The position numbers were made by a program, and so were the translations under genes. Shown here piece after piece: positions 1 to 64,000 of a DNA stretch of 64,000 bases (positions within the stretch are counted from its first letter, which is position 1; each line of letters starts with the position of its first letter). Source of the DNA: an uncultured Sulfitobacter sp. Lineage in GTDB: Bacteria; Pseudomonadota; Alphaproteobacteria; Rhodobacterales; Rhodobacteraceae. The notes below the pieces were generated by a model. It searched no databases. It had not been told where the DNA came from and was given only the letters and a program-made list of their open reading frames with translations. The DNA lies in contig CAJXSZ010000012.1 in NCBI GenBank assembly GCA_913060815.1, positions 1 through 64,000 on the forward strand, given 5' to 3'.

Positions 1-48
1 CGAGATTTCTGCCTGTCTCGTGGGCTCGGAGATGTGTATAAGAGACAG
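1..48 (+). other. Illumina Nextera i7 adapter (sequencing artefact)
   Basis: Bases 15-48 match the Nextera read-2 transposase adapter end to end, including the 19-base mosaic end at 30-48. Bases 1-6 match the end of the P7 oligo, and bases 7-14 (TTCTGCCT) match the adapter form of Nextera index N703. The block is therefore an untrimmed adapter at a contig end, not genomic DNA. It also supplies a spurious ATG at position 34 in frame with the first gene, so any gene start called there is wrong. Confidence 0.97.
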
Positions 49-183
49 CATCAACTCCGTAGTATCAGACACGTAAGCAGAACTGATCAGGGATCAGACT
101 TGGTCATTTTTCGTGTAGATCTCTCAGGGAAAGGTGTATCTACGAGGCGTGGAAGTTTGGCTGATATCGGGGTTAAGACAGAC

Positions 184-1356
184 ATGCATCAAAGGAAATT
201 TGGCATCCTGTTCCAATTGCGCATCGCCTGTGGAAAGCTAGTAAGTTCTGTCAGCCGACACAAATACCCGGTAATGAAATTCCTTTTGTCGTTCTGGCTT
301 GTCCCAGCAATCCAGATAGTTTCTCTGATCCGGCACCGGTCTGACGGTACTGATAAAACGACTGCAGTTGTTGTGACGTCCCGCTCTTATAATACCTCGG
401 CGTCATTTGCCTGTTTGATCCCAAAGTTGGAGGAAGCGTCGGTGGAGGTCATATTGCTATCCGAAAATCAGTCAGATTTGGGGCTGCTGGCAAAGATACG
501 GCATATCTATCGCTTCTTCGGGCTGTGTAAGACTGCGGACTATGTTTTCCTGGACGACACCTATTTGCCCGTCTCTTATGCACTTAAATACAAGTGGCTT
601 TTTCGGCCCCGTGTCGTTCAGCTTTGGCATAGCGCTGGCCTGTTCAAGCGTGTTGGCCTTGATATCACATCCAGCTGGCTGGCGACGTCTTTGATGAAGT
701 TAAATTTTAGAAATTTCGATCTTGTCGTCGTGAGTGCGGAACACTGCAGAGCGCCGATTGCGGGATTTATGGGAATAGATACCGAAAAGGTCGTAGCACT
801 CGGGACAAGCTACACCGATAGATACTTTCTCGAGGATGCTAAAGAAAACAGTGAGCGCATGGCGGCGGGTAAAAAAATAATTGTTTATGCGCCTACATTC
901 CGAGGAGATGCGCATAAGGTGAAGCCTAGCCCAGCCCCCAGCGTCGCACGTGTTTTCGCAAAACTGGGAGCAGGGGCCGAGTGCTATATCTCAACGCATC
1001 CCCAAGAGAATTTCATGTCGGAAGCGTTCAAGCCGCAGTTCAAGCTTTCTGATGCGTTGAGCGAAATAGATGTGCTGATCACCGACTATAGCTCGATTGC
1101 AATGGATTACATGTTGGCTAACCCGCAGGGCGCGCTTGTTCTGTATGTTCCAGACTATCAAGAGTATGAATCCTCTGTCGGGTTCTATGTCTCAATGAAC
1201 GAGGTTTCAGAGAATGTTGCTTTCGATGAGGCTGATCTCATCAGAATTCTGTCTTCGGATGTGTCCGGTGGCTTTGACACGTATCAAAAGAACTATCTGA
1301 ACCGCTGTGACGGGAAGGCAACGGATCGCCTTCTCAAATATCTGCAAATTACCTGA
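184..1356 (+). CDS. CDP-glycerol/CDP-ribitol glycerophosphotransferase family protein (TagB/TarL-like)
   Basis: Predicted to transfer glycerol-phosphate or ribitol-phosphate from a CDP-activated donor onto a lipid- or sugar-linked acceptor at the inner face of the membrane, as in teichoic acid and some Gram-negative capsule pathways. The protein is 390 residues from the ATG at 184. A hydrophobic, basic N-terminus (about 1-55) could associate with the membrane. The family signatures LWHSAG, YAPTFRGD and the C-terminal LITDYSSIAMDY are all visible. The frame stays open upstream into the adapter, but the ATG at 34 is artificial; 184 follows a GGGG purine run by about 10 bp, and 274 is another possible start. 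GC content is visibly lower than in the sox genes (about 42 percent in the 60-base line at 1141). The neighbours are an IspD/TarI-like cytidylyltransferase and a pyruvyl transferase on the opposite strand, which fit a polyol-phosphate polymer. The acceptor and polyol are unknown. Confidence 0.8.
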   Translation: MHQRKFGILFQLRIACGKLVSSVSRHKYPVMKFLLSFWLVPAIQIVSLIRHRSDGTDKTTAVVVTSRSYNTSASFACLIPKLEEASVEVILLSENQSDLGLLAKIRHIYRFFGLCKTADYVFLDDTYLPVSYALKYKWLFRPRVVQLWHSAGLFKRVGLDITSSWLATSLMKLNFRNFDLVVVSAEHCRAPIAGFMGIDTEKVVALGTSYTDRYFLEDAKENSERMAAGKKIIVYAPTFRGDAHKVKPSPAPSVARVFAKLGAGAECYISTHPQENFMSEAFKPQFKLSDALSEIDVLITDYSSIAMDYMLANPQGALVLYVPDYQEYESSVGFYVSMNEVSENVAFDEADLIRILSSDVSGGFDTYQKNYLNRCDGKATDRLLKYLQIT

Positions 1357-1383
1357 AGCAGTTCAGCACCAGCCCTTACTGCT
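1357..1383. terminator. weak hairpin between convergent genes
   Basis: Inverted repeat AGCAGT (1357-1362) and ACTGCT (1378-1383) with a 15-nt loop, starting directly after the stop codon of the glycerophosphotransferase and lying before the stop of the convergent cytidylyltransferase. There is no clear T-run, so termination activity is only a guess. Confidence 0.25.
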
Positions 1384-1396
1384 GTCACAGATAGAT

Positions 1397-2095
1397 CTAT
1401 GCGCCGTCCTCTATGAGGATTTTTGCGGTCAGGAAATCCGAATGAGTCGTGATTTTGATGTTGGATTGATCACACTCCACCGGCGCAGCGGATACGCCGA
1501 AGTTCTCCATCAGTGAGTAGGTGTCCACAAATTCGGTGCCCGCGCTGAAAGCTTGCTCTGCTGCGGGGAGCACATCGTCTATTTTGTAGCATTGTGGTGC
1601 TCTCGCAATGACGCAACTCATACGGTCGAGTGCTTTGTATTGCGCGCTCGTCGCATCCTCGCGGTACAGAATAGTCTCGTTGCACGATACAATTGTAACA
1701 GCACTCCCATGTGCGTCGACAGCGGCGATATTTCTGGAGATGAGATCATCGTCAATAATCGGGCGTACGCCGTCGTGGATAAGGACCGTGTCGTTCTGCT
1801 CGGAAAAGCGGCTCAGACGCCGCAGGCCGATCAGTATAGACTCTTGTGCAGAGGCCCCGCCAGAAATCACGTCAATAACCTTCGAGAGCCCGTGCTTTGC
1901 TACTTCGGCGTGGAATTGCTGGGTGTGGGTTTCAACACAGACAATCAAAATGCCATCGATTTGCGGATGGCGTTGAAACTTCTCTACTGTGAGCGAAAGA
2001 ATGGATTGCCCCCCGATCTGGAGGAATTGCTTTGGAATATCGCCGGAGTTCATCCGTTTCCCGACACCACCAGAGAAAATAAGGGCTAAGTTCAT
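1397..2095 (-). CDS. IspD/TarI-like cytidylyltransferase (copy 1)
   Basis: A 232-residue nucleotidyltransferase of the IspD/TarI family, which couples CTP with a polyol phosphate (ribitol-5-phosphate, glycerol-3-phosphate or methylerythritol phosphate) to give a CDP-polyol. The N-terminal signature FSGGVGKRM and PKQFL (residues 7-25) binds CTP. IHDGVRP (106-112) matches the HDxxRP motif of the family, and an NIKITT segment lies near the C-terminus. The company of a TagB-like transferase and a second paralogue at 12117 argues for a TarI-like role in surface polymer synthesis rather than isoprenoid IspD, but the substrate cannot be read from sequence. It lies 117 bp downstream of the pyruvyl transferase gene on the same strand, so the two are probably co-transcribed. 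Confidence 0.8.
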   Translation of the reverse strand: MNLALIFSGGVGKRMNSGDIPKQFLQIGGQSILSLTVEKFQRHPQIDGILIVCVETHTQQFHAEVAKHGLSKVIDVISGGASAQESILIGLRRLSRFSEQNDTVLIHDGVRPIIDDDLISRNIAAVDAHGSAVTIVSCNETILYREDATSAQYKALDRMSCVIARAPQCYKIDDVLPAAEQAFSAGTEFVDTYSLMENFGVSAAPVECDQSNIKITTHSDFLTAKILIEDGA

Positions 2096-2184
2096 CTTCT
2101 GTCATCCAGAGTGAAGGGGGTTGCGTGATGAAGGCTGGGCCTGTGGCTCGAAGATTAACATACAACCTAAAGAACAGTAACGCG

Positions 2185-2201
2185 CTTTTGGAAATCAAAA
2201 G
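2185..2201. other. short inverted repeat after the pyruvyl transferase gene
   Basis: CTTTTG (2185-2190), five bases, CAAAAG (2196-2201), about 12 bp beyond the stop of the minus-strand gene at 2213. It could form a small AT-rich hairpin in the spacer; its function is unknown. Confidence 0.25.
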
Positions 2202-2212
2202 TCAGCGTCCAT

Positions 2213-3403
2213 CTAGCTGTCTGCCAGTACTGAGCGCACAAAGTTGTCGAGCTCGAATTTTGTCTTGGCTTTGAGCTCGTCGCGGCGGTCTGTGTCGTAT
2301 TCATAAAAGTCAGCGTCCAGCAATTTCTGAGCCATATTTTCGGCATCCATCTCTGTCTCCCGAAAGAACATATTTCGCTGGCCCGTCAACTCCGACAAAC
2401 GGGTGAGCTTTTCGTTCCAGATCAAGCCGACAACGGGAACGTTCAAGGAATAGGCCGTAATGCACGCATGCATCCGCGCGCCAAAAATATTTTTGAAGCC
2501 AGAGATGATGCCAACCATTTCGCGTGCGGTTTGCGGCGGAGGCAGGAGAAGCGAAGACGGTTTTCCCAGAGCATCGAGAAGCTTCAGACCAAACTCATGA
2601 TCCGACTTCATCCCGTTCGAGAACAAGACCCAATCAGCCTCCTTTGCATCAAGAGCGGAAAGAAGTCCGATGTAGAAAGCCTCAAGCTCTGCTGGGGTGA
2701 GTTTGTTGTCATAGGCCGTGTAAATATCGGGTCGGATGACGTTCACACCGATAGTTGCGCTGTCTTGTTTGGCCGCTGCATAGCATTCGGGAATCCAAAA
2801 AGCAGGATCGCCCACCAATGCAGTGTGAACAGGGTCGCTTACAGCGTAATCACCTTCAAGGATTTCGATGAAATCACGTGTGGTGACGGTGTGAATGCAG
2901 GGGCTTTGCAGCGTCTGCTTCAGCCGTGCGCAACGGTAGTCGTCGATATCAAACCCTTCGATACCAACGGCGGAGAGCATCACAGGAATGTCGTTCTTCT
3001 CACAAATCTCGACGACCTGCTCCACAAGGTAGTTCAGGCCTTGGTTACGGTATTTGAGAAAACCACCGCCTGAAAAGATCACTGCATTGCAGGTGGGGAT
3101 GACGGATTTGAAATGCCATTGGAAGCGCAACCGCCATACGAAACTCTCGATGTGGTAGCGTGCTTTGGAACTTGTCAGGAATTTCAGCAAAACAGGGACA
3201 ACGATCCGCGTCAGGAATGCCGCAACCAACAGGTTGAGTTTGCGGATGCCCGGATAGGAAGAAAGCCCGCGCGGGGCTGCATCCACGTCCACAATCTCGA
3301 CCCTGTCCGCATAGTCTTTCAGCAGGAAACGGGAGCTTTCGCAGATGACCAGATCCCCCATGTTGTCGATGCTATAAAGCCCAACCAGCCCGATCTTCTT
3401 CAT
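2213..3403 (-). CDS. polysaccharide pyruvyl transferase family protein (copy 1)
   Basis: A 396-residue GT-B-like protein of the polysaccharide pyruvyl transferase family (CsaB/WcaK type), whose members add ketal-linked pyruvate from phosphoenolpyruvate to surface sugars. Visible family features are the N-terminal IGLVGLYSIDNMGD segment, a central SGGGFLKY stretch, and the C-terminal block with GARMHACITAYSLNVPVVG, which contains the conserved RMH. Members of this family are also found in loci where pyruvylation has not been shown, so the reaction is inferred. A related paralogue lies at 10826-12094. The gene sits between the copy-1 cytidylyltransferase and soxG on the same strand, with 151 bp separating it from soxG, so it may be read through from sox or from its own promoter in 3404-3554, where I see no clear promoter. 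Confidence 0.75.
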   Translation of the reverse strand: MKKIGLVGLYSIDNMGDLVICESSRFLLKDYADRVEIVDVDAAPRGLSSYPGIRKLNLLVAAFLTRIVVPVLLKFLTSSKARYHIESFVWRLRFQWHFKSVIPTCNAVIFSGGGFLKYRNQGLNYLVEQVVEICEKNDIPVMLSAVGIEGFDIDDYRCARLKQTLQSPCIHTVTTRDFIEILEGDYAVSDPVHTALVGDPAFWIPECYAAAKQDSATIGVNVIRPDIYTAYDNKLTPAELEAFYIGLLSALDAKEADWVLFSNGMKSDHEFGLKLLDALGKPSSLLLPPPQTAREMVGIISGFKNIFGARMHACITAYSLNVPVVGLIWNEKLTRLSELTGQRNMFFRETEMDAENMAQKLLDADFYEYDTDRRDELKAKTKFELDNFVRSVLADS

Positions 3404-3554
3404 ATCATAGTGCCCATGTGAAATTTTACGCCGTCTTATCCGTAGCCTATTATTGGCGGTGTCTACCTCAAGCTACAGCCGTTGGATACGCAAGAATGAA
3501 GGGCTGGCCGTGGATTGCGGCTTTCAGCTGCGCAGCGATTGGTGGCATCACCGC

Positions 3555-4118
3555 CTATGCTGTGGACGTTGCCGCCGTAATCAATGCGTGGTGCAATGTG
3601 CGTGCGGATGCACGCGGGCCGAGGATGCGCAGATGCTGCGGGTCGTTGCGTTGCAAGACAAAGCAACCGAGTTGGTGGACAACGGTGCGCTGCGCATCAC
3701 CTCCCTGCATCCGGCGCACATTGGCGGCGCAAAGCCGCTCCATGACGTTCACCATGCCCGTCCCGACCAGATCAAAACAAACCCAGCCGCCCGATTGCTC
3801 GGTAATGGAGGCTGCCGTGCCAAAGCGCGATTTCAGGTCATCGGCCAAATGCGGATGTGTCGCTTTGGGCGCGCCAATCATCCACTGATCAGGCCCCATC
3901 CAGAAACCGGCCTCTGGATCATGCAAGACCGCCTTGCCGGGCTGTGGCACTGCACCGAGCAAATCCTTAAGACCGGCATGACATGCCGCCTCGGACCCTA
4001 GCCGCGCGGAGAGGGACGCCAGTGCCAAACCGTCATTCTCGGTAAGTGTGACGTGTGCGAAACGATCGACACGCGGTGTGGCTTCGCCAAGGGCGGTCAC
4101 AGGTTTCAGATCATGCAC
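3555..4118 (-). CDS. soxG: sarcosine oxidase gamma subunit
   Basis: A 187-residue small subunit of heterotetrameric sarcosine oxidase, related to the GcvT/YgfZ fold. It helps form the folate-binding and assembly interface of the complex that demethylates sarcosine to glycine, transferring the one-carbon unit to tetrahydrofolate with production of hydrogen peroxide. The assignment rests on length, a GFWMGPDQWMI core segment, a GGWVCFDLVG segment, and position as last gene of soxB-D-A-G. Its start overlaps the end of soxA by 8 bp, implying translational coupling. The family diverges fast, so the sequence evidence alone is moderate; the operon context makes the call firm. Confidence 0.9.
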   Translation of the reverse strand: MHDLKPVTALGEATPRVDRFAHVTLTENDGLALASLSARLGSEAACHAGLKDLLGAVPQPGKAVLHDPEAGFWMGPDQWMIGAPKATHPHLADDLKSRFGTAASITEQSGGWVCFDLVGTGMVNVMERLCAANVRRMQGGDAQRTVVHQLGCFVLQRNDPQHLRILGPRASARTLHHALITAATSTA

Positions 4119-7050
4119 GGAGCCGTACTCCTTCGGGGTCGATAAAGTGGGGGCTAACGATTTCGACCTCAGTCTCGACGCCCGTCAACGGGCTGACAAG
4201 GCGCAACCGCTCGCCCATCCGCTCGGCCCCGTTCTTGAGAAAGCCCAAGGCGATGGCATACCCGAGATTGGGGGAGTAGCACGCCGAGGTAACATAGCCC
4301 TGATCATGTGCTGCATCCACGGGACCGTCTAGGTTCATCAGGTGCGCCCCTGCGGAAACGGGCTGCGTCGGGTCAACAGGGCGGATGCCGACCTGTCGCA
4401 AATCATCCGCTGTGTTCAGCCCTTCGCGCTCTGACAGGATCGACCCGATGCTGTCTTTCTTCTTGGATACCATCCGCCCCATACCGAGGTTCTGCGCGGT
4501 GGTCGTACCGTTGAGCTCGTTGCCTGCCGCGTGGCCTTTTTCAATCCGCATGACGCCGAGGGCCTCGGTGCCATAGGGTGTGATGTCGAATTCGGCGCCA
4601 GCCTCCATGATGCGGCGCATGAGCGCGTCACCGTAAGGGGTCGGGACAGCGATCTCGAAGGCCAGTTCCCCGCTGAAGGAAATGCGGAACAGACGTGCGC
4701 GCAGACCGCCACACACGGTGATATTGGCGCAAGCCATAAAGGGGAACGCCTCGTTCGAGATGTCCTGATCGACGATTTTTTCCAGCACCTTGCGGCTGTT
4801 GGGACCCGCGACAGCGTATTGCGCCCAGCCTTCCGTGGTCGAGATCAGTTGCACGTCCAGATCAGGGAACAGGCATTGGCGCACGAACTCCATATGGCGG
4901 TAGACGGGCAGGGCGTTCGCGGTGGTGGTCGTAACCACGAAATGATCCTCGGCCAGCCGTGCGGCGGTGCCATCGTCCATCACAATCCCGTCCTCACGCA
5001 GCATCAGGCCATAGCGGGTCTTGCCCACGGCCAGTTTGGCGAACCCGTTGCAATAGACCTTGTTCAGGAAAGTCGCCGCATTCGTGCCTTGCACATCGAT
5101 CTTGCCTAATGTTGTCACATCGCACACGCCAACAGAGCGGCGCGTGGCCAGCACTTCGCGGTCCACGCTCTCGCGCCATGTCGTCTCACCCGCACGGGGG
5201 AACCACTGCGCGCGCATCCAGTTGCCGACCTCGACAAAGACAGCGCCCTGCTCCGCGGCCCATTGGTGGCTGGGTGTAAGGCGTTTGGGGTGGAAATCCT
5301 GGCCACGGTGCCTGCCGCCAAACACGCCAATGGCGGTGGGCGTATAGGGGGGGCGGAAGATAGTTGTACCCACCTCGGGAATGGTCTTGCCCGCAAGCCC
5401 GGCCATGATGGCAAGGCCGCCCATGTTCGAGGTTTTGCCTTGATCTGTGGCCATGCCGAGCGTAGTATAGCGCTTGAGATGCTCGACAGAGCGAAAGCCC
5501 TCTTGATGGCTCAGTTTCACGTCCTTAACCGTCACGTCGTTTTGCTGGTCCAGCCATGCGCGCGAACAGCCCTCGACGTACCAGAAGGGTTTTATGTTGA
5601 CGGGGGCGTCTTCTGCCGTGGGCAGCGCAGGCGGAGCAGCTTGGATGTCCAGCGCATCCATCGCCGCCTGCATGCCGCTGTGCAATGCGCCTGCTGTGGA
5701 AAGATCACCCTGCGCCGCACCAGCAACACTCATGCCGCTTGGCGAATCACGCCCCGGCACGAACGCAGCCAGCGCGTCATTCCAAACGGGGCGGCCGCGT
5801 TGGTGGCAGGTCAAATGCACATTGGGGTTCCAGCCGCCCGACATGCCCAATGCGCCACATTCCAACGTGCGTGTCGTCCCATCCGCGAGGCGCAGCTCTG
5901 CAAACGTCAGGCCCAGGCGGCCTTTGGTATCGATCACCTCACCTTGCAACACCTCATAATCAGTGCTGCGCGGCGCATCCGCGCGCACGTCAACCACGGC
6001 TGCAATCTTGATGCCCTTGGCGTGCAGATCGGCCGCGGTGCGGTGGCCGTCATCGTTATTGGTAAAGATCGCCACGCGCTTGTCTGCGGCAACGGCAAAG
6101 CGGTTGGCATAGGTGCGCAAAGCAGACCCCAGCATGATACCAGGACGGTCATTATTCTCAAATGCGATAGGACGCTCGGTAGCACCTGCGGCCAGAATGG
6201 TCCGCTTGGTGTAAATACGCCACAAAATCTGGCGGGGCTTGCCAGTGTCCGGCGTGTGCACATGGTCACTGACCCGCTCAACCGCCCCATAGATGCCGTG
6301 ATCAAAGGCACCGATTACGGTCGTGCGCGGCATCACTCTGACATTCGGCATGCTGGCAAGCTCGGCCACCGTTGCGGCGGCCCAATCCGCACCGCTTTGA
6401 TCGCCCAAGGCATATGTCTCGCTGTTGAGCCGTCCGCCCATGCGGAAATCCTCATCCGCAATGATGACATCACCACCCGCACGACCTGCCGTGAGTGCAG
6501 CAGACAGACCCGCAGGGCCAGCCCCGATGATCAGCAGGTCACAGTGCAAGAACCCTTTGTCATAGACATCAGGATCATCTTTGAGCGACAGTGACCCAAG
6601 GCCAGCGGCACGGCGGATGATCGGCTCATAGAGCTTTTCCCAGAACGCGGCGGGCCACATGAAGGTCTTGTAGTAGAACCCCGCCGTGAGGAAGTTAGAC
6701 AAACGGTCATTGATCGACAGCAGATCGAGTTTGAGCGACCCCAGACGGTTCTGGCTGCGGGCGAACAGCCCGTCATAAAGCTCAGCTGTAGTGGCGCGGG
6801 TGTTGGGTTCCTGCCGCGCACCTGCGCGCAATTCGACTAGCGCGTTCGGCTCTTCCGAGCCTGCGGTCAGCGGCCCGCGCGGGCGGTGGTATTTGAACGA
6901 GCGCCCCATGAGGCGCACCCCGTTGGCCAACAGCGCCGACGCCAACGTATCGCCTGCGTGACCTTGATAGGTCTTGCCGTCAAAGATGAATTCAGGCGCT
7001 GTAAGGCGGTCGATCTGGCCGCCAGAGGAAAGTCTGTTTTTCTGGCTCAT
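4111..7050 (-). CDS. soxA: sarcosine oxidase alpha subunit
   Basis: The large subunit (979 residues, usual family size) of cytosolic heterotetrameric sarcosine oxidase. Domains in order: an N-terminal ferredoxin-like segment (about 20-80), an NAD(P)-binding Rossmann domain with IGAGPAGLSAA (about 175-185), a central region, and a C-terminal GcvT-like tetrahydrofolate-binding domain from about residue 600. It receives electrons and the methylene group produced at the beta subunit and forms 5,10-methylene-THF. The ATG overlaps the soxD stop by 4 bp, so translation is probably coupled. GC is high (about 65 percent in the line at 5221), clearly unlike the flanking surface-polymer genes. Confidence 0.97.
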   Translation of the reverse strand: MSQKNRLSSGGQIDRLTAPEFIFDGKTYQGHAGDTLASALLANGVRLMGRSFKYHRPRGPLTAGSEEPNALVELRAGARQEPNTRATTAELYDGLFARSQNRLGSLKLDLLSINDRLSNFLTAGFYYKTFMWPAAFWEKLYEPIIRRAAGLGSLSLKDDPDVYDKGFLHCDLLIIGAGPAGLSAALTAGRAGGDVIIADEDFRMGGRLNSETYALGDQSGADWAAATVAELASMPNVRVMPRTTVIGAFDHGIYGAVERVSDHVHTPDTGKPRQILWRIYTKRTILAAGATERPIAFENNDRPGIMLGSALRTYANRFAVAADKRVAIFTNNDDGHRTAADLHAKGIKIAAVVDVRADAPRSTDYEVLQGEVIDTKGRLGLTFAELRLADGTTRTLECGALGMSGGWNPNVHLTCHQRGRPVWNDALAAFVPGRDSPSGMSVAGAAQGDLSTAGALHSGMQAAMDALDIQAAPPALPTAEDAPVNIKPFWYVEGCSRAWLDQQNDVTVKDVKLSHQEGFRSVEHLKRYTTLGMATDQGKTSNMGGLAIMAGLAGKTIPEVGTTIFRPPYTPTAIGVFGGRHRGQDFHPKRLTPSHQWAAEQGAVFVEVGNWMRAQWFPRAGETTWRESVDREVLATRRSVGVCDVTTLGKIDVQGTNAATFLNKVYCNGFAKLAVGKTRYGLMLREDGIVMDDGTAARLAEDHFVVTTTTANALPVYRHMEFVRQCLFPDLDVQLISTTEGWAQYAVAGPNSRKVLEKIVDQDISNEAFPFMACANITVCGGLRARLFRISFSGELAFEIAVPTPYGDALMRRIMEAGAEFDITPYGTEALGVMRIEKGHAAGNELNGTTTAQNLGMGRMVSKKKDSIGSILSEREGLNTADDLRQVGIRPVDPTQPVSAGAHLMNLDGPVDAAHDQGYVTSACYSPNLGYAIALGFLKNGAERMGERLRLVSPLTGVETEVEIVSPHFIDPEGVRLRA

Positions 7051-7334
7051 GTGCTGCGTCCCCGCCTGCGCGCCACATCGCGGGCCAGCTCAACCTTCGA
7101 GATTTCGTGGGTCACCGTATCGCGGGTCACGACCAGCCATGATCTGTCGCCAGCTTCATGGAACCAAAGCTCTTCATGCGGGCCGGCGGGATTGTCTCGC
7201 AGATAGCCATATTCATAAAATTCGCGGGCGGCGTTTGTAGACTGCCAGTCGGGTCTGTCGATCAGCTTTGCATCGCCCATATAGGTGAATTCGGCGGCAT
7301 CGCGGGGGCCCAACAGGGGGTGGTTGAGAATCAT
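7047..7334 (-). CDS. soxD: sarcosine oxidase delta subunit, zinc ligands missing
   Basis: A 95-residue delta subunit recognised by its position between soxB and soxA and by the segments LRDNPAGPHEELWFHEAGDR and TRDTVTHEI. In the structurally known enzyme the delta subunit binds zinc through Cys6, Cys9, His59 and Cys63 (recalled from the Corynebacterium structure). Here His59 is kept, but positions 6, 9 and 63 are Pro, Gly and Asp, and the protein contains no cysteine at all. It therefore belongs to a zinc-free subtype or to an enzyme acting on a relative of sarcosine. The start lies 13 bp after soxB and the end overlaps soxA by 4 bp. Confidence 0.9.
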   Translation of the reverse strand: MILNHPLLGPRDAAEFTYMGDAKLIDRPDWQSTNAAREFYEYGYLRDNPAGPHEELWFHEAGDRSWLVVTRDTVTHEISKVELARDVARRRGRST

Positions 7335-7347
7335 GGCTGCGCTCCGC

Positions 7348-8598
7348 TCAATGCAGGTTGGGCTGATTGCCCACCCCTTTTTCGTCGATCATGTAACCCC
7401 TCTCGAAACGGTCAAAGCGATAGGCTGTGGCGGTGGGATGCGGCGTATCTTTTGCCAGCAAATGGGCGAAGCATAAGCCGCTGGCGGGTGTTGCCTTGAA
7501 CCCGCCGTAGCACCAGCCACCGTTGAAATAGAGGCCGTCAATATGGGTGCGGTCGATGATGGGCGAACCGTCCATCGACATGTCCATGATGCCGCCCCAC
7601 ATGCGCAGCAGCCGCGCACGGCCCAGGGCGGGGAAGATCGCCATGCCGCCCTCGCAGACATCCTCGACAACTGGCAGGTTGCCACGCTGGGCATAGGAGT
7701 TGTAGCCGTCTATGTCGCCCCCGAACACCAGCCCGCCCTTGTCAGACTGGCTGACATAAAAATGCCCTGCGCCGAAGGTCACGACACCTGGCAGAACGGG
7801 CTTGAGGCCTTCGGAGACAAAGGCCTGCAAAACATGGCTTTCGATGGGCAGTCGCATATCGGCCTTGGCCATCAGACGGCCAGATGAACCCGCCACGGCA
7901 CAGCCGACTTTGCCCGCACTGATGAACCCGCGGGAGGTTTCGACCCCGAGGCACTTGCCGTTCTCGATGCGGAAACCCGTCACTTCGCAGTTCTGGATGA
8001 TGTCGACACCGTGGCTGTCCGCGCCGCGGGCATAGCCCCACGCAACCGCATCATGGCGCACTGTGCCGCCGCGGTGCTGGGCGAGCCCGCCCTTGATCGG
8101 GAAGCGGGCATCATGGGTGTTGAGGAAGGGGTAGCGTTCCTTGATCTGTTTGGTCGACAGCATTTCGGCATCTGCCCCGTTGAGGATCATGGCATTGCCA
8201 CGACGGATAAACGCGTCGCGCTGGGCGTCGGAGTGGATCAGGTTCAGGATGCCGCGTTGCGAGATCATCGCGTTATAGTTCAGGTCCTGCTCCAGCCCTT
8301 CCCACAGCTTGAGCGAAAACTCGTAGAATGGCTCATTCCCGTCCAGCAGGTAATTGGAGCGGATGATTGTCGTGTTGCGGCCCACGTTACCGCCCCCGAT
8401 CCAGCCTTTCTCGAGCACGGCAATCCGCTTTTGCTTGAACTCTTTGGCCAAATAATACGCTGTGGCAAGCCCATGACCGCCGCCGCCGATGATCACCATA
8501 TCATAATGCGACTGCGGCTCGGGCTCACGCCATGCAGGGGTCCAGCCTTTGTGGCCAGTCAGTGCTTCTTTGATCACTTTGAAACCTGAATAGCGCAT
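7348..8598 (-). CDS. soxB: sarcosine oxidase beta subunit
   Basis: A 416-residue flavoprotein of the DAO/glycine oxidase family that carries the FAD and covalent FMN of heterotetrameric sarcosine oxidase and oxidises sarcosine to glycine. The dinucleotide motif VIIGGGGHGLATAYYLA is at residues 35-51, and RHDAVAWGY at 181-189 is the region where the covalent FMN histidine lies in this family. The start at 8598 gives the normal family length and is preceded by a GGGGG Shine-Dalgarno; the frame stays open 77 codons further upstream without homology. First gene of soxB-D-A-G. Two inverted repeats in its 5' region (8629-8669) are candidate operator sites. Confidence 0.97.
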   Translation of the reverse strand: MRYSGFKVIKEALTGHKGWTPAWREPEPQSHYDMVIIGGGGHGLATAYYLAKEFKQKRIAVLEKGWIGGGNVGRNTTIIRSNYLLDGNEPFYEFSLKLWEGLEQDLNYNAMISQRGILNLIHSDAQRDAFIRRGNAMILNGADAEMLSTKQIKERYPFLNTHDARFPIKGGLAQHRGGTVRHDAVAWGYARGADSHGVDIIQNCEVTGFRIENGKCLGVETSRGFISAGKVGCAVAGSSGRLMAKADMRLPIESHVLQAFVSEGLKPVLPGVVTFGAGHFYVSQSDKGGLVFGGDIDGYNSYAQRGNLPVVEDVCEGGMAIFPALGRARLLRMWGGIMDMSMDGSPIIDRTHIDGLYFNGGWCYGGFKATPASGLCFAHLLAKDTPHPTATAYRFDRFERGYMIDEKGVGNQPNLH

Positions 8599-8628
8599 GG
8601 TGTGACCCCCTTTTCTGCGCAGATTGCA

Positions 8629-8669
8629 GCAAAGATTTTTGCGATGCAGGTTGAGTTGGGACATCAACC
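8629..8669. promoter_or_regulatory. two inverted repeats upstream of soxB (candidate operators)
   Basis: Repeat one is GCAAA-gatt-TTTGC (8629-8642). Repeat two is GGTTGA, nine bases, TCAACC (8649-8669). Their outer edges lie about 30 and 70 bp upstream of the soxB ATG, a normal place for a regulator of sarcosine/betaine catabolism. No regulator gene is adjacent, so the binding protein is unknown. Confidence 0.35.
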
Positions 8670-8805
8670 ATTCTGTTTGCGACATGGGTGGGGTGTCCAT
8701 CGGTCGAGTTTTCCCCGAACGGCAGCCATCAGACTTGCTGCCAACACAGCCGTTCAAACCCCACATTTTAACGAGCAATCGCAGGGTGTGCAGGCTTGCC
8801 AGCCC

Positions 8806-8834
8806 TTGACTAATTCGGGAAATCACCATTGCAA
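8806..8834 (+). promoter_or_regulatory. possible promoter of the licD cluster
   Basis: TTGACT preceded by CCC, a good match to the alphaproteobacterial -35 (CTTGAC), then 17 bp and TTGCAA, a poor -10. It lies about 75-100 bp upstream of licD. The same CCCTTGACT string occurs upstream of aspS at 13958-13966. Confidence 0.3.
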
Positions 8835-8908
8835 CGAATACGCTTACCGCGTAACAGACCTGCGTACATATTGCGCGGTACGAGCAGATTATTTAGGCAT
8901 GAGAATAC

Positions 8909-9787
8909 ATGGAACAGGTTTACACGACGTGTGACTTAGAGCGATTGGCCAGCGACGCCGAACTCAAAGACGGTCTTCTGGAAATGCTTGTGGCGTTTGA
9001 CGCGTTTTGTAAAGAGCATGGTCTCACTTATTATTTGTCGGGCGGTACGTTGCTTGGCGCTGTGCGCCACAAGGGCTTCATTCCATGGGATGATGACATT
9101 GATGTGAACATGCCAAGACCCGACTGTGAAAAGCTGATGGAGCTTTCGGGCGGGAAGATCGGCAACTTCACACTGGTGCCGCCTAACAACGTAGCGCGCA
9201 CTTTTGCATACCACTGGAAGCTGTATGGCGATGACGTTCTGGTGTCCAAGCGCGTAGACGGTAAAAAAAGCGGTATCGGCCGCAAAATTTATCCTGCGTT
9301 TATGGACATTTTCCCGATCGAAGGATTGCCAGAAAACTACGACGACGCGGTTACGCATTACGCGAAGATCAAGCAGATCAAGCGCAAGGCAAGGTTTCAG
9401 GTTTTCCAGACGCAGTACCGCGGTCGCAACCCACTTACCAAGATCAAATACAAGCTTGCACAGCTGTATTTTGGCTATCTGGACAGCACCAACTACCATG
9501 ACGAAGTAATCAAACTGGCGAAGAAGTACTCCTTTGAGGACTCCGAGCATGTTGGCGTTATGATGACGGACGTGCATGGCATCGTAGAGCGGGTTGAAAA
9601 GAGTGACTATGCGCCTGTGATCCATATGGATTTCGAGGGTAAGTCCGTTCAATGCCCAGCGGGTCATCACACCTACCTTGAGCAGCTTTACGGCCCGAAA
9701 TACATGGAAATTCTGCCGCCTGCCAAACAGTTTTCGCGGCACAGCCTTGTGACATTCAAGCGCAAAAAGACGGCCCAGATTGATCCT
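8909..9787 (+). repeat. LicD domain repeat, unit 1
   Basis: First unit (codons 1-293) of an in-frame tandem duplication inside one gene. The offset between units is 969 bp (323 codons), including a linker of about 30 codons (codons 294-323) that follows only the first unit. Confidence 0.9.
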
Positions 9788-10825
9788 GCCATATTTCCAC
9801 GCGAAATACCGCACGTCGAGGAGCCTGCCAGAGATCACGCCGCCGAGCGCGCCGCGTTCAATGTGGCGCGTGGCAAAATGGAAGAGCTCTATACTGTTGA
9901 CGATCTAGATCGATTGGCAAGCGACGACGAACTCAAGGCAGGTCTGCTGGAAATGCTCGTGGCGTTTGATGCGTTCTGCAACGAGCATGGTCTGACCTAT
10001 TATCTGTCTGGCGGGACGCTGCTGGGTGCGGTGCGCCACAAGGGGTTCATTCCTTGGGATGATGATATCGACGTCAATATGCCCCGACCCGACTGCGAAA
10101 AGCTGATGGCGCTTTCGGGCGGGAAAATTGGCAACTTCACTCTGGTGCCGCCAAACAGCATCCCGCGCACGTTTGCCTACCACTGGAAGCTATACGGTGA
10201 CGATATCCTCGTGTCGAAGCGCGGTGGCGGCAAAAAGGGCGGGATCGGTTCAAAGATATACCCTGCCTTCATGGACATCTTCCCGATTGAAGGATTGCCT
10301 GATGACTACGCGCAAGCGCGCCAGCACTACCGCAAGCTGCGGAATGCAAAAAAGCGGGCACGTTTTCAGGCATTCGCTCCCAAGTTTGCCGGGCGTAATC
10401 CTGTGCGCATGTTGAAACATATGTATAAGCGATTCCGTACCCAATACTTTGATGTGACCAACTACCACGATGAAGTGATCAAGCTCGCTAAAAAGTATCC
10501 GTATCAGGTGTCCGATTATGTGGGCGTGATGATGACGGATGTGCATGGCATCGTCGAGCGCGTGAACAAGGCGGAGTATGCGCCAGTGGTAGAGATGGAA
10601 TTCGAAGGAAAGACTGTCAAATGCCCCGCGGGTGCGGACACCTATCTGCGGCAGCTCTACGGTGAAAATTACATGGACATCCTGCCGCCCGAGAAGCAGT
10701 TTTCGCGGCATAGCCTTGTTGTTTTCAAACGGAAAAAAGATGCGGAAATTGACCCGTCGTTGCTGATTGAAGATGAAGACGATACTGTCGAGCAATCACC
10801 GATGCCAGAAGAGGATAAAGTTTAG
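8909..10825 (+). CDS. tandem LicD-LicD fusion (CDP-substrate phosphotransferase)
   Basis: A 638-residue protein made of two full LicD domains, residues 1-293 and 324-616, joined by a charged linker and ending in an acidic tail. LicD-family enzymes (bacterial phosphocholine transferases; eukaryotic fukutin and FKRP) move a phospho-alcohol from a CDP donor onto a sugar. Each half has YYLSGGTLLGAVRHKGFIPW followed by DDDIDV (acidic residues 61-65 and 384-388), the metal-binding catalytic motif, so both halves look active. The first 76 residues of the halves differ at only 8 positions, while many third codon positions differ, which suggests an older duplication kept by selection. The gene abuts the next gene with no spacer. 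The partner cytidylyltransferase two genes downstream probably makes the donor. Substrate and acceptor are unknown. Confidence 0.9.
   Translation: MEQVYTTCDLERLASDAELKDGLLEMLVAFDAFCKEHGLTYYLSGGTLLGAVRHKGFIPWDDDIDVNMPRPDCEKLMELSGGKIGNFTLVPPNNVARTFAYHWKLYGDDVLVSKRVDGKKSGIGRKIYPAFMDIFPIEGLPENYDDAVTHYAKIKQIKRKARFQVFQTQYRGRNPLTKIKYKLAQLYFGYLDSTNYHDEVIKLAKKYSFEDSEHVGVMMTDVHGIVERVEKSDYAPVIHMDFEGKSVQCPAGHHTYLEQLYGPKYMEILPPAKQFSRHSLVTFKRKKTAQIDPAIFPREIPHVEEPARDHAAERAAFNVARGKMEELYTVDDLDRLASDDELKAGLLEMLVAFDAFCNEHGLTYYLSGGTLLGAVRHKGFIPWDDDIDVNMPRPDCEKLMALSGGKIGNFTLVPPNSIPRTFAYHWKLYGDDILVSKRGGGKKGGIGSKIYPAFMDIFPIEGLPDDYAQARQHYRKLRNAKKRARFQAFAPKFAGRNPVRMLKHMYKRFRTQYFDVTNYHDEVIKLAKKYPYQVSDYVGVMMTDVHGIVERVNKAEYAPVVEMEFEGKTVKCPAGADTYLRQLYGENYMDILPPEKQFSRHSLVVFKRKKDAEIDPSLLIEDEDDTVEQSPMPEEDKV
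9878..10756 (+). repeat. LicD domain repeat, unit 2
   Basis: Second unit (codons 324-616). It aligns with unit 1 over its whole length without obvious gaps, including the catalytic DDDIDV and the C-terminal KQFSRHSL segment. Confidence 0.9.
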
Positions 10826-12094
10826 ATGCGTATTGCGATATGTGGCCTCATTAAGAGTGAGAATATTGGTGAATTGTTTATTGCAAGGGGCCTCGAATAT
10901 ATCGTTCAGAAGGAGCTTGCCAAAGTAGATCCCGATATTGATGTTGAATTCGTCGAGGTTGATCTGCTGGGTCGGAATGACGAGATCACAGCGGTTTCCG
11001 GCTCTATTCAGAAGCGTCTGGCGAACTATTACAACTATTCACCCAAAGGTATCTTCACCGAAAAGGTATCGCTGGCTCTCAAGAAACGCGGGCTGCAGGT
11101 TGAAAACAAGTTTGTGAAAAACGCGATTGCGCGATTCCGCCATATGCTTTGGTTGAATGGCATCAACTACAAGAAGCGTTTGAACAGCTATTTTGACAAG
11201 AAGCTGGAAGGTGTTGATTTCATCATCATCGATGGTGCTGGTCTTCTTGAATACAGCTATAACGAATATCAGTGGCCGCTGCTTTTGATCAGTGAGTACG
11301 CTGAAAAGCACAATCTGAACGTTGTCTATAACGCCATTGGGCGTGCTGGCGCATTTGATGAGCGTGACTTTGGCAGCAAGCTGCTGAAGCGTGCGCTTCA
11401 ATCCCCTGCGGTTAAGTCGATCTCTGCCAGAGACAATCCCGAAGCGGTGCAGGCCTGTGCAGGTGGTAAGCACGAGGTGAAGCTGTTGGCTGATGCGGCG
11501 TTCTGGATGAAGGAGGCGTATCAGATCCCGGACAATCCCGACCGCAAGAAGATCGGCATCGGCATTATCCGCGGGAACAGCCTGCAAGGGTATGGTGTCG
11601 ATTTTGGCGCTCGCGACTGGATCAACCTTTTTTCGAAGATCGCATATCAACTTCAGAAGCGTGGCTACGAATATGAGTTCTTTACCAATGGTTTGCCTGC
11701 TGACACCGTACTCGGTCGAAAGATTCTGAAGAAGTTGAAGCTGCCATCCGAATACCTTGTGACACGCCCTGTGGACGACGGCCCCTTGGTCGAGACAATC
11801 AACGGATATCAGGGCATCATTACCTGCAGAATGCATTCGTCAATCGCTGCATTTACAATGGGTGTGCCGTCTGTGATCCTGTCATGGAATGACAAGGTCG
11901 AAAAGTTGATGGAAATCATCGGGTACCCAGATCGCGCGATCAAGCAAGATCAGTTTGATGCGGTGTATATCGTGGATAAGCTTGAGCAAAGCTTGGCCGA
12001 GGGCATTGCGGATGGAAAGCTGCAAAAAATGAAGGATTTGGCGACAGAAAGTGTCACCGACTACTTGCCCCTCATTGTAGAATGCAAAAAATAA
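10826..12094 (+). CDS. polysaccharide pyruvyl transferase family protein (copy 2)
   Basis: A 422-residue member of the polysaccharide pyruvyl transferase family, related to the protein at 2213-3403 but clearly diverged. Visible landmarks are MRIAICGLIKSENIGELF at the N-terminus, IIIDGAGLLEY in the middle, and CRMHSSIAAFTMGVPSVIL near the C-terminus with the RMH triad shared with copy 1. Its ATG directly follows the licD stop, so translation is coupled. GC is low (about 42 percent in the line at 10861). It probably acts with LicD on the same glycan, either adding a pyruvate ketal or acting as an unusual transferase; the reaction is inferred only from family. Confidence 0.75.
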   Translation: MRIAICGLIKSENIGELFIARGLEYIVQKELAKVDPDIDVEFVEVDLLGRNDEITAVSGSIQKRLANYYNYSPKGIFTEKVSLALKKRGLQVENKFVKNAIARFRHMLWLNGINYKKRLNSYFDKKLEGVDFIIIDGAGLLEYSYNEYQWPLLLISEYAEKHNLNVVYNAIGRAGAFDERDFGSKLLKRALQSPAVKSISARDNPEAVQACAGGKHEVKLLADAAFWMKEAYQIPDNPDRKKIGIGIIRGNSLQGYGVDFGARDWINLFSKIAYQLQKRGYEYEFFTNGLPADTVLGRKILKKLKLPSEYLVTRPVDDGPLVETINGYQGIITCRMHSSIAAFTMGVPSVILSWNDKVEKLMEIIGYPDRAIKQDQFDAVYIVDKLEQSLAEGIADGKLQKMKDLATESVTDYLPLIVECKK

Positions 12095-12116
12095 TCATCT
12101 AGGAATTGTAGGTACC

Positions 12117-12821
12117 ATGAATATTGCTCTTTTAACCGCTGCCGGTACTGGCTCGCGCATGAACAACGACGTGCCGAAGCAGTTTCTTCATGTCAAAAAC
12201 AAGCCTTTGATTGTTCACACGTTGGAGCAGTTTCAAAAGCATCCTAGCATTGATCAGATTATCATCGTGACGCTGCCAGCTTGGGTCGAGGTCATCAAAG
12301 CCTACTCAAAAGAATTCAAGATCACCAAATTGAAGTGGATTGTTGAAGGTGGCAGCACCGGTCAGGAATCCATTTTCAAGGGCCTGGAAACGCTCAAGGA
12401 TGAGGGGTTGACGGAAGACGACGTTGTGATGATCAACGACGGGAACAGATGCAACATCTCGCCCGAACTCATCTCCGACAGCTTGTCAGTCTTCGCCGAA
12501 TTCGGAAGCGCGGTTGCCGCAATTCCATGCGTCGAGGCGGTTTTCAAAAGCCATGATGGTGGCAAGTCCTCAACACAGTCCATCCCCCGCGAAGAGCTTT
12601 ACAGAACGCAGACACCGCATACGTACACGCTTGGTAAGTTGCTGTGGGCGCATAAAGAAGCGGGTGAAAGGGGCATTGCCGATACAGCCGCGTCCTGTTC
12701 GTTGATGGAAGCGCTTGGCGAAGAGGTGCACTTCTCAAAGGGTCTTGAGACGAACCTCAAGATCACAACGCAAGAAGATCTTTTGATTTTCAAAGCGCTT
12801 TTGAACGCCCGAAACAAGTAG
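12117..12821 (+). CDS. IspD/TarI-like cytidylyltransferase (copy 2)
   Basis: A 234-residue CTP-dependent cytidylyltransferase expected to produce the CDP-activated donor used by the LicD protein. TAAGTGSRM and PKQFL (residues 7-24) form the CTP site. The usual HDxxRP motif reads NDGNRC (107-112), so His and Pro of the motif are replaced by Asn and Cys; this and the neighbours argue that it is not the housekeeping IspD. NLKITT near the C-terminus is retained. The start follows AGGAATTGTAGGTACC, a good ribosome site, 22 bp after the preceding stop. The closest functional idea is TarI or eukaryotic ISPD/CRPPA (CDP-ribitol), but a CDP-choline-like or other CDP-alcohol product is equally open. Confidence 0.8.
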   Translation: MNIALLTAAGTGSRMNNDVPKQFLHVKNKPLIVHTLEQFQKHPSIDQIIIVTLPAWVEVIKAYSKEFKITKLKWIVEGGSTGQESIFKGLETLKDEGLTEDDVVMINDGNRCNISPELISDSLSVFAEFGSAVAAIPCVEAVFKSHDGGKSSTQSIPREELYRTQTPHTYTLGKLLWAHKEAGERGIADTAASCSLMEALGEEVHFSKGLETNLKITTQEDLLIFKALLNARNK

Positions 12822-12832
12822 GCAATCAGCAG

Positions 12833-13879
12833 ATGTATAGCGACACCTATTGGCAGCAGATTGAACAGGTTGCTACGTCGAATGACGGCTATGAAGCCCT
12901 GTTCGGCAAAACCGTTCTGATCACGGGGGCAACCGGCCTTGTTTGCTCGTCTGTTGTTGATCTTCTGTTGGTGCTGAACAAGGTAAAGAATGCCGACATC
13001 AAAGTTGTGATTGCAGGGCGTTCCGAGGCGAAAGTCGGGGCGTTTTTCGCGCATCATTCAAACCGTGACGCGCTTTCCTTTACCCAATTCGATGCCACGG
13101 ATACCAGTGTCGCGCCCTTTAGCGGCTCTATTGACTATGTAATCCATGCTGCCAGCAATGCCACACCATCAGAGTTCGCTGCACATCCGATTGATACAAT
13201 TCTGGCAAATGTGCTGGGGCTGAACAACCTTTTGAGCGCTGCAGTAAAATCCTCTGTAAAGCGGGTTTTGTATGTTTCATCGAGCGAGGTTTACGGCTCG
13301 AACAAGACTGGCGATCCGTATCTCGAGACGGATTATGGCCCGATTGACGTTTTAAACAGCCGCGCTGCCTACCCGCTGTCAAAGCAAACGGGCGAGTCGT
13401 TGTGCATTTCGTACGGCGTCGAGCATGATCTGGACACTGTGATCGTAAGGCCGGGACACATCTACGGGCCATTGGTCAACAAATACGACAATCGTGCCTC
13501 TGCCCAGTTTGCGAGAATGGTGAAGTCGGGCTCGGATATCGTTCTGAAAAGTGACGGGAAGCAGTTGAGATCATATTGCCATGCGCTGGATTGCGCATCT
13601 GCGATGCTCTCGGTTCTCGTCGCCGGCGAAAGCGGGAACGCGTACAATATCTCCAATCCGCATTCGATCTGCACCATCAGCGAACTGGCTGCCGAAATTG
13701 CCAAGGCTGGTAACGTGAAGGTCGTCTTTGAAGCGCCCACCGACGGTGAGAAGCGGGTCTTTAACATGATGGACAATTCCTCCCTCAATTCGACCAAGCT
13801 TGAGGGGTTGGGCTGGACGCCATGCTTCGATCTGGAAAGCGGCATCAACAACATGCTGGAAGACTTCAACGAGATTTGA
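12833..13879 (+). CDS. NAD-dependent epimerase/dehydratase (extended SDR)
   Basis: A 348-residue extended short-chain dehydrogenase of the nucleotide-sugar epimerase type. The Rossmann motif reads TGATGLVCSS (residues 31-40): the third glycine of GxxGxxG is Cys38. The catalytic residues are intact, with YVSSSEVYG (147-155) and Tyr180-xxx-Lys184 in AAYPLSKQTGE. It starts 11 bp after the cytidylyltransferase stop and closes the licD operon. It may make or reduce the sugar or polyol moiety that is then CDP-activated, or prepare a nucleotide sugar for the glycan; the substrate is unknown. Confidence 0.85.
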   Translation: MYSDTYWQQIEQVATSNDGYEALFGKTVLITGATGLVCSSVVDLLLVLNKVKNADIKVVIAGRSEAKVGAFFAHHSNRDALSFTQFDATDTSVAPFSGSIDYVIHAASNATPSEFAAHPIDTILANVLGLNNLLSAAVKSSVKRVLYVSSSEVYGSNKTGDPYLETDYGPIDVLNSRAAYPLSKQTGESLCISYGVEHDLDTVIVRPGHIYGPLVNKYDNRASAQFARMVKSGSDIVLKSDGKQLRSYCHALDCASAMLSVLVAGESGNAYNISNPHSICTISELAAEIAKAGNVKVVFEAPTDGEKRVFNMMDNSSLNSTKLEGLGWTPCFDLESGINNMLEDFNEI

Positions 13880-13881
13880 AA

Positions 13882-13902
13882 ACCAGCGTATCTATTGCTG
13901 GT
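13882..13902. terminator. small hairpin after the licD operon
   Basis: ACCAGC (13882-13887) and GCTGGT (13897-13902) with a 9-nt loop, beginning just after the epimerase stop. There is no T-run, so it is a weak terminator candidate. Confidence 0.3.
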
Positions 13903-13960
13903 ACGAATTCCGATCTTACGAATTGTTGTCTCGGCGACCTGCTCGGCGTACACCATCCCC

Positions 13961-13989
13961 TTGACTTCGCAGACCTGCCGATGTGTAGC
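13961..13989 (+). promoter_or_regulatory. possible aspS promoter
   Basis: TTGACT at 13961-13966 preceded by CCC, a 17-bp spacer, then TGTAGC at 13984-13989, about 50 bp upstream of the aspS start. The -35 is good and the -10 mediocre. Confidence 0.35.
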
Positions 13990-14035
13990 TGCAGCCTAAT
14001 AAAAGAAGCTCAAACAGCTTACGAAAGAGAATGAT

Positions 14036-15814
14036 ATGCACGCTTATAGAACCCAGAATTGCGCAGAACTGAACGCCTCCCACGCAGGTGACAATATTCG
14101 TCTGTCAGGCTGGGTGCATCGTGTGCGCGATCACGGTGGTGTCCTCTTTATCGACCTGCGCGACCATTATGGCATGACGCAGCTGATCTGCGATCCTGAC
14201 TCTGCAGCATTTGCCGAGGTTGAAAAGGTCCGAGCGGAGTGGTGCATCCGGATTGACGGTGAAGTGAAAAAACGGGCGGACGACCTGATCAACCCGAAGA
14301 TCCCGACAGGCGAGATTGAAGTATTCATTCGTGACATCGAAGTGCTGGGGGATGTGAAGGGCGATCTGCCGCTGCAAGTCTTTGGGGAGCAGGAATACCC
14401 CGAGGAGACGCGTCTGAAGTACCGTTATCTCGATTTGCGCCGTGAAAAAATGCAGCGCAACATGATCTTGCGCTCCGATGTCGTAAGCTCCATCCGCCAG
14501 CGCATGTGGGACCAGTCGTTCAAGGAGTTCCAGACGCCTATCATTACCGCATCGTCGCCTGAAGGTGCGCGTGACTTTCTGGTGCCGTCGCGCCAGCAGC
14601 CGGGCAAGTTCTATGCCCTTCCTCAGGCGCCGCAGCAGTTCAAACAGCTGTTGATGGTGTCAGGATTTGACAAGTATTTCCAGATTGCGCCTTGCTTCCG
14701 CGATGAAGACCCGCGTGCCGACCGCTCCCCCACCGATTTCTACCAGCTCGATCTGGAGATGTCGTTTGTCGAGCAGCAGGATGTGTTCGATACCATTCAA
14801 CCCGTGTTGACTGGAGTATTCGAAGAATTTGGCGGCGGTAAACCTGTTGATAAGGAGTGGCCGCAGATTTCTTATAAAGACGCGGCGCTCTGGTATGGTT
14901 CTGACAAGCCCGACCTGCGCAACCCGATCAAGATGCAGGTGGTGTCCGAGCACTTTGCTGGCTCGGGCTTTGCGATTTTCGCCAAGCTGTTGGAGCAGGA
15001 GGGGACGCAGATCCGCGCCATTCCCGCGCCAAAAGGCGGCAGCCGCAAGTTCTGTGATCGCATGAACGCCTTTGCGCAAAAAGAGGGTCTGCCTGGCATG
15101 GGCTATATCTTCTGGCGCGATCAGGGCGAGGGGATGGAGGCGGCTGGTCCGCTGGCCAAGAACATCGGACCCGAGCGTACCGAAGCCATCCGTCAGCAGT
15201 TGGGCCTTGGCGTTGGCGATGCGGCCTTCTTCCTTGGGGGCAAGCCCAAGGCGTTTGAAGCGGTGGCGGGGCGTGCGCGTAACGTTATCGGTGAAGAGCT
15301 TGGCCTGACGGAGATGGACCGCTTTGCCTTTGCATGGATCGTGGATTTCCCGATCTATGAAAAGGATGAAGAGACAGGCAAAATCGATTTTGAGCACAAC
15401 CCGTTTTCGATGCCCCAAGGTGGCATGGAGGCGCTCAATGGTGATCCATTGGATGTGCTGGGCTATCAATACGATTTGGCCTGCAACGGGTATGAGCTGG
15501 TGTCAGGCGCAATCCGGAATCACCGTCCCGAGATCATGTTCAAAGCCTTCGAGATTGCAGGCTACGGCAAGGAAGAAGTCGAAAAGCGGTTTGGTGGGAT
15601 GGTCAATGCGTTCCAATACGGTGCTCCGCCCCACGGTGGCTGCGCGGCTGGCATTGACCGGATCGTGATGCTGCTGGCGGAAGAGAACAACATCCGCGAA
15701 GTTATCCTCTTCCCTATGAACCAGCGCGCTGAAGACCTGATGATGAATGCGCCCAATGATCCGATGCCGGAGCAGTTGATGGAATTGGGCCTTCGGGTTA
15801 TCCCGCAAGACTGA
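14036..15814 (+). CDS. aspS: aspartyl-tRNA synthetase
   Basis: Class II aminoacyl-tRNA synthetase (592 residues, normal for the bacterial type) that charges tRNA-Asp, and possibly also tRNA-Asn where no AsnRS exists. The N-terminal OB-fold anticodon domain begins with [19 protein letters not shown] (about 23-41). The class II catalytic core contains [10 protein letters not shown], and the insertion domain and the C-terminal motif 3 segment [12 protein letters not shown] are visible. The start follows a purine-rich AAAGAGA. It is co-directional with the licD operon but separated by 156 bp with its own promoter candidate. Confidence 0.98.
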
Positions 15815-15820
15815 CTTAAG

Positions 15821-15844
15821 CGCGCCGCATTAAGCTGCGGCGCG
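15821..15844. terminator. GC-rich hairpin between aspS and a convergent small gene
   Basis: Perfect 8-bp arms CGCGCCGC (15821-15828) and GCGGCGCG (15837-15844) with an 8-nt loop, placed between two convergent stop codons. It has no strong T-run, so it is probably a bidirectional terminator or RNA-stabilising stem. Confidence 0.6.
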
Positions 15845-16036
15845 TCATTCGTTCTGGATGAAGATTTCGGCTGCCGAAAGGTGTGAGCCGAGATTCTCGC
15901 TCATGTCCGTTGCCCCACCTGAGATGCTGGACGCTGCAGCAAGGCCGAGGCCTACGACGGCTGCTGTAAGCACAACCCAATCAACAGTTACTGCGCCCGA
16001 GGTGTCTTCGGTAAAGCGTTTCAAAAACGGGGTCAT
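15845..16036 (-). CDS. small Flp-pilin-like membrane peptide
   Basis: A 63-residue peptide with a charged start (MTPFLKRFTEDTSGAVTVD) followed by one hydrophobic helix (about 20-40). The pattern of a short basic leader, Gly-Ala, then a hydrophobic stretch resembles Flp/TadE-type class III pilin segments, but the mature part lacks the usual Glu5. No tad genes are nearby. Peptides of this look are common single genes in Roseobacter-type genomes; the role is unknown. The stop codon sits directly against the GC-rich hairpin shared with aspS. Confidence 0.7.
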   Translation of the reverse strand: MTPFLKRFTEDTSGAVTVDWVVLTAAVVGLGLAAASSISGGATDMSENLGSHLSAAEIFIQNE

Positions 16037-16188
16037 GTGCGCATTCTATCGATATGTTTCATGGCGTGACTGACGGTGGAATATGGCGCTGATGTGGAGC
16101 GTCGGCCGTTGTATAAAGCGCATTTGAGCCAAATTGTTTGTGTTAACTAAGTGTTGGCGTTTCGCGGGATGCCGCCTATCACTTGTGT

Positions 16189-16917
16189 ATGGACAACAAT
16201 AACTCACCAGATAGCCCACTGGGCCTGCCCGTGGAAAACTGGACACCGCCGCCTGTCCCTGACTGGATTGAGACTGAGGGTCGCTATGTCAGGCTGGAGC
16301 AGCTGAGCGCCGAGGATCATGCTGCGTTGCTGTTTCGCGCTTATGCAGGGCACGATAGTGTGTGGGACTATATGCCCAACGGTCCGTTCTCGTCAGCATC
16401 GCAATACTATCGCTGGGTGCGCGATCACGAGAACAGCGTTGATCCCAGATTTTACGCCATCAAGAACCTGCAAACAGGGAATTGGGAGGGGACGGCCAGT
16501 TATCTGCGGATAGCGCCTGAGGCGGGCTCGATCGAGGTGGGCTATATCAGCTACAGCCCTGCACTCCAGCGGACGCCAGCGGCAACCGAAGCGATGTATC
16601 TCATGATGGCTTGGGCATTCGAGGCGGGGTATCGGCGGTATGAGTGGAAGTGTAACGCCCTCAACAGCAAGTCGCGCCGTGCCGCTCAGCGGCTGGGGCT
16701 TAGCTTTGAAGGTGTGTTCCGACAGGCTACCGTTGTGAAGGGGCGCAATCGGGACACCGCGTGGTTTGCGGCGATTGACGCGGAATGGCCCGCATTGAAG
16801 GAGGCCTATGCCGCATGGCTTGCTCCTTCCAATTTTGATGAAAACGGGCAGCAGCGTGAAAGCCTTGGCGACATGACCCGCCTTGTCAGGGTGAGCGACG
16901 ACCCCACGCTGCTGTGA
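16189..16917 (+). CDS. GNAT family N-acetyltransferase (RimJ/RimL-like)
   Basis: A 242-residue acetyltransferase of the RimJ/RimL branch, using acetyl-CoA to modify an amine on a protein or small molecule. Landmarks are VRLEQLSAEDH at the start of the GNAT domain, IEVGYISYSPALQRTPAATEA as the core motif A region, and NSKSRRAAQRLGLSFEG, the typical CoA-proximal asparagine-containing stretch. The ATG at 16189 is preferred over a TTG two codons upstream. Converges with the response regulator with a 2-bp gap. The substrate cannot be predicted. Confidence 0.88.
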   Translation: MDNNNSPDSPLGLPVENWTPPPVPDWIETEGRYVRLEQLSAEDHAALLFRAYAGHDSVWDYMPNGPFSSASQYYRWVRDHENSVDPRFYAIKNLQTGNWEGTASYLRIAPEAGSIEVGYISYSPALQRTPAATEAMYLMMAWAFEAGYRRYEWKCNALNSKSRRAAQRLGLSFEGVFRQATVVKGRNRDTAWFAAIDAEWPALKEAYAAWLAPSNFDENGQQRESLGDMTRLVRVSDDPTLL

Positions 16918-16919
16918 TG

Positions 16920-17639
16920 CTAGATCGCGATCTTTGTCGCGAGCCGCTCTTGAATCAGGCCGGCAATCTGAGCCGTCTCTGAAATGACGGTTTGACCTGC
17001 CGCACGGCGTGTAGCCAAGGCGCGCGCGGCTTCCTCCATCCCGCCGTCCTCGACAGACCGCGCGACCCCTTCAAGAAACTGCGCGATGTAGTCGAGCGCT
17101 TTGTCATCCGTTAAATTATCTAAAAGCTCTGCGGCGTAATTGATATCGTCGTGATAGGCGATCTCGTCAGGGGTGACCTGATCATTCACAACGGGGCGCA
17201 GGCCGGGTGGTTGGCGGTCTGCAGGCAGCGCGGCCAAGATGAGCTGCTGGAAAACAGCGAGTGAGGTTATAGGCTTGCTCAGGAAACCCTGCGCGCCAGC
17301 GATCGCGGCCTCTTCTGCCAGATTGTCATCGGCAGAGGTGGCGAGGACTACGCTCTTGTCCGTTTCGGCCTGTGCAAGTTCGGCAATGAGGTCGGCACCG
17401 TTGCCGTCAGGCAGGCCCATATCGACAACCACCACAGTGGGGCGGTAGACCTGCAAATGGCGGCGCGCAGAGCGGATGCAATCCGCGCGCCTGATCCGTG
17501 CCCCAGAGCGCAAACACAGAAGCCGCATTGCTTCGCAGGCATAGCGGCTGTCCTCCACCACCAAAACCGTCAGACCCAGTAAAGGCCGTGTCGCAGTCGG
17601 GGTCGGGTAGTTCGCCGTAAATGGGTCATTCGTATCCAT
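16920..17639 (-). CDS. orphan response regulator with uncharacterised C-terminal region
   Basis: A 239-residue protein with a CheY-like receiver domain (about 22-145). The acidic pair Glu29-Asp30, phospho-acceptor Asp73, Ser102 and Lys122 (in SKP) are all present, so it should be phosphorylated. The remaining roughly 90 residues are helical-looking and contain no recognisable DNA-binding or GGDEF/EAL domain. No histidine kinase is nearby. It could be a single-domain-type output or phosphorelay component. Divergent from methylmalonyl-CoA epimerase. Confidence 0.85.
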   Translation of the reverse strand: MDTNDPFTANYPTPTATRPLLGLTVLVVEDSRYACEAMRLLCLRSGARIRRADCIRSARRHLQVYRPTVVVVDMGLPDGNGADLIAELAQAETDKSVVLATSADDNLAEEAAIAGAQGFLSKPITSLAVFQQLILAALPADRQPPGLRPVVNDQVTPDEIAYHDDINYAAELLDNLTDDKALDYIAQFLEGVARSVEDGGMEEAARALATRRAAGQTVISETAQIAGLIQERLATKIAI

Positions 17640-17767
17640 CGCACTCTCCGTTTCCTTTGGTTACCCTATCGTTACGCAGTCATACCTAAGAGAGAGTTAA
17701 CGCGCCGCATTGCACCCGCGTCTTTTGCACCGCATAAACGGGAAAATTGCCTTCAGAGGAGAAGACC

Positions 17768-18172
17768 ATGATCGGACGTTTGAACCATGTGGCCATCGCA
17801 GTGCCCGACCTTGAGGCCGCCGCGGATCAGTACCGCAATGCGCTGGGCGCTAATGTGGGCGCGCCGCAGGATGAGCCTGACCACGGTGTCACGGTCATCT
17901 TCATTGAACTGCCCAACACAAAGATCGAGCTTCTCTATCCGCTGGGAGAAGGGTCACCGATTCAAGGGTTCCTCGACAAGAACCCTGCGGGGGGCATCCA
18001 TCACATCTGCTATGAGGTCGACGACATTATCGCGGCGCGGGATCACTTGGTCACCACAGGCGCGCGCGTTCTTGGTAACGGAGAGCCGAAGATTGGCGCA
18101 CATGGCAAGCCCGTAATCTTCCTGCACCCCAAAGACTTCAATGGTGCATTGGTTGAGTTGGAGCAGGTCTGA
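17768..18172 (+). CDS. mce: methylmalonyl-CoA epimerase
   Basis: A 134-residue VOC-fold enzyme that interconverts (2R)- and (2S)-methylmalonyl-CoA in the propionyl-CoA to succinyl-CoA route. Family landmarks are LNHVAIAVPDLEAAADQY at the N-terminus (first metal His), GGIHHICYEVDD in the middle, and LHPKDFNGALVELEQ at the end, which carries the catalytic and metal Glu. The ATG at 17768 follows AGAGGAGAAG. The stop overlaps the next ATG (TGATG), so a coupled pair with the DUF1467 gene is likely, an arrangement common in Rhodobacterales. Confidence 0.95.
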   Translation: MIGRLNHVAIAVPDLEAAADQYRNALGANVGAPQDEPDHGVTVIFIELPNTKIELLYPLGEGSPIQGFLDKNPAGGIHHICYEVDDIIAARDHLVTTGARVLGNGEPKIGAHGKPVIFLHPKDFNGALVELEQV

Positions 18173-18468
18173 TGGGTCCGGTTTCGGCTCTCGTTCTATA
18201 TGCTATTGTCTGGTTCATGCTGTTCCTGATCATCCTTCCCATTCGGGTGCAGACGCAGGGCGACCTGAAAGACGTTGTGCCAGGCACGCATGCAGGGGCA
18301 CCGGAGAAACACCACCTCAAGAAAAAGGCGCTGTGGTGCACAGGGCTGTCCTTCCTGATCTGGGGCGCTTTCGTCGCGATCATCCTGTCGGGCGTGATCA
18401 GCGTGGATAACCTGGAGGATTGGCTGGGCCGCGGTGCCCCTGCGGCAACATCTGGAACAGGTGAGTAA
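18172..18468 (+). CDS. DUF1467 family membrane protein
   Basis: A 98-residue protein with two hydrophobic helices (about 5-24 and 57-77) separated by a soluble loop containing TQGDLKDVVPGTHAGAPE. It fits the DUF1467 family, which often follows methylmalonyl-CoA epimerase in alphaproteobacteria. Function is not known. The 3' end overlaps the convergent EI24 gene by 71 bp. Confidence 0.88.
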   Translation: MGPVSALVLYAIVWFMLFLIILPIRVQTQGDLKDVVPGTHAGAPEKHHLKKKALWCTGLSFLIWGAFVAIILSGVISVDNLEDWLGRGAPAATSGTGE

Positions 18469-19135
18469 ACGTCGCCGCACCGAGAATTGGGATCATAAGG
18501 TTCAGGATCGGGACTGAAAGCGGCATGGCCATCAGAATGCCTGCTGCCCAGATGGTGGCGAAGTGTTTACGGCGCAGCTCACGTGCACGCTTGCGTCCGA
18601 CGCGGCGCATAGCGGCGAGGGTGTAGTATTCGCGGCCCAGCAGGAAGCCGTTGACGGCCCAGAAAATGAACAGGGCGACGGGCGCGAAAATCACGTAAAG
18701 GATAAGCGCGAGCAGGTTCACCCCGACGATGACGCCGAGAAAGCCCAGCGTGTCACGCAGCCCTTCCATAAGCGGCGTACGCGGCTGCTGAGGAATGGCG
18801 GGGTAATGCACGGCCTCAACGGCATCCGCGACATCATCCAGAAAAAGCGATGTGATGGCCGAAGCCACCGGCACCATCAAGAAGACAGACAGCCCCAGCG
18901 CCACGACAATAGCACCCCAACTGAAAACGCTGTCGAGCCATGTGATCTCACCGATAAAAGGCAGGGTGATGCTGTCGCCCGCCCACCATCCGACAATGGA
19001 AGAGAGGCCCCAAGCAAAGGCAATCAAAAGCGCCAAGGCACCGCCGATACCAAGCAACAGCACACGGCGGAAACGCGGGTCGCCAATCTGGCCTATCGCG
19101 AGGCCAAATGCCTTGAAAACAGTCTCTAGAGCCAT
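18398..19135 (-). CDS. EI24/CysZ-like integral membrane protein
   Basis: A 245-residue inner-membrane protein with about five hydrophobic segments and the EI24-family arrangement (N-terminal AFGLAIGQIGDPRFRRVL, central helices, WAVNGFLLGREYYTLAAMRR). CysZ members import sulfate, but many alphaproteobacterial EI24 proteins are uncharacterised and no sulfur genes are adjacent. The start overlaps the end of the nitroreductase gene by 10 bp, so the two are probably in one transcript. Confidence 0.85.
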   Translation of the reverse strand: MALETVFKAFGLAIGQIGDPRFRRVLLLGIGGALALLIAFAWGLSSIVGWWAGDSITLPFIGEITWLDSVFSWGAIVVALGLSVFLMVPVASAITSLFLDDVADAVEAVHYPAIPQQPRTPLMEGLRDTLGFLGVIVGVNLLALILYVIFAPVALFIFWAVNGFLLGREYYTLAAMRRVGRKRARELRRKHFATIWAAGILMAMPLSVPILNLMIPILGAATFTHLFQMLPQGHRGPANPPGYPR

Positions 19136-19698
19136 GTTGTGATAGCTTCCAGATCGGGGCGGGGGCGCTCTGGTGGCGCGCTCGTCTCGGTGCCGAAATA
19201 GATGATGCCCGCGATACGCTCATGTGGTGCCAGATCAAAGCCCTGCTCCATAAACGTGCGGTCATGGCTGGGCCAGCCGCTGAGCCAGTTCGCACCCCAG
19301 CCTGCGGCGAGGGCTGCGTTCAGCAGAGCAAGGCATACGGCGCCCGCAGCATAGGTCTGCTCCAGCGGGGGAATTTTTTCGGAGGGTTTCTGGACCTCGA
19401 TCACCGCCACGGCCAGATGCCCTTGGTCAAACTGGATGCGGCCTTTGCGTATTTGCTCCGCGTCATAGCCGAGCGCCTCGCCCCGCGATTGAGCGAGGGT
19501 TGCCAAAGGGGCCATTGCCGCATGGTCGATCACGATAAACCGCCACGGTTCAAGTTTGCCATGGTCAGGCGTGCGCGCCGCAGCGGTGAGTAGGGTCATC
19601 AGCGTATCACGGTCAGGCGCAGGCGCGCTCAGCGTCTTGGCGGGGCGCGACCGGCGGGTGAGCAGAAAGTCGAGGGCGGCAGGATTGGGCGTGGGCAT
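19126..19698 (-). CDS. nitroreductase family protein (YdjA-like)
   Basis: A 190-residue FMN-dependent oxidoreductase of the nitroreductase family. RRSRPAKTL near residue 15 is the phosphate-binding loop of FMN, and the segments ARTPDHGKLEPWRFIVID and GWGANWLSG are typical of the short YdjA-type branch. The physiological substrate is unknown. It is followed at 3 bp by the upstream deacetylase-like gene in the same direction, suggesting an operon from 20808 down to 18398. Confidence 0.9.
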   Translation of the reverse strand: MPTPNPAALDFLLTRRSRPAKTLSAPAPDRDTLMTLLTAAARTPDHGKLEPWRFIVIDHAAMAPLATLAQSRGEALGYDAEQIRKGRIQFDQGHLAVAVIEVQKPSEKIPPLEQTYAAGAVCLALLNAALAAGWGANWLSGWPSHDRTFMEQGFDLAPHERIAGIIYFGTETSAPPERPRPDLEAITTWL

Positions 19699-19701
19699 AT
19701 G

Positions 19702-20808
19702 TCAGAGTCCTAGTTCGGTTCTCATGTCGTCTATCATTTGTTTATGGAAAGCGGTGATGCGCGGGTTTGGTTGGCGCATGGCCATCGCCTTTCTCATCGG
19801 GTCGGGGGCGGTCGTGGAGCTATCGCTCAATACCTCCATTACGGCATGGCCGCAAAAGGGAACGTAGACCTCCGAATAGCCGCCCTCATGCACCACCACA
19901 AGTTTGCCGTCGCAGATGTTTTCGGCGGTTTGCTTGATACGTGCGGTCATCTGGCGGAACGTATCTGCATGGGCGAGCATCGAGCCGAGCGGGTCGGGCA
20001 TCGCGCAGTCATAGCCACAAGCGACGATGATGATATCGGGATTGAATGCTTTGATCTGGGGAATAACCACGGTGTCGATGGCATGCAGGTAGCCGTCATG
20101 CCCCAACCCGGGGGGCAGCGGCAGGTTGAGGTTGTAGCCCTCGCCCGCACCCGTACCGCGATCGTGCAACGCGCCGCTTTCCAACGGGTAGTTTCCTTCC
20201 TGATGCAAAGAGATTGTGAGAACATCATCGCGGTTATAGAAAACCTTTTCCGTGCCATTGCCATGGTGCACGTCCCAATCAAGCACAACCGCGCGGGTGA
20301 TGCGCCCTTCGGCCAGTGCCGCCTCGATTGCAATGCCGATGTTGGCCATAAGGCAAAAGCCCATTGGCCCGTCAGGCTCGCAATGATGACCGGGGGGGCG
20401 CGAGAGGGAGTAGGCGTTTGTCAGCTCCCCGCTGGTGACCGCGCGCACCGCGGCGGTGGCGAGGCCTGCGGACAAAGCCGCGATCTCATACCCGTCTTTG
20501 GCAAAGGGGGCATGGTGCCCCAGCTCGCCGCCGCCTGCGTCTGAAGCGGCTTTGAAGGCATCGAGGTAGCTGGCGGGGTGCACGCGCTCCAATTCCTCGC
20601 GCGTGGCCTGCGGCGCGCTGCGTAGGTCCAGCTCACTCGTGAGGCCAGTCACATCCATCAGGTTCTTGAAACGGCGCTTCGTCTCGGCGCTCTCGGGCAG
20701 GCCGCCCGCAGCCAGCGGCTGCACCAGCCCGCCGAGCGGCAGCGTCGCGGCATAGTTGCCGCCAGCATGCCAGAATGTGCGTTCGTCCCAGAAAAATCCT
20801 GTGGTCAT
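19702..20808 (-). CDS. histone deacetylase family protein (acetylpolyamine amidohydrolase-like)
   Basis: A 368-residue zinc hydrolase of the arginase/deacetylase fold. The metal site segment DWDVHHGNGTEKVFY and the catalytic HH region in RPPGHHCEPDGPMGFCL are intact, as is GYDCAMPDPLG. Bacterial members remove acetyl groups from polyamines or other acylated amines. The start at 20808 follows a strong GGGAGG; the frame stays open 25 codons further upstream. The gene lies 102 bp after trpS in the same direction. Confidence 0.92.
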   Translation of the reverse strand: MTTGFFWDERTFWHAGGNYAATLPLGGLVQPLAAGGLPESAETKRRFKNLMDVTGLTSELDLRSAPQATREELERVHPASYLDAFKAASDAGGGELGHHAPFAKDGYEIAALSAGLATAAVRAVTSGELTNAYSLSRPPGHHCEPDGPMGFCLMANIGIAIEAALAEGRITRAVVLDWDVHHGNGTEKVFYNRDDVLTISLHQEGNYPLESGALHDRGTGAGEGYNLNLPLPPGLGHDGYLHAIDTVVIPQIKAFNPDIIIVACGYDCAMPDPLGSMLAHADTFRQMTARIKQTAENICDGKLVVVHEGGYSEVYVPFCGHAVMEVLSDSSTTAPDPMRKAMAMRQPNPRITAFHKQMIDDMRTELGL

Positions 20809-20910
20809 TGTCGCCTCCCTTGGTCGTGGGAAGGGTGGCAAAGCAGCGGGGGATTGTCCACGCCTATCGAGCAGCGCATCCAAGGCCGTGAGGTGGCGGT
20901 ATGGCGGTGC

Positions 20911-21930
20911 CTAGCCCACCATCCCAACGATCTCATAGGTCTTTTTAAGGATCGGCGCGGTGATCTCGCGCGCTTGAAGCGCACCATTGGCCAACAGCTT
21001 ATCAATCTCGCCTACATCATCCATCAGGCGCGCCATCTCGGTTGAGATCGGGCTGAGTTTCGAGACAGCCAGTTCCGCCAGCGCGGGTTTGAACGTGCCG
21101 AATTGCTGTCCGCCAACTTCCGCCAGAACCTGTTCGACCGTTTGCTCGTTCAGGGCGGCATAGATATTGACCAGATTGCGCGCCTCGGGGCGGTCTTTGA
21201 GGCCTTCGGCCTCGGAGGGGAGGGCATCGGGATCTGTCTTGGCCTTGCGGATTTTCTTGGCAATGGTGTCGGCGTCATCGGTCATGTTGATGCGGCTGGC
21301 GTCCGAAGGGTCTGATTTTGACATCTTCTTGGAGCCGTCGCGCAGGCTCATCACGCGGGTCGCCGCCCCTTCGATGACGGGCTCAACCTCTGGGAAGAAA
21401 TCAACGCCATAGTCGTGGTTAAACTTGGCGGCAATGTCGCGGGTGAGCTCAAGGTGCTGCTTCTGATCTTCGCCCACGGGCACATGGGTGGCGTGATACA
21501 CGAGGATGTCAGCGGCCATCAGCGCAGGGTAGGCAAAGAGGCCCAGCGACGAAGCCTCGGCGTTCTTGCCGGCTTTGTCCTTGAACTGTGTCATGCGGCT
21601 CATCCAGCCCATGCGCGCCACGCAGCTAAAGATCCAACCCAACTGTGCGTGCTCTGGCACGGCGGATTGATTGATGAGAATAGATTTTTCAGGACTGATA
21701 CCGCTCGCGATAAAGCCCGCTGCCAGCTCACGCGTGTTGCGGCGCAGGGCGGCGGGGTCCTGCCAGACAGTGATCGCGTGCAGGTCGACCATGCAGTAGA
21801 CCGTCTGGAAATCGCCCTGATTTTGCATATCCACAAAACGTTTGATCGCGCCAAGATAATTGCCCAGCGTCAGGCCGCCCGATGGCTGGATGCCAGAAAA
21901 GACGCGGGGGGTGAATTGGGTGTTGTTCAT
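20911..21930 (-). CDS. trpS: tryptophanyl-tRNA synthetase
   Basis: Class I synthetase of 339 residues, the normal bacterial size, charging tRNA-Trp. The HIGH-equivalent region [19 protein letters not shown] is at 12-30, and the KMSKS loop is visible as [12 protein letters not shown]. First gene of a leftward group with the deacetylase-like, nitroreductase and EI24 genes. Confidence 0.98.
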
Positions 21931-22016
21931 GGAAAGGCTCCGCTTGGGGCTGGATATGCTGCTGAGATGGGCTTACCCATGGCGCAGGTTCCCGTCAACA
22001 CAAGCAAGAGTGCCCT

Positions 22017-22718
22017 ATGCCGAGCGATGACAATCACAACCCCGATCTCGAATCCCCTTTTAACAAGTTGCCTGTGGTGGTGGTCGTCCTGTTTCTGATC
22101 ATGGCAGGTGTCGAGGCCGTGCTGGCGCTGGGGGAGGCAGGTCTGGTCGGTGGACCGTCCGCGATTGGCTGGCGGCTTGGGTTGGTGCGCGATTGGGGCT
22201 TCTCGGGAGACTTGTTTGACGCGATGTGGGCGGATGGGTTCTTTCCGCTGGAACATCTGGCGCGGTTTCTCACCTATCCGTTCATTCACCTGAGCTTTAC
22301 CCACGCGCTCTTGGCTGTGGTGCTGATGTTGGCGCTGGGCAAGATGGCGGCCGAAGTCATGGGCCAGCTCGCCATGTTGGCACTGTTTGTGTTGTCGGGC
22401 ATTGGCGGTGCGCTGGCCTACGCGTTTTTGCTGGATGATCCCGTCTGGCTGGTGGGGGCATATCCGTCGGTATACGGATTGATCGGCGGCTATAGCTTTC
22501 TGATCTGGCGCAGACTGGAGGGAACGGGAAGCAAGCAGTTGGAAGCGTTCACGCTCATAGGCATGCTGATGGCATTGCAACTGATCTGGAGCCTGTTTGG
22601 AAGTGTCGGCAACGGCTGGGTTGCAGAGCTTGCAGGATTCTTTTGTGGGTTCTTTTTGTGCTTTATCTGCGCACCTGGGGAATGGGGGCGCTTGTTGCGC
22701 CGCATGCGCGACCGTTAG
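22017..22718 (+). CDS. rhomboid-family protein lacking the protease catalytic residues
   Basis: A 233-residue six-helix membrane protein with the rhomboid layout. The helix-4 motif, normally GxSG followed by a small residue, reads GAYPSVYG (147-154), so Tyr149 replaces the nucleophilic Ser. The helix-6 His position, normally in AHLGG, reads AELAG (203-207), so Glu204 replaces it. The helix-2 HxxxN motif reads HALLA (96-100), so the oxyanion Asn is lost too. It should therefore bind membrane clients without cutting them, or do something different. It converges with murJ with a 4-bp overlap. Confidence 0.85.
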   Translation: MPSDDNHNPDLESPFNKLPVVVVVLFLIMAGVEAVLALGEAGLVGGPSAIGWRLGLVRDWGFSGDLFDAMWADGFFPLEHLARFLTYPFIHLSFTHALLAVVLMLALGKMAAEVMGQLAMLALFVLSGIGGALAYAFLLDDPVWLVGAYPSVYGLIGGYSFLIWRRLEGTGSKQLEAFTLIGMLMALQLIWSLFGSVGNGWVAELAGFFCGFFLCFICAPGEWGRLLRRMRDR

Positions 22719-24259
22719 CCGCCGCGCCGCATCGCTGCTTTGAACTCCGATAGTTTGAACGCACCGAGCAATTGCCCAGCGCCGAAATAGGCGACCGCCC
22801 CGATGCTAACCAAAATGAGCAGCCCCAGACCGCGCCACCACGGCACGGCGAGCAGCGTGGTCAGCTGGATATTTGTAAACCAAAGGGCTGCCCCCATAAT
22901 GATAGCGGCTGCAATGATGCGCCAGATGCGTTTACGGAACCTTGCATCGACGCGGGCAGCATCACCATATCCGCGTGCGCCCCAAGCAAGCTGTGCATAC
23001 ATCGCCCACCCCGCCACTGTGGTCGCAATCGCAGGCGCAAGCCAACCAGCCCAAGGCGCAAGGCCTACGGCGAGGGCGACATTCACGATCATAGCCACCA
23101 CAGCGAAGTAGAAGGGCCGCTTGGTATCTTCACGCGCGAAATAAATCGGCTGCACAATTTTCTGCAGGACAAAGGCAGGCAACCCGAGGCCGTAGATCAT
23201 TACGGCTGTTGCGATTGCGGCGCTGTCATCTGCGCCTGATGCGCCTCGCTCGAATAAAACGGAGATTAGGGTGAGCGGGATCACCATGAGCGCTACTGCT
23301 GATGGGATGGTGAGAGCCAATGATATCTCCGCCGCGCGGCTTAGGGCAGCTTTGGCACCGGCATCATCGCCTGCTTGAAGACGGCGCGACAGTTCTGGCA
23401 GCAACACGATACCCACGGCAATGCCTACAACGCCCAACGGCAGCTGGTAAAGCCTGTCTGCGGCAAAGAGCCAGCTCACAGCGTTCTCGTATTGCGAGGC
23501 CACAAGCTGGCCCACAACAAGGTTGATTTGCATAACGCCAGAGGCGAGGGCGGCGGGCAGGGCGATCACCACCAGATCGCGCATATCCTTGTTCCAGCGC
23601 GGGCGCTTGGGGCGCATAGAGAAACCTGCCTGCGCTGCGGCGCGCCATGTGAGGGTAAGTTGCGCTACACCCGCCAGCGGGATGGCCCAGATTAGCCAGA
23701 GGATAATTTCACCACCCGCCCATGCGCCGAGGGTGAGTGCGCCGATGACAAAGATGTTGAGCAGAACAGGTGCAGCGGCAGCTACGGCAAATCGCCCCGT
23801 GGCGTTGAGAATGCCCGAGAAGAGCGCGGAGAGAGACATGCAGACGATGTAGGGAAAGACGATGCGGCCAAAGCCTACCGTGATGTCGAAACGCGCATCC
23901 TCCGTGAAGCCTTCGGCCGTTGCCCAGACCAGCGCAGGCATGAAGATCATGCCGAGGCCTGTGAGAAGCGTCACGACGAAGAATAGACCCGAGAAAGCGT
24001 TCTGTGCGAATTCGGCTGAGCCTGACTGGGCCTCGAGGCGCTTGGAGAACATCGGCACGAAAGCCGCGTTAAACGCCCCTTCTGCAAAGAAGCGGCGGAA
24101 CATGTTGGGCAGACGGAACGCCGCGACGAAGGCGTCCATCAAAGGGCCGGGCCCGATCAGCGACAGGATCATGATCTCGCGCACAAACCCCAATATGCGG
24201 CTCAGGAGGGTCCATACCCCAACGGTGAAAAAGCCGGTCATCAGGCGGATGGGTTTCAT
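22715..24259 (-). CDS. murJ: lipid II flippase MurJ
   Basis: A 514-residue polytopic MOP-superfamily protein that moves lipid II across the inner membrane for peptidoglycan synthesis. The N-terminus TVGVWTLLSRILGFVREIM and FRLPNMFRRFFAEGAFNAAF are hallmarks of the family, and about 14 hydrophobic helices follow. The start at 24259 is chosen because homology begins there; the frame extends 20 codons upstream without similarity. Divergent from bciA. Confidence 0.97.
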   Translation of the reverse strand: MKPIRLMTGFFTVGVWTLLSRILGFVREIMILSLIGPGPLMDAFVAAFRLPNMFRRFFAEGAFNAAFVPMFSKRLEAQSGSAEFAQNAFSGLFFVVTLLTGLGMIFMPALVWATAEGFTEDARFDITVGFGRIVFPYIVCMSLSALFSGILNATGRFAVAAAAPVLLNIFVIGALTLGAWAGGEIILWLIWAIPLAGVAQLTLTWRAAAQAGFSMRPKRPRWNKDMRDLVVIALPAALASGVMQINLVVGQLVASQYENAVSWLFAADRLYQLPLGVVGIAVGIVLLPELSRRLQAGDDAGAKAALSRAAEISLALTIPSAVALMVIPLTLISVLFERGASGADDSAAIATAVMIYGLGLPAFVLQKIVQPIYFAREDTKRPFYFAVVAMIVNVALAVGLAPWAGWLAPAIATTVAGWAMYAQLAWGARGYGDAARVDARFRKRIWRIIAAAIIMGAALWFTNIQLTTLLAVPWWRGLGLLILVSIGAVAYFGAGQLLGAFKLSEFKAAMRRGG

Positions 24260-24370
24260 GGGGCGCGGGCCTTTGCTGCGGATGCTTCTTGGCCTAAGCC
24301 TTGGGGGGCTGTGTTGCAATTGTCTTTTGCAGATGCTTGCGTGCGGGGTGATTTTTCCTGATGGTACGGC

Positions 24371-25315
24371 ATGGCATCAAAACGCATCTTATTGGTCGGG
24401 GCCACGGGAACCGCAGGCCGCGCTACGCTCGATGCGCTAGTGGCAGATGGCCATGAGGTTGTCTGTTTTGCGCGCAGCACCGCCGATCTGGGCGTGGAAG
24501 TGCGTGTGGGCGATGCGGGTGATCCCGTCTCTTTGGCCAGTGATGGATTTCGCGGGGAGGCGTTTGACACGGTCGTCTCCTGCATTGCATCGCGCAGTGG
24601 CACAGCGCGCGACGCATGGGATGTGGATTGCGGTGTGAATGTCGTTCTGTTGGAAGCGGCGCAGGCTGCGGGTGTGGGACAGTTCATCCTGCTCTCGGCG
24701 ATTTGTGTGCAAAAACCGATGTTGGAATTCCAGCACGCCAAGCTTGCCTTTGAGGCGGAGCTGGTACGCTCGGGCCTGACCTATTCCATCGTGCGGCCAA
24801 CAGCGTTTTTCAAATCTCTCTCGGGGCAGCTTGACCGCGTCCGTGCAGGCAAACCGTTTCTGGTGTTTGGGGATGGTCTGCTCACGGCCTGCAAACCGAT
24901 CAGCGACCGCGATCTGGGACTGTTCATTGCCCAGTGCGTGAATGATCCATCAAGAGCCAATCAAATTTTGCCCATCGGCGGCCCCGGCCCCGCGATTACT
25001 CCTTTGGATCAGGCTGCCGCTCTTTCGCGCATGTTGGACCGTCCTGTGAAGGTCAAGCGCGTGCCCGTGGCGTTGATCAGCGCCATTCGCAGTGCGCTGC
25101 GCGTTTTGGGGCGGGTCAGCCCGAAGATGGCGGAGAAGGCGGAGCTGGCAGGCATCGGGCGTTATTATGCGACAGAATCGATGCTGGTCTGGGATGGCGC
25201 ACGCTATGACGCGGAAGCAACGCCAGAGACGGGCAGTGACACATTGTTTGAATTTTATGCGCAGTTGATTGCCGAGGATAAATCAGTGGCGCTGGGCGAT
25301 CATTCGGTTTTTTGA
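24371..25315 (+). CDS. bciA: divinyl (proto)chlorophyllide 8-vinyl reductase
   Basis: A 314-residue NADPH-dependent reductase of the BciA/DVR type, which reduces the C8 vinyl group of divinyl chlorophyllide intermediates in bacteriochlorophyll synthesis. The N-terminal GATGTAG (10-16) is the dinucleotide motif. The central stretches LLSAICVQKPMLEFQHAKL, YSIVRPTAFFKSLSGQ, LTACKPISDRDL and LPIGGPG, and the late IGRYYATESML, are near-identical to plant DVR and bacterial BciA as I recall them, which is more specific than the general NmrA/SDR fold. No other pigment gene is in the window, so the phototrophy cluster, if present, is elsewhere. Confidence 0.88.
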   Translation: MASKRILLVGATGTAGRATLDALVADGHEVVCFARSTADLGVEVRVGDAGDPVSLASDGFRGEAFDTVVSCIASRSGTARDAWDVDCGVNVVLLEAAQAAGVGQFILLSAICVQKPMLEFQHAKLAFEAELVRSGLTYSIVRPTAFFKSLSGQLDRVRAGKPFLVFGDGLLTACKPISDRDLGLFIAQCVNDPSRANQILPIGGPGPAITPLDQAAALSRMLDRPVKVKRVPVALISAIRSALRVLGRVSPKMAEKAELAGIGRYYATESMLVWDGARYDAEATPETGSDTLFEFYAQLIAEDKSVALGDHSVF

Positions 25316-26538
25316 GGCGGCTCGATCGCGATGTACTTCGCGCTCAGGGCCAGCACGGCAATGCAGGTGAGTCCGCCCGCTGTGTACCAGCCCAGAATGC
25401 GTTGCAAATCATCCGCTGGCAGCAGCCCTGCGTCTGTGGCACTCGTCGCGGCAAGCAGCAGGGTCGCGGCAAAGAACACCTTTCCCCCAAGGCTTTTCAG
25501 CGACATATAGGTGGCGCGGGTGCTGTCCTCCAGCAAAGGCTGGATTCGGGCGGTGATGAACGGGCCAGAAAGGGAATCGGGCACCATACGCAGCAAAAGC
25601 ACACCGATCACTAAGGCCGAAGTGCTAAGAGCCAAAGCGCCTGCGAGCGCAATTTGCAGCCCGAAGGCCAAGAGCAGCAGCAGGGGCAGACCTAATCTGC
25701 GCCGCGCCCCCAATGCGATCAGCGAAGCCAAGGCCGCGACGATCATCATGGCGCTGGTGACCATGCCGCTGACCAAAGGCGCTTCGGTTGCGAGGCCGTA
25801 GTTGCCAAGCGTTGTCAGAATAAATGGCTGGCCGAAAACAAAGGGCAGATGACTGAACGCGTACATCAGGACCGCGAGCACAAAGAGCCATGTGAGCACG
25901 GGGTTGAGGAAGGCCAGTCTGAGCGCGCCGAGTTGGCCGCGCAATGTGATGACGGTGCCCGCGCGTGCAGGCGGCTCTTGCATGAGGATGACGAGCAGCA
26001 GCACCACAGCAAATGCGGCGGCGGTGGCATAGAAGGGGAGCACGGGGGACCATAGGCTCATCGCGCCGCCGATCACGGCCGATAGAGCGAGGCCCGTAAG
26101 GCTGAACCGCCAGACACGGACCTCCTGCGCCTCGACCTCGTCGCTGCGTCCTGCGGCGGTGAGACTTTCGAAAAGGAGCGAGGAATCGGTGCCTGACTTG
26201 AAAGCTGACCCCGCGCCAAGCAGGCATTGACCCATCGCCAGCATCGCAAAACTGCCCCCCACGGCCAGTGCGATGCAGCCCGTTAGCGCGCAAAGCGCCG
26301 AGAGCAACAGCGTCCACCGTCGCCCCATGCGGTCCGAAAAATAGCCTGAAGGTACTTCCAAAACCGTGATGGACATATCGTAGACGGTGTAGAGAATGAT
26401 CGCTTCGGCACCCGAAAGCTCGGACTGAAAATACAAAAACCACACAGCCTGCCAGAACAGCAGATTGTTGAAGAGCTGGTACCACGGAATGAGTGCAATA
26501 GTGCGTTGCAGGCCTGCTTGGTCGCGGACCGCGCTCAA
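25300..26538 (-). CDS. MFS transporter
   Basis: A 412-residue major facilitator superfamily protein with about 12 hydrophobic helices. The loop after helix 2 contains GYFSDRMGRRW, the typical GxxxDRxGRR signature. The substrate is unknown; efflux of drugs or metabolites is the usual assumption. It overlaps glnD upstream by 4 bp and converges with bciA with a 16-bp overlap. Confidence 0.9.
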   Translation of the reverse strand: MSAVRDQAGLQRTIALIPWYQLFNNLLFWQAVWFLYFQSELSGAEAIILYTVYDMSITVLEVPSGYFSDRMGRRWTLLLSALCALTGCIALAVGGSFAMLAMGQCLLGAGSAFKSGTDSSLLFESLTAAGRSDEVEAQEVRVWRFSLTGLALSAVIGGAMSLWSPVLPFYATAAAFAVVLLLVILMQEPPARAGTVITLRGQLGALRLAFLNPVLTWLFVLAVLMYAFSHLPFVFGQPFILTTLGNYGLATEAPLVSGMVTSAMMIVAALASLIALGARRRLGLPLLLLLAFGLQIALAGALALSTSALVIGVLLLRMVPDSLSGPFITARIQPLLEDSTRATYMSLKSLGGKVFFAATLLLAATSATDAGLLPADDLQRILGWYTAGGLTCIAVLALSAKYIAIEPPQKTE

Positions 26539-29309
26539 CTGTCGGCCCGTGCGACGCCTTCGGTGATCGCCTGCCGCAAGCGTTTCTCGAGGCTGCGCTG
26601 CTTGCTCTCGGAGTGATACTTCAGGCCGAACATATCCTTGACGTAGAAGGTATCGACGACCTGCTCCCCATAGGTAGCGATGACAGCGTTGGCGATATAG
26701 ACATTCATATCCGCCAGCGTGCGTGCCAGATCATAGAGCAAGCCTGCACGGTCGCGGGTGTCTACCTCGATGATCGTATAGATCTCCGAGCCTTCATTGT
26801 CGAAGGTGATGGAGGTCGGCACGCGGAAGGCCTTCTCGCGTTTTTTGACCTTGTCGCGGGATCTAAGCGCATCGCGAGCAATTACTTCGCCGCGTAGGGT
26901 CTTTTCGATCATCTGGCGCAGACGGGGCAGCTTGGATGCCTCATAGGCGTTCCCTTCGCTATCCTGAATCCAGAAGGCATCGGTTACGTACCCGTCTTTG
27001 GTGGTATAACTGCGCGCATCAACCACGTTGGCCCCAACAAGCGCCAGAGCGCCCGTAAGGCGGCTGAAAATGCCGTGGTGATCGGGCATTACAAAACAGG
27101 CACGCGTGGCATCGCGATCCTCGTCGGGGTGCAGATCAATGTTGATGGCATCCTCGTCGAGGTTTTTGAACAGATTGGCAAAAGCCACATGTGCTGTGAC
27201 ATGCAGACCCTGCCAATAGGGATCATAATGGCGCGCGGTCTCGGCCTTGAGCTCTTTCTTGGACCAATCGGGGAGGGCTGCGCGCAGCGCCTTTTTCGCC
27301 TCTTTGCCACGGTTTTGGCGGTTGAGGTCTTCCAGACCCGTCTCAAGTGCGCGGCGCGTCTGGCGGTAGAGGCCACGGATCAGCACAGCTTTCCAGTTGT
27401 TCCAAGTGTTCGGGCCCACGCCGCGGATATCGCAGACGGTAAGCACGCACAGCAGATCAAGGCGTTTGACCGTCTGCACCGCCTTGGCAAAGTCGCGCAC
27501 GGTGCGCGGGTCGGCGATGTCGCGTTTCTGCGCCATGTCCGACATCAGCAGGTGGTAGCGCACGAGCCACTCCACAGTGTCGACCTCATCCTGCTTGAGA
27601 CCCAGACGCGGGGCCACCTTGCGCACGATCTGCGCGCCAAGGATCGAGTGGTCTTCGGAGCGACCTTTGCCGATATCATGCAGCAATAGAGCCACATACA
27701 GGACCTTGCGGTTCACACCACGCTTGAGGATCGAAGAAGCAACGGGCAGCTCTTCCTCGAGTTCATTTTTCTCGATCATTGCAAGGTGGGCGATGGTCTG
27801 AATCGTATGCTCGTCCACAGTATAGCTGTGGTACATATTGAACTGCATCATCGCCACAATCGGCTCGAATTCAGGAATAAACGCGGCCAGCATGCCCAGC
27901 TCGTTCATGCGGCGCAATGCACGCTCGGGGTTGCCGTGTTTGAGCATCAGATCAAGGAAGATGCGCCGGGCCTCGGGGGTATCGCGTACGGTGTCGTCGA
28001 TCAATTCGAGGTTCGCTTTGACCGTACGCATGGCGTCCGGATGGATCAGCATGCCCGTGCGCAAAGCCTCCTCGAACAGGCGCAGCATGTTGAGCGGATC
28101 GGCCAGAAACGCTGCCTCGTCCTCGATCGCGATGCGGTTGTGCGTAACGGTATAGCCATCCTTGATCTTCGGCCTGCGCCGGAACAACCGCTCTAGCAGG
28201 GGCTCGGATTTGACGTGCATATCCTCCAGCTTCGTCAGGAAGATGCGGGTCAGATCACCAACGGCTGTGGCGTGGCGGAAATAGGCCTGCATAAAGACCT
28301 CGACGGCACGGCGACCTTTAAGGTCAGTGTAGCCCATCGCTTCGGCCACGCTGACCTGCATGTCAAAGGTCAACTGCTCTGTGGCGCGATTTGTCAGCAG
28401 ATGCAGATGCCCGCGCACGGCCCAGAGGAAATTCTCGGCCTCCTTGAAAGTCTCGTACTCATCGTCGCGAAATACGCCTGCGGCAACCAGATCGGCGGAG
28501 TGCTCGGCCCCGTGGATGTATTTGGCGATCCAGAACAGGGACTGCAGGTCACGCAGGCCGCCTTTGCCTTCTTTGACATTCGGCTCAACGACATAGCGCT
28601 GGCCTTGTTTGATGTGGCGGTTGTCGCGCTCCTCCAGCTTGGCCTCGATAAAGGCAGCGCCTGAGCCTGAAAAGAGGTCACGTTTGAGCGTCTCGCTCAA
28701 CTGCTCGGCCAGATCGGTATCGCCCCATACGTATCGGTGCTCAAGCAGGGCGGTCTGGATGGTATAATCCTCATGACCCAATTGGACGCAGTCGCGGATG
28801 GTGCGGCTGGAGTGGCCGACCTTAAGTTTAAGATCCCACAGGATATAGAGTGCCGCCTCAATGACGCTGCTGGCCCACGGAGTTATGGCAGCAGGCAGCA
28901 GGAACAGGAGGTCCACATCGGAAAAGGGTGCCATTTCTCCGCGCCCGTATCCACCGACACCAATCGCGCTGAGGGGAGGTGCGTCATCGGGAGCAGGATG
29001 CAGGTGAGTCGTGATGACGTTCAGGACCGATTTGACCATCCCGTCCGTCAGGTAGGTGTAAGAGGCGGTCATTGCGGCGGCATCAAAAGGCGCCGCGGTA
29101 AATGCCTCTGCAATTGCCGCGCGGCCTTGCTTCTGGGCAGCGCGCAAAATTCTGACGGTCTCTCTCCGCACGACCGTCTCGGAGATGTCTTGTGCGACCG
29201 CTGCTGCGATGGCGTCATCTATTCGGGACGCGTCGAAGATTTCAATCGGCAAAGCGCACAGGCGCGGCGCAAGAGCCGCATCTGCGTTTATCATAAGCTC
29301 GGGTGTCAT
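26535..29309 (-). CDS. glnD: [protein-PII] uridylyltransferase/uridylyl-removing enzyme
   Basis: A 924-residue bifunctional nitrogen sensor that uridylylates PII under nitrogen limitation and removes UMP under nitrogen excess. Domains in order: a nucleotidyltransferase domain with GVGGYGRGEMAPFSDVDLLF (about 117-136), a central HD hydrolase domain with LLLHDIGKG, and two C-terminal ACT domains sensing glutamine. The start at 29309 is preferred because it lies just beyond the stop of the upstream lipoprotein gene and matches family length; the frame stays open 52 codons further upstream inside that gene. Confidence 0.97.
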   Translation of the reverse strand: MTPELMINADAALAPRLCALPIEIFDASRIDDAIAAAVAQDISETVVRRETVRILRAAQKQGRAAIAEAFTAAPFDAAAMTASYTYLTDGMVKSVLNVITTHLHPAPDDAPPLSAIGVGGYGRGEMAPFSDVDLLFLLPAAITPWASSVIEAALYILWDLKLKVGHSSRTIRDCVQLGHEDYTIQTALLEHRYVWGDTDLAEQLSETLKRDLFSGSGAAFIEAKLEERDNRHIKQGQRYVVEPNVKEGKGGLRDLQSLFWIAKYIHGAEHSADLVAAGVFRDDEYETFKEAENFLWAVRGHLHLLTNRATEQLTFDMQVSVAEAMGYTDLKGRRAVEVFMQAYFRHATAVGDLTRIFLTKLEDMHVKSEPLLERLFRRRPKIKDGYTVTHNRIAIEDEAAFLADPLNMLRLFEEALRTGMLIHPDAMRTVKANLELIDDTVRDTPEARRIFLDLMLKHGNPERALRRMNELGMLAAFIPEFEPIVAMMQFNMYHSYTVDEHTIQTIAHLAMIEKNELEEELPVASSILKRGVNRKVLYVALLLHDIGKGRSEDHSILGAQIVRKVAPRLGLKQDEVDTVEWLVRYHLLMSDMAQKRDIADPRTVRDFAKAVQTVKRLDLLCVLTVCDIRGVGPNTWNNWKAVLIRGLYRQTRRALETGLEDLNRQNRGKEAKKALRAALPDWSKKELKAETARHYDPYWQGLHVTAHVAFANLFKNLDEDAINIDLHPDEDRDATRACFVMPDHHGIFSRLTGALALVGANVVDARSYTTKDGYVTDAFWIQDSEGNAYEASKLPRLRQMIEKTLRGEVIARDALRSRDKVKKREKAFRVPTSITFDNEGSEIYTIIEVDTRDRAGLLYDLARTLADMNVYIANAVIATYGEQVVDTFYVKDMFGLKYHSESKQRSLEKRLRQAITEGVARADS

Positions 29310-29319
29310 CCAGCGGCGC

Positions 29320-30504
29320 TCAGAAGCCCGCACCACCAAATGCTTTTGGTGCTTGCTCCAGTAGGACAACCTGATTGTTGCGGATTGTCGCCACAGCAAG
29401 GCCGCGCTCGTTCGTTCCGTCTGAACGCAGGCGGAAAATGCCATTCGCGCCGCGGAAACCCGCATTCTGGGTCAAGGCAGACCCTGTGAGTGCGTTCGCC
29501 CGGCCACTCTTTACGAGAGATCCGATTGCGGCGACCCCGTCGAATGCAAGTCCTGCGATATCAAGGGGGCGCGCGCCGTAGGCGGCATTATATCGTGCCG
29601 CGAAGGCTGCGGTGGCGGAAGGGTCTGGCAGAGCAAACCATCCACCCTGAATGCCAGGGATAGCGAGCGTCTGGGCAGGAATATCCCAGCGGGTCATCCC
29701 GACGAATTGTGAGGTTGCATTGCGGACACCTGCAGCGGGAAGCATTTCTGCCAGCAGCGGCAAAGCAGTTGCAGAGTTGGCGGTCATAAACAACGCGTTG
29801 GCGCCAGAGGATTCTATCGTCGCTTTTACGCGCGGGACTGCAGCGCGCACGCTTTCCTGGCTCAGCGCATATTCGATGTCGCCTGACAGTGTTGCGCCAT
29901 TGGCCGAGATTGCACGTTGGATGGCATTTCGCGCAAGCTGCCCGCCAATATCATTTGCGTGCAATACCACGATTTTGTCTTTGCCTGCCCGCTTTGCATA
30001 GCTGACCAGTCGCTTTGCCGTTGTGTCAAATGTTGGCCCAAGCACAAAGACGTTGCCGCCTGCGATGGTTGAATTGTTGGAAAATGACAGAACATTGACA
30101 CCGGACGAGGCCACAGCGACCCCTGCTGCGTTTGCCGCTTCGCCATAGACCGGTCCCAGAATGATCTTGGCGCCGTCAGCAACCGCTTGAGACGCGGCTG
30201 TTGCGGCGGTCGATGCTTTGCCTGCGGTGCCATAAACGCGCAAGTCGATTTGCACACCGTCCAGATCACGGATCGCCATACGCGCCGCATTCTCAAGATT
30301 CTTTGCCAGCAGATTATCAGAAGCCGAGCCACCTCGTGGTATCAAAAGGGCGACAGGAACAGGAGCCTTGGGATCAATTTTTGGGCCACCAGCGCCGCCA
30401 AGACCACCCATCATTGCAGGATCACAAGCCGCCAGCATCATGGCAAAGAGTGGCAACATAAGTATCCGCAGTGGCTTTCGGATGGTAGATAGAATGGCAA
30501 ACAT
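29320..30504 (-). CDS. penicillin-binding protein activator (LpoA-like lipoprotein)
   Basis: A 394-residue outer-membrane lipoprotein candidate. The N-terminus has a basic region and hydrophobic core ending in the lipobox LAAC with Cys27. The mature part is a periplasmic binding-protein fold of the Peripla_BP_6/LpoA type, with VPVALLIPRGGSASDNLLA near its start. LpoA activates class A penicillin-binding proteins. Context supports this: it is divergent from rsmI-yraN, the same neighbourhood that contains lpoA in E. coli. The ATG at 30504 is chosen because the signal peptide begins there. Confidence 0.85.
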   Translation of the reverse strand: MFAILSTIRKPLRILMLPLFAMMLAACDPAMMGGLGGAGGPKIDPKAPVPVALLIPRGGSASDNLLAKNLENAARMAIRDLDGVQIDLRVYGTAGKASTAATAASQAVADGAKIILGPVYGEAANAAGVAVASSGVNVLSFSNNSTIAGGNVFVLGPTFDTTAKRLVSYAKRAGKDKIVVLHANDIGGQLARNAIQRAISANGATLSGDIEYALSQESVRAAVPRVKATIESSGANALFMTANSATALPLLAEMLPAAGVRNATSQFVGMTRWDIPAQTLAIPGIQGGWFALPDPSATAAFAARYNAAYGARPLDIAGLAFDGVAAIGSLVKSGRANALTGSALTQNAGFRGANGIFRLRSDGTNERGLAVATIRNNQVVLLEQAPKAFGGAGF

Positions 30505-30591
30505 GGTAACTGTACTCCCCAGAACTGGCGCAGGCATGGCTCCGCGCTTTAATCGGTGTAATCATATCGTGTCCAAAGGGCGGGTCCAGCA
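30505..30591. promoter_or_regulatory. divergent promoter region between the LpoA-like gene and rsmI
   Basis: An 87-bp spacer between divergent genes that must hold both promoters. No clear -35/-10 pair is convincing by eye. The GGGCGGG run at 30579-30585 is the only purine-rich stretch before the rsmI TTG. Confidence 0.4.
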
Positions 30592-31455
30592 TTGAATATC
30601 CATAAGCAGAACTTAGCATCGGGAATCACTTTTGTAGGTGTCCCGATAGGGACCGCACGCGACATTACATTGCGGGCTCTGGATGTGTTGGCGAGTGCGG
30701 ATATGCTGGTTGCCGAGGACACCCGAAGTCTTCTTAAGCTTATGGATATACACGGGATTTCTCTGGACGGGCGCAAGATATCGGCGCTCCATGATCATTC
30801 GGGCGCAGGTGCCGTCGAGCGGCTGATCACCGCGGCGCAAGGGGGGAAATCAATCGCTTATGCTTCTGAGGCAGGGATGCCACTGATTGCCGATCCGGGA
30901 TTTGAATTGTCGCGCGCAGCAGCGGCTGCCGGTGTGCCCGTAACTTGCGCGCCTGGTCCCTCAGCGGTCCTCACGGCGCTTGCGTTAGGCGGTTTGCCGA
31001 CAGATGCGTTTCATTTTGCAGGCTTTTTACCAAGCGCAAAGGCCGCAAGGCTGAATGCTCTGGAAGGCTTGCGGGATATTCGTGCGACCCTTGTGTTCTA
31101 CGAATCGCCCAAGAGAATCGGTGCGATGCTGCGGGATGCTAAGACTGCCTTGGGAGGCGCGCGCACTGCTGCAGTGTGCCGCGAACTTACAAAGAAATTC
31201 GAGGAAGTCCGGCGCGGATCGTTGGATGAGCTTGCCGAATTTTATGCCCAGACAACACCCAAAGGCGAAATTGTCGTTTTGGTGGATCGTGGCGATTTAG
31301 AAAAAATTAATTCGGATGACTTAGAAACTGCTTTGTCGGCAGCGCTGAAAGAGCTTTCCATGCGCGATGCGGTTGATTTGGTCTCCAAAGCGCACGCGTT
31401 GCCGCGCAGACAGGTGTACCAAGCAGCGCTAGAGCTTAGTTCGAAAGAAGATTGA
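30592..31455 (+). CDS. rsmI: 16S rRNA (cytidine1402-2'-O)-methyltransferase
   Basis: A 287-residue SAM-dependent methyltransferase of the tetrapyrrole methylase fold that methylates the 2'-OH of C1402 in the ribosomal P site. FVGVPIGTARDITLRAL at the N-terminus and LVAEDTRSLLKLM are hallmarks, followed by the SEAGMPLIADPGFEL motif. The start is a TTG at 30592: no ATG occurs before the conserved GTARDITLRAL block, so the rare start is needed to keep the N-terminal strand. yraN follows after 7 bp. Confidence 0.96.
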   Translation: MNIHKQNLASGITFVGVPIGTARDITLRALDVLASADMLVAEDTRSLLKLMDIHGISLDGRKISALHDHSGAGAVERLITAAQGGKSIAYASEAGMPLIADPGFELSRAAAAAGVPVTCAPGPSAVLTALALGGLPTDAFHFAGFLPSAKAARLNALEGLRDIRATLVFYESPKRIGAMLRDAKTALGGARTAAVCRELTKKFEEVRRGSLDELAEFYAQTTPKGEIVVLVDRGDLEKINSDDLETALSAALKELSMRDAVDLVSKAHALPRRQVYQAALELSSKED

Positions 31456-31462
31456 TACCGGG

Positions 31463-31849
31463 ATGGCGGAAGAGACGCGAAAACAACGGACACATCGGGG
31501 CAGCATGGCCTATCATGCTGGCGTTGCTGCAGAAGGGCGTATTGCCCAAGACTATGAGCGGCGCGGGTTTGCTGTTGCGCGTCGAAGGTGGCGGGGGAAA
31601 TCGGGTGAGATTGACCTGATCGTGCAAGACGGCGACGGGCTCATATTTATCGAGGTCAAGCAGAGCCGGAGTTTTGATCGTGCGGCACATGCACTTTCAC
31701 AGGCCCAGATGCGGCGGGTGTACCGAACCGCAGAGGAGTTTTTGGGTACCCAGCCGCTAGGTAGCCTTACAAATGTGCGGTTCGACGTGGCCTTGGTTAA
31801 TGGATTTGGCGACACACAAATTATTGAAAACGCGTTTGACCATTTCTGA
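31463..31849 (+). CDS. yraN: YraN (UPF0102) family nuclease-fold protein
   Basis: A 128-residue protein of the YraN family with a restriction-endonuclease-like core. RRWRGKSGEIDLIVQDG and FIEVKQSRS give the E-x-D and E-x-K residues of the PD-(D/E)xK-like active site. The biological role is unresolved. It directly follows rsmI, the conserved neighbour in many proteobacteria. Confidence 0.93.
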   Translation: MAEETRKQRTHRGSMAYHAGVAAEGRIAQDYERRGFAVARRRWRGKSGEIDLIVQDGDGLIFIEVKQSRSFDRAAHALSQAQMRRVYRTAEEFLGTQPLGSLTNVRFDVALVNGFGDTQIIENAFDHF

Positions 31850-31920
31850 CGATATTCCGCTGGCCATTGCCTAGATCGTCATGCTTTGTCATTTAAGGTG
31901 ACAGTAGCAAGGAATACCGC

Positions 31921-32856
31921 ATGAAAATCGCCTTTCAAATGGACCCGATCGGGGCCGTAGACATCAACGCAGATAGTAGTTTTCGTCTCGCCGAAGAAGC
32001 GCAGTCACGAGGGCATACACTCTTTTTCTACACCCCCGACCATCTCGCATATCAAGAAGGGCGGATCACGGCACGTGGTCAGGATATGACAGTTCAGCGC
32101 GTGGTGGGTGATCCTGCGGTGTTGGGTGAAATGCGTGAGGTAGATTTGTCGGAGTTCGATGTTGTTTGGCTGCGGCAGGACCCACCGTTTGACATGCATT
32201 ACATTACATCGACCCATCTGCTTGACCGGATTTCGGCGACCACGCTGGTGGTGAATGATCCGTTCTGGGTGCGAAACTATCCAGAGAAGCTGATGGTTCT
32301 GGATTTTCCTGACCTGACGCCACCAACGACAATTGCGCATGATCTGGCGACGATCAAAGCGTTCAAGGAAAAGCACGGCGACGTGATTCTCAAGCCGCTG
32401 TATGGCAACGGTGGCGCAGGTGTTTTCAAGCTCACCCGTGAAGACAGAAACCTCAGCTCGTTGCATGAGTTGTTCAAAAGCTTTTCGCGGGAACCACTGA
32501 TCGTTCAGAAATTTTTGCCTGACGTGGCCAAGGGTGACAAGCGCGTGATTCTTGTAGATGGAGAGCCTGTAGGTGCAATCAACCGTGTGCCTGCGGAGGG
32601 CGAAACGCGTTCCAACATGCACGTAGGCGGGCGGCCCGAGAAGATCGGTCTGACCGAGCGGGATCTCGAGATTTGTGCCCGCATTGGCGGTGTCCTGAAA
32701 GAAAAGGGGCAGGTGTTTGTCGGCATCGATGTGATCGGCGACTATCTGACTGAAATAAATGTGACCTCGCCCACCGGCATTCAGGAACTGGAGCGGTTTG
32801 ACGGAGTAAACATTGCGGGCAAAATCTGGGACGTGATTGAAGCCGAGCGCGCATGA
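31921..32856 (+). CDS. gshB: glutathione synthetase
   Basis: A 311-residue ATP-grasp ligase joining gamma-glutamylcysteine and glycine to make glutathione. It has the GshB N-terminal domain starting [18 protein letters not shown], the ATP-grasp glycine-rich loop [16 protein letters not shown], and the C-terminal metal-binding segment [14 protein letters not shown]. The start is a clear ATG preceded by AAGGA. It overlaps the downstream hydrolase by 4 bp (ATGA). Confidence 0.97.
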
Positions 32857-33758
32857 GTCTTATGCGCCATCTCCTTAATCCATGGCTGCGCGCCGTGGAG
32901 AAGCGGCGCCTACGCAATGGAACACCCGCGCAGATCCGCCGTGCACTCGACATGCAATCGCGGATGCTGTTTCGGGGCCCAAGGGGGCTCAAACAGGCAT
33001 GGTGCACATTTGGTGAGGTTCCCTGTCTGGAGGTTGTGCCGAAGAACGCGGCGCAAGACCGAGTGCTATTCTACATCCATGGCGGCGGTTTCGTTTTTGG
33101 CAGTCCGAATTCGCACAGCGCGATGGCGGCGCAATTGGCGGGCCGCATCGGCGCGCGTGCCGTGCTCCCGCGCTATCGGTTAGCGCCCGAGAATCCCTTT
33201 CCCGCCGCGCCTGATGATGTCCGTTCCGCATGGGATGGTTTGATTGCGAGCGGGGTTGATCCCAAGAACATCGCGCTGGGCGGTGATAGTGCAGGAGGGG
33301 CGCTTGCGTTCGGGCTGGTTGCCACGCTGAGCGCGGAGGGTCGCGCAGGGCCGGGTATCGTCTTCGGCTTTTCGCCCCTCGCCGACCTTATGTATCGCGG
33401 TGAGAGTTTTAACAGCAACGCCGAGAAGGATGTCCTGTTGCCCACCAACAGTGCGGGTAAGTTGGTTGACATGTTCTTGGGTGACCAGAGCCGTGAAGAC
33501 CCCAGTGTGAGCCCCCTCTATGGAGAGTTCACTGCGCCGCCACCCGCGTGGATGACTGTTGGCGATACTGAAATTCTGCGCGATGATGCCCTAAGGCTGG
33601 CAGAGCGGCTCAAGGCTGCGGGGGGCGATGCCTCACTGATTGTGGAGCATGATCTGCCCCACGTCTGGCCCTTGTTCCACAATATACTTCCCGAAGCGCG
33701 CAATACGCTGGATGCGTTGGCCTTATGGATCAGGCAACGGCAAAACTGGGAAGTCTGA
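32853..33758 (+). CDS. HSL-family alpha/beta hydrolase
   Basis: A 301-residue esterase of the hormone-sensitive lipase group. [12 protein letters not shown] holds the HGGG oxyanion motif, GGDSAGGAL the nucleophile elbow with its Ser, and the late DLPHVWPL the catalytic His. It is likely cytosolic and acts on short acyl esters. Coupled to gshB by a 4-bp overlap and convergent with comM over 29 bp. Confidence 0.92.
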
Positions 33759-35244
33759 AACTTACGGCTTCGGCGATATGCGGTTTGCGGACCTGTGAAG
33801 ACCCGTCCAGATCGGCAATTGTACGCGCAACCCTCAGCACACGGTGATAGCCCCGCGCCGACAGGCTGAAACGTTCGGCTGCGCGAAGCAGTAGTTCGCG
33901 CCCTTCGGTATCGGGCGCTGTAATCTCGGTGAGCACATCGCCTTCCGCATCTGCATTACAGAGCATGTTTGGCTCTGCGGCAAAGCGGGTTTTCTGAATG
34001 TCGCGCGCCTGCTCTACGCGAGCGGCGACCTGTTGCGATGTGTCTCCTGAAGACGGCAGGTCAAGGTCGGAATAGCTGACTGGGGGGACGTCAACGCGTA
34101 GATCAAAGCGATCCATCAGCGGTCCAGAGATGCGGCCCAGATAATCCTCGCCGCATTGTGGAACGCGTGAGCACGCGCGCGCAGGATCAGGAAGATACCC
34201 GCATTTACAAGGGTTGGCCGCCGCAACAAGCATGAAACGGCAGGGGTATTTCACATGGGCATTGGCGCGGCTGATCATAACCTCACCTGTTTCGATCGGT
34301 TGGCGCAGGGTTTCCAGCACATTGCGGGCGAATTCGGGGAATTCGTCCATGAACAACACGCCATTATGCGCCAGACTGACCTCCCCTGGCTTGGCATTGC
34401 GGCCACCGCCGATAATCGCGGCCATCGACGCGGTGTGATGCGGGTCGCGAAACGGGCAGCTGCGCGAAATACCGCCCTCATCCAGCAGGCCTGCCAGAGA
34501 GTGGATCATGGAAGTATCAAGCGCCTCCGCCGCTGACAAAGGCGGTAGAATGCTCGGCAAGCGCGCGGCGAGCATGGATTTTCCCGAACCCGGTGTGCCG
34601 ACCATCATCAAATGATGTCGCCCTGCCGCAGCTATCTCCAAGGCGCGTTTGGCGCGTTCCTGTCCTTTGACATCTTGTAGATCATGGGTGTGATTAGGTG
34701 CAGCAACTTCACCGGCCTTCGCGTGAGGGAGCGGCACTTGCCCCGTATAATGCCGCACCACGTCGCCCAAGCTGGGAGCTGCTATGACCTGACACGATTC
34801 CACCCATGCCGCTTCTGCGCCCGAACCAAGCGGGCACAACAAACCGCGACCTTCTTCGGCTGCGGCGACAGCAGCGGGCAGTGCGCCAACGACGGGCACC
34901 AGAGAACCGTCTAGCGAAAGCTCACCCAACCCGACCACGGTTTCGACAACGTCCTTTGGCAGAATGTCGAGAGCGGCAAGCAGGGCCAAAGCAATCGGAA
35001 GATCAAAGTGGCTCCCCTCTTTTGGCAGATTGGCTGGGCTGAGATTCACGGTGATGCGTTTGGAGGGTAGGGCAATCGCCATGGAGGTGAGTGCGGTTCG
35101 TACACGGTCACGCGCCTCGGAGACCGCTTTGTCTGGCAGCCCGACAATCGAGAACGCGGGCATACCGGGCGTAACGGCGCATTGCACCTCGACCATGCGC
35201 GCTTCAACCCCTTGAAATGCAACGCTGTATGCGCGTGCGACCAT
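33730..35244 (-). CDS. comM: YifB/ComM Mg-chelatase-like AAA+ ATPase
   Basis: A 504-residue AAA+ protein of the ComM family, a hexameric helicase that helps branch migration during natural transformation. It has the N-terminal Lon-like ChlI domain (AFSIVGLPDKAVSEARDRVR), Walker A GTPGSGKS (about 215), Walker B LFMDEFPEF, and the C-terminal Mg-chelatase subunit domain. Natural transformation genes are not nearby, and the protein is widespread in bacteria not known to be competent. Confidence 0.95.
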   Translation of the reverse strand: MVARAYSVAFQGVEARMVEVQCAVTPGMPAFSIVGLPDKAVSEARDRVRTALTSMAIALPSKRITVNLSPANLPKEGSHFDLPIALALLAALDILPKDVVETVVGLGELSLDGSLVPVVGALPAAVAAAEEGRGLLCPLGSGAEAAWVESCQVIAAPSLGDVVRHYTGQVPLPHAKAGEVAAPNHTHDLQDVKGQERAKRALEIAAAGRHHLMMVGTPGSGKSMLAARLPSILPPLSAAEALDTSMIHSLAGLLDEGGISRSCPFRDPHHTASMAAIIGGGRNAKPGEVSLAHNGVLFMDEFPEFARNVLETLRQPIETGEVMISRANAHVKYPCRFMLVAAANPCKCGYLPDPARACSRVPQCGEDYLGRISGPLMDRFDLRVDVPPVSYSDLDLPSSGDTSQQVAARVEQARDIQKTRFAAEPNMLCNADAEGDVLTEITAPDTEGRELLLRAAERFSLSARGYHRVLRVARTIADLDGSSQVRKPHIAEAVSFRLPSFAVA

Positions 35245-35302
35245 TTTTCGACCCCGTACGTCCCAATTGGTTAACGCTACAGGAGTAAGGGTTTAGGAAA
35301 GG

Positions 35303-35980
35303 TTAATAGGGCCAAGGCGTGGTGCGGCCCACGGGGGGGTAGGGGAAGGGATCATATGCCTGCTTCAAACCTTCAGCGCGCCACTTTTGGAACGCGGGAT
35401 CCGATAGGGTGGCCTCGCAATAAGCCCGTGCCGCATCCGAGACGGGCAGATTATAGCCGACAATACGTGCGCACACGGGCGCATAGAAGGCATCGGCGAG
35501 TGAGTATGCACCAAACAACCATGGACCCGCGCCTGCTGCTTCCCGCGCAAACGCCCAAAGCGTTTCAATGCGGGCGAGGTCCGCTTTGACAGCTTCGGAA
35601 GGGACGAAATCACCATCAATATGCACAAGCTGCATCGAGCAATCTGAGCGTATCGCGCTAAAGCCGCCTACCATTTCGGCGCAAAGCCAACGCGCTCGGC
35701 TGCGCGCAGAGGCATCCGCAGGCCACATCGCAACATCAGGGTGCCTCTCGGCCAGTGTTTCGGCTATTGCAAGGCTCTCGCCAACGACATCGCCTTCGGG
35801 CGTGGTGAGCGCAGGCACAAGGCGGGCAGGCGCGATGCTGGACATCTCTTGAGCCATTGTGCCGTTATAGAGACCAACCTCGACTTCTTCGAAAGGAAGG
35901 TTGAATTTTTCCAGCATGAGCCAGCCGCGCAAGGACCAGCTCGAAAATGTGCGGTCACCGATATAAAGTTTGTACGTCAT
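35303..35980 (-). CDS. glutathione S-transferase family protein
   Basis: A 225-residue GST. The N-terminal thioredoxin-fold domain starts YKLYIGDRTFSSWSLRGWLM with the active Ser-rich loop, continues with LVPALTTPEGDVVGESLAI (cis-Pro and the glutathione gamma-glutamyl binding ES), and is followed by an all-helical domain. The substrate is unknown. Single gene between comM and the cobalamin phosphatase. Confidence 0.9.
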   Translation of the reverse strand: MTYKLYIGDRTFSSWSLRGWLMLEKFNLPFEEVEVGLYNGTMAQEMSSIAPARLVPALTTPEGDVVGESLAIAETLAERHPDVAMWPADASARSRARWLCAEMVGGFSAIRSDCSMQLVHIDGDFVPSEAVKADLARIETLWAFAREAAGAGPWLFGAYSLADAFYAPVCARIVGYNLPVSDAARAYCEATLSDPAFQKWRAEGLKQAYDPFPYPPVGRTTPWPY

Positions 35981-36038
35981 GGGATGTTTCTAGATGGGCA
36001 TCCAACACTGTGCAAATTCACATGCGTTGGGCATCCCA

Positions 36039-36623
36039 TCAAGGGATGTGATTGATCTGCTCAACGCTCCAGATCTCTCCACCTTTGTGATGCAGCGTTG
36101 TGACCGAGATGTTGTCAATTTTATGAGCCATCGCCTCATAGGCCGAGACCCCAAGCGCGCGCTGCACTTGGGTCAGGATTACGCCAAAATGCGCCACCGC
36201 GATAATGTGCGCCCCTTCGTAGGCTGCGTTCATGCGGTCCACCACCTTACTTACCCGCGTTGAGGTCTGGTTCCAGCTTTCACCCTCGGGGGCTTGTATA
36301 TCTCCGGGTTTGTCCCAGAAATCGCGGCTAAGCTGCGGATCACGTGCGGCAACGGCATCAAAGCGCATTCCGTCCCAGACGCCAAAGTTGATCTCACGCA
36401 GGTCAGGCTCGTGAGGCAGGCGGGTGTGGCGGTCCATGCGAAGGGCATCTGCCGTATGAATAGAGCGGATCAGATCGGAGGAGACGATCAGCGCCTCTTC
36501 GGGCAGATGCTGGCGCACGCGATTTATCAGATCATGGTCTGACAGATCGGCGGGGACGTCGCGCCAGCCGACGAAAGACTTCTCATGGGTGGGCCCGTGG
36601 CGGACCCAATGCCAAGTGGTCAT
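36039..36623 (-). CDS. histidine phosphatase family protein (CobC-like)
   Basis: A 194-residue phosphoglycerate-mutase-fold phosphatase with the RHG motif in WVRHGPTHE, EINFGVWDGM, and the second catalytic His in AVAHFGVILT. It overlaps the cobU start region by 4 bp and follows it in the same transcript, so an alpha-ribazole-5'-phosphate phosphatase role in cobalamin nucleotide-loop assembly is likely. General phosphatase activity cannot be excluded. Confidence 0.85.
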   Translation of the reverse strand: MTTWHWVRHGPTHEKSFVGWRDVPADLSDHDLINRVRQHLPEEALIVSSDLIRSIHTADALRMDRHTRLPHEPDLREINFGVWDGMRFDAVAARDPQLSRDFWDKPGDIQAPEGESWNQTSTRVSKVVDRMNAAYEGAHIIAVAHFGVILTQVQRALGVSAYEAMAHKIDNISVTTLHHKGGEIWSVEQINHIP

Positions 36624-37141
36624 GGAAGAGACCCTTTCAGAACTTGGGGCAGGCCGGCAGTCACCTGAACGGCCAGATCGGCCTCTTGCGCCAGCGCGAT
36701 ATTAAGCCTGCCCTGCGCTTCGCGAAACTGGCGGGCAAGTTTGTTGTCAGGCACGATCCCGTGTCCTACTTCGTTGGAGACGATGACCCAAGGAGCAGCG
36801 CAAGCGCGGAGCGCGTCGAGCAGCGTCTGGGTCGCATGGTCAATATCGGCCTCCTCCATCATCTGATTGCTCAGCCACATCGTAGCACAGTCTATCAGGA
36901 CGGGGGTATCGGCAGCGAGGTTGGCCAAAGGCGTCGCCAAATCAAGAGGCTCTTCAATCGTCGTCCAACGGGTATCGCGACGGTCTTTGTGCACTTTGAC
37001 GCGTAACAAAATCTCATCATCCCAAATGCGGCCTGTAGCAAGGTAGATTGGGCTTAAGTTACTCGAAAGAATGAAGTTTTCTGCCCATCCAGATTTTCCA
37101 GAAGCTGCACCCCCTAAGATGAAAGAGCCGTTGGGCAACAT
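36620..37141 (-). CDS. cobU: adenosylcobinamide kinase/adenosylcobinamide-phosphate guanylyltransferase
   Basis: A 173-residue bifunctional enzyme that phosphorylates adenosylcobinamide and adds GMP, in the late part of vitamin B12 synthesis or salvage. The P-loop is FILGGAASGKSGWAENF near the N-terminus, the LATGRIWDDE segment follows, and VSNEVGHGIVPDN holds the conserved NEVG. The ATG at 37141 places the P-loop at the normal distance from the start; an upstream ATG at 37177 would add 12 unrelated residues. Divergent from the sigma factor gene. Confidence 0.95.
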   Translation of the reverse strand: MLPNGSFILGGAASGKSGWAENFILSSNLSPIYLATGRIWDDEILLRVKVHKDRRDTRWTTIEEPLDLATPLANLAADTPVLIDCATMWLSNQMMEEADIDHATQTLLDALRACAAPWVIVSNEVGHGIVPDNKLARQFREAQGRLNIALAQEADLAVQVTAGLPQVLKGSLP

Positions 37142-37234
37142 TTTTTGAAACCTTTTTGAACCTTTGTGCACTTTCATGCGTACTCATAACAGAGGGTCAC
37201 TACAAGATGACCTCGTTCACTGGGAGACGAAACA

Positions 37235-38113
37235 ATGGCTATGGGTACTGCGCAAGATTTTTCACTCACCCGCACTGCGATGAAGGCAGAGCTTTTGGAC
37301 GCAGAGACCGAGTTGAAGCTCGCCTATGCGTGGCGCGATGAGCGGTGCGAGGCTTCACTTCACCGTCTGATCACCGCCTACATGCGCTTGGCGATTTCCA
37401 TGGCCTCGAAATTCAAGCGTTACGGCGCTCCCATGAATGATCTTATTCAAGAAGCGGGTCTCGGGCTGATGAAAGCCGCTGATAAGTTCGACCCTGACCG
37501 CGGGGTGCGCTTTTCCACGTACGCGGTTTGGTGGATCAAAGCGTCCATTCAGGATCACGTCATGCGCAATTGGTCGATGGTCCGCACAGGTTCGACATCC
37601 TCCCAGAAGTCCCTATTTTTCAACATGCGCCGTGTTCAGGCCAGACTTGAGCGCGAGGCGGCCTCGGCTGGAGAAGAGCTCGACCGTCACCAGCTGCGCC
37701 AGATGATCTCGACCGAGATTGGTGTGCCACTGCACGACGTTGAGATGATGGAAGGCCGTTTGTCCGGATCTGACTATTCTCTGAACGCGACGCAATCGTC
37801 CGAGGACGAAGGCCGTGAATGGATTGACGCTTTAGAGGACGACAGCGCGCAAGCCGCCGAGAATGTTGAGCACGACCACGACACACAACGGCTGCGCGAG
37901 TGGTTGCTGACGTCTATGGCCGCACTTAACGGGCGTGAGCAGTTCATTGTGCGTGAGCGGAAATTGCGCGATCAGCCCCGCACGCTGGAGAGCCTTGGCC
38001 AAGAGCTGAGCCTCAGCAAAGAGCGCGTGCGCCAGCTGGAGGCAGCAGCGTTCCAAAAGATGCGCAAATCGCTTGAGATGCAGTCGACAGAAGTGTTCCA
38101 CTTTCTCACATGA
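37235..38113 (+). CDS. rpoH: RNA polymerase sigma-32-family factor (RpoH-type)
   Basis: A 292-residue heat-shock-type sigma factor. Region 2 contains DLIQEAGLGLMKAADKFDP and RFSTYAVWWIKASIQDHVM. The RpoH box QKSLFFNMR (124-132) that distinguishes sigma-32 from other group-3 factors is present, and region 4 helix-turn-helix lies at the C-terminus. Rhodobacterales often have two RpoH paralogues, one heat-shock and one singlet-oxygen linked; which one this is cannot be settled here. The stop overlaps the ChaN ATG by 4 bp. The 93-bp spacer from cobU has repeated TTTTTGAAACC/TTTTTGAACC stretches but no convincing promoter. Confidence 0.93.
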   Translation: MAMGTAQDFSLTRTAMKAELLDAETELKLAYAWRDERCEASLHRLITAYMRLAISMASKFKRYGAPMNDLIQEAGLGLMKAADKFDPDRGVRFSTYAVWWIKASIQDHVMRNWSMVRTGSTSSQKSLFFNMRRVQARLEREAASAGEELDRHQLRQMISTEIGVPLHDVEMMEGRLSGSDYSLNATQSSEDEGREWIDALEDDSAQAAENVEHDHDTQRLREWLLTSMAALNGREQFIVRERKLRDQPRTLESLGQELSLSKERVRQLEAAAFQKMRKSLEMQSTEVFHFLT

Positions 38114-38925
38114 GATTGACGTCTATTTTCTTTCCAAGGAAATTAAGCATGAGCGTGGCCTTCGGGGCTGCGCTTTTTGCATCTGAAGTGGGGGCCGAAA
38201 TCCCAGACGCGGCACGGCAGGCGCAGGTGGTCGTCTTGGGAGAGCAGCACGACAACCCTGATCACCATGCGCGGCAGGCGGCTTGGGTCGCAGATATACA
38301 ACCCGCCGCCCTCGTCTTCGAGATGCTTACTCCACCGCAGGCCGCAAATGCTGCTTTCGACTGGACCGATCAGGCAGAGCTTGACGCTGCCGTTGGGTGG
38401 TCAGACAGCGCATGGCCGTCGTTTGATATGTATTTCCCTATTTTTGCCGCGGCGCCCGATGCCACGATCTTTGGCGCAGGTGTGTTGCGCGAGACATTGC
38501 GCGAAAAGTTGCAGGACCCAATCGCAGAACAGCCCGAAGCCGCACGTTTTGGTCTGGATCAGCCTGCCGACCCCGAAGAGCAGGCGGCCCGCGAAGCCTT
38601 GCAGGCAATTGCCCATTGCGGTGCCCTGCCGGAAGATGTCTTGCCGATGATGGTCGATGCCCAGCGGATACGCGACATGGCATTGGCAGATGCAGCACTC
38701 CGCGCTTTGGCGCAGACGGGCGGGCCTGTTGTCGTGATCACGGGCAACGGCCATGCACGAACCGATTGGGGTATGCCTGCCTTGATGCAGGTCGCAGCGC
38801 CTGAGGTGACGGTATTCTCACTCGGGCAAGGGGAAGACGGCAATACTGTGAATGGCGGCTTTTCCCTCACCCTCGATGCGCCCGCGCCAGCGCGTGGCGA
38901 TCCATGCGCGGCCTTCACCCAGTAG
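38110..38925 (+). CDS. ChaN-family haem-binding lipoprotein-like protein
   Basis: A 271-residue exported protein of the ChaN/Tiki-like fold. Signal-peptide-like hydrophobic residues lie before GAEIPDAARQ (about residue 28). VVVLGEQHDNPDHHARQAAW and ITGNGHARTDWGMP are the two conserved blocks; ChaN of Campylobacter binds haem dimers. There is no clear lipobox. Translational coupling to the RpoH-type sigma factor (ATGA overlap) is notable. Haem handling during oxidative or heat stress is a reasonable inference. Confidence 0.85.
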   Translation: MRLTSIFFPRKLSMSVAFGAALFASEVGAEIPDAARQAQVVVLGEQHDNPDHHARQAAWVADIQPAALVFEMLTPPQAANAAFDWTDQAELDAAVGWSDSAWPSFDMYFPIFAAAPDATIFGAGVLRETLREKLQDPIAEQPEAARFGLDQPADPEEQAAREALQAIAHCGALPEDVLPMMVDAQRIRDMALADAALRALAQTGGPVVVITGNGHARTDWGMPALMQVAAPEVTVFSLGQGEDGNTVNGGFSLTLDAPAPARGDPCAAFTQ

Positions 38926-38989
38926 GGTCTGGTGCAGGTGCGGCCTGCGGCATAAGGTGCAGGCGACGCGACCCAACCAAGGGAATCCT

Positions 38990-40183
38990 ATGCTGGCTGG
39001 AAAACACATTCTGTTGATTATCGGGGGCGGCATCGCCGCGTTCAAATCGCTCGACCTGATCCGCCGTCTGCGCGAGCGTGGCGCAGTTGTGACCCCTGTC
39101 CTGACCCGCGCCGGCGAGGAGTTCGTAACACCGCTTTCCGTGTCGGCATTGGCAGGCCGCAAGGTCCACCGCGATCTGTTTGATCTCGATGACGAAGCGG
39201 AGATGGGCCATATCCAGTTGAGCCGTGTCGCTGATCTGGTGGTCGTGGCCCCTGCAACTGCGGACCTGATGGCAAAGATGGCGGGTGGGCTGGCCAATGA
39301 TCTGGCCTCGACACTGCTGTTGGCCACCGACACGCCCGTGATGATCGTGCCAGCGATGAATGTCCGCATGTGGGAGCATGCCGCGACACAGCGTAATCTG
39401 GAGACGCTGAGAGGCGATGGCATCGCAATAGTAGGCCCTAACAAGGGTGATATGGCCTGTGGCGAACACGGGCCTGGCCGCATGTCCGAGCCAATGGAGA
39501 TTGTCGAGGCCGTCGAGGCTGCGCTGTCGGATGGGCCGCTAAAGGGCCGCCGCATATTGGTGACTTCTGGTCCCACGCATGAGCCGATTGACCCTGTCCG
39601 TTACATCGCGAACCGTTCGTCAGGTGCGCAAGGTACGGCGCTGGCGCGTGCATTGACAGCACTGGGCGCGCATGTGGTTTTCGTGACGGGACCAGCCGAT
39701 GTCGCCCCGCCCGAGGGCGTTGAGGTGGTTGCCGTGCAAACCGCACAACAGATGCAGGAGGCGGTCGCGGCCGCTCTGCCTGTCGATGCTGCAGTCTTTG
39801 CGGCGGCGGTTGCGGACTGGCGGGTCACTTCCGCCTCTGACCGCAAGCTGAAGAAAACCAAAGACGGTTTGCCCGCGCTCGAATTTGCAGAGAACCCCGA
39901 CATTTTGCATGGTGTCAGCCATCTCAAGGAAAACCGCCCCCCGCTTGTGGTGGGCTTTGCCGCGGAGACGAATGATGTGATTGAGAACGCAACGGCCAAG
40001 CGGTTGCGCAAAGGCTGTGACTGGATCGTGGCCAATGATGTCTCGCCCGCAACGGGCATTATGGGCGGTTCCGAGAACGCCGTGACCCTAATCAGCGATG
40101 CAGGGGCGGAAGAATGGCCTCGCATGGGCAAAGATGCCGTGGCCCAAAAGCTGGCCGCTCGTATTGCGGATGCGATCAGCTGA
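38990..40183 (+). CDS. coaBC: bifunctional phosphopantothenoylcysteine decarboxylase/phosphopantothenate-cysteine ligase
   Basis: A 397-residue coenzyme A biosynthesis enzyme. The N-terminal CoaC flavoprotein domain starts [19 protein letters not shown] and includes the [17 protein letters not shown] active-site segment. The C-terminal CoaB ligase domain begins near [20 protein letters not shown] and carries the KLKKTKDG motif. The start at 38990 follows AAGGGA; the frame extends further upstream only by overlap with the ChaN gene. Its stop overlaps the dut ATG (TGATG). Confidence 0.97.
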
Positions 40184-40644
40184 TGCAGGACGTCGAGCTG
40201 CGCATGGTGTGGGAAGACGGTGCGGACCGCGCGTTGGGCCTGCCGCAGTATGAGACTGCAGGGGCTGCAGGTGCTGACCTGCGTGCCAACCTGCCTGACC
40301 GCAGTGCGATCACGTTGGAGCCGCAGGCGCGGGTGCTGGTACCGACAGGGTTGCGATTGGCTGTTCCGCAAGGCTTTGAAGTGCAGATTAGACCACGCTC
40401 GGGGCTGGCGCTCAAACACGGAATCACATTGCCCAATAGTCCTGGCACAATTGATGCCGATTACCGCGGGCCGCTGGGCGTGATTGTGCAGAACGGCGGG
40501 ACGGTGCCTTTCGTGATCGAGCACGGGATGCGGATCGCGCAGATGGTTGTCGCGCCTGTGGTGCAGGCTAGGTTCACTGCCGTGGATGCGTTGAATGATA
40601 CAGCGCGCGGTATCGGGGGCTTCGGCTCTACCGGAACGGAGTAG
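40183..40644 (+). CDS. dut: dUTP diphosphatase
   Basis: A 153-residue trimeric dUTPase that hydrolyses dUTP to dUMP, preventing uracil incorporation. The five conserved motifs are visible: [41 protein letters not shown] and the C-terminal [10 protein letters not shown]. Coupled to coaBC by a 1-bp overlap, an arrangement common in alphaproteobacteria. Confidence 0.98.
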
Positions 40645-40648
40645 ACTT

Positions 40649-41701
40649 TTGCTGGTATTGGTTTTGGCGGCGGTGATCTGGGGCTTGGGCATTATGATGC
40701 GCACGCCGCGCTCGGCGCGTTGGATGATGATCGGGCTGCTTTTGCTCGCCGTGATCGGGGTGCAGCTGGTTTTTCCTGAAGGCCATCCGCTGCGCGAGGC
40801 GACGGGGGGCAGTGCGGCGCTGTGGCTTATCGTGTCGGGCATCGGTGGAGTTGTCTGGGCATACTCACGCTTTATTGCGGACCTGCGCACCAAATCAGGT
40901 GTGGATGAGGAGCGCGCGATCTTGCCCGCAGGAAAATCGGGCAGTTTCTCCGATACCGAGCTCAACCGTTACGCGCGTCATATCGCGCTGCGCGAAGTCG
41001 GGGGCGCGGGGCAAAAGGCGCTCAAGAACGCGAAGGTGCTGGTGATTGGCGCAGGAGGCCTTGGCGCGCCTGCGCTGCAATATCTTGCGGCGGTGGGCGT
41101 TGGTCGCATTGGAGTGATTGACGATGATATGGTCGAGAATTCGAACCTGCATCGTCAGGTCATTCATAAAGATGCGGCGATTGGTATGCCCAAAGTATTC
41201 TCGGCGCAGACCGAGATGGAAGCGCAAAACCCCTTTGTCGAGGTGCGCCCCTATAACCGCCGTCTCGATGCGAGTATCGCGCCTGAGCTCTTTGCCGAGT
41301 ATGACCTCGTGCTTGACGGGACTGATAATTTCGAGACGCGCTATTTGGTGAACGCCACTTGTGTCGCCGCTGGCATCCCGCTCATCTCTGGCGCGCTAAG
41401 CCAGTGGGAAGGACAGCTGAGCGTGTTCGATCCCGCCCGTGGCGCGCCGTGTTATCAGTGTATCTTTCCCCAAGCGCCTGCTGACGGCCTCGCGCCCAGC
41501 TGCGCCGAAGCAGGGGTCATTGGTCCGCTGCCCGGTGTGGTTGGTGCCATGATGGCGGTAGAGGCGGTCAAGCTGATCACCGGTGCAGGCACAGCGCTGC
41601 TGGGTCAGATGGTGATCTATGACGCGCTCTATGGTGAGAGCCGCCGCATCGGCGTCAAGCCCCGCACCGATTGCCCGATTTGCACACACACGCAGCGCTA
41701 A
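40649..41701 (+). CDS. moeB: membrane-anchored MoeB/ThiF-family adenylyltransferase
   Basis: A 350-residue E1-like enzyme with an N-terminal membrane part. Hydrophobic helices lie at about 2-17, 25-42 and 56-73. The ThiF fold follows with VIGAGGLGAP (132-141), DDDMVENSNLHRQVIH, and two zinc CxxC motifs CYQC and CPIC. It activates the C-terminal glycine of MoaD-, ThiS- or CysO-type carriers by adenylation. The TTG at 40649, four bases after the dut stop, is the likely start, because the frame opens further only inside dut. The membrane extension is absent from E. coli MoeB. Confidence 0.9.
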   Translation: MLVLVLAAVIWGLGIMMRTPRSARWMMIGLLLLAVIGVQLVFPEGHPLREATGGSAALWLIVSGIGGVVWAYSRFIADLRTKSGVDEERAILPAGKSGSFSDTELNRYARHIALREVGGAGQKALKNAKVLVIGAGGLGAPALQYLAAVGVGRIGVIDDDMVENSNLHRQVIHKDAAIGMPKVFSAQTEMEAQNPFVEVRPYNRRLDASIAPELFAEYDLVLDGTDNFETRYLVNATCVAAGIPLISGALSQWEGQLSVFDPARGAPCYQCIFPQAPADGLAPSCAEAGVIGPLPGVVGAMMAVEAVKLITGAGTALLGQMVIYDALYGESRRIGVKPRTDCPICTHTQR

Positions 41702-41752
41702 CGATTGTATCCCCCACAGCGCACTCCTAGATTGAGTGCAAAGGAGACTGCT

Positions 41753-43762
41753 ATGAACCCGCTCTTGCAAGACTGGAATACTCCCTTCGGCCTCGCGCCG
41801 TTTGATCAGATTTCAGACGATGATTTCGCGCCCGCGCTTGAGAAGGCGCTGACTGCGCATAACGCGGAGATTGCTGCAATTACGCGAAATGCAGACGCTC
41901 CGACTTTTGCGAATACTATCGAGGCGTTGGAGGCCGCGGGGCATCTGTTGGATCAGGTTTTGGGCGTATTCTTTACTGTTGCTGGCGCCAACAGCAATGA
42001 AGTGCGCGAAGAGCTGCAGCGTGAGTTTTCACCCAAGTTGTCGGCACATTTCTCGGAGATTTCTTCGAATAAGGCCCTGTTTGCTCGCGTTGATACGCTT
42101 TGGCAGGGGCGTGACGCGCTGGACCTGAGCGATGAGCAGGAACGCGTGCTCATGCTGACCCACCGCGGTTTTGTGCGCGCTGGATCGGCACTGACAGGCG
42201 CAGATGAGGTGCGGATGAAAGAGATCAAAGCCCGTCTCGCCGTATTGGGCACACAGTTCACCCAGAACCTGCTTGCCGATGAGCGTAGCTGGTTCATGAA
42301 ACTCGATGAAGCCGACCTTGAAGGGCTACCAGAGTTCGTGATTGATACTGCCCGCGCGGCGGGCAAGGAGAAAGATGCAGGCGGGCCAGTTGTTACGCTG
42401 TCACGCTCACTCATTACGCCATTCCTGCAGTTCAGCCCGCGCCGCGATCTGCGTGAGCGCGCTTTCAAAGCGTGGGAAGCCCGCGGTGCAAACGGCGGTG
42501 AGACAGACAATCGTGCCATCGCTGCCGAGACGTTGGACTTGCGCAAAGAACGTGCCGCGCTTTTGGGCTATGCAAGTTTCTCCGACTACAAGCTTGAGAC
42601 GGAAATGGCCAAGACCCCCGCCGCCGTGCGCGACCTGCTGATGCAGGTCTGGGAGCCTGCAAAGGCACAAGCAAACGCCGATGCAGAAGTGCTCACAAAG
42701 ATGATGCATGCAGACGGTGTGAACGGTGAACTGGCCCCTTGGGACTGGCGCTACTACGCTGAAAAACGTCGCGCGGCGGAGCATGATCTGGATGAGGCGA
42801 AGCTGAAGCCGTACTTCCAGCTCGACCGAATGATCGAGGCGTCGTTTGCCTGCGCATCCCGCCTGTTCGGGCTGGCGTTCAAGCCGCTGGATGTGCCGCT
42901 CTATCACGAAGATTGCCGCGCATGGGAAGTGACGCGGGACGGCAAACATGTGGCGGTGTTCATCGGAGATTATTTCGCACGCGGCTCTAAACGCTCAGGC
43001 GCGTGGTGTTCGGCGATGCGTGGGCAAGCGAAGTTCCCGAAGGTGCAGGGGCCTGTTGTGATCAATGTGTGCAACTTCGCCAAAGGCGATCCAGCGCTGC
43101 TGTCCTACGACGATGCGCGCACCCTGTTTCACGAGTTCGGCCATGCGCTACACCAGATGCTGTCGGATGTGACCTACGAGAGCATCTCAGGCACTTCTGT
43201 CGCGCGCGATTTTGTAGAGCTTCCTAGCCAGCTGTATGAGCATTGGCTGGAGGTGCCCGAGGTTTTGGGTGAGTTCGCGATCCATGCCAAAACGGGTGAG
43301 CCGATGCCCAGGGAGATGCTCGACAAAGTGCTGGGTGCTGCCACATTCGATATGGGATTCGCCACGGTCGAATATGTCTCTTCCGCGCTGGTCGATTTAG
43401 CGTTTCACGAGGGCGAGCCACCTACGGATGTGATGGAAATGCAGCAGGAGGTTCTGGACGGTTTGGGCATGCCCGCCGCGATCACCATGCGCCATGCCAG
43501 CCCGCATTTCGCGCATGTGTTTGCGGGGGACGGATACTCCAGCGGCTACTACAGCTATATGTGGTCCGAAGTCATGGACGCGGATGCATTCGAAGCGTTT
43601 GAGGAAGCGGGCAGTGCGTTTGATCCTGAACGCGCAAAAGCACTGGAAGAGAACATCCTGTCCACAGGCGGCAGCCGCGATGCAGCGGAGCTCTACATCG
43701 CGTTCCGTGGCCGTCTGCCGGGCGTCGAGGCGCTGCTGAAAGGGCGCGGCTTAGTAGCCTAA
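41753..43762 (+). CDS. M3 family oligopeptidase (oligopeptidase A/Dcp type)
   Basis: A 669-residue cytosolic metallopeptidase. The zinc site FHEFGHALHQ (HExxH) lies in the C-terminal half and is followed by the distal glutamate region ELPSQLYEHW. Members degrade short peptides and cleaved signal peptides. The start at 41753 has an AAGGAG ribosome site 9 bp upstream. It ends convergently against the reductase gene, with a small overlap. Confidence 0.95.
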   Translation: MNPLLQDWNTPFGLAPFDQISDDDFAPALEKALTAHNAEIAAITRNADAPTFANTIEALEAAGHLLDQVLGVFFTVAGANSNEVREELQREFSPKLSAHFSEISSNKALFARVDTLWQGRDALDLSDEQERVLMLTHRGFVRAGSALTGADEVRMKEIKARLAVLGTQFTQNLLADERSWFMKLDEADLEGLPEFVIDTARAAGKEKDAGGPVVTLSRSLITPFLQFSPRRDLRERAFKAWEARGANGGETDNRAIAAETLDLRKERAALLGYASFSDYKLETEMAKTPAAVRDLLMQVWEPAKAQANADAEVLTKMMHADGVNGELAPWDWRYYAEKRRAAEHDLDEAKLKPYFQLDRMIEASFACASRLFGLAFKPLDVPLYHEDCRAWEVTRDGKHVAVFIGDYFARGSKRSGAWCSAMRGQAKFPKVQGPVVINVCNFAKGDPALLSYDDARTLFHEFGHALHQMLSDVTYESISGTSVARDFVELPSQLYEHWLEVPEVLGEFAIHAKTGEPMPREMLDKVLGAATFDMGFATVEYVSSALVDLAFHEGEPPTDVMEMQQEVLDGLGMPAAITMRHASPHFAHVFAGDGYSSGYYSYMWSEVMDADAFEAFEEAGSAFDPERAKALEENILSTGGSRDAAELYIAFRGRLPGVEALLKGRGLVA

Positions 43763-44680
43763 GTCGCGGTCCACCAAATTGAGGAGAGGCTCACCTGCCT
43801 CACCGCGGCGAATGTTCTCGACGATAACTTCGCTCGCGGTGCTGGCGCGGGTCTCTGCCGCGATATGCGGTGTGACCGTGACCTGCGGGTGCGACCAGTA
43901 TGGGCTGTCCTGTGGCAAAGGCTCGCTGCGGAAAACATCCAGCGTGGCGTGGGCGATCTGGCCCGCGTCCAGCGCTTCGATAAGCGCCGCATCATCAATC
44001 AGCGGGCCGCGTCCAGGGTTAATGATAAACGCGCCGCGCGGCATCTGTGCCAATGCTTCGGCGTTAAGGATGTTCGTTGTCGCAGGTGTGTCTGGCAGTA
44101 GCGTCACCGCAATTTCGGCCCGCGCCAAGGCTTGTGACAACCCGTCAGCGCCATGAAAGCAAGTCACGCCTGCCACGTCTTTGGGGCTACGCGACCAGCC
44201 TGCTACGGAGAAGCCGAGGGCCAGTAGCATATCTGCGCAGGCGGTTCCCAGCGCTCCTAAACCGAGGATCACCACTTCGCGTTCCGCTGCGAGCGGCGGG
44301 GTGTGCGGTGTCCATGCATGCTCAGGATTGACGATGTGGCGGTCCATCCCGAGATGATAGCGCATCACATGACCCGTCACCCATTCGGCCATGCCGGTTG
44401 TCAGCCCGTGGTCCACCATTCGGGCCAGCGGGATTTTGAGTGTCTTATTACCCGTGATCTGTTCCACGCCAGCCCAGAGGTTCAGCACGGCTTTGGCGCG
44501 GGTATAGGGGGTGAAATCCTGCAAATCGCTATTGGGGGCATAGACGATGTAGTCGACCTTATCAGGCGCGATATCTTGGGCGAGATGTGCGGAAATCCCT
44601 GCTGCCTCAAGGGCGCGACGCAAAGGCGCTTCATAGGTATCCCAGCGTTCGGGGCGGGCAGCGAAAAGAATATTGATCAT
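43751..44680 (-). CDS. glyoxylate/hydroxypyruvate reductase A-like 2-hydroxyacid dehydrogenase
   Basis: A 309-residue NAD(P)H-dependent D-2-hydroxyacid dehydrogenase close to GhrA. Its N-terminus is NILFAARPERWDTYEAPLR, the Rossmann loop is VILGLGALGTACADML, the catalytic Arg lies before LPDTPATTN, INPGRGPLIDDAAL is present, and the late catalytic His is in VTPHIAAETRAS. It likely reduces glyoxylate or hydroxypyruvate. The ATG overlaps the VOC gene stop by 4 bp. The last codons overlap the convergent M3 peptidase by 12 bp. Confidence 0.92.
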   Translation of the reverse strand: MINILFAARPERWDTYEAPLRRALEAAGISAHLAQDIAPDKVDYIVYAPNSDLQDFTPYTRAKAVLNLWAGVEQITGNKTLKIPLARMVDHGLTTGMAEWVTGHVMRYHLGMDRHIVNPEHAWTPHTPPLAAEREVVILGLGALGTACADMLLALGFSVAGWSRSPKDVAGVTCFHGADGLSQALARAEIAVTLLPDTPATTNILNAEALAQMPRGAFIINPGRGPLIDDAALIEALDAGQIAHATLDVFRSEPLPQDSPYWSHPQVTVTPHIAAETRASTASEVIVENIRRGEAGEPLLNLVDRDLGY

Positions 44681-45087
44681 GTTGCGAATGCATCGTTCAT
44701 GTGGGCCAGTCCTTTGACTTCGACAGGATTGCCAGAGGGGTCGGTGAAGAACATCGTTGATTGCTCCCCTGGCTCGCCCTTGAAACGGGTCTGTGGCGCG
44801 AGGATGAAATCTACTCCCTGTGCCGTCAGATGATCGGCCAGCGCACGCCATTCAGCGTAGGGCAGCACGACGCCGAAATGCGGCATGGGGACCTTGTGAT
44901 CGCCCACCAAGCCAGTGGCGGCAACCGTCATCGGTGTTCCTAAATGGCATGACAACTGATGCCCGAAAAAGTCAAAATCGACCCAAGTTTTGGTGCTGCG
45001 CCCTTCGGTGCAGCCCAGCAGGCCACCATAAAAGGCGCGCGTCTGATCAAGGTCGGTTACGTTGAACGCAAAGTGGAAAATGGACAT
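44677..45087 (-). CDS. VOC family protein (glyoxalase/dioxygenase fold)
   Basis: A 136-residue single VOC domain pair. Metal-ligand candidates are the His in FHFAFNVTDLD, the His in PHFGVVLPY and the Glu in GNPVEVKGL. The substrate is unknown. The 4-bp overlap with the GhrA-like reductase suggests a joint role in small aldehyde or keto-acid metabolism. Confidence 0.9.
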   Translation of the reverse strand: MSIFHFAFNVTDLDQTRAFYGGLLGCTEGRSTKTWVDFDFFGHQLSCHLGTPMTVAATGLVGDHKVPMPHFGVVLPYAEWRALADHLTAQGVDFILAPQTRFKGEPGEQSTMFFTDPSGNPVEVKGLAHMNDAFAT

Positions 45088-45108
45088 GGGGCAGGGGCCT
45101 TATCTAAA

Positions 45109-46248
45109 CTAACGCGGTCTGTGCACATGAGCCGATTGGACAAGGCCGAATGCGATCATAAGCACCAACATGGCCGAGCCGCCATAGCTCACCAACGGGA
45201 GGGGCACGCCAACAACAGGGGCAAGCCCCATGACCATCGACATGTTAACGGCGAAAAACAAAAAGAAGTTTAGCGCGATGCCCAGCGTCAACAGCGAGGC
45301 AAAGCGGTCCTTGTTCATCACGGCAGAGACGAGGCAAAAGACCACGATCAGCGCATAGAGCACCAAAAGCGATATACCCCCGACAAAGCCGAACTCCTCC
45401 GCCAAGGTGGTGAAGATGAAGTCTGTATGCTTTTCAGGAAGAAAGTTAAGGCGCGACTGGGTGCCTTGCATAAAGCCGCGTCCCGTCCATCCGCCAGACC
45501 CAAGCGCGATCTTGGATTGCGCGATATGGTAGCCGGTGTTGAGCGGGTCGGAGGCGGGATCAAGGAAAGTGTCGATACGGCGGAACTGGTAATTCTCCAA
45601 AAGCTGCCACTCGGTCCCGCGGGATTTGAACACTGCCGCTACAAGCCCGATAACCCCCGCAAAGACGCTGGCGAAATATGCCCAATGCACACCAGCAAGA
45701 AACATCAGACCGCCCCCCGCCGAAAGCAACAGAATTGCCGTGCCGAGGTCTGGCTGTTGGACCACCAGCGCGGTGGGGATCAGGATGATTACGACAGGCA
45801 AGAGCACCCAGAAAGGCCGTGAGATTTTCTTGGCAGGAAGCCAGTCGTAATAGGCGGCGAGAAACATCACCAGCGTGATTTTGGTCAGCTCGGACGGCTG
45901 CAAACGGATCACGCCCAGATCAATCCAGCGCTGTGCGCCCATGCCGACGGCACCGAAAAATTCGACCCCGATGAGCAGCAAAACAGATATACCGAAGGCG
46001 ACCCCCGCCAGATTGCGCCATATCCAGATGGGTACAAGCGCTACGGTGATCATCAATGCAAGGCCAAGGCCGAACCGCTTCATCTGTGGCGCGGCCCAAG
46101 GGTCATAGGCACCGCCCGCAACCGAGTAGAGCATCAGAAAGCCCGAGCCGGCGACCGCAGTTATCAGCAACACAAGCGGCCAGTTCAGGTAGAGTACCTT
46201 GCGCAAACCGGTCGGGACCGATTTGACCGTATATTCAAGATAACTCAT
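45109..46248 (-). CDS. rodA: rod-shape peptidoglycan glycosyltransferase RodA
   Basis: A 379-residue SEDS-family polymerase with about ten hydrophobic helices that works with PBP2 in elongasome peptidoglycan synthesis. LQPSELTKITLVMFLA and VVGVPLPLVSYGGSAML are family hallmarks. The start overlaps the mrdA stop by 4 bp. Last gene of the mreB-mreC-mreD-mrdA-rodA operon. Confidence 0.98.
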   Translation of the reverse strand: MSYLEYTVKSVPTGLRKVLYLNWPLVLLITAVAGSGFLMLYSVAGGAYDPWAAPQMKRFGLGLALMITVALVPIWIWRNLAGVAFGISVLLLIGVEFFGAVGMGAQRWIDLGVIRLQPSELTKITLVMFLAAYYDWLPAKKISRPFWVLLPVVIILIPTALVVQQPDLGTAILLLSAGGGLMFLAGVHWAYFASVFAGVIGLVAAVFKSRGTEWQLLENYQFRRIDTFLDPASDPLNTGYHIAQSKIALGSGGWTGRGFMQGTQSRLNFLPEKHTDFIFTTLAEEFGFVGGISLLVLYALIVVFCLVSAVMNKDRFASLLTLGIALNFFLFFAVNMSMVMGLAPVVGVPLPLVSYGGSAMLVLMIAFGLVQSAHVHRPR

Positions 46249-48167
46249 GCTTGGTCACTGCTCTTTTTGACCCGCGCTTTCGGCTCTACATCGCGCAATC
46301 TGCGCTGCTGCGTTTTGATCCGCGCGCGGTCTGCTGTTGGATAGGCCTCCAGCGGTGGCTCTCCTTCATAAAGCGCTTGGAGCAACGCATCGCGGGCAAT
46401 CGGGGCCGCAGCGGAAGAGCCGCCACCCCCGTGCTCAACCAGTACGGCGCAGGCATAGCGTGGATTGTCATAAGGAGCATAGCCTACGAACAGGGCATGG
46501 TCGCGTTGCTCCCAAGGGACTTCGGAGTTGTTAACCACAACCGAGCGGACCTGCGAAGTTCCTGTCTTTCCTGCCATGCGCATCCCGTCAGCGATGATAC
46601 GGCTTCGGTAAGCGGTGCCGCGGCGATCATTGACGACAGAATACATGGACTTCCGCATCTTGCGCAGGTTGTTCTCGTTCATCCCAAGCGACTCATTGCC
46701 TTTGATCGGCTGCTCCACGCCGTTGACCGTCTTGATGAGACGGGGCGTTACTTCGCGGCCTGTGGCAATCCGCGCGGTCATCACCGCAAGCTGCATCGGC
46801 GTTGCCAGCATAAAGCCCTGCCCGATAGAGGCGTTGACAGTGTCACCGATGACCCAGTCCTCGCCCCTGTTATTGCGCTTCCAGTCCTTTGTCGGTGTGA
46901 GACCCGAATTGACCGAGCTGAGCGCCAGATCATGGCGAATACCAAGGCCAAAGCGGTTGGACATGGCAGTGATCTTCTCAATGCCCACTTTGAGCGCCAG
47001 ATCGTAGTAGTAGACATCGCACGAGCGTTTCAGCGACGTCTCCAGATCAACCCAGCCGTGGCCCGAGCGTTTCCAGCAGTGGAACCTCCGCCCGCCAACT
47101 TCCAGATGACCGGGACAGTAGACCGTCTCATCAGGCCCGATAATTCCCGCCTCGATCGCAGCCATTGCGGTCATCATTTTGAAGGTTGAGCCCGGTGGAT
47201 AGGCACCCTGCACTGTCTTGTTGACCAGCGGGCGGTATTTGTCGTTGAGCAGTGGATCATAGTCTTTCGACAGGATGCCGCCGATAAAGAGGTTAGGATC
47301 ATAGGACGGCGCAGAGGAGTTCGCGACGATATCGCCCTTCTCGCAATCTATTATGACAACCGCAGCGCTCTCCCCCTCAAGCCGCGCCTGAACATAGTTT
47401 TGCAGCTTTGAATCCAGCGTGAGTTGCAGATCAGCGCCCGGATTGCCTTCACGCCGCTCAAGCTCCCGCATCACGCGGCCTGTGGCGTTTACCTCGACCT
47501 GTTTTGTCCCTGCGACACCGCGCAGCAGCGCTTCCTCGCGGGCTTCGACGTTGATCTTCCCGATCTGGAAACGGGGGATGCGCAATACGGCGTCAGGATC
47601 TTCTAGCGCGTCGAGGTCCTTTGAGCTCACGCGTCCGACACGGCCCACGACATGGGCGAAATCGGACCCCCGTGGATAGACCCGTGTACTCCCTACTTCG
47701 GGAACAATGCCGGGCAGGGCGGGTGCGTTGACCGAAACAGCACTCACCGCTTCCCAGCTCACATCCTCGGCGATTGTGACGGGCAGAAAGCGTTCAGAGC
47801 GCTTGGGCTTGGCCAGAGCGTTCTCGATCTGCTCGGGGGTAAGATCAATAAGCGAGGCGAGGCGGGTGATAACCTGTTCCACATCGCCCGCGTCTTCGCG
47901 CACCATCACAATGCGGTAGCTGGGGACGTTTTGCGCCAGTTGCACACCATTGCGGTCAAAAATCTCACCGCGCACCGGTGGAATAAGACGGATGTTGATG
48001 CGGTTTTCTTCAGCCAGCAGGCGGAACTGGTCCGCTTGATCAACCTGCAAATACTGCATCCGCGCGGCCAGCCCGCCCATGAACAACAGCTGCACCCCGC
48101 CCAGCAGCGCTGCGCGGCGGCTGAGCTTGGTATGGCTCGCGTCTGTCTCGGCTCTGCTGCGTCTCAT
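46245..48167 (-). CDS. mrdA: penicillin-binding protein 2
   Basis: A 640-residue class B transpeptidase, with an N-terminal cytoplasmic tail and membrane anchor (about 20-40), a dimerisation domain, and a transpeptidase domain with the SxxK nucleophile in PPGSTFKMM and KTGTSQ as the third motif. Cross-links peptidoglycan in the elongasome with RodA. It lies 25 bp downstream of mreD. Confidence 0.97.
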   Translation of the reverse strand: MRRSRAETDASHTKLSRRAALLGGVQLLFMGGLAARMQYLQVDQADQFRLLAEENRINIRLIPPVRGEIFDRNGVQLAQNVPSYRIVMVREDAGDVEQVITRLASLIDLTPEQIENALAKPKRSERFLPVTIAEDVSWEAVSAVSVNAPALPGIVPEVGSTRVYPRGSDFAHVVGRVGRVSSKDLDALEDPDAVLRIPRFQIGKINVEAREEALLRGVAGTKQVEVNATGRVMRELERREGNPGADLQLTLDSKLQNYVQARLEGESAAVVIIDCEKGDIVANSSAPSYDPNLFIGGILSKDYDPLLNDKYRPLVNKTVQGAYPPGSTFKMMTAMAAIEAGIIGPDETVYCPGHLEVGGRRFHCWKRSGHGWVDLETSLKRSCDVYYYDLALKVGIEKITAMSNRFGLGIRHDLALSSVNSGLTPTKDWKRNNRGEDWVIGDTVNASIGQGFMLATPMQLAVMTARIATGREVTPRLIKTVNGVEQPIKGNESLGMNENNLRKMRKSMYSVVNDRRGTAYRSRIIADGMRMAGKTGTSQVRSVVVNNSEVPWEQRDHALFVGYAPYDNPRYACAVLVEHGGGGSSAAAPIARDALLQALYEGEPPLEAYPTADRARIKTQQRRLRDVEPKARVKKSSDQA

Positions 48168-48192
48168 GCGGTCTGCCTCATCTTCCTGTGTG

Positions 48193-48825
48193 TCATGCGC
48201 GCCCGCCTAGCGCGTCCAATTCTCCTGGTGCGGCGCGCCGTACCCCCATCACTGAACGCGTGATAAATACCACGACGGGATAGATCAGCACGGTAATTGC
48301 CAGTTCGATCAAACTGAGCCTGAGTTGGGGCGCGGGTACGAGCACTATAAATAATACAAATCGGTTGGCGATCAAAATTCCTGTGAGCAAGATCGCGACA
48401 GCAATCCATTCCGCGCCAAACGTAGAGTCGCGCAAGGTTCGGCTGCGCCCTTTGAGATTCTCGCAGGCCAGCAGCGCCAATATCGACCAAAGCCCTGGCG
48501 GGCGTTGCAGCATCAAGTCGGCCAGCAGGAACAACAGTGCCAGCAGAAGCGTCGGCACATATTCAGGACGCCGCAGGGACCATGCAAAGGCAAAGGCAAT
48601 AAGCAGGTCAGGCCCGATCAAGTGGCGGTTGGTTCCCTGATCCAGCAACGCCCGCAAGCGCGCCTCGGCAGGATCAATCTCGGTCAGTGGTGGCAGCAGT
48701 TCGGGGGTGAAGAGGGTCACAGGCTGGGTGTCGATGGGCAGCAGGTGAAAGAACAGGATCAAAATGGTCAGTGCGACAAACGCGCTGCGCATGATAAACA
48801 ACCGAAGGGGAGAAAGTTCATCCAT
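48193..48825 (-). CDS. mreD: rod-shape-determining protein MreD
   Basis: A 210-residue inner-membrane protein with about five hydrophobic segments. Sequence similarity in this family is weak; the position between mreC and mrdA and the helix pattern decide the call. It starts 6 bp after the mreC stop. Confidence 0.9.
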   Translation of the reverse strand: MDELSPLRLFIMRSAFVALTILILFFHLLPIDTQPVTLFTPELLPPLTEIDPAEARLRALLDQGTNRHLIGPDLLIAFAFAWSLRRPEYVPTLLLALLFLLADLMLQRPPGLWSILALLACENLKGRSRTLRDSTFGAEWIAVAILLTGILIANRFVLFIVLVPAPQLRLSLIELAITVLIYPVVVFITRSVMGVRRAAPGELDALGGRA

Positions 48826-48831
48826 GCAAGC

Positions 48832-49737
48832 TCACTCGCCTGCGTCCGCAGGCAGTGCGATGGCAGCGGGTGCAGGGGCGGCATCCGAGACGACAGTCGG
48901 TGCATTGATTGCTGTGTCCGTGCCGTGGTGACGCAAGACACGCAGGAACTCCAACCGCTCGAAATCAGCGGCAGGGCGCACGCGAAGCCGACCACCCGGA
49001 TCAGCCGCTATCTGCCCGATAAGCAAACCTGCGGGAAACACGCCGCCATCGCCAGAACTGATCACACGGTCGCCGGGGCGCACCATTTCGGGGTTCTCGA
49101 GAAAATCAATTGGCGGCGCCGCAGAGTTGTCGCCCGCAACAATCGTGCGCTGGCCCGAGGGCTGGATCACGGCGGGGATGCGGCTGCTTGAATCGGTGAG
49201 CAGGATCACCCGTGCCGTGTTCTCGCCCACACCCGAGATGCGACCCACGAGGCCGATCCCGTCCATCGTGGCCCAGCCTTCAACCAAGCCATCGCGCGCT
49301 CCCACATTAAGCAGCACGGATTGGCGAAACGGCGATCCTGAATCGGCCAGCACGACACCTGTCACATAGGTCAGACGCGGATCAAGGCGCACGTTGTTGA
49401 GGTCAAGCAGACGGGCGTTTTCCTGCTCCAGCTGCAAGGCCGCCTCTTTCCACGTCTGCATGCGCCGGAGTTCCGAGCGGAGCTCCTGATTTTGCTCTGA
49501 CAGGCGTTGGTAGCTTTGAAAATCGCGCAGCAGATTAATCGTGCCGGTGACAGGCGCCATGGCCCAGTCGAGATTTGGCACAACTGCATCAGTCACCTGT
49601 GCGCGGAATCGCTCCACCCGCGGACTGTCGATGCGCCACAGCAGGAACACCGCAAAAAGAACGAGCACCAGAACAGCCGTCAGAAGCCGCCGCAGCGGAC
49701 CTGTGTATTCATTGGCGTTTTGGCGTTCTCTGGCCAT
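48832..49737 (-). CDS. mreC: rod-shape-determining protein MreC
   Basis: A 301-residue bitopic protein with an N-terminal anchor (about 18-36), a coiled-coil region around QSYQRLSEQNQELRSELRRM, and the beta-rich periplasmic domain containing VGRISGVGENTARVILLTDS. It links MreB to PBP2/RodA. It ends in an Ala/Pro-rich tail. Confidence 0.96.
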   Translation of the reverse strand: MARERQNANEYTGPLRRLLTAVLVLVLFAVFLLWRIDSPRVERFRAQVTDAVVPNLDWAMAPVTGTINLLRDFQSYQRLSEQNQELRSELRRMQTWKEAALQLEQENARLLDLNNVRLDPRLTYVTGVVLADSGSPFRQSVLLNVGARDGLVEGWATMDGIGLVGRISGVGENTARVILLTDSSSRIPAVIQPSGQRTIVAGDNSAAPPIDFLENPEMVRPGDRVISSGDGGVFPAGLLIGQIAADPGGRLRVRPAADFERLEFLRVLRHHGTDTAINAPTVVSDAAPAPAAIALPADAGE

Positions 49738-49766
49738 GACGGGGAGGCGCCCTCCTCAGGCAGCTG

Positions 49767-50990
<1,224 letters not shown>

Positions 50991-51575
50991 ATGAAGAAGA
51001 TACAAACACTCGGCGTGCATCACATCACCATTATGGGTGCGGATCGCCAGACGAGCATTGATTTTTGGGAAGGCGTGTTGGGCATGCCTTTCCTGTTTGA
51101 CCAGCCCAACCTTGATGATCCTGAGGAAGGGCATCTCTACTTCGATCCTGGCGATGGACGTTTGATCACGATCTTCACCAACGAGAGCAGAACGCCCGTA
51201 CATAACCGCACGCCCACAGATGCAGGCTGTGTCCATCATCTGGCCTTCGAGCTCGACCGTGCCATGTTTGACCAAGTGCTGGAACGCCTCAAGGAGCGCG
51301 GCATCGGCAATTCAGGCGTCAAAGACCGCGGTTTTATGCACTCAATCTACTTCAAGGACCCACTGGGCCTTCTCATTGAGCTTGCCTGCTACACCTTCAT
51401 CCCGCCACGCGGATCATCCCATGCGGAGGTGATGCTGGAGGCACACAAGTTGCGGGTAGCGCAAGGTGATGAGGCAATCGGGCGTGAGCATCTGGCGGAT
51501 GCAGCGGTAATGATCGTCGAGCGATCTCAAGGGTCTCTGAGCACAGACCGTACGCCGAAAAACCCCTATCGTTAG
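50991..51575 (+). CDS. VOC family protein, ring-cleavage dioxygenase-like
   Basis: A 194-residue VOC protein with metal-ligand candidates His in LGVHHITIMG, His in AGCVHHLAFELD and Glu in PLGLLIELACY, the 2-His-1-Glu pattern of extradiol dioxygenases and glyoxalases. A C-terminal extension of about 50 residues has no known role. The start at 50991 follows AAAAGGG. The substrate is unknown. It converges with the ABM gene. Confidence 0.88.
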   Translation: MKKIQTLGVHHITIMGADRQTSIDFWEGVLGMPFLFDQPNLDDPEEGHLYFDPGDGRLITIFTNESRTPVHNRTPTDAGCVHHLAFELDRAMFDQVLERLKERGIGNSGVKDRGFMHSIYFKDPLGLLIELACYTFIPPRGSSHAEVMLEAHKLRVAQGDEAIGREHLADAAVMIVERSQGSLSTDRTPKNPYR

Positions 51576-51581
51576 GGCCGC

Positions 51582-51926
51582 CTAGCCATGGAGCGCCTTG
51601 CTGTCAGCGGGCGCTTCATCGCGGTCGAACAGGCCGTAATCGCGGATCACATGGGCGATGCGCAGGTGGTAGTCGCTGAACATCCCCTCTCGCCCTGCCG
51701 ATTGCGCGGCGCGGTGTTTTGTAAGGCGTCGCAAGTCGGCAATCGCCTCCTCGTCACGAAAGAATGACAGTGACAACAGCTTGTCAGGGTTGGTCAGGCT
51801 CTGAAACCGCTCGACAGAGAGGAAGCCGTCGATTTTATCCACCAGCGGGCGCATAAGCGCCGCCATATCAAGGTAGTCTGATTTGCGGTCAGGGTGGGGC
51901 ATGACTTCAAAAATGACAGCGATCAT
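51582..51926 (-). CDS. antibiotic biosynthesis monooxygenase (ABM) domain protein
   Basis: A 114-residue dimeric alpha+beta barrel protein. IAVIFEVMPHPDRKSDYLD and the internal GFLSVERFQSLTNPDKLLSL match the ABM/YgiN fold. Members are cofactor-free oxygenases or haem-degrading enzymes; no catalytic residue can be named. Overlaps the NIPSNAP gene by 4 bp. Confidence 0.85.
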   Translation of the reverse strand: MIAVIFEVMPHPDRKSDYLDMAALMRPLVDKIDGFLSVERFQSLTNPDKLLSLSFFRDEEAIADLRRLTKHRAAQSAGREGMFSDYHLRIAHVIRDYGLFDRDEAPADSKALHG

Positions 51927-52246
51927 CTCGGCTCTCCATGTGGGCTGGAGGCGAGGGTGAGAAATGTGCGATCCTCGCGCAAGAGAAATTTCTCTGATTG
52001 GGCGAATTCATAATTGTCGCGGCCCAGCGGATCGGCTGCAAGGCGCTCGCGGTAGGCTTCATATTCCGCCAATGAGGGAGTGTTGTAGATGCCATAGGCC
52101 AGCGTTGAAGAGCCTTCGTGCGGTGCGTAATACCCCACAAGATCGGCGCCGCAGCGCGGGATGGCTTGGCCCCAATTACGCGCATATTGCTGGAATTGCG
52201 CCTTTTTGGTAGGGTCGATTTGGTAGCGGATGATGCAGGTGAGCAT
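51923..52246 (-). CDS. NIPSNAP family protein
   Basis: A 107-residue ferredoxin-fold protein typical of the NIPSNAP family (ITCIIRYQIDPTKKAQFQQY-like start, LADPLGRDNYEFAQSEKFLL). Function unknown. It forms a two-gene unit with the ABM gene and is divergent from an ArsR-type regulator with a 24-bp palindrome in between, which strongly suggests that this regulator controls the pair. Confidence 0.85.
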   Translation of the reverse strand: MLTCIIRYQIDPTKKAQFQQYARNWGQAIPRCGADLVGYYAPHEGSSTLAYGIYNTPSLAEYEAYRERLAADPLGRDNYEFAQSEKFLLREDRTFLTLASSPHGEPR

Positions 52247-52295
52247 GGATTTTCCTTATGATAGCCTCCCTGTTCTAACCCATTGCGATGCGGGA

Positions 52296-52319
52296 ATGCT
52301 TCGCCTACGGCCGAAGTAT
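52296..52319. promoter_or_regulatory. palindrome at the ArsR gene start (candidate operator)
   Basis: ATGCTTCG (52296-52303), eight bases, CGAAGTAT (52312-52319), with seven of eight positions complementary. It overlaps the regulator start codon at 52318 and lies about 50 bp upstream of the NIPSNAP start, so a bound dimer could block both directions. Confidence 0.45.
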
Positions 52320-53004
52320 GAAAGAAGGTCCTGATATTGCCCGAGTTGCAGCACTCATCGGTGACCCTGCCCGCGCCAATATCCTGAGTGCGTTGATGAG
52401 TGGTAAGGCGCTCACCGCGACCGAGTTGGCGCATGAGGCGGGTGTCACAGTGCAGACGGCCAGCGCCCATTTGGCGAAGCTTGAGGCGGGCGGTTTGTGC
52501 CATGCGCGCAAGTCAGGCCGTCACAAATATATTTCCCTCAGCGGTCCCGAGGCGGCAGCTGTGTTGGAAGCCCTGATGGGGCTCGCTGCAGGGCAGGGGC
52601 ATCTGCGGATCCGCACTGGTCCTGCCGATACCGCGCTGCGCGAGGCGCGCGTGTGTTACAACCACCTTGCCGGCGCACGCGGGATTGCGATGTATGATGC
52701 GATGATCGGACGTGGGGACCTGTTGGAGCGGGGCGATGATGTTACGCTCAGTGCACAGGGCGCAGCATTTGTCACTGGCTTTGGCATCGATCTTGAGGCG
52801 CTCGAGAAAGCACGCGCTCCCGTTTGCCGGAGCTGTCTTGACTGGAGCGCGCGGCGGACGCATCTGGCAGGCGGTCTGGGTCGTGCAATGCTGGTACAGA
52901 TGGAGCAGTCGGGATGGGCCAAGCGCGAAGCGGGCAGCCGCGTGGTGCGGTTTTCGAAATCGGGTGCGCAAGCGTTCAACGCAGAATTTGCGCCTGCAAA
53001 GTGA
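52318..53004 (+). CDS. ArsR-family winged-helix transcriptional regulator
   Basis: A 228-residue regulator with an N-terminal winged helix (IARVAALIGDPARANILSAL, then the recognition helix region TVQTASAHLAKLEAGGL) and a C-terminal domain holding CRSCLDWSARR, a CxxC-containing stretch common in this ArsR subgroup. Metal or thiol sensing by these cysteines is possible but unproven. The start at 52318 is preferred over an upstream ATG at 52288, because homology begins there and the palindrome would otherwise be coding. Divergent from NIPSNAP-ABM. Confidence 0.88.
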   Translation: MKEGPDIARVAALIGDPARANILSALMSGKALTATELAHEAGVTVQTASAHLAKLEAGGLCHARKSGRHKYISLSGPEAAAVLEALMGLAAGQGHLRIRTGPADTALREARVCYNHLAGARGIAMYDAMIGRGDLLERGDDVTLSAQGAAFVTGFGIDLEALEKARAPVCRSCLDWSARRTHLAGGLGRAMLVQMEQSGWAKREAGSRVVRFSKSGAQAFNAEFAPAK

Positions 53005-53007
53005 TGC

Positions 53008-54456
53008 TTATTGGTCGTTATCTGTAGGAACTGCAGGTGTCTCGGCGTTTTCGGCGGCACCTGCTGCGCTGGATAGCGCGCCATTGTTCCAGTCGCCCGA
53101 GGCCTCTTCACCGCTGGCGTAGGTCATTGTGCCGCTGCCCTGACGTTTGCCCTGCACGAAGGAGCCGACATAAATATCGCCGTTGGCGTAGGTTGCTGTG
53201 CCTGTTCCGTCGATCTCGCCGCCCGACCACTGACCTTCATAGACAAAACCGCTAGGCATGGTGATCTTGCCTGTGCCCTCGCGGCGACCTTCGTTGAACT
53301 CTCCGACATAGACGGTGCCATCGGGATAGGTGGCGGTGCCCTGACCATGACGAAGGCCCGCTTTCCAGCCGCCGACATAGGAGCGCCCGTCACCATAGGT
53401 CAGCGTCCCTTGCCCGTCATTGCGCGCGTCAACAAAGCTGCCCTCGTAGACCATGCCGTTTGGATAGGTTGCGCGGCCTTGTCCTTCAATCACACCCGCC
53501 GACCAGTCGCCTTCATAGGTGGAGCCGTCGGGATAGGTGATTTTGCCGCGCCCGTTGGCGAGGTTGTCCACGAAAACTCCTGTCTGGACCGAGCCGTCGG
53601 GGTAGGTCACGGTGCCTGTGCCTTCGGCGCGTCCCTCGACCCATTCGCCATCGTATTTATAGCCGTCTGCGCCTGTAAACACGCCAGTGCCGTGACGCTG
53701 ATCGTTCAGATAGGCTCCAACATAGGTGTCACCGGATGCTGTGCGCGCATTGCCCACGCCTTCGCGGCGACCGTCCACCAGATCGCCCTCATAGGTGTCG
53801 CCATTCGCTTGGGTAATAGACCCCTTGCCATTGAGTTGACCGTTCGCCCATGTCCCCTCAAGCGTGAAGCCCTCGGGATGAACCAGCTTGCCCTGACCCG
53901 AACGGGCGCCATTGACCACAGTGCCCTCGTAAACGGCCCCTTCGGCATCGGTGATCACGGCCTGCCCTGTGGCCTGCCCGTCGACCCAGTCGCCTTTGTA
54001 CTCATAGCCTGACGGCGTGGTCAGCACACCTTTGCCATGACGTTTGCCATTGCGGAAACCGCCCTCGTACCGCTCCCCGTTGGCATGCACGGCGACGCCC
54101 TGTCCCACAATAGTGCCAGCCAGCCACTCACCTTCATACGTGCCGCCATCTGCCATGGTGATCTTGCCGATGCCCTCTGGTTTGCCCTTGGCGAAGTCAC
54201 CCTCATAAATGGAGCCGTTTGGAAAACGGGCGGTGCCTTTGCCCTTGATCTCTCCCTCAACCCATTGGCCAGAGTATTCATAGCCGTTGGGCAGGACATA
54301 TGTTCCTTGTCCGTGTTGAAGCCCGTCTTTGAACGTCCCTTCATAGACGCCGCCATCGTCGTATTGCTTGCTCAGGATCTGGGTGTTCTGCGCGGCTAAA
54401 GCACTGAATGTCAGCGGTGTCACAGCGAGAGCGAGCAAGAGAGTGCGAAGGGTCAT
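53008..54456 (-). CDS. exported MORN-repeat protein (19 repeats)
   Basis: A 482-residue secreted or periplasmic protein. The N-terminus TLRTLLLALAVTPLTFSALA is a signal peptide ending at about residue 23. Then come 19 MORN repeats of about 23 residues, core YEGxWxxGxxxGxGxxxxxxG. From repeat 11 on, the position after YxGx alternates strictly between Trp and Phe, giving a 46-residue double unit. MORN repeats form extended beta-meander sheets that bind membranes or proteins. No partner gene is adjacent; the role is unknown. Divergent from nadE. Confidence 0.9.
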   Translation of the reverse strand: MTLRTLLLALAVTPLTFSALAAQNTQILSKQYDDGGVYEGTFKDGLQHGQGTYVLPNGYEYSGQWVEGEIKGKGTARFPNGSIYEGDFAKGKPEGIGKITMADGGTYEGEWLAGTIVGQGVAVHANGERYEGGFRNGKRHGKGVLTTPSGYEYKGDWVDGQATGQAVITDAEGAVYEGTVVNGARSGQGKLVHPEGFTLEGTWANGQLNGKGSITQANGDTYEGDLVDGRREGVGNARTASGDTYVGAYLNDQRHGTGVFTGADGYKYDGEWVEGRAEGTGTVTYPDGSVQTGVFVDNLANGRGKITYPDGSTYEGDWSAGVIEGQGRATYPNGMVYEGSFVDARNDGQGTLTYGDGRSYVGGWKAGLRHGQGTATYPDGTVYVGEFNEGRREGTGKITMPSGFVYEGQWSGGEIDGTGTATYANGDIYVGSFVQGKRQGSGTMTYASGEEASGDWNNGALSSAAGAAENAETPAVPTDNDQ

Positions 54457-54620
54457 GGCGGTCCTGTTCTTTTGCACGGGCACACGGGGCCCGACGAGTC
54501 GCGTTTCAGACTAGAGACGCAGTCGCACAGGGGCAACGGCCTTTTGCCGCGCTGCTGCCTCGGGGCTTTCCCTTGGGCGGCGATCTGCTACATCGGGGAC
54601 AACACACAAGAGGATATGTC

Positions 54621-56279
54621 ATGGCAGACCGCTTTCGCATCACATTGGGACAGCTGAACCCAACCGTCGGTGATTTGGCTGGCAACGCAGCAAAAGCGCG
54701 GGACGCGTGGGCGCAAGGCAAAGCCGCAGGTGCCGATCTGGTGGCACTGCCCGAGATGTTCATTGCGGGCTATAACGCGCAGGATCTGGTGATGAAGCAT
54801 GCCTTCCAGCTGGATGTAATGACTCATATCGAGGCGCTGGCTGCTGACTGTGCGGATGGTCCTGCGCTCGCCATCGGTGCGCCGCTTGTCGAGGGGGCGG
54901 AACTGTTCAACGCGTACCTGATTCTCAAGGACGGTAAAATTGCGAGCCGTGTGCTGAAGCACCATTTGCCAAACGAGACGGTTTTTGATGAGGTTCGCAT
55001 ATTCGACAGTGGCCCCTTGGGCGGCCCTTATTCGGTGGGCAACACCCGCATCGGCAGCCCCATCTGCGAAGACGCATGGCATGAGGACGTGGCCGAGACG
55101 CTGGCAGAGACGGGGGCTGAGTTCCTGCTGGTGCCCAACGGTTCGCCTTACTACCGCGGAAAGTTCGACACACGGATGAACCACATGGTTGCGCGTGTGG
55201 TCGAGACGGATTTGCCGCTGATCTACCTCAATATGGTGGGCGGTCAGGATGACCAAATCTTCGACGGTGCGAGCTTTGGCCTCAATCCGGGAGGCAAACT
55301 GGCATTCCAGATGCCTGCGTTTGATAGCGTCATTCAGCATGTGGATCTTGAACGTGGACCAGATGGGTGGCGCATCGTCGAGGGTGAGAAGGTTGTGCAT
55401 GCCGACTCCTACGCGCAGGATTACCGCGTCATGGTACAGGGTCTGCGCGACTACATGCGCAAGACGGGGTTCAAAAAGGTGCTGCTCGGCATGTCAGGCG
55501 GGATCGATTCGGCGATTGTGGCCACCATCGCCGTCGACGCGCTGGGCGCAGATAACGTGCGCTGTGTGATGTTGCCGTCTGAATACACCTCAGAGGCTTC
55601 TTTGAAGGACGCGGAGGAATGTGCGACCGCCCTTGGCGCACGCTATGACCATGTGCCGATCAAACAGGGGCGCGATGCGATCACCGAGACGCTGGCGCCA
55701 TTGTTTGAGGGGACCGAAGAGGGGCTGACGGAGGAGAATATCCAGAGCCGTTTGCGCGGTCTGCTCCTCATGGCGCTGAGTAACAAATTTGGCGAAATGC
55801 TTCTGACCACCGGCAATAAATCCGAGGTCGCCGTGGGCTATGCCACGATCTACGGCGACATGGCGGGGGGCTATAACCCGATCAAGGACCTCTATAAAAT
55901 GCGGGTGTTCGAGACGTGCCGCTGGCGCAACGCCAACCACGCCGAGTGGATGATGGGGCCTAAGGGCGCTGTTATTCCCGACAACATCATCACCAAAGCC
56001 CCCTCGGCCGAGCTGCGCGATGACCAGAAGGACAGCGACAGCCTGCCCGACTACCCCGAGCTTGATGCGATGCTGGAGATTTTGGTCGACAACGACGGCT
56101 CGATTGCCGATTGCGTGGCCGCAGGGTTTGACCGCGAGGTCGCCAGACAGGTCGAGCATCTGGTCTATATCTCCGAATACAAGCGGTTCCAATCCGCGCC
56201 GGGGCCGCGACTGACGAAGGGGGCCTTCTGGCTTGATCGTCGCTATCCGATCGCCAACCGCTGGCGCGACCCGAGCTAG
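54621..56279 (+). CDS. nadE: glutamine-dependent NAD+ synthetase
   Basis: A 552-residue enzyme with an N-terminal nitrilase-type glutaminase domain (ALPEMFIAGYNAQDL with the catalytic Glu; Lys in the ILKDGKIASRVLKHHLPN region; Cys in IGSPICEDAWHED) and a C-terminal synthetase domain with the PP-loop GMSGGIDSAIVATI. It amidates nicotinate adenine dinucleotide using glutamine. The ATG at 54621 is preceded by AGAGG; homology starts there although the frame opens further upstream. Confidence 0.97.
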   Translation: MADRFRITLGQLNPTVGDLAGNAAKARDAWAQGKAAGADLVALPEMFIAGYNAQDLVMKHAFQLDVMTHIEALAADCADGPALAIGAPLVEGAELFNAYLILKDGKIASRVLKHHLPNETVFDEVRIFDSGPLGGPYSVGNTRIGSPICEDAWHEDVAETLAETGAEFLLVPNGSPYYRGKFDTRMNHMVARVVETDLPLIYLNMVGGQDDQIFDGASFGLNPGGKLAFQMPAFDSVIQHVDLERGPDGWRIVEGEKVVHADSYAQDYRVMVQGLRDYMRKTGFKKVLLGMSGGIDSAIVATIAVDALGADNVRCVMLPSEYTSEASLKDAEECATALGARYDHVPIKQGRDAITETLAPLFEGTEEGLTEENIQSRLRGLLLMALSNKFGEMLLTTGNKSEVAVGYATIYGDMAGGYNPIKDLYKMRVFETCRWRNANHAEWMMGPKGAVIPDNIITKAPSAELRDDQKDSDSLPDYPELDAMLEILVDNDGSIADCVAAGFDREVARQVEHLVYISEYKRFQSAPGPRLTKGAFWLDRRYPIANRWRDPS

Positions 56280-56283
56280 GCGT

Positions 56284-56790
56284 TTGGACGGGTTGCCCAA
56301 ACACTACGCCCCTGCGCGCAAGATACTTTGGGTTCTGGGGGTGATGGCGCTGGGAATGACGGCGGTTGGTCTTGCCATCGCGATTGTGGCAGGTCCCGTT
56401 GGCTGGCTGACAGGCGGCCCTGCGGCTGGCTTCTTTGGGGCGTGCACGGTGGTGATCTTCTACCGTGCGGTCGCTTTGTCGCCTGTTTTGTCGTTGACCC
56501 AAGAGGGCGTGCAACCTTGGCGCTATCCGTTCCTGCGCTGGGAGGAGATCGACTTCGCCGAGGCCGCTATGAGCAGTGACCAGATGTTTCTGGTGGTGCA
56601 TGCCAAGGACCACGACGCTTATGTGGCGCGCTTTGGCTTATTGAAGCGCAAATGGGCGCAATTGAATGCCGCGCTGATGCACGGCTCCGTCTATCTTAGC
56701 GCACAGATGTTTGTTGTGCCCGTGGCCGATGTGGCGCGCGCGATCAATGCAGAGTTGGCGCGCAGGCGCGGCGGGCACACGCGTAGGTGA
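56284..56790 (+). CDS. uncharacterised two-helix membrane protein
   Basis: A 168-residue protein beginning DGLPKHYAPARKILWVLG, with two hydrophobic helices (about 13-35 and 40-62) followed by a soluble beta-rich part with LSLTQEGVQPWRYPFLRWEE, reminiscent of a PH-like/STM3941-type domain. I do not recognise a specific family. The start is probably the TTG at 56284, four bases after the nadE stop, since the frame otherwise opens inside nadE. Confidence 0.7.
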   Translation: MDGLPKHYAPARKILWVLGVMALGMTAVGLAIAIVAGPVGWLTGGPAAGFFGACTVVIFYRAVALSPVLSLTQEGVQPWRYPFLRWEEIDFAEAAMSSDQMFLVVHAKDHDAYVARFGLLKRKWAQLNAALMHGSVYLSAQMFVVPVADVARAINAELARRRGGHTRR

Positions 56791-56841
56791 CTTGCCTCTG
56801 TGATCCCACTGCCGCAGGGTGGAGGGGATCACGGAGGTCTC

Positions 56842-57639
56842 ATGCGCCACTTTCTCATTCTGGTATTCAGCTTTCTGGCCTCGGTGGCGCAGGCTTGCGG
56901 TGCTGACAGCGACTGTATGGTTGGGGATCGCAGCTACCGCATCTCATTGCCCGAGGTCCACGATGCACCTGTCGGCGCGCTGATCTGGGCGCATGGCTAT
57001 CGCGGCAATGCTGCGGGCGTGATGCGCAACGGCAGTCTGCGGCGCATGGTGCACGGGCAGGGCTTGGCGCTGATTGCCCTGCAGGGAGTGGGCGGTACGT
57101 GGGATTTGCCAAATGGGCCGCGGACCCCCGATAGCACAGGCGCGTTCGAGTTTGATTATATCGAAGAAGTCATCGCCGATGCACAGGAACAATTCGGTAT
57201 TGATACGGGCAAGCTGGTCGCAAGTGGTTTCAGCGCGGGCGGCATGCTGGTCTGGAACCTCGCCTGCGTACGGCCTGATAGCTTTGCAGGATTCGTACCC
57301 TACTCAGGCACTTTCTGGCTGGAGCCGCAAAGCAATTGCGCAACGCCGGCCACAAGCCTGATCCACATTCATGGCGATGCGGATGGCACTGTGCCTCTGG
57401 ACGGGCGCCCTATTGGTCCGACCCGCCAGGGAAAGGTATCTGACGCGCTTGCTATGTATGCCGCGTTGGGCAATTTCGGGCCTGCCACGCAGGCAGACAC
57501 CCCAATGCTGCGCTGTGCGCAAAGCGAAAATGACGCCGAAGACATTCTCGAGTTTTGCCTGTTTGAGGGCGGCCATTCGTTTCGTACCGAATACCTCGGA
57601 TATGCGCTTGAGCGTTTGAAGTCAGCGGGCAAGCTCTAG
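56842..57639 (+). CDS. secreted PHB-depolymerase-like esterase
   Basis: A 265-residue alpha/beta hydrolase of the LpqC/PHB depolymerase type. A signal peptide covers about residues 1-19. IWAHGYRGNAAG supplies the oxyanion region, ASGFSAGGMLVWN the catalytic Ser, HGDADGTVPLDG the Asp and EGGHSF the His. Several cysteines (in VAQACGADSDC and elsewhere) may form disulfides, which fits export. It could cleave polyester, feruloyl or acetyl esters. The start at 56842 follows GGAGG. Confidence 0.85.
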   Translation: MRHFLILVFSFLASVAQACGADSDCMVGDRSYRISLPEVHDAPVGALIWAHGYRGNAAGVMRNGSLRRMVHGQGLALIALQGVGGTWDLPNGPRTPDSTGAFEFDYIEEVIADAQEQFGIDTGKLVASGFSAGGMLVWNLACVRPDSFAGFVPYSGTFWLEPQSNCATPATSLIHIHGDADGTVPLDGRPIGPTRQGKVSDALAMYAALGNFGPATQADTPMLRCAQSENDAEDILEFCLFEGGHSFRTEYLGYALERLKSAGKL

Positions 57640-57701
57640 CCGCCTCAACTGGACAATGACGCCGACCTGTGCAAGCAAGCGCTTCAACAGGAGGCTCCCG
57701 C

Positions 57702-59036
57702 ATGTCTGATAAAACCATTACCCGTTTCGCCCCGTCGCCCACAGGCTGGATTCACGTAGGAAACCTGCGTACGGCGTTGATGAACTACCTCATTGCGCGC
57801 AAGGCGGGCGGTGAGTTTATCCTGCGGATTGATGACACGGACCCCAACCGCTCCAAAGAAGAATACGTCGACGGGATCAAACGCGATCTTGACTGGCTTG
57901 GCCTGCACTGGGACCATGTGGAGCGTCAGTCCCTGCGCCTCGAGAAATACCACGCCGCCGCGCAAGAGCTGCGGGAGATGGGGCGTTTTTATGAGGCGTT
58001 CGAGACGCCAACCGAGCTGGACCTCAAACGCAAGAAGCAGCTCAACATGGGCAAGCCGCCTGTGTACGATCGTGCCGCTTTGAACCTGTCGGAAGATGAG
58101 AAATCTGCGCTGCGCGCCGAGCGTGGCGATGGCGTCTGGCGGTTCAAGTTGGAGCATGAGCGGATCGTTTGGAACGATGGTATCCTGGGCGATATCAGTA
58201 TCGATGGCGCCTCTGTTTCCGATCCTGTGCTGATCCGTGGCGATGGCCAGATTCTTTACACACTCGCCAGCGTTGTCGATGACACCGAGATGGGCGTCAC
58301 TCATGTTGTGCGCGGCTCTGATCACGTCACAAACACGGGCACGCAGATCCAGATTATGCAGGCGCTGGGCGGCACCGCGCCCTCTTTTGCGCATCATTCA
58401 CTGCTCACTGGCCCACTGGGTGAGGCATTGTCCAAGCGCCTCGGAACGCTCGCGCTCAAGGATCTACGCGAGGCAGGGATCGCACCGCAGGCGCTGCTGA
58501 GCCTGATGTCGCGGCTGGGGTCAAGCGACCCTGTCGAGCTGCGCACGGATATGGAAGAGCTTGTCGAGGGGTTTGACATCACACGCTTTGGGTCATCGCC
58601 CACCAAATTCGATGCCGAAGACCTCAAGCCGCTGACGGCGAAATACCTCTCGGCCCTGCCTCTTGCCGAGGTCGCCGATGCGATCGCCGCGCTGGGCGTG
58701 CCTGAGGATAAGGCAGAGCAGTTCTGGGCGGTAACGCGTGAGAACATCACAACGCTGCACGATCTGGCCCCGTGGTGGGACATGTTCACCAAAGGTGCCG
58801 AGCCTGTGATCGACGATGAGGACCGCGAGTTTATCGCCCAAGCTATGACCATGTTGCCCGAAGGTGAGTATGACAGCGAGACATGGGGCCAGTTCACAGC
58901 AGCGGTAAAAGAAGCTACGGGTCGCAAAGGCAAAGGGTTGTTTATGCCGCTGCGCAAGGCGCTGACAGGGCAAACGCACGGGCCCGATATGTCTGCCGTG
59001 CTGCCGCTGTTGCAGGTAATTAAAGCGCGCGGCTAA
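57702..59036 (+). CDS. gltX: glutamyl-tRNA synthetase (short alphaproteobacterial type)
   Basis: A 444-residue class I synthetase that charges tRNA with glutamate. RFAPSPTGWIHVGNLRTALM carries the HIGH-equivalent motif, IDDTDPNRSKEEYVDG follows, and the KMSKS-equivalent loop is LSKRLG. Alphaproteobacteria usually carry two GltX paralogues, one of which may mischarge tRNA-Gln for later amidation; which role this one has cannot be told. The start follows AGGAGG. Confidence 0.96.
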   Translation: MSDKTITRFAPSPTGWIHVGNLRTALMNYLIARKAGGEFILRIDDTDPNRSKEEYVDGIKRDLDWLGLHWDHVERQSLRLEKYHAAAQELREMGRFYEAFETPTELDLKRKKQLNMGKPPVYDRAALNLSEDEKSALRAERGDGVWRFKLEHERIVWNDGILGDISIDGASVSDPVLIRGDGQILYTLASVVDDTEMGVTHVVRGSDHVTNTGTQIQIMQALGGTAPSFAHHSLLTGPLGEALSKRLGTLALKDLREAGIAPQALLSLMSRLGSSDPVELRTDMEELVEGFDITRFGSSPTKFDAEDLKPLTAKYLSALPLAEVADAIAALGVPEDKAEQFWAVTRENITTLHDLAPWWDMFTKGAEPVIDDEDREFIAQAMTMLPEGEYDSETWGQFTAAVKEATGRKGKGLFMPLRKALTGQTHGPDMSAVLPLLQVIKARG

Positions 59037-59593
59037 GCCGCAGTAACTGGCGTATTTCGCAGCGCCAGATGCTGATCGACAAGGGCCGTTTCCTGCGTGC
59101 TGAGCGTCTGCGCGCGCGGATAAATCGGCGCTGCGCGGTCGTTAAGAACGGGTGTGTCCCAGCGATCCGTAGTGGCAAAGAAATTCGCCACTCCTGCTGC
59201 GCCGAATTCGCGCAGGTACCCTTGGACGACCACATCAAGATAGCTGAGCAGGATATGATTGGCGGTGCTGTTCACCCATGTCTCTTGCGGCACTGCGTAA
59301 TGGGAAATCTGCGGAGCAGGGCTGACGGGATGCAGCGCTGCGTCGCCTGATGCAATGCGATTATATCCGTATTCACGTGCGTCCAGTGCCTCCCAGTCGC
59401 CATGCGGCACCTCGGCGATAAGCCCGTCGATTGTTGTCTCGGCATCGGGGATCACACTAAGAAAGGCTTGCCCGCGTGCGCTGGTATAAACCCACGTGCG
59501 CCGCCATCCTTTCAGTTGTGCCCGCGCCGCATTCTCGTAGACATGGGTGTCGCGGTTCACAAGGCTGCCGTAGCCAAAAAAACAGGGGTGCAT
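59033..59593 (-). CDS. gamma-glutamylcyclotransferase-like protein
   Basis: A 186-residue protein with the GGCT/AIG2-like fold. CFFGYGSLVN near the N-terminus is the substrate-binding YGSL motif, and DAREYGYNRI supplies the expected catalytic Glu. Members split gamma-glutamyl peptides to 5-oxoproline. The ATG at 59593 is chosen because AAAGG lies 6 bp upstream; an in-frame ATG at 59614 lacks a ribosome site. Converges with gltX, overlapping by 4 bp. Confidence 0.8.
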   Translation of the reverse strand: MHPCFFGYGSLVNRDTHVYENAARAQLKGWRRTWVYTSARGQAFLSVIPDAETTIDGLIAEVPHGDWEALDAREYGYNRIASGDAALHPVSPAPQISHYAVPQETWVNSTANHILLSYLDVVVQGYLREFGAAGVANFFATTDRWDTPVLNDRAAPIYPRAQTLSTQETALVDQHLALRNTPVTAA

Positions 59594-59721
59594 AAGGAAC
59601 CTTTGCATAGACAAATTTTGCCTTACCTAACCATCAGCGCCAGACAGGGGCAACCGTCCAGATGATGGATTGATAAAGCCCGAATGCTTTGGCAGAACGG
59701 AAATAACGGAGGGCCAGTGCC

Positions 59722-60087
59722 ATGAGATTTACTGAAGAACACCTGTGGTTGCGCATTGAAGACGGTGAGGATGAAGTCACCGTTGGCCTTTCCAGTTATG
59801 GAGCCGAGCAATTGGGCGAAGCGAAATTCGTCGAGCTACCCGAAGAAGGGGACGTCGTCGCGACAGATGATCCTGTTGTTGTGATCGAGGCGGATGATGA
59901 TGCTGTCGATATTTTGGCACCGCTGGATGGTGAAATCACGGAGGTGAATTCCCGCCTGACCGATGCGCCCGAGGTTATCTCGGAAGACCCGCAAGGGGAT
60001 GGGTGGCTCTTCAAGATGAGCATCGACGAAGAGGGCGCAATCGATGAGTTTATGACCGAGGCTGCCTACCAGAAGTATATCCGCTAG
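59722..60087 (+). CDS. GcvH-like protein without the lipoyl lysine
   Basis: A 121-residue homologue of glycine cleavage H protein, colinear with the family from MRFTEEHLWLRIEDG to the C-terminal MTEAAYQKYIR. The lipoylation segment, normally VIESVKAASDILAP in relatives, reads VIEADDDAVDILAP (54-67): the modified Lys is Asp59 (codon GAT at 59896) and flanking residues are also acidic. The protein therefore cannot be lipoylated there. A GGAGGG ribosome site, full length and an intact fold argue against a simple pseudogene. No gcvT, gcvP or lipoylation gene is nearby. Confidence 0.88.
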   Translation: MRFTEEHLWLRIEDGEDEVTVGLSSYGAEQLGEAKFVELPEEGDVVATDDPVVVIEADDDAVDILAPLDGEITEVNSRLTDAPEVISEDPQGDGWLFKMSIDEEGAIDEFMTEAAYQKYIR

Positions 60088-60090
60088 GGG

Positions 60091-60996
60091 TTATGCCGAC
60101 GGGGTCTCGTCCAGCAAGAAGCCGAAGACCTTCTTGAGCTTGTTCCAAGTTGGCTTGTCAGGCGCGATCAGCAGGTGACCGCTTTGACGGGCGGCAGAGT
60201 ACTCGCCACCGTCAAGCATCTCGACGTGTGCGCCTGCCTGCTGGGCAATAAGCGCACCCGCTGCATGATCCCATGGGTGCAGCATTGAAGTCAGGGAGAA
60301 GTCGATCTGCCCCTGCGCCAGCATCCGGTATTGATGCGCGGCACACCGCAGCGAGTTCACGCGTGCAAAGCCAGGCAGCGTTGCTGCCAGTTCTGCCTGT
60401 TTGTCTTTGGGGAATCTGTGCAGGTTGAAGCTGCCCGACAGTTGATCCAGCGATTTGCCCATGGAGACTTTGAGCGCGCGGGGCGCGCCGAAGGGGCGCT
60501 GGAGCTGTGGAGTCATCTCGGTGTCTGCAATGGCCCAATCGTCGGCTACTGGATCATAGATCAGGCCGAACACGGGTTTGCCGTATTGCAGCGCTGCAAC
60601 GATCACACTAAACAGCGGTAGACCATTTGCGAAGTTCCATGTGCCGTCCACGGGATCAATGACAAAGGCGAGTTGCGCCTCGGCCAGACCGTCCAGCAAA
60701 TCAGGCGTTGCTGCCGCCGCTTCTTCGCCAATAACAAGTGCGGAGGGAAAGGCAATTTGCAGCGCGCGGGTAATCATCGCTTCTGCCTTTGTATCGGCAT
60801 CGGTCACGAGATCGTCGGCGTTGGATTTGCTGCGAATATCGCCGTCTGACAGGCGGCGGAAGCGGGGCATGATCTCGGCCTTGGCGGCACGGCGCACGAT
60901 GTTGATGATCTGTTTGCGCTGGGCAGGCGTGACTGCGGGTGCCAGTGTGGCGGGCAGGGTTTGCTCGGGGGAAGATTCAGTTGTGCTGTCAGACAT
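60091..60996 (-). CDS. inositol monophosphatase family protein
   Basis: A 301-residue Mg-dependent phosphatase of the IMPase/CysQ/HisN fold. GEEAA, DPVDGTWNFANG and the late WDHAAGALI are the metal and substrate motifs. Candidates are histidinol phosphatase, inositol monophosphatase or 3'-phosphoadenosine phosphatase; a HisN-like role is one option. The start follows AAGGAG. Confidence 0.9.
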   Translation of the reverse strand: MSDSTTESSPEQTLPATLAPAVTPAQRKQIINIVRRAAKAEIMPRFRRLSDGDIRSKSNADDLVTDADTKAEAMITRALQIAFPSALVIGEEAAAATPDLLDGLAEAQLAFVIDPVDGTWNFANGLPLFSVIVAALQYGKPVFGLIYDPVADDWAIADTEMTPQLQRPFGAPRALKVSMGKSLDQLSGSFNLHRFPKDKQAELAATLPGFARVNSLRCAAHQYRMLAQGQIDFSLTSMLHPWDHAAGALIAQQAGAHVEMLDGGEYSAARQSGHLLIAPDKPTWNKLKKVFGFLLDETPSA

Positions 60997-61079
60997 TATC
61001 GCGCTCCTTGTTGCCCCCTAATCTAAGCGCTTGCGGGACCAAGGCAAAGGGGGAACCTTGCCCAATTCGCTACACAGGA

Positions 61080-63596
61080 TCATTCACGTGCGCGCAGAAC
61101 CCGCGCAGGTCGCGCCTGTAATGCACGGCGGGCAAAGCCCAGGCCCGCCAGAACGGTCGCTGTAATTCCACCCGCCACAATTAATAGGGCAGAGGGCCAA
61201 ATAATAGTGTACTCTGTCTCCATCACAAAGGTGCTCACAGCCCAGCCCCCCAGTGCCCCCACAAAGAGCGCGATGCCCCCTGCAGCCAGCCCCAGAAGTG
61301 CCGCGCGCAGGATAAAACTGGTGGCGATCATGCGGCGCGATGCGCCCATTGTTTTCAGCATTGCCGCTTCATAGGTGCGCGCATCCGCCCCTGCGGCAGC
61401 GGCACCTATCAGAACCAGAAATCCAGTCAGCAATGTCGCCGCAGCGCCGTAGGATGTGGCAGCGGCCAGACCCGCAAGAACGTCGGCCACACGGTCAATC
61501 GCATCCTTGACGCGTACGGCAGTGATGTTGGGATAAGCCTTCGCCAGATCACGCAGGATCTGCGCCTCGGCCTCTGGCTCTGCATAGACTGTGGACAGAA
61601 ACGTATGCGGCGCACCAGCAAGGGCGGCAGGGTTCATGGTCAGTACGAAGCCGATACCAGCCGTCGAAAAATCAACCTCCTGAAAGCTGGTGATGGTGCC
61701 CGTAATGTCGCGGCCTAATACGTTGATGGTGACAGTATCGCCAATGCTCAGGCCCATCTCCTCAGCCTCTTCCGCAGCAAAGCTGATCTGGGGCGGACCC
61801 GTATAGCCCGAGGGCCACCATTCACCTTCGGTGATGATTGCATCGGGGTTTGGTTGGTCGGCATAGGTCAGACCGCGATCGCCTGTGACGACCCAGTGAT
61901 CGCCCGCAACCTCGATCGCGGGGCGGTCGTTGATCTTGGTCACCACGCCGCGCATCATGGGCGCGCTGTCGACACGGCTAACGGCGGGATCGTTTTCGAG
62001 CCGCTCTGTATAGCCTTCGATCTGGCCCTTCTGGATATCCACAAAGAAATAGCTTGGCGCGATGCTGGGCAGGTTACCTGCAATAGCTTGGCGCAGGTTC
62101 CCGTCGATCTGTCCAACTGCGGCGAGGACCGATAAGCCCAGACCCAGCGAAAGCACAACGGCCCCAGCGCCTTCACCTGTTCCACCGATTGCGGACATGG
62201 CCCACCGCACGCGGGGACGGCCGCGCATGCGGTGGCTTAGGCTGCGTGCGGCGACGCGGATAGCGAATGCGGCCAGTGCGAGGATCGCAAGCGCGCCCGC
62301 AATGCCGCCAAGGGTCCAAAGCGTGAGGAACCAGCTGCCGTTGAACCAGCCTGCCATACCGACAAGCGTTGCGATTGCCGCGCCAGTTGCGAGGATGAAA
62401 ACCGGTGCGGGCAGGCGGCTTGCCCCGTCCCATGCGTCGCGAAACAGGGTCGCGGCGCGCACACGGTCTGTGCGGGCGAGCGGCCAGAGCGTGAAGATAA
62501 AGGCAGTGAGGATGCCGTACATGCCCGCCTCAAAAAGCGGTGCTGGGAAGATGGTGAAGGCCGTGGGGATCGGCAGGCGGGCCTCAAGGATCGGGGAGGC
62601 GGCGATAGGGAGAAGCGCGCCAAGGACTACACCAATGGCGACCCCAAGAAGCGACAGGATACCGATCTGGATGAAATATGTCTGGAAGATCGTGGCACGG
62701 TCTGCACCAAGCGCGCGCAAGGTAGCGATGACTTCTGTCTTGCGGCTGAGGTAGCTGCGCACCGCTGCTGATACGCCGACACCGCCCACGGCAAGGCCCG
62801 ACAGACCTACAAGGATGAGAAACGCGCTCAGCCGTTCGACAAACTGCGCAACGCCCGGTGCGCCATTGCGGGCATCGCGCCAACGCAAGCCGCTGCCTTC
62901 AAACTGTTCTTTTGCATCAAGTTCAAGCTCGTCAATCGGCGTGCCCTCGGGCAGCAGCAGCCGGTACTTGGAATTGAACAGGGCGCCAGAGGCCAGCAGG
63001 CCCGACCCTTCCAGACTGTCGCGCAGCACCAACGTGCGCGGGCCAAGGTTAAAGCCGCCTGCGGCATTGTCAGGCTCTCGCGTGATCTCGGCACGCAGGG
63101 TGTAGTTGTTTGTGCCAAGGGCGAATGTGTCCCCGATGGTGAGGCCGAGACGGTCGATCAGCGCCCGCTCCATCACCGCACCTGATTGGCCTTCTATCGG
63201 CGCCAAGGCATCGGCGAGGGGCATGTCGGGGGATAGAGTAATGGTGCCTATCAGGGGATAGAGCTCATCTACGGCTTTTACTTGCGTGAGCGCCCTGTCT
63301 TCGCCGACCACTGCCATGGAGCGAAAGTCGGCCACTTCAGACACGGCAGTGGCGTTGGCTTGCATCCATGCACGCTCGGCCTCGCTGGCAAAGCGGTAGG
63401 TCAGTTCAAGCTCTGCGTCGCCACCAAGGATGGAGGCACCTTCGCGCTCAAGACCTGCTTCAATGGCGGATCGCACGGACCCTACGGCGGCAATAGCCGC
63501 CACGCCAAGGGCGAGACAGGCGAGGAACAGGCGGAATCCGCGCAGGCCGCCGCGCAGTTCACGACGGGCAAATTTTGTGGCCAGCGACAGGCTCAT
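61080..63596 (-). CDS. FtsX-like ABC transporter permease (YbbP type)
   Basis: An 838-residue permease with an N-terminal anchor (about 20-40), a large periplasmic domain, and two groups of FtsX-type helices near the middle and the C-terminus (about ten hydrophobic segments in all). The layout matches YbbP, which pairs with the ATPase YbbA, possibly in lipid or lipoprotein-related export. Its ATG overlaps the ATPase stop by 4 bp. Confidence 0.92.
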   Translation of the reverse strand: MSLSLATKFARRELRGGLRGFRLFLACLALGVAAIAAVGSVRSAIEAGLEREGASILGGDAELELTYRFASEAERAWMQANATAVSEVADFRSMAVVGEDRALTQVKAVDELYPLIGTITLSPDMPLADALAPIEGQSGAVMERALIDRLGLTIGDTFALGTNNYTLRAEITREPDNAAGGFNLGPRTLVLRDSLEGSGLLASGALFNSKYRLLLPEGTPIDELELDAKEQFEGSGLRWRDARNGAPGVAQFVERLSAFLILVGLSGLAVGGVGVSAAVRSYLSRKTEVIATLRALGADRATIFQTYFIQIGILSLLGVAIGVVLGALLPIAASPILEARLPIPTAFTIFPAPLFEAGMYGILTAFIFTLWPLARTDRVRAATLFRDAWDGASRLPAPVFILATGAAIATLVGMAGWFNGSWFLTLWTLGGIAGALAILALAAFAIRVAARSLSHRMRGRPRVRWAMSAIGGTGEGAGAVVLSLGLGLSVLAAVGQIDGNLRQAIAGNLPSIAPSYFFVDIQKGQIEGYTERLENDPAVSRVDSAPMMRGVVTKINDRPAIEVAGDHWVVTGDRGLTYADQPNPDAIITEGEWWPSGYTGPPQISFAAEEAEEMGLSIGDTVTINVLGRDITGTITSFQEVDFSTAGIGFVLTMNPAALAGAPHTFLSTVYAEPEAEAQILRDLAKAYPNITAVRVKDAIDRVADVLAGLAAATSYGAAATLLTGFLVLIGAAAAGADARTYEAAMLKTMGASRRMIATSFILRAALLGLAAGGIALFVGALGGWAVSTFVMETEYTIIWPSALLIVAGGITATVLAGLGFARRALQARPARVLRARE

Positions 63597-64000
63597 GCAG
63601 CCACAGCCGTGCTGTCGATGCGGCCATCGCGCAAAGTAATCACACGGTCACAACGTTGGGCAAGGGCATCCGAATGGGTCACCAGCACCAGTGTCGAGCC
63701 GAATTGGTCCCGCAGATTGAACAGCAAATCCATGATCGCCTCGCCATTGGCGCTGTCGAGATTGCCTGTCGGCTCATCGGCGAGCAGGATTGCAGGACGC
63801 GGAGCCGTGGCGCGGGCGAGGGCCACGCGCTGCTGCTCACCCCCCGACATTTGCGCGGGGTAGTGGCCCGCACGCTGGCCGAGGCCGACGATATCAAGAG
63901 CCTCGGCCGCGCGGTCAAACGCATCCGCGTGACCTGCAAGTTCCAAAGGCGTGGCGACATTCTCCAGCGCCGTCATTGTGGGAATGAGGTGGAAGGACTG
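63593..64000 (-). CDS. ABC transporter ATPase (YbbA/LolD type), truncated by window edge
   Basis: The C-terminal 135 residues of an ATPase whose start lies beyond the window. The visible part begins with the Q-loop segment QSFHLIPTMTALENV and holds the signature MSGGEQQRVALARA, Walker B ILLADEPTGNLDS and the H-loop VTHSDALAQ. It is translationally coupled to the FtsX-like permease, forming a MacB/LolD-branch exporter. Confidence 0.93.
   Translation of the reverse strand, partial: QSFHLIPTMTALENVATPLELAGHADAFDRAAEALDIVGLGQRAGHYPAQMSGGEQQRVALARATAPRPAILLADEPTGNLDSANGEAIMDLLFNLRDQFGSTLVLVTHSDALAQRCDRVITLRDGRIDSTAVAA

Follow-up and report, generated by a model that had tools for sequence, protein, structure and literature searches.

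An uncultured Sulfitobacter sp. carries, at the start of one of its contigs, what is probably a Clostridia-type locus, obtained by horizontal transfer, for a polyol-phosphate surface polymer that resembles teichoic acid and possibly is pyruvylated; based on sequence comparisons, we give this reading a probability of roughly 0.58. Teichoic acids are textbook polymers of Gram-positive bacteria. PMC3210612 describes the isolation of one from Sulfitobacter brevis KMM 6006, a marine Gram-negative alphaproteobacterium, and the locus described here supplies concrete candidates for the genes behind such a polymer in the same bacterial class. The locus occupies positions 184 to 13879 of the window (the whole stretch of 64,000 nucleotides that was analysed) and is followed by aspS. 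Its named genes are intact open reading frames, all found where the original prediction had placed them:

1 to 48, no strand: contig start, an assembly artefact with presumed Nextera adapter sequence at 15 to 48 (contig-end comparison)
184 to 1356, plus strand: PF04464 polyol-phosphate transferase, TagB/TarF-like, with a putative role in chain start or transfer
1397 to 2095, minus strand: cytidylyltransferase A, IspD fold (PF01128)
2213 to 3403, minus strand: pyruvyl transferase A, PPT-A (PF04230)
3555 to 8598, minus strand: sarcosine oxidase operon soxB-soxD-soxA-soxG (TIGR01372, TIGR01373)
8909 to 10825, plus strand: LicD-LicD fusion, licD2 (PF04991, two stretches)
10826 to 12094, plus strand: pyruvyl transferase B, PPT-B (PF04230)
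12117 to 12821, plus strand: cytidylyltransferase B, IspD fold (PF01128)
12833 to 13879, plus strand: probable CDP-ketose reductase, an extended SDR (SDR family, PDB match)
from 14036, plus strand: aspS, adjoining the SDR side of the locus

The family assignments bear out the original prediction that a PF04464 transferase, two IspD-type enzymes, two PF04230 proteins, a double LicD and an SDR flank soxBDAG, and they support its view of a CDP-polyol, teichoic-acid-like surface-polymer locus. The PF04464 protein scores 103.9 bits (cut-off 22.1), the LicD fusion 289 bits in two stretches of PF04991 (cut-off 22.6), PPT-A and PPT-B 67.8 and 59.9 bits (PF04230, cut-off 25.3), and cytidylyltransferases A and B 136.7 and 146.4 bits (PF01128). 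The only PF04464 match of the whole 3.51-Mb genome lies at the locus, as do two of three PF04991 matches (the LicD halves), two of three PF04230 matches and two of four PF01128 matches. Since the genome-wide matches concentrate at the locus in this way, the clustering of these genes is not due to chance.

Both cytidylyltransferases miss the curated cut-offs for ribitol-5-phosphate cytidylyltransferase (NF001183, 166 bits; A 116.2, B narrowly short at 154.9) and for the MEP cytidylyltransferase IspD (TIGR00453, 181.3 bits; A 162.7, B 166.1), and ribitol/TarI chemistry is therefore not supported by their sequences. A stronger PF01128 gene (203.2 bits) is located elsewhere in the genome, on contig C5. 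In a tree of 19 sequences, A is placed outside the TarI and IspD clades with a support of only 76, and in the PDB it matches an IspD (5ddt) best. B groups with a lactobacillus enzyme and with the enzymes of the loci L114 and L115 (support 97); it is 68% identical to its counterpart in L114, an uncharacterised locus of Lachnospiraceae bacterium P6B14.

Cytidylyltransferase B ends 11 bp before the SDR gene, and the two form neighbouring PF01128 and PF01370 genes, a combination that serves as the filter for IspD-SDR pairs of the HS5.18/HS5.17 and Mnp1/Mnp2 type in PMC10918830. The SDR, which is of the extended type, has about 23 residues ahead of its Rossmann fold, and its best PDB match is 8v4g/8v4h (E 6e-41), with the next one (2.5e-27) lying about 14 orders of magnitude behind. 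This relative is the Campylobacter CDP-6-D-glucitol synthase HS5.17 (PMC10918830). The window enzyme is thus a probable CDP-ketose reductase, and a two-step route, in which CTP and a ketose phosphate are joined before reduction with NADPH, is favoured. As in the CDP-6-D-glucitol pathway of Campylobacter jejuni HS:5, an IspD-fold cytidylyltransferase adjoins an extended SDR with an N-terminal extension; unlike that system, the window has PPTs, a LicD-LicD fusion and a second cytidylyltransferase without a visible SDR. This yields a testable rule for IspD-type genes: where an HS5.17-like SDR adjoins them, chemistry that starts from a ketose is predicted over ribitol.

The original prediction had likened the locus to the mammalian ISPD and fukutin/FKRP machinery for ribitol phosphate. 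A ribitol-phosphate locus of the TarI/ISPD plus LicD/FKTN type, in which reduction to ribitol-5-phosphate would precede cytidylylation, is unlikely, even though it would fit the joint presence of IspD-type enzymes, LicD and a TagB-like transferase. The best PDB match of B is indeed a ribitol-5-phosphate cytidylyltransferase (4jis, E 8.5e-32), and the Sulfitobacter brevis KMM 6006 polymer contains ribitol, glycerol and GlcNAc, with no hexitol and with neither pyruvate nor genes named in the passage of PMC3210612 considered. Against this stand the missed ribitol cut-off, the position of both A and B outside the TarI clade and the linkage of relatives of B to SDRs of the HS5.17 kind; moreover, a TarJ-type reductase gene was not found at the locus. 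The mammalian parallel is likewise not supported, as the SDR is closest to a CDP-fructose reductase and the similarity to FKRP is restricted to a stretch of 50 residues.

Which polyol the favoured ketose-first route would yield is left unnamed, because the Gln196 whose side chain contacts the glucitol in CDP-6-D-glucitol synthase is a His in the SDRs of the window, L114 and L115. In a multiple alignment the window SDR is identical to HS5.17 at 8 of 17 active-site positions (R56, K60, E140, R164, Y167, K171, R208 and R233), of which R56 and K60 stay unaligned in a pairwise alignment, and it differs at the other nine (N34, T98, S100, M139, T195, Q196, D212, T227 and Y295). The YxxxK motif, Glu140, Arg164, Arg208 and Arg233 of HS5.17 are all kept; they are also kept in most unpaired SDRs and hence are not diagnostic. 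The Pro100/His196/Ser227 pattern of the window SDR recurs in L232 and L233, which are among the strongest SDR matches and whose neighbours, inspected by eye, resemble CDP-deoxysugar clusters. Given these two observations, the active-site residues do not prove the substrate. Position 196 (HS5.17 numbering) splits the IspD-linked reductases compared into a Gln and a His/Arg group, which may make different polyols.

The SDR subfamily as such is not tied to IspD: nine further genomes of Pseudomonadota match the SDR at E 1e-60, and in one of them the fetched stretch contains an IspD relative. Among plasmids, 13 records contain an SDR match, seven of them with at least 80% coverage; all seven harbour an IspD relative, directly adjacent in six, and in five of the seven an annotated LicD or CDP-glycerol glycerophosphotransferase lies beside the IspD-SDR pair or one gene off.

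The PF04464 protein does not reach the NCBIfam cut-offs for the TarB, TarF and TarL equivalogs (51.5, 38.4 and 74.5 bits versus 500, 550 and 1000), and among six PF04464-type proteins compared it is closest to the L114 counterpart (31% over 379 amino acids). Both halves of the LicD fusion retain a PWDDDIDV stretch, which we take to be the metal site of LicD. The halves are 74% identical in protein and 73.6% in DNA, and both most resemble the second of the two L114 LicDs (48% and 50%, compared with 35% and 36% to the other). The tandem therefore looks like an internal duplication, and a fusion of two ancestral LicDs was rejected on the same grounds. PMC11666461 presents CpsC, a capsule enzyme of the LicD family, as polymerising polyol phosphate. 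A TagD on contig C41, just under TIGR01518 (154.3 versus 165.4), was considered as a locus-specific source of CDP-glycerol; this candidate is weakened by TagD-like matches (E 1e-8) in 49 of 58 genus genomes, including this one.

Neither PF04230 protein reaches the CsaB equivalog TIGR03609 (33.5 and 39 bits; cut-off 213.1), and a PDB sequence search with the PPTs gave nothing credible. PPT-B is 64% identical over 420 amino acids to the L114 and L115 proteins, and PPT-A 34-35% identical to those of L116, L117 and L118. Four residues, R202, R335, H337 and K357, are invariant in seven aligned PPTs and compare with the PEP residues R148, R306, H308 and K328 of CsaB: the RxH motif agrees exactly, as does the Lys that follows it by 20 residues, and the first Arg was matched by its motif alone and has a different spacing (133 versus 158 residues). 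The predicted model of PPT-B is GT-B-like (mean pLDDT 79.9), and in a fold search many GT-B enzymes rank above Pvg1p (5ax7; rank 35, Z 18.2, rmsd 3.6 over 262 residues). As this search returned the general GT-B fold, fold alone does not decide the function, and judged by the model the PPT-like proteins could be glycosyltransferases instead. IspD was nearby in none of four fetched Pseudomonadota loci of distant PF04230 relatives, nor at the Cupriavidus locus L204, and the 8.3-kb contig of L118 has a PPT but neither IspD nor SDR.

It appears improbable that this is an ordinary locus for O-antigen or capsule, for which "teichoic-acid-like" would be too strong a term. In that case polyol phosphate would merely decorate the side chains of a backbone made of sugars, and the PF04230 proteins would pyruvylate sugars or transfer another group. 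The LicD, IspD and SDR set of lactic-acid-bacteria plasmids does occur in loci of the capsule type, alongside glycosyltransferase and EpsG-family genes, and backbone genes could be hidden past the contig start. Yet the locus has a PF04464 transferase, the closest syntenic loci combine PF04464 with ABC transporter genes, and no glycosyltransferase family exceeded its cut-off in the ten proteins scanned. Base 1 of the window is the start of contig C12, and the left side of the locus is cut there at tagB. An exporter (ABC or flippase), a polymerase partner and a priming transferase are absent from the 14 kb of the locus. The search for the left half covered about 0.52 Mb of the genome, read as stretches; contig C45 and the final 2.4 kb of C40 lie outside this set. 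Comparison of 82 contig-end stretches with the proteins of the window, L114 and L116 yielded two weak generic ABC-ATPase matches only, and six low-GC contig ends and two small contigs, inspected by eye, offered no convincing candidate.

For the polyol-phosphate polymer we propose the following pathway. Judging from homology to HS5.18/HS5.17 and from gene adjacency, cytidylyltransferase B would couple CTP to a ketose phosphate (fructose-6-phosphate or pentulose-5-phosphate), and the SDR, using NADPH, would turn the resulting CDP-ketose into a CDP-polyol. Cytidylyltransferase A may supply a second CDP-ketose or CDP-polyol, and its SDR partner, not visible at the locus, may sit beyond the contig end, where a Gln-type SDR, an ABC exporter and a priming enzyme would be expected. 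By family and context, the double LicD and the PF04464 transferase would take polyol phosphate from these CDP-activated donors and pass it to an acceptor on a lipid or to the growing chain. The two PF04230 proteins, by conserved residues and Clostridia linkage, would attach PEP-derived pyruvate ketals, each serving the polyol module with which it is paired. Teichoic acids of pyruvylated poly(mannitol phosphate) and of pyruvylated poly(ribitol phosphate) are on record, and the predicted chemistry, polyol phosphate with a pyruvate ketal, resembles the poly(mannitol phosphate) of Brevibacterium iodinum, which is a wall teichoic acid of another phylum, described in the cited passages without naming genes (PMC6801904).

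A more far-reaching and rather doubtful extension is that cytidylyltransferase, CDP-ketose reductase and PF04230 protein form a signature triad of pyruvylated polyol-phosphate polymers, with two versions from Clostridia-like donors side by side here and one polymer with two distinct pyruvylated polyols. Type 1 would then comprise cytidylyltransferase A and PPT-A, of the kind found with Gln-contact SDRs, and type 2 cytidylyltransferase B, PPT-B and the LicD fusion, with His. The triad is provisionally called undescribed for the sole reason that a literature search of limited reach found no paper joining three of LicD, pyruvyl transferase, cytidylyltransferase and Lachnospiraceae. If confirmed, the IspD-SDR-PPT linkage would assign genes to pyruvylated polyol-phosphate polymers. 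The sharing of the SDR pattern with apparent CDP-deoxysugar clusters and the lack of IspD neighbours in distant PPTs weigh against both this extension and the main reading, and slightly in favour of the ribitol and side-chain alternatives.

The predicted transfer of the surface genes is upheld. Their closest named relatives found are from Lachnospiraceae (64-68% identity), the pyruvyl transferases occur in none of 61 other genus genomes, and LicD has no match at E 1e-10 in 294 other family genomes. These results support horizontal acquisition; the polymer genes are peculiar to this genome among those sampled and not a Rhodobacterales feature. The plus-strand genes mirror the order in L114 (TagB-like, ABC exporter, LicD, LicD, PPT at 64%, IspD at 68%, SDR at about 50%), and L115 is alike. 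L114 differs in that its two LicDs are separate and 36% alike, that the TagB-like gene is parted from LicD by those of an ABC transporter, that the SDR is inverted and about 5 kb away, and that a sox block is lacking. In L116 and L117, likewise from Clostridia, IspD, SDR and PPT are consecutive. As similarity crosses phyla, surface-polymer modules seem to have moved between donors resembling Clostridia and a bacterium of the Rhodobacteraceae type. A plasmid origin was rejected (at E 1e-20 plasmids gave no match to LicD, and one PPT match had 24% identity), as was a viral one (no relatives confirmed in viral contigs).

The surface genes are indeed lower in GC (48.4-52.2%, computed per whole gene) than soxG, soxA and soxB (59.8-61.1%) and aspS (56.4%); the more extreme values of the original prediction did not recur, with no whole gene near 42% and soxA at 61%, not 65%. 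Bases 15-48 of the window match Nextera adapter motifs, which are found in 49 of the 82 contig-end stretches compared from the same genome and point to untrimmed reads. That the locus stems from a chimeric assembly or from contaminating Clostridia DNA, as these reads and its restriction to one draft genome might suggest, is highly improbable, since foreign genes lie on both sides of the sox operon (soxA up to 87% identical to congeners') and adjoin aspS (up to 95%), the nearest Clostridia proteins are just 64-68% identical and GC3 is 0.55-0.63.

The "sox" genes of the locus encode sarcosine oxidase (TIGR01372, TIGR01373), not sulfur oxidation, with soxG weakly matched (42.7 versus 143.95 bits). 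They are catabolic and not part of the polymer pathway, and would represent a separate accessory element inside the locus. Relatives of soxA with at least 75% identity occur in 18 of 57 other genus genomes, and the flanks taken from these contain neither polymer genes nor aspS, one weak SDR-family match apart. The suggested interruption of an ancestral locus is supported by gene order, as tagB and licD2 are co-directional as in L114 and enclose a minus-strand block, soxBDAG-pptA-ispA, made up of soxBDAG and the second cytidylyltransferase/PPT pair. Duplication of one module, the other option put forward, was rejected as a recent event: the two cytidylyltransferases and the two pyruvyl transferases are 33% and 25.5% identical, and each pair is nearer to a different Clostridia module. 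A promoter scan returned 14 hits versus 9.4 (sd 3.8) in shuffles, and a terminator scan 12 versus 14.9 (sd 4.7).

The leftmost genes of this alphaproteobacterial window are interpreted here as a locus for a CDP-polyol polymer resembling those of Clostridia; its substrates, pyruvylation and polymer type are predicted from sequence. The gene inventory of the original prediction, ranging from a PF04464 transferase to an extended short-chain dehydrogenase/reductase (SDR) around soxBDAG, was borne out:

184-1356, plus strand: PF04464 transferase, left end of the locus
1397-2095, minus strand: cytidylyltransferase A (IspD fold, PF01128)
2213-3403, minus strand: pyruvyl transferase PPT-A (PF04230)
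3555-8598, minus strand: soxG, soxA, soxD and soxB, sarcosine oxidase
8909-10825, plus strand: fused LicD-LicD
10826-12094, plus strand: pyruvyl transferase PPT-B (PF04230)
12117-12821, plus strand: cytidylyltransferase B (PF01128)
12833-13879, plus strand: extended SDR, 11 bp after cytidylyltransferase B
from 14036, plus strand: aspS

Sequence comparison establishes the gene content, the rarity in the sampled genomes, the synteny and the residue patterns of the locus. The PF04464, PF01128, PF04230 and LicD families have few members in the 3.51-Mb genome and are concentrated at this site, and therefore, the cluster is real. Its two parallel cytidylyltransferase/pyruvyl-transferase modules lie around an unrelated operon, which codes for sarcosine oxidase, since the TIGR01372 and TIGR01373 cut-offs are exceeded. 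Contig C12 starts at window base 1 with adapter sequence, and thus, the locus is cut off on its left side. This Nextera adapter sequence (window 1-48) recurs at 49 of the 82 contig-end stretches that were compared from the same assembly. ORFs called at such ends begin with artefact peptides, e.g., DVYKRQ, and automatic gene starts there can be wrong.

Among 62 genomes of the genus, this genome alone matches the PF04230 profile of the window PPTs (E 1e-15). The double LicD yielded no match in 294 other genomes of the family (E 1e-10), nor did PPT-B in 384 other Alphaproteobacteria (E 1e-15). In 398 Pseudomonadota the PPT profile matched five further genomes, including two from the same family, all weakly (at most 85.8 bits, compared to 574-584 for the window's own PPTs). 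A scan of named genomes for PPT relatives, based on two short peptide patterns that relatives may escape, confirmed five loci out of 47 candidate stretches, all from Lachnospiraceae or Clostridium, and two of the five show 64% identity to PPT-B. The lower GC content ascribed to the surface genes was confirmed (48-52%, versus 60-61% for soxG, soxA and soxB, and 56% for aspS).

The loci L114 (Lachnospiraceae bacterium P6B14) and L115, of which the Pfam search covered L114, share the gene order PF02397 sugar transferase, GT2-like, PF04464, ABC permease, ABC ATPase, LicD, LicD, PPT, IspD, GT2, large protein and inverted SDR, with identities to the window of 64% (PPT), 68% (IspD) and 49-52% (SDR). 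The window retains PF04464, LicD, PPT, IspD and SDR, all co-stranded; its LicD is doubled within one gene, L114 and L115 harbour two separate LicD genes, and at the place of the L114 transporter genes the window carries a minus-strand block of soxB, soxD, soxA, soxG, PPT-A and cytidylyltransferase A. Genes for soxA with 75% identity or more occur in 18 of 57 other genomes of the genus; the flanks of these genes contained neither aspS nor polymer genes except for one weak SDR-family match, three of the 18 stretches being 10 kb or shorter. Upstream of aspS, neither the surface genes nor this sox operon were found in any of 18 congeners within the stretches taken, of which two cover no more than 0.4 and 2.8 kb of upstream sequence and one is partly masked. 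Given the position of the block relative to L114 and the congener sox and aspS flanks free of polymer genes, the notion of an interrupted ancestral locus is fair as to the geometry, and the order of insertion that it implies is one that we infer. The window sox operon is an extra copy (three soxA-like matches in the genome); its soxD shows little conservation across the relatives, and the soxG score falls far short of the family cut-off.

The competing proposal, a single duplicated module, is not supported as a recent event, given the low identity of the two cytidylyltransferases (33%) and the two PPTs (25.5%), and their different Clostridia relatives. In the tree, cytidylyltransferase B groups with the L114 and L115 enzymes (support 100) plus a lactobacillus pair (97), and A groups weakly (76) with enzymes from the Clostridia loci L116 and L117, Leuconostoc and a Lactiplantibacillus plasmid. 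The PPTs nearest to PPT-A are those of L116, L117 and L118 (34-35%). IspD, SDR and PPT are consecutive in L116 and L117; on the 8.3-kb contig of L118 a PPT is present, and IspD and SDR were not seen. In L116, a Clostridium MAG locus, a second, different PF04230 protein (10924-11898) directly follows the trio.

IspD-linked SDRs form two residue groups at positions 100, 196 and 227 of HS5.17, the Campylobacter jejuni HS:5 CDP-6-D-glucitol synthase. Ser/Gln/Thr is found in HS5.17, L116, L117, Paenibacillus, Parabacteroides, Lactiplantibacillus L75 and the Pseudomonadota locus L231, and Pro/His-or-Arg/Ser in the window, L114, L115, Levilactobacillus, Lactiplantibacillus Lp900, Streptomyces and Leuconostoc. 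The genome's one SDR match at E 1e-60 is of the latter kind (5 of 18 candidates scored), and hence the Ser/Gln/Thr-type partner expected for cytidylyltransferase A would be absent, located in the unassembled gap, or replaced by the single SDR.

Both cytidylyltransferases score below the curated IspD and ribitol-5-phosphate cytidylyltransferase cut-offs; in the PDB, B is nearest to a ribitol-5-phosphate enzyme and A to an IspD. The top PDB matches of the SDR are 8v4g and 8v4h (E 6e-41; next 2.5e-27), an enzyme described as converting CDP-6-D-fructose to CDP-6-D-glucitol after HS5.18 couples CTP and fructose-6-phosphate (PMC10918830). The same source predicts glucitol or mannitol for PF01128/PF01370 pairs in more than 200 organisms and cites Mnp1/Mnp2 as a mannitol pair; AbpA is named as an arabinitol enzyme in PMC10118250. 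In a plasmid collection the SDR matched 13 records, seven with at least 80% coverage; all seven contain an IspD relative, adjacent in six. LicD or CDP-glycerol glycerophosphotransferase is annotated beside the pair or one gene off in five of the seven, the other two being one record without annotation and one showing neither gene. On a Parabacteroides plasmid (L203, 8238-10640) the pair is followed by a ribulose-phosphate 3-epimerase and two genes of the CDP-glycerol glycerophosphotransferase family, an arrangement that would suit an IspD-SDR pair acting on a pentulose.

Among other Pseudomonadota genomes whose SDR match reaches E 1e-60, IspD lies alongside in one of nine (the stretches include short ones, and in one the SDR is at a contig edge), namely L231, which also contains LicD and a weak PF04464-type match. 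The neighbours of two of the strongest matches, L232 and L233, resemble by eye CDP-deoxysugar pathway genes, presumably of yersiniose type. Pro100, His196 and Ser227 are common to these two and the window SDR. Of the 17 positions compared, the window SDR is identical to HS5.17 at 8, and most of these residues recur in unpaired SDRs. Due to this sparse IspD linkage and the residues common to unpaired SDRs, the family is better termed CDP-sugar ketoreductases. For the window, a CDP-polyol product is likely, based on the IspD partner 11 bp upstream of the SDR; His196 argues against glucitol proper, with mannitol, arabinitol and ribitol as candidate polyols. By eye, the SDRs of L232 (8970-10037) and L233 (9206-10279) are next to TPP-dependent-enzyme-like genes, in L233 also sugar-nucleotidyltransferase-like and dehydratase-like genes, which possibly represent CDP branched-chain sugar pathways.

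PPT-A and PPT-B exceed the PF04230 cut-off, and neither is a CsaB equivalog. Arg202, Arg335, His337 and Lys357 are invariant in seven aligned PPTs (two near-identical). The PEP-binding residues reported for CsaB/Pvg1p are R148/R217, R306/R337, H308/H339 and K328/K361 (PMC10435577); the RxH motif agrees exactly with CsaB, as does the distance of 20 residues to Lys, whereas Arg202 is assigned by motif to the first PEP Arg with different spacing. A structure model of PPT-B (mean pLDDT 79.9) resembles many GT-B enzymes, including Pvg1p. No IspD relative was found near distant PF04230 relatives in the stretches taken from four Pseudomonadota loci and one Cupriavidus plasmid. Since the mannitol or ribitol of some teichoic acids is described as bearing pyruvate ketals (PMC6801904), pyruvylation of a polyol phosphate is chemically reasonable.

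CDP donors are described as substrates of PF04464 proteins and LicD-family CpsC in capsule and teichoic-acid synthesis (PMC11666461). A teichoic acid with ribitol and glycerol is reported for Sulfitobacter brevis (PMC3210612), which is a precedent at class level only. CDP-glycerol may be commonly made in this genus, because 49 of its 58 genomes, including the present one, have TagD-like matches. On contig C41 of this genome (932-2403 of the stretch L012), apparent rplJ and rplA genes (by eye) flank a TagD-like glycerol-3-phosphate cytidylyltransferase together with a protein that matches LicD over a short stretch.
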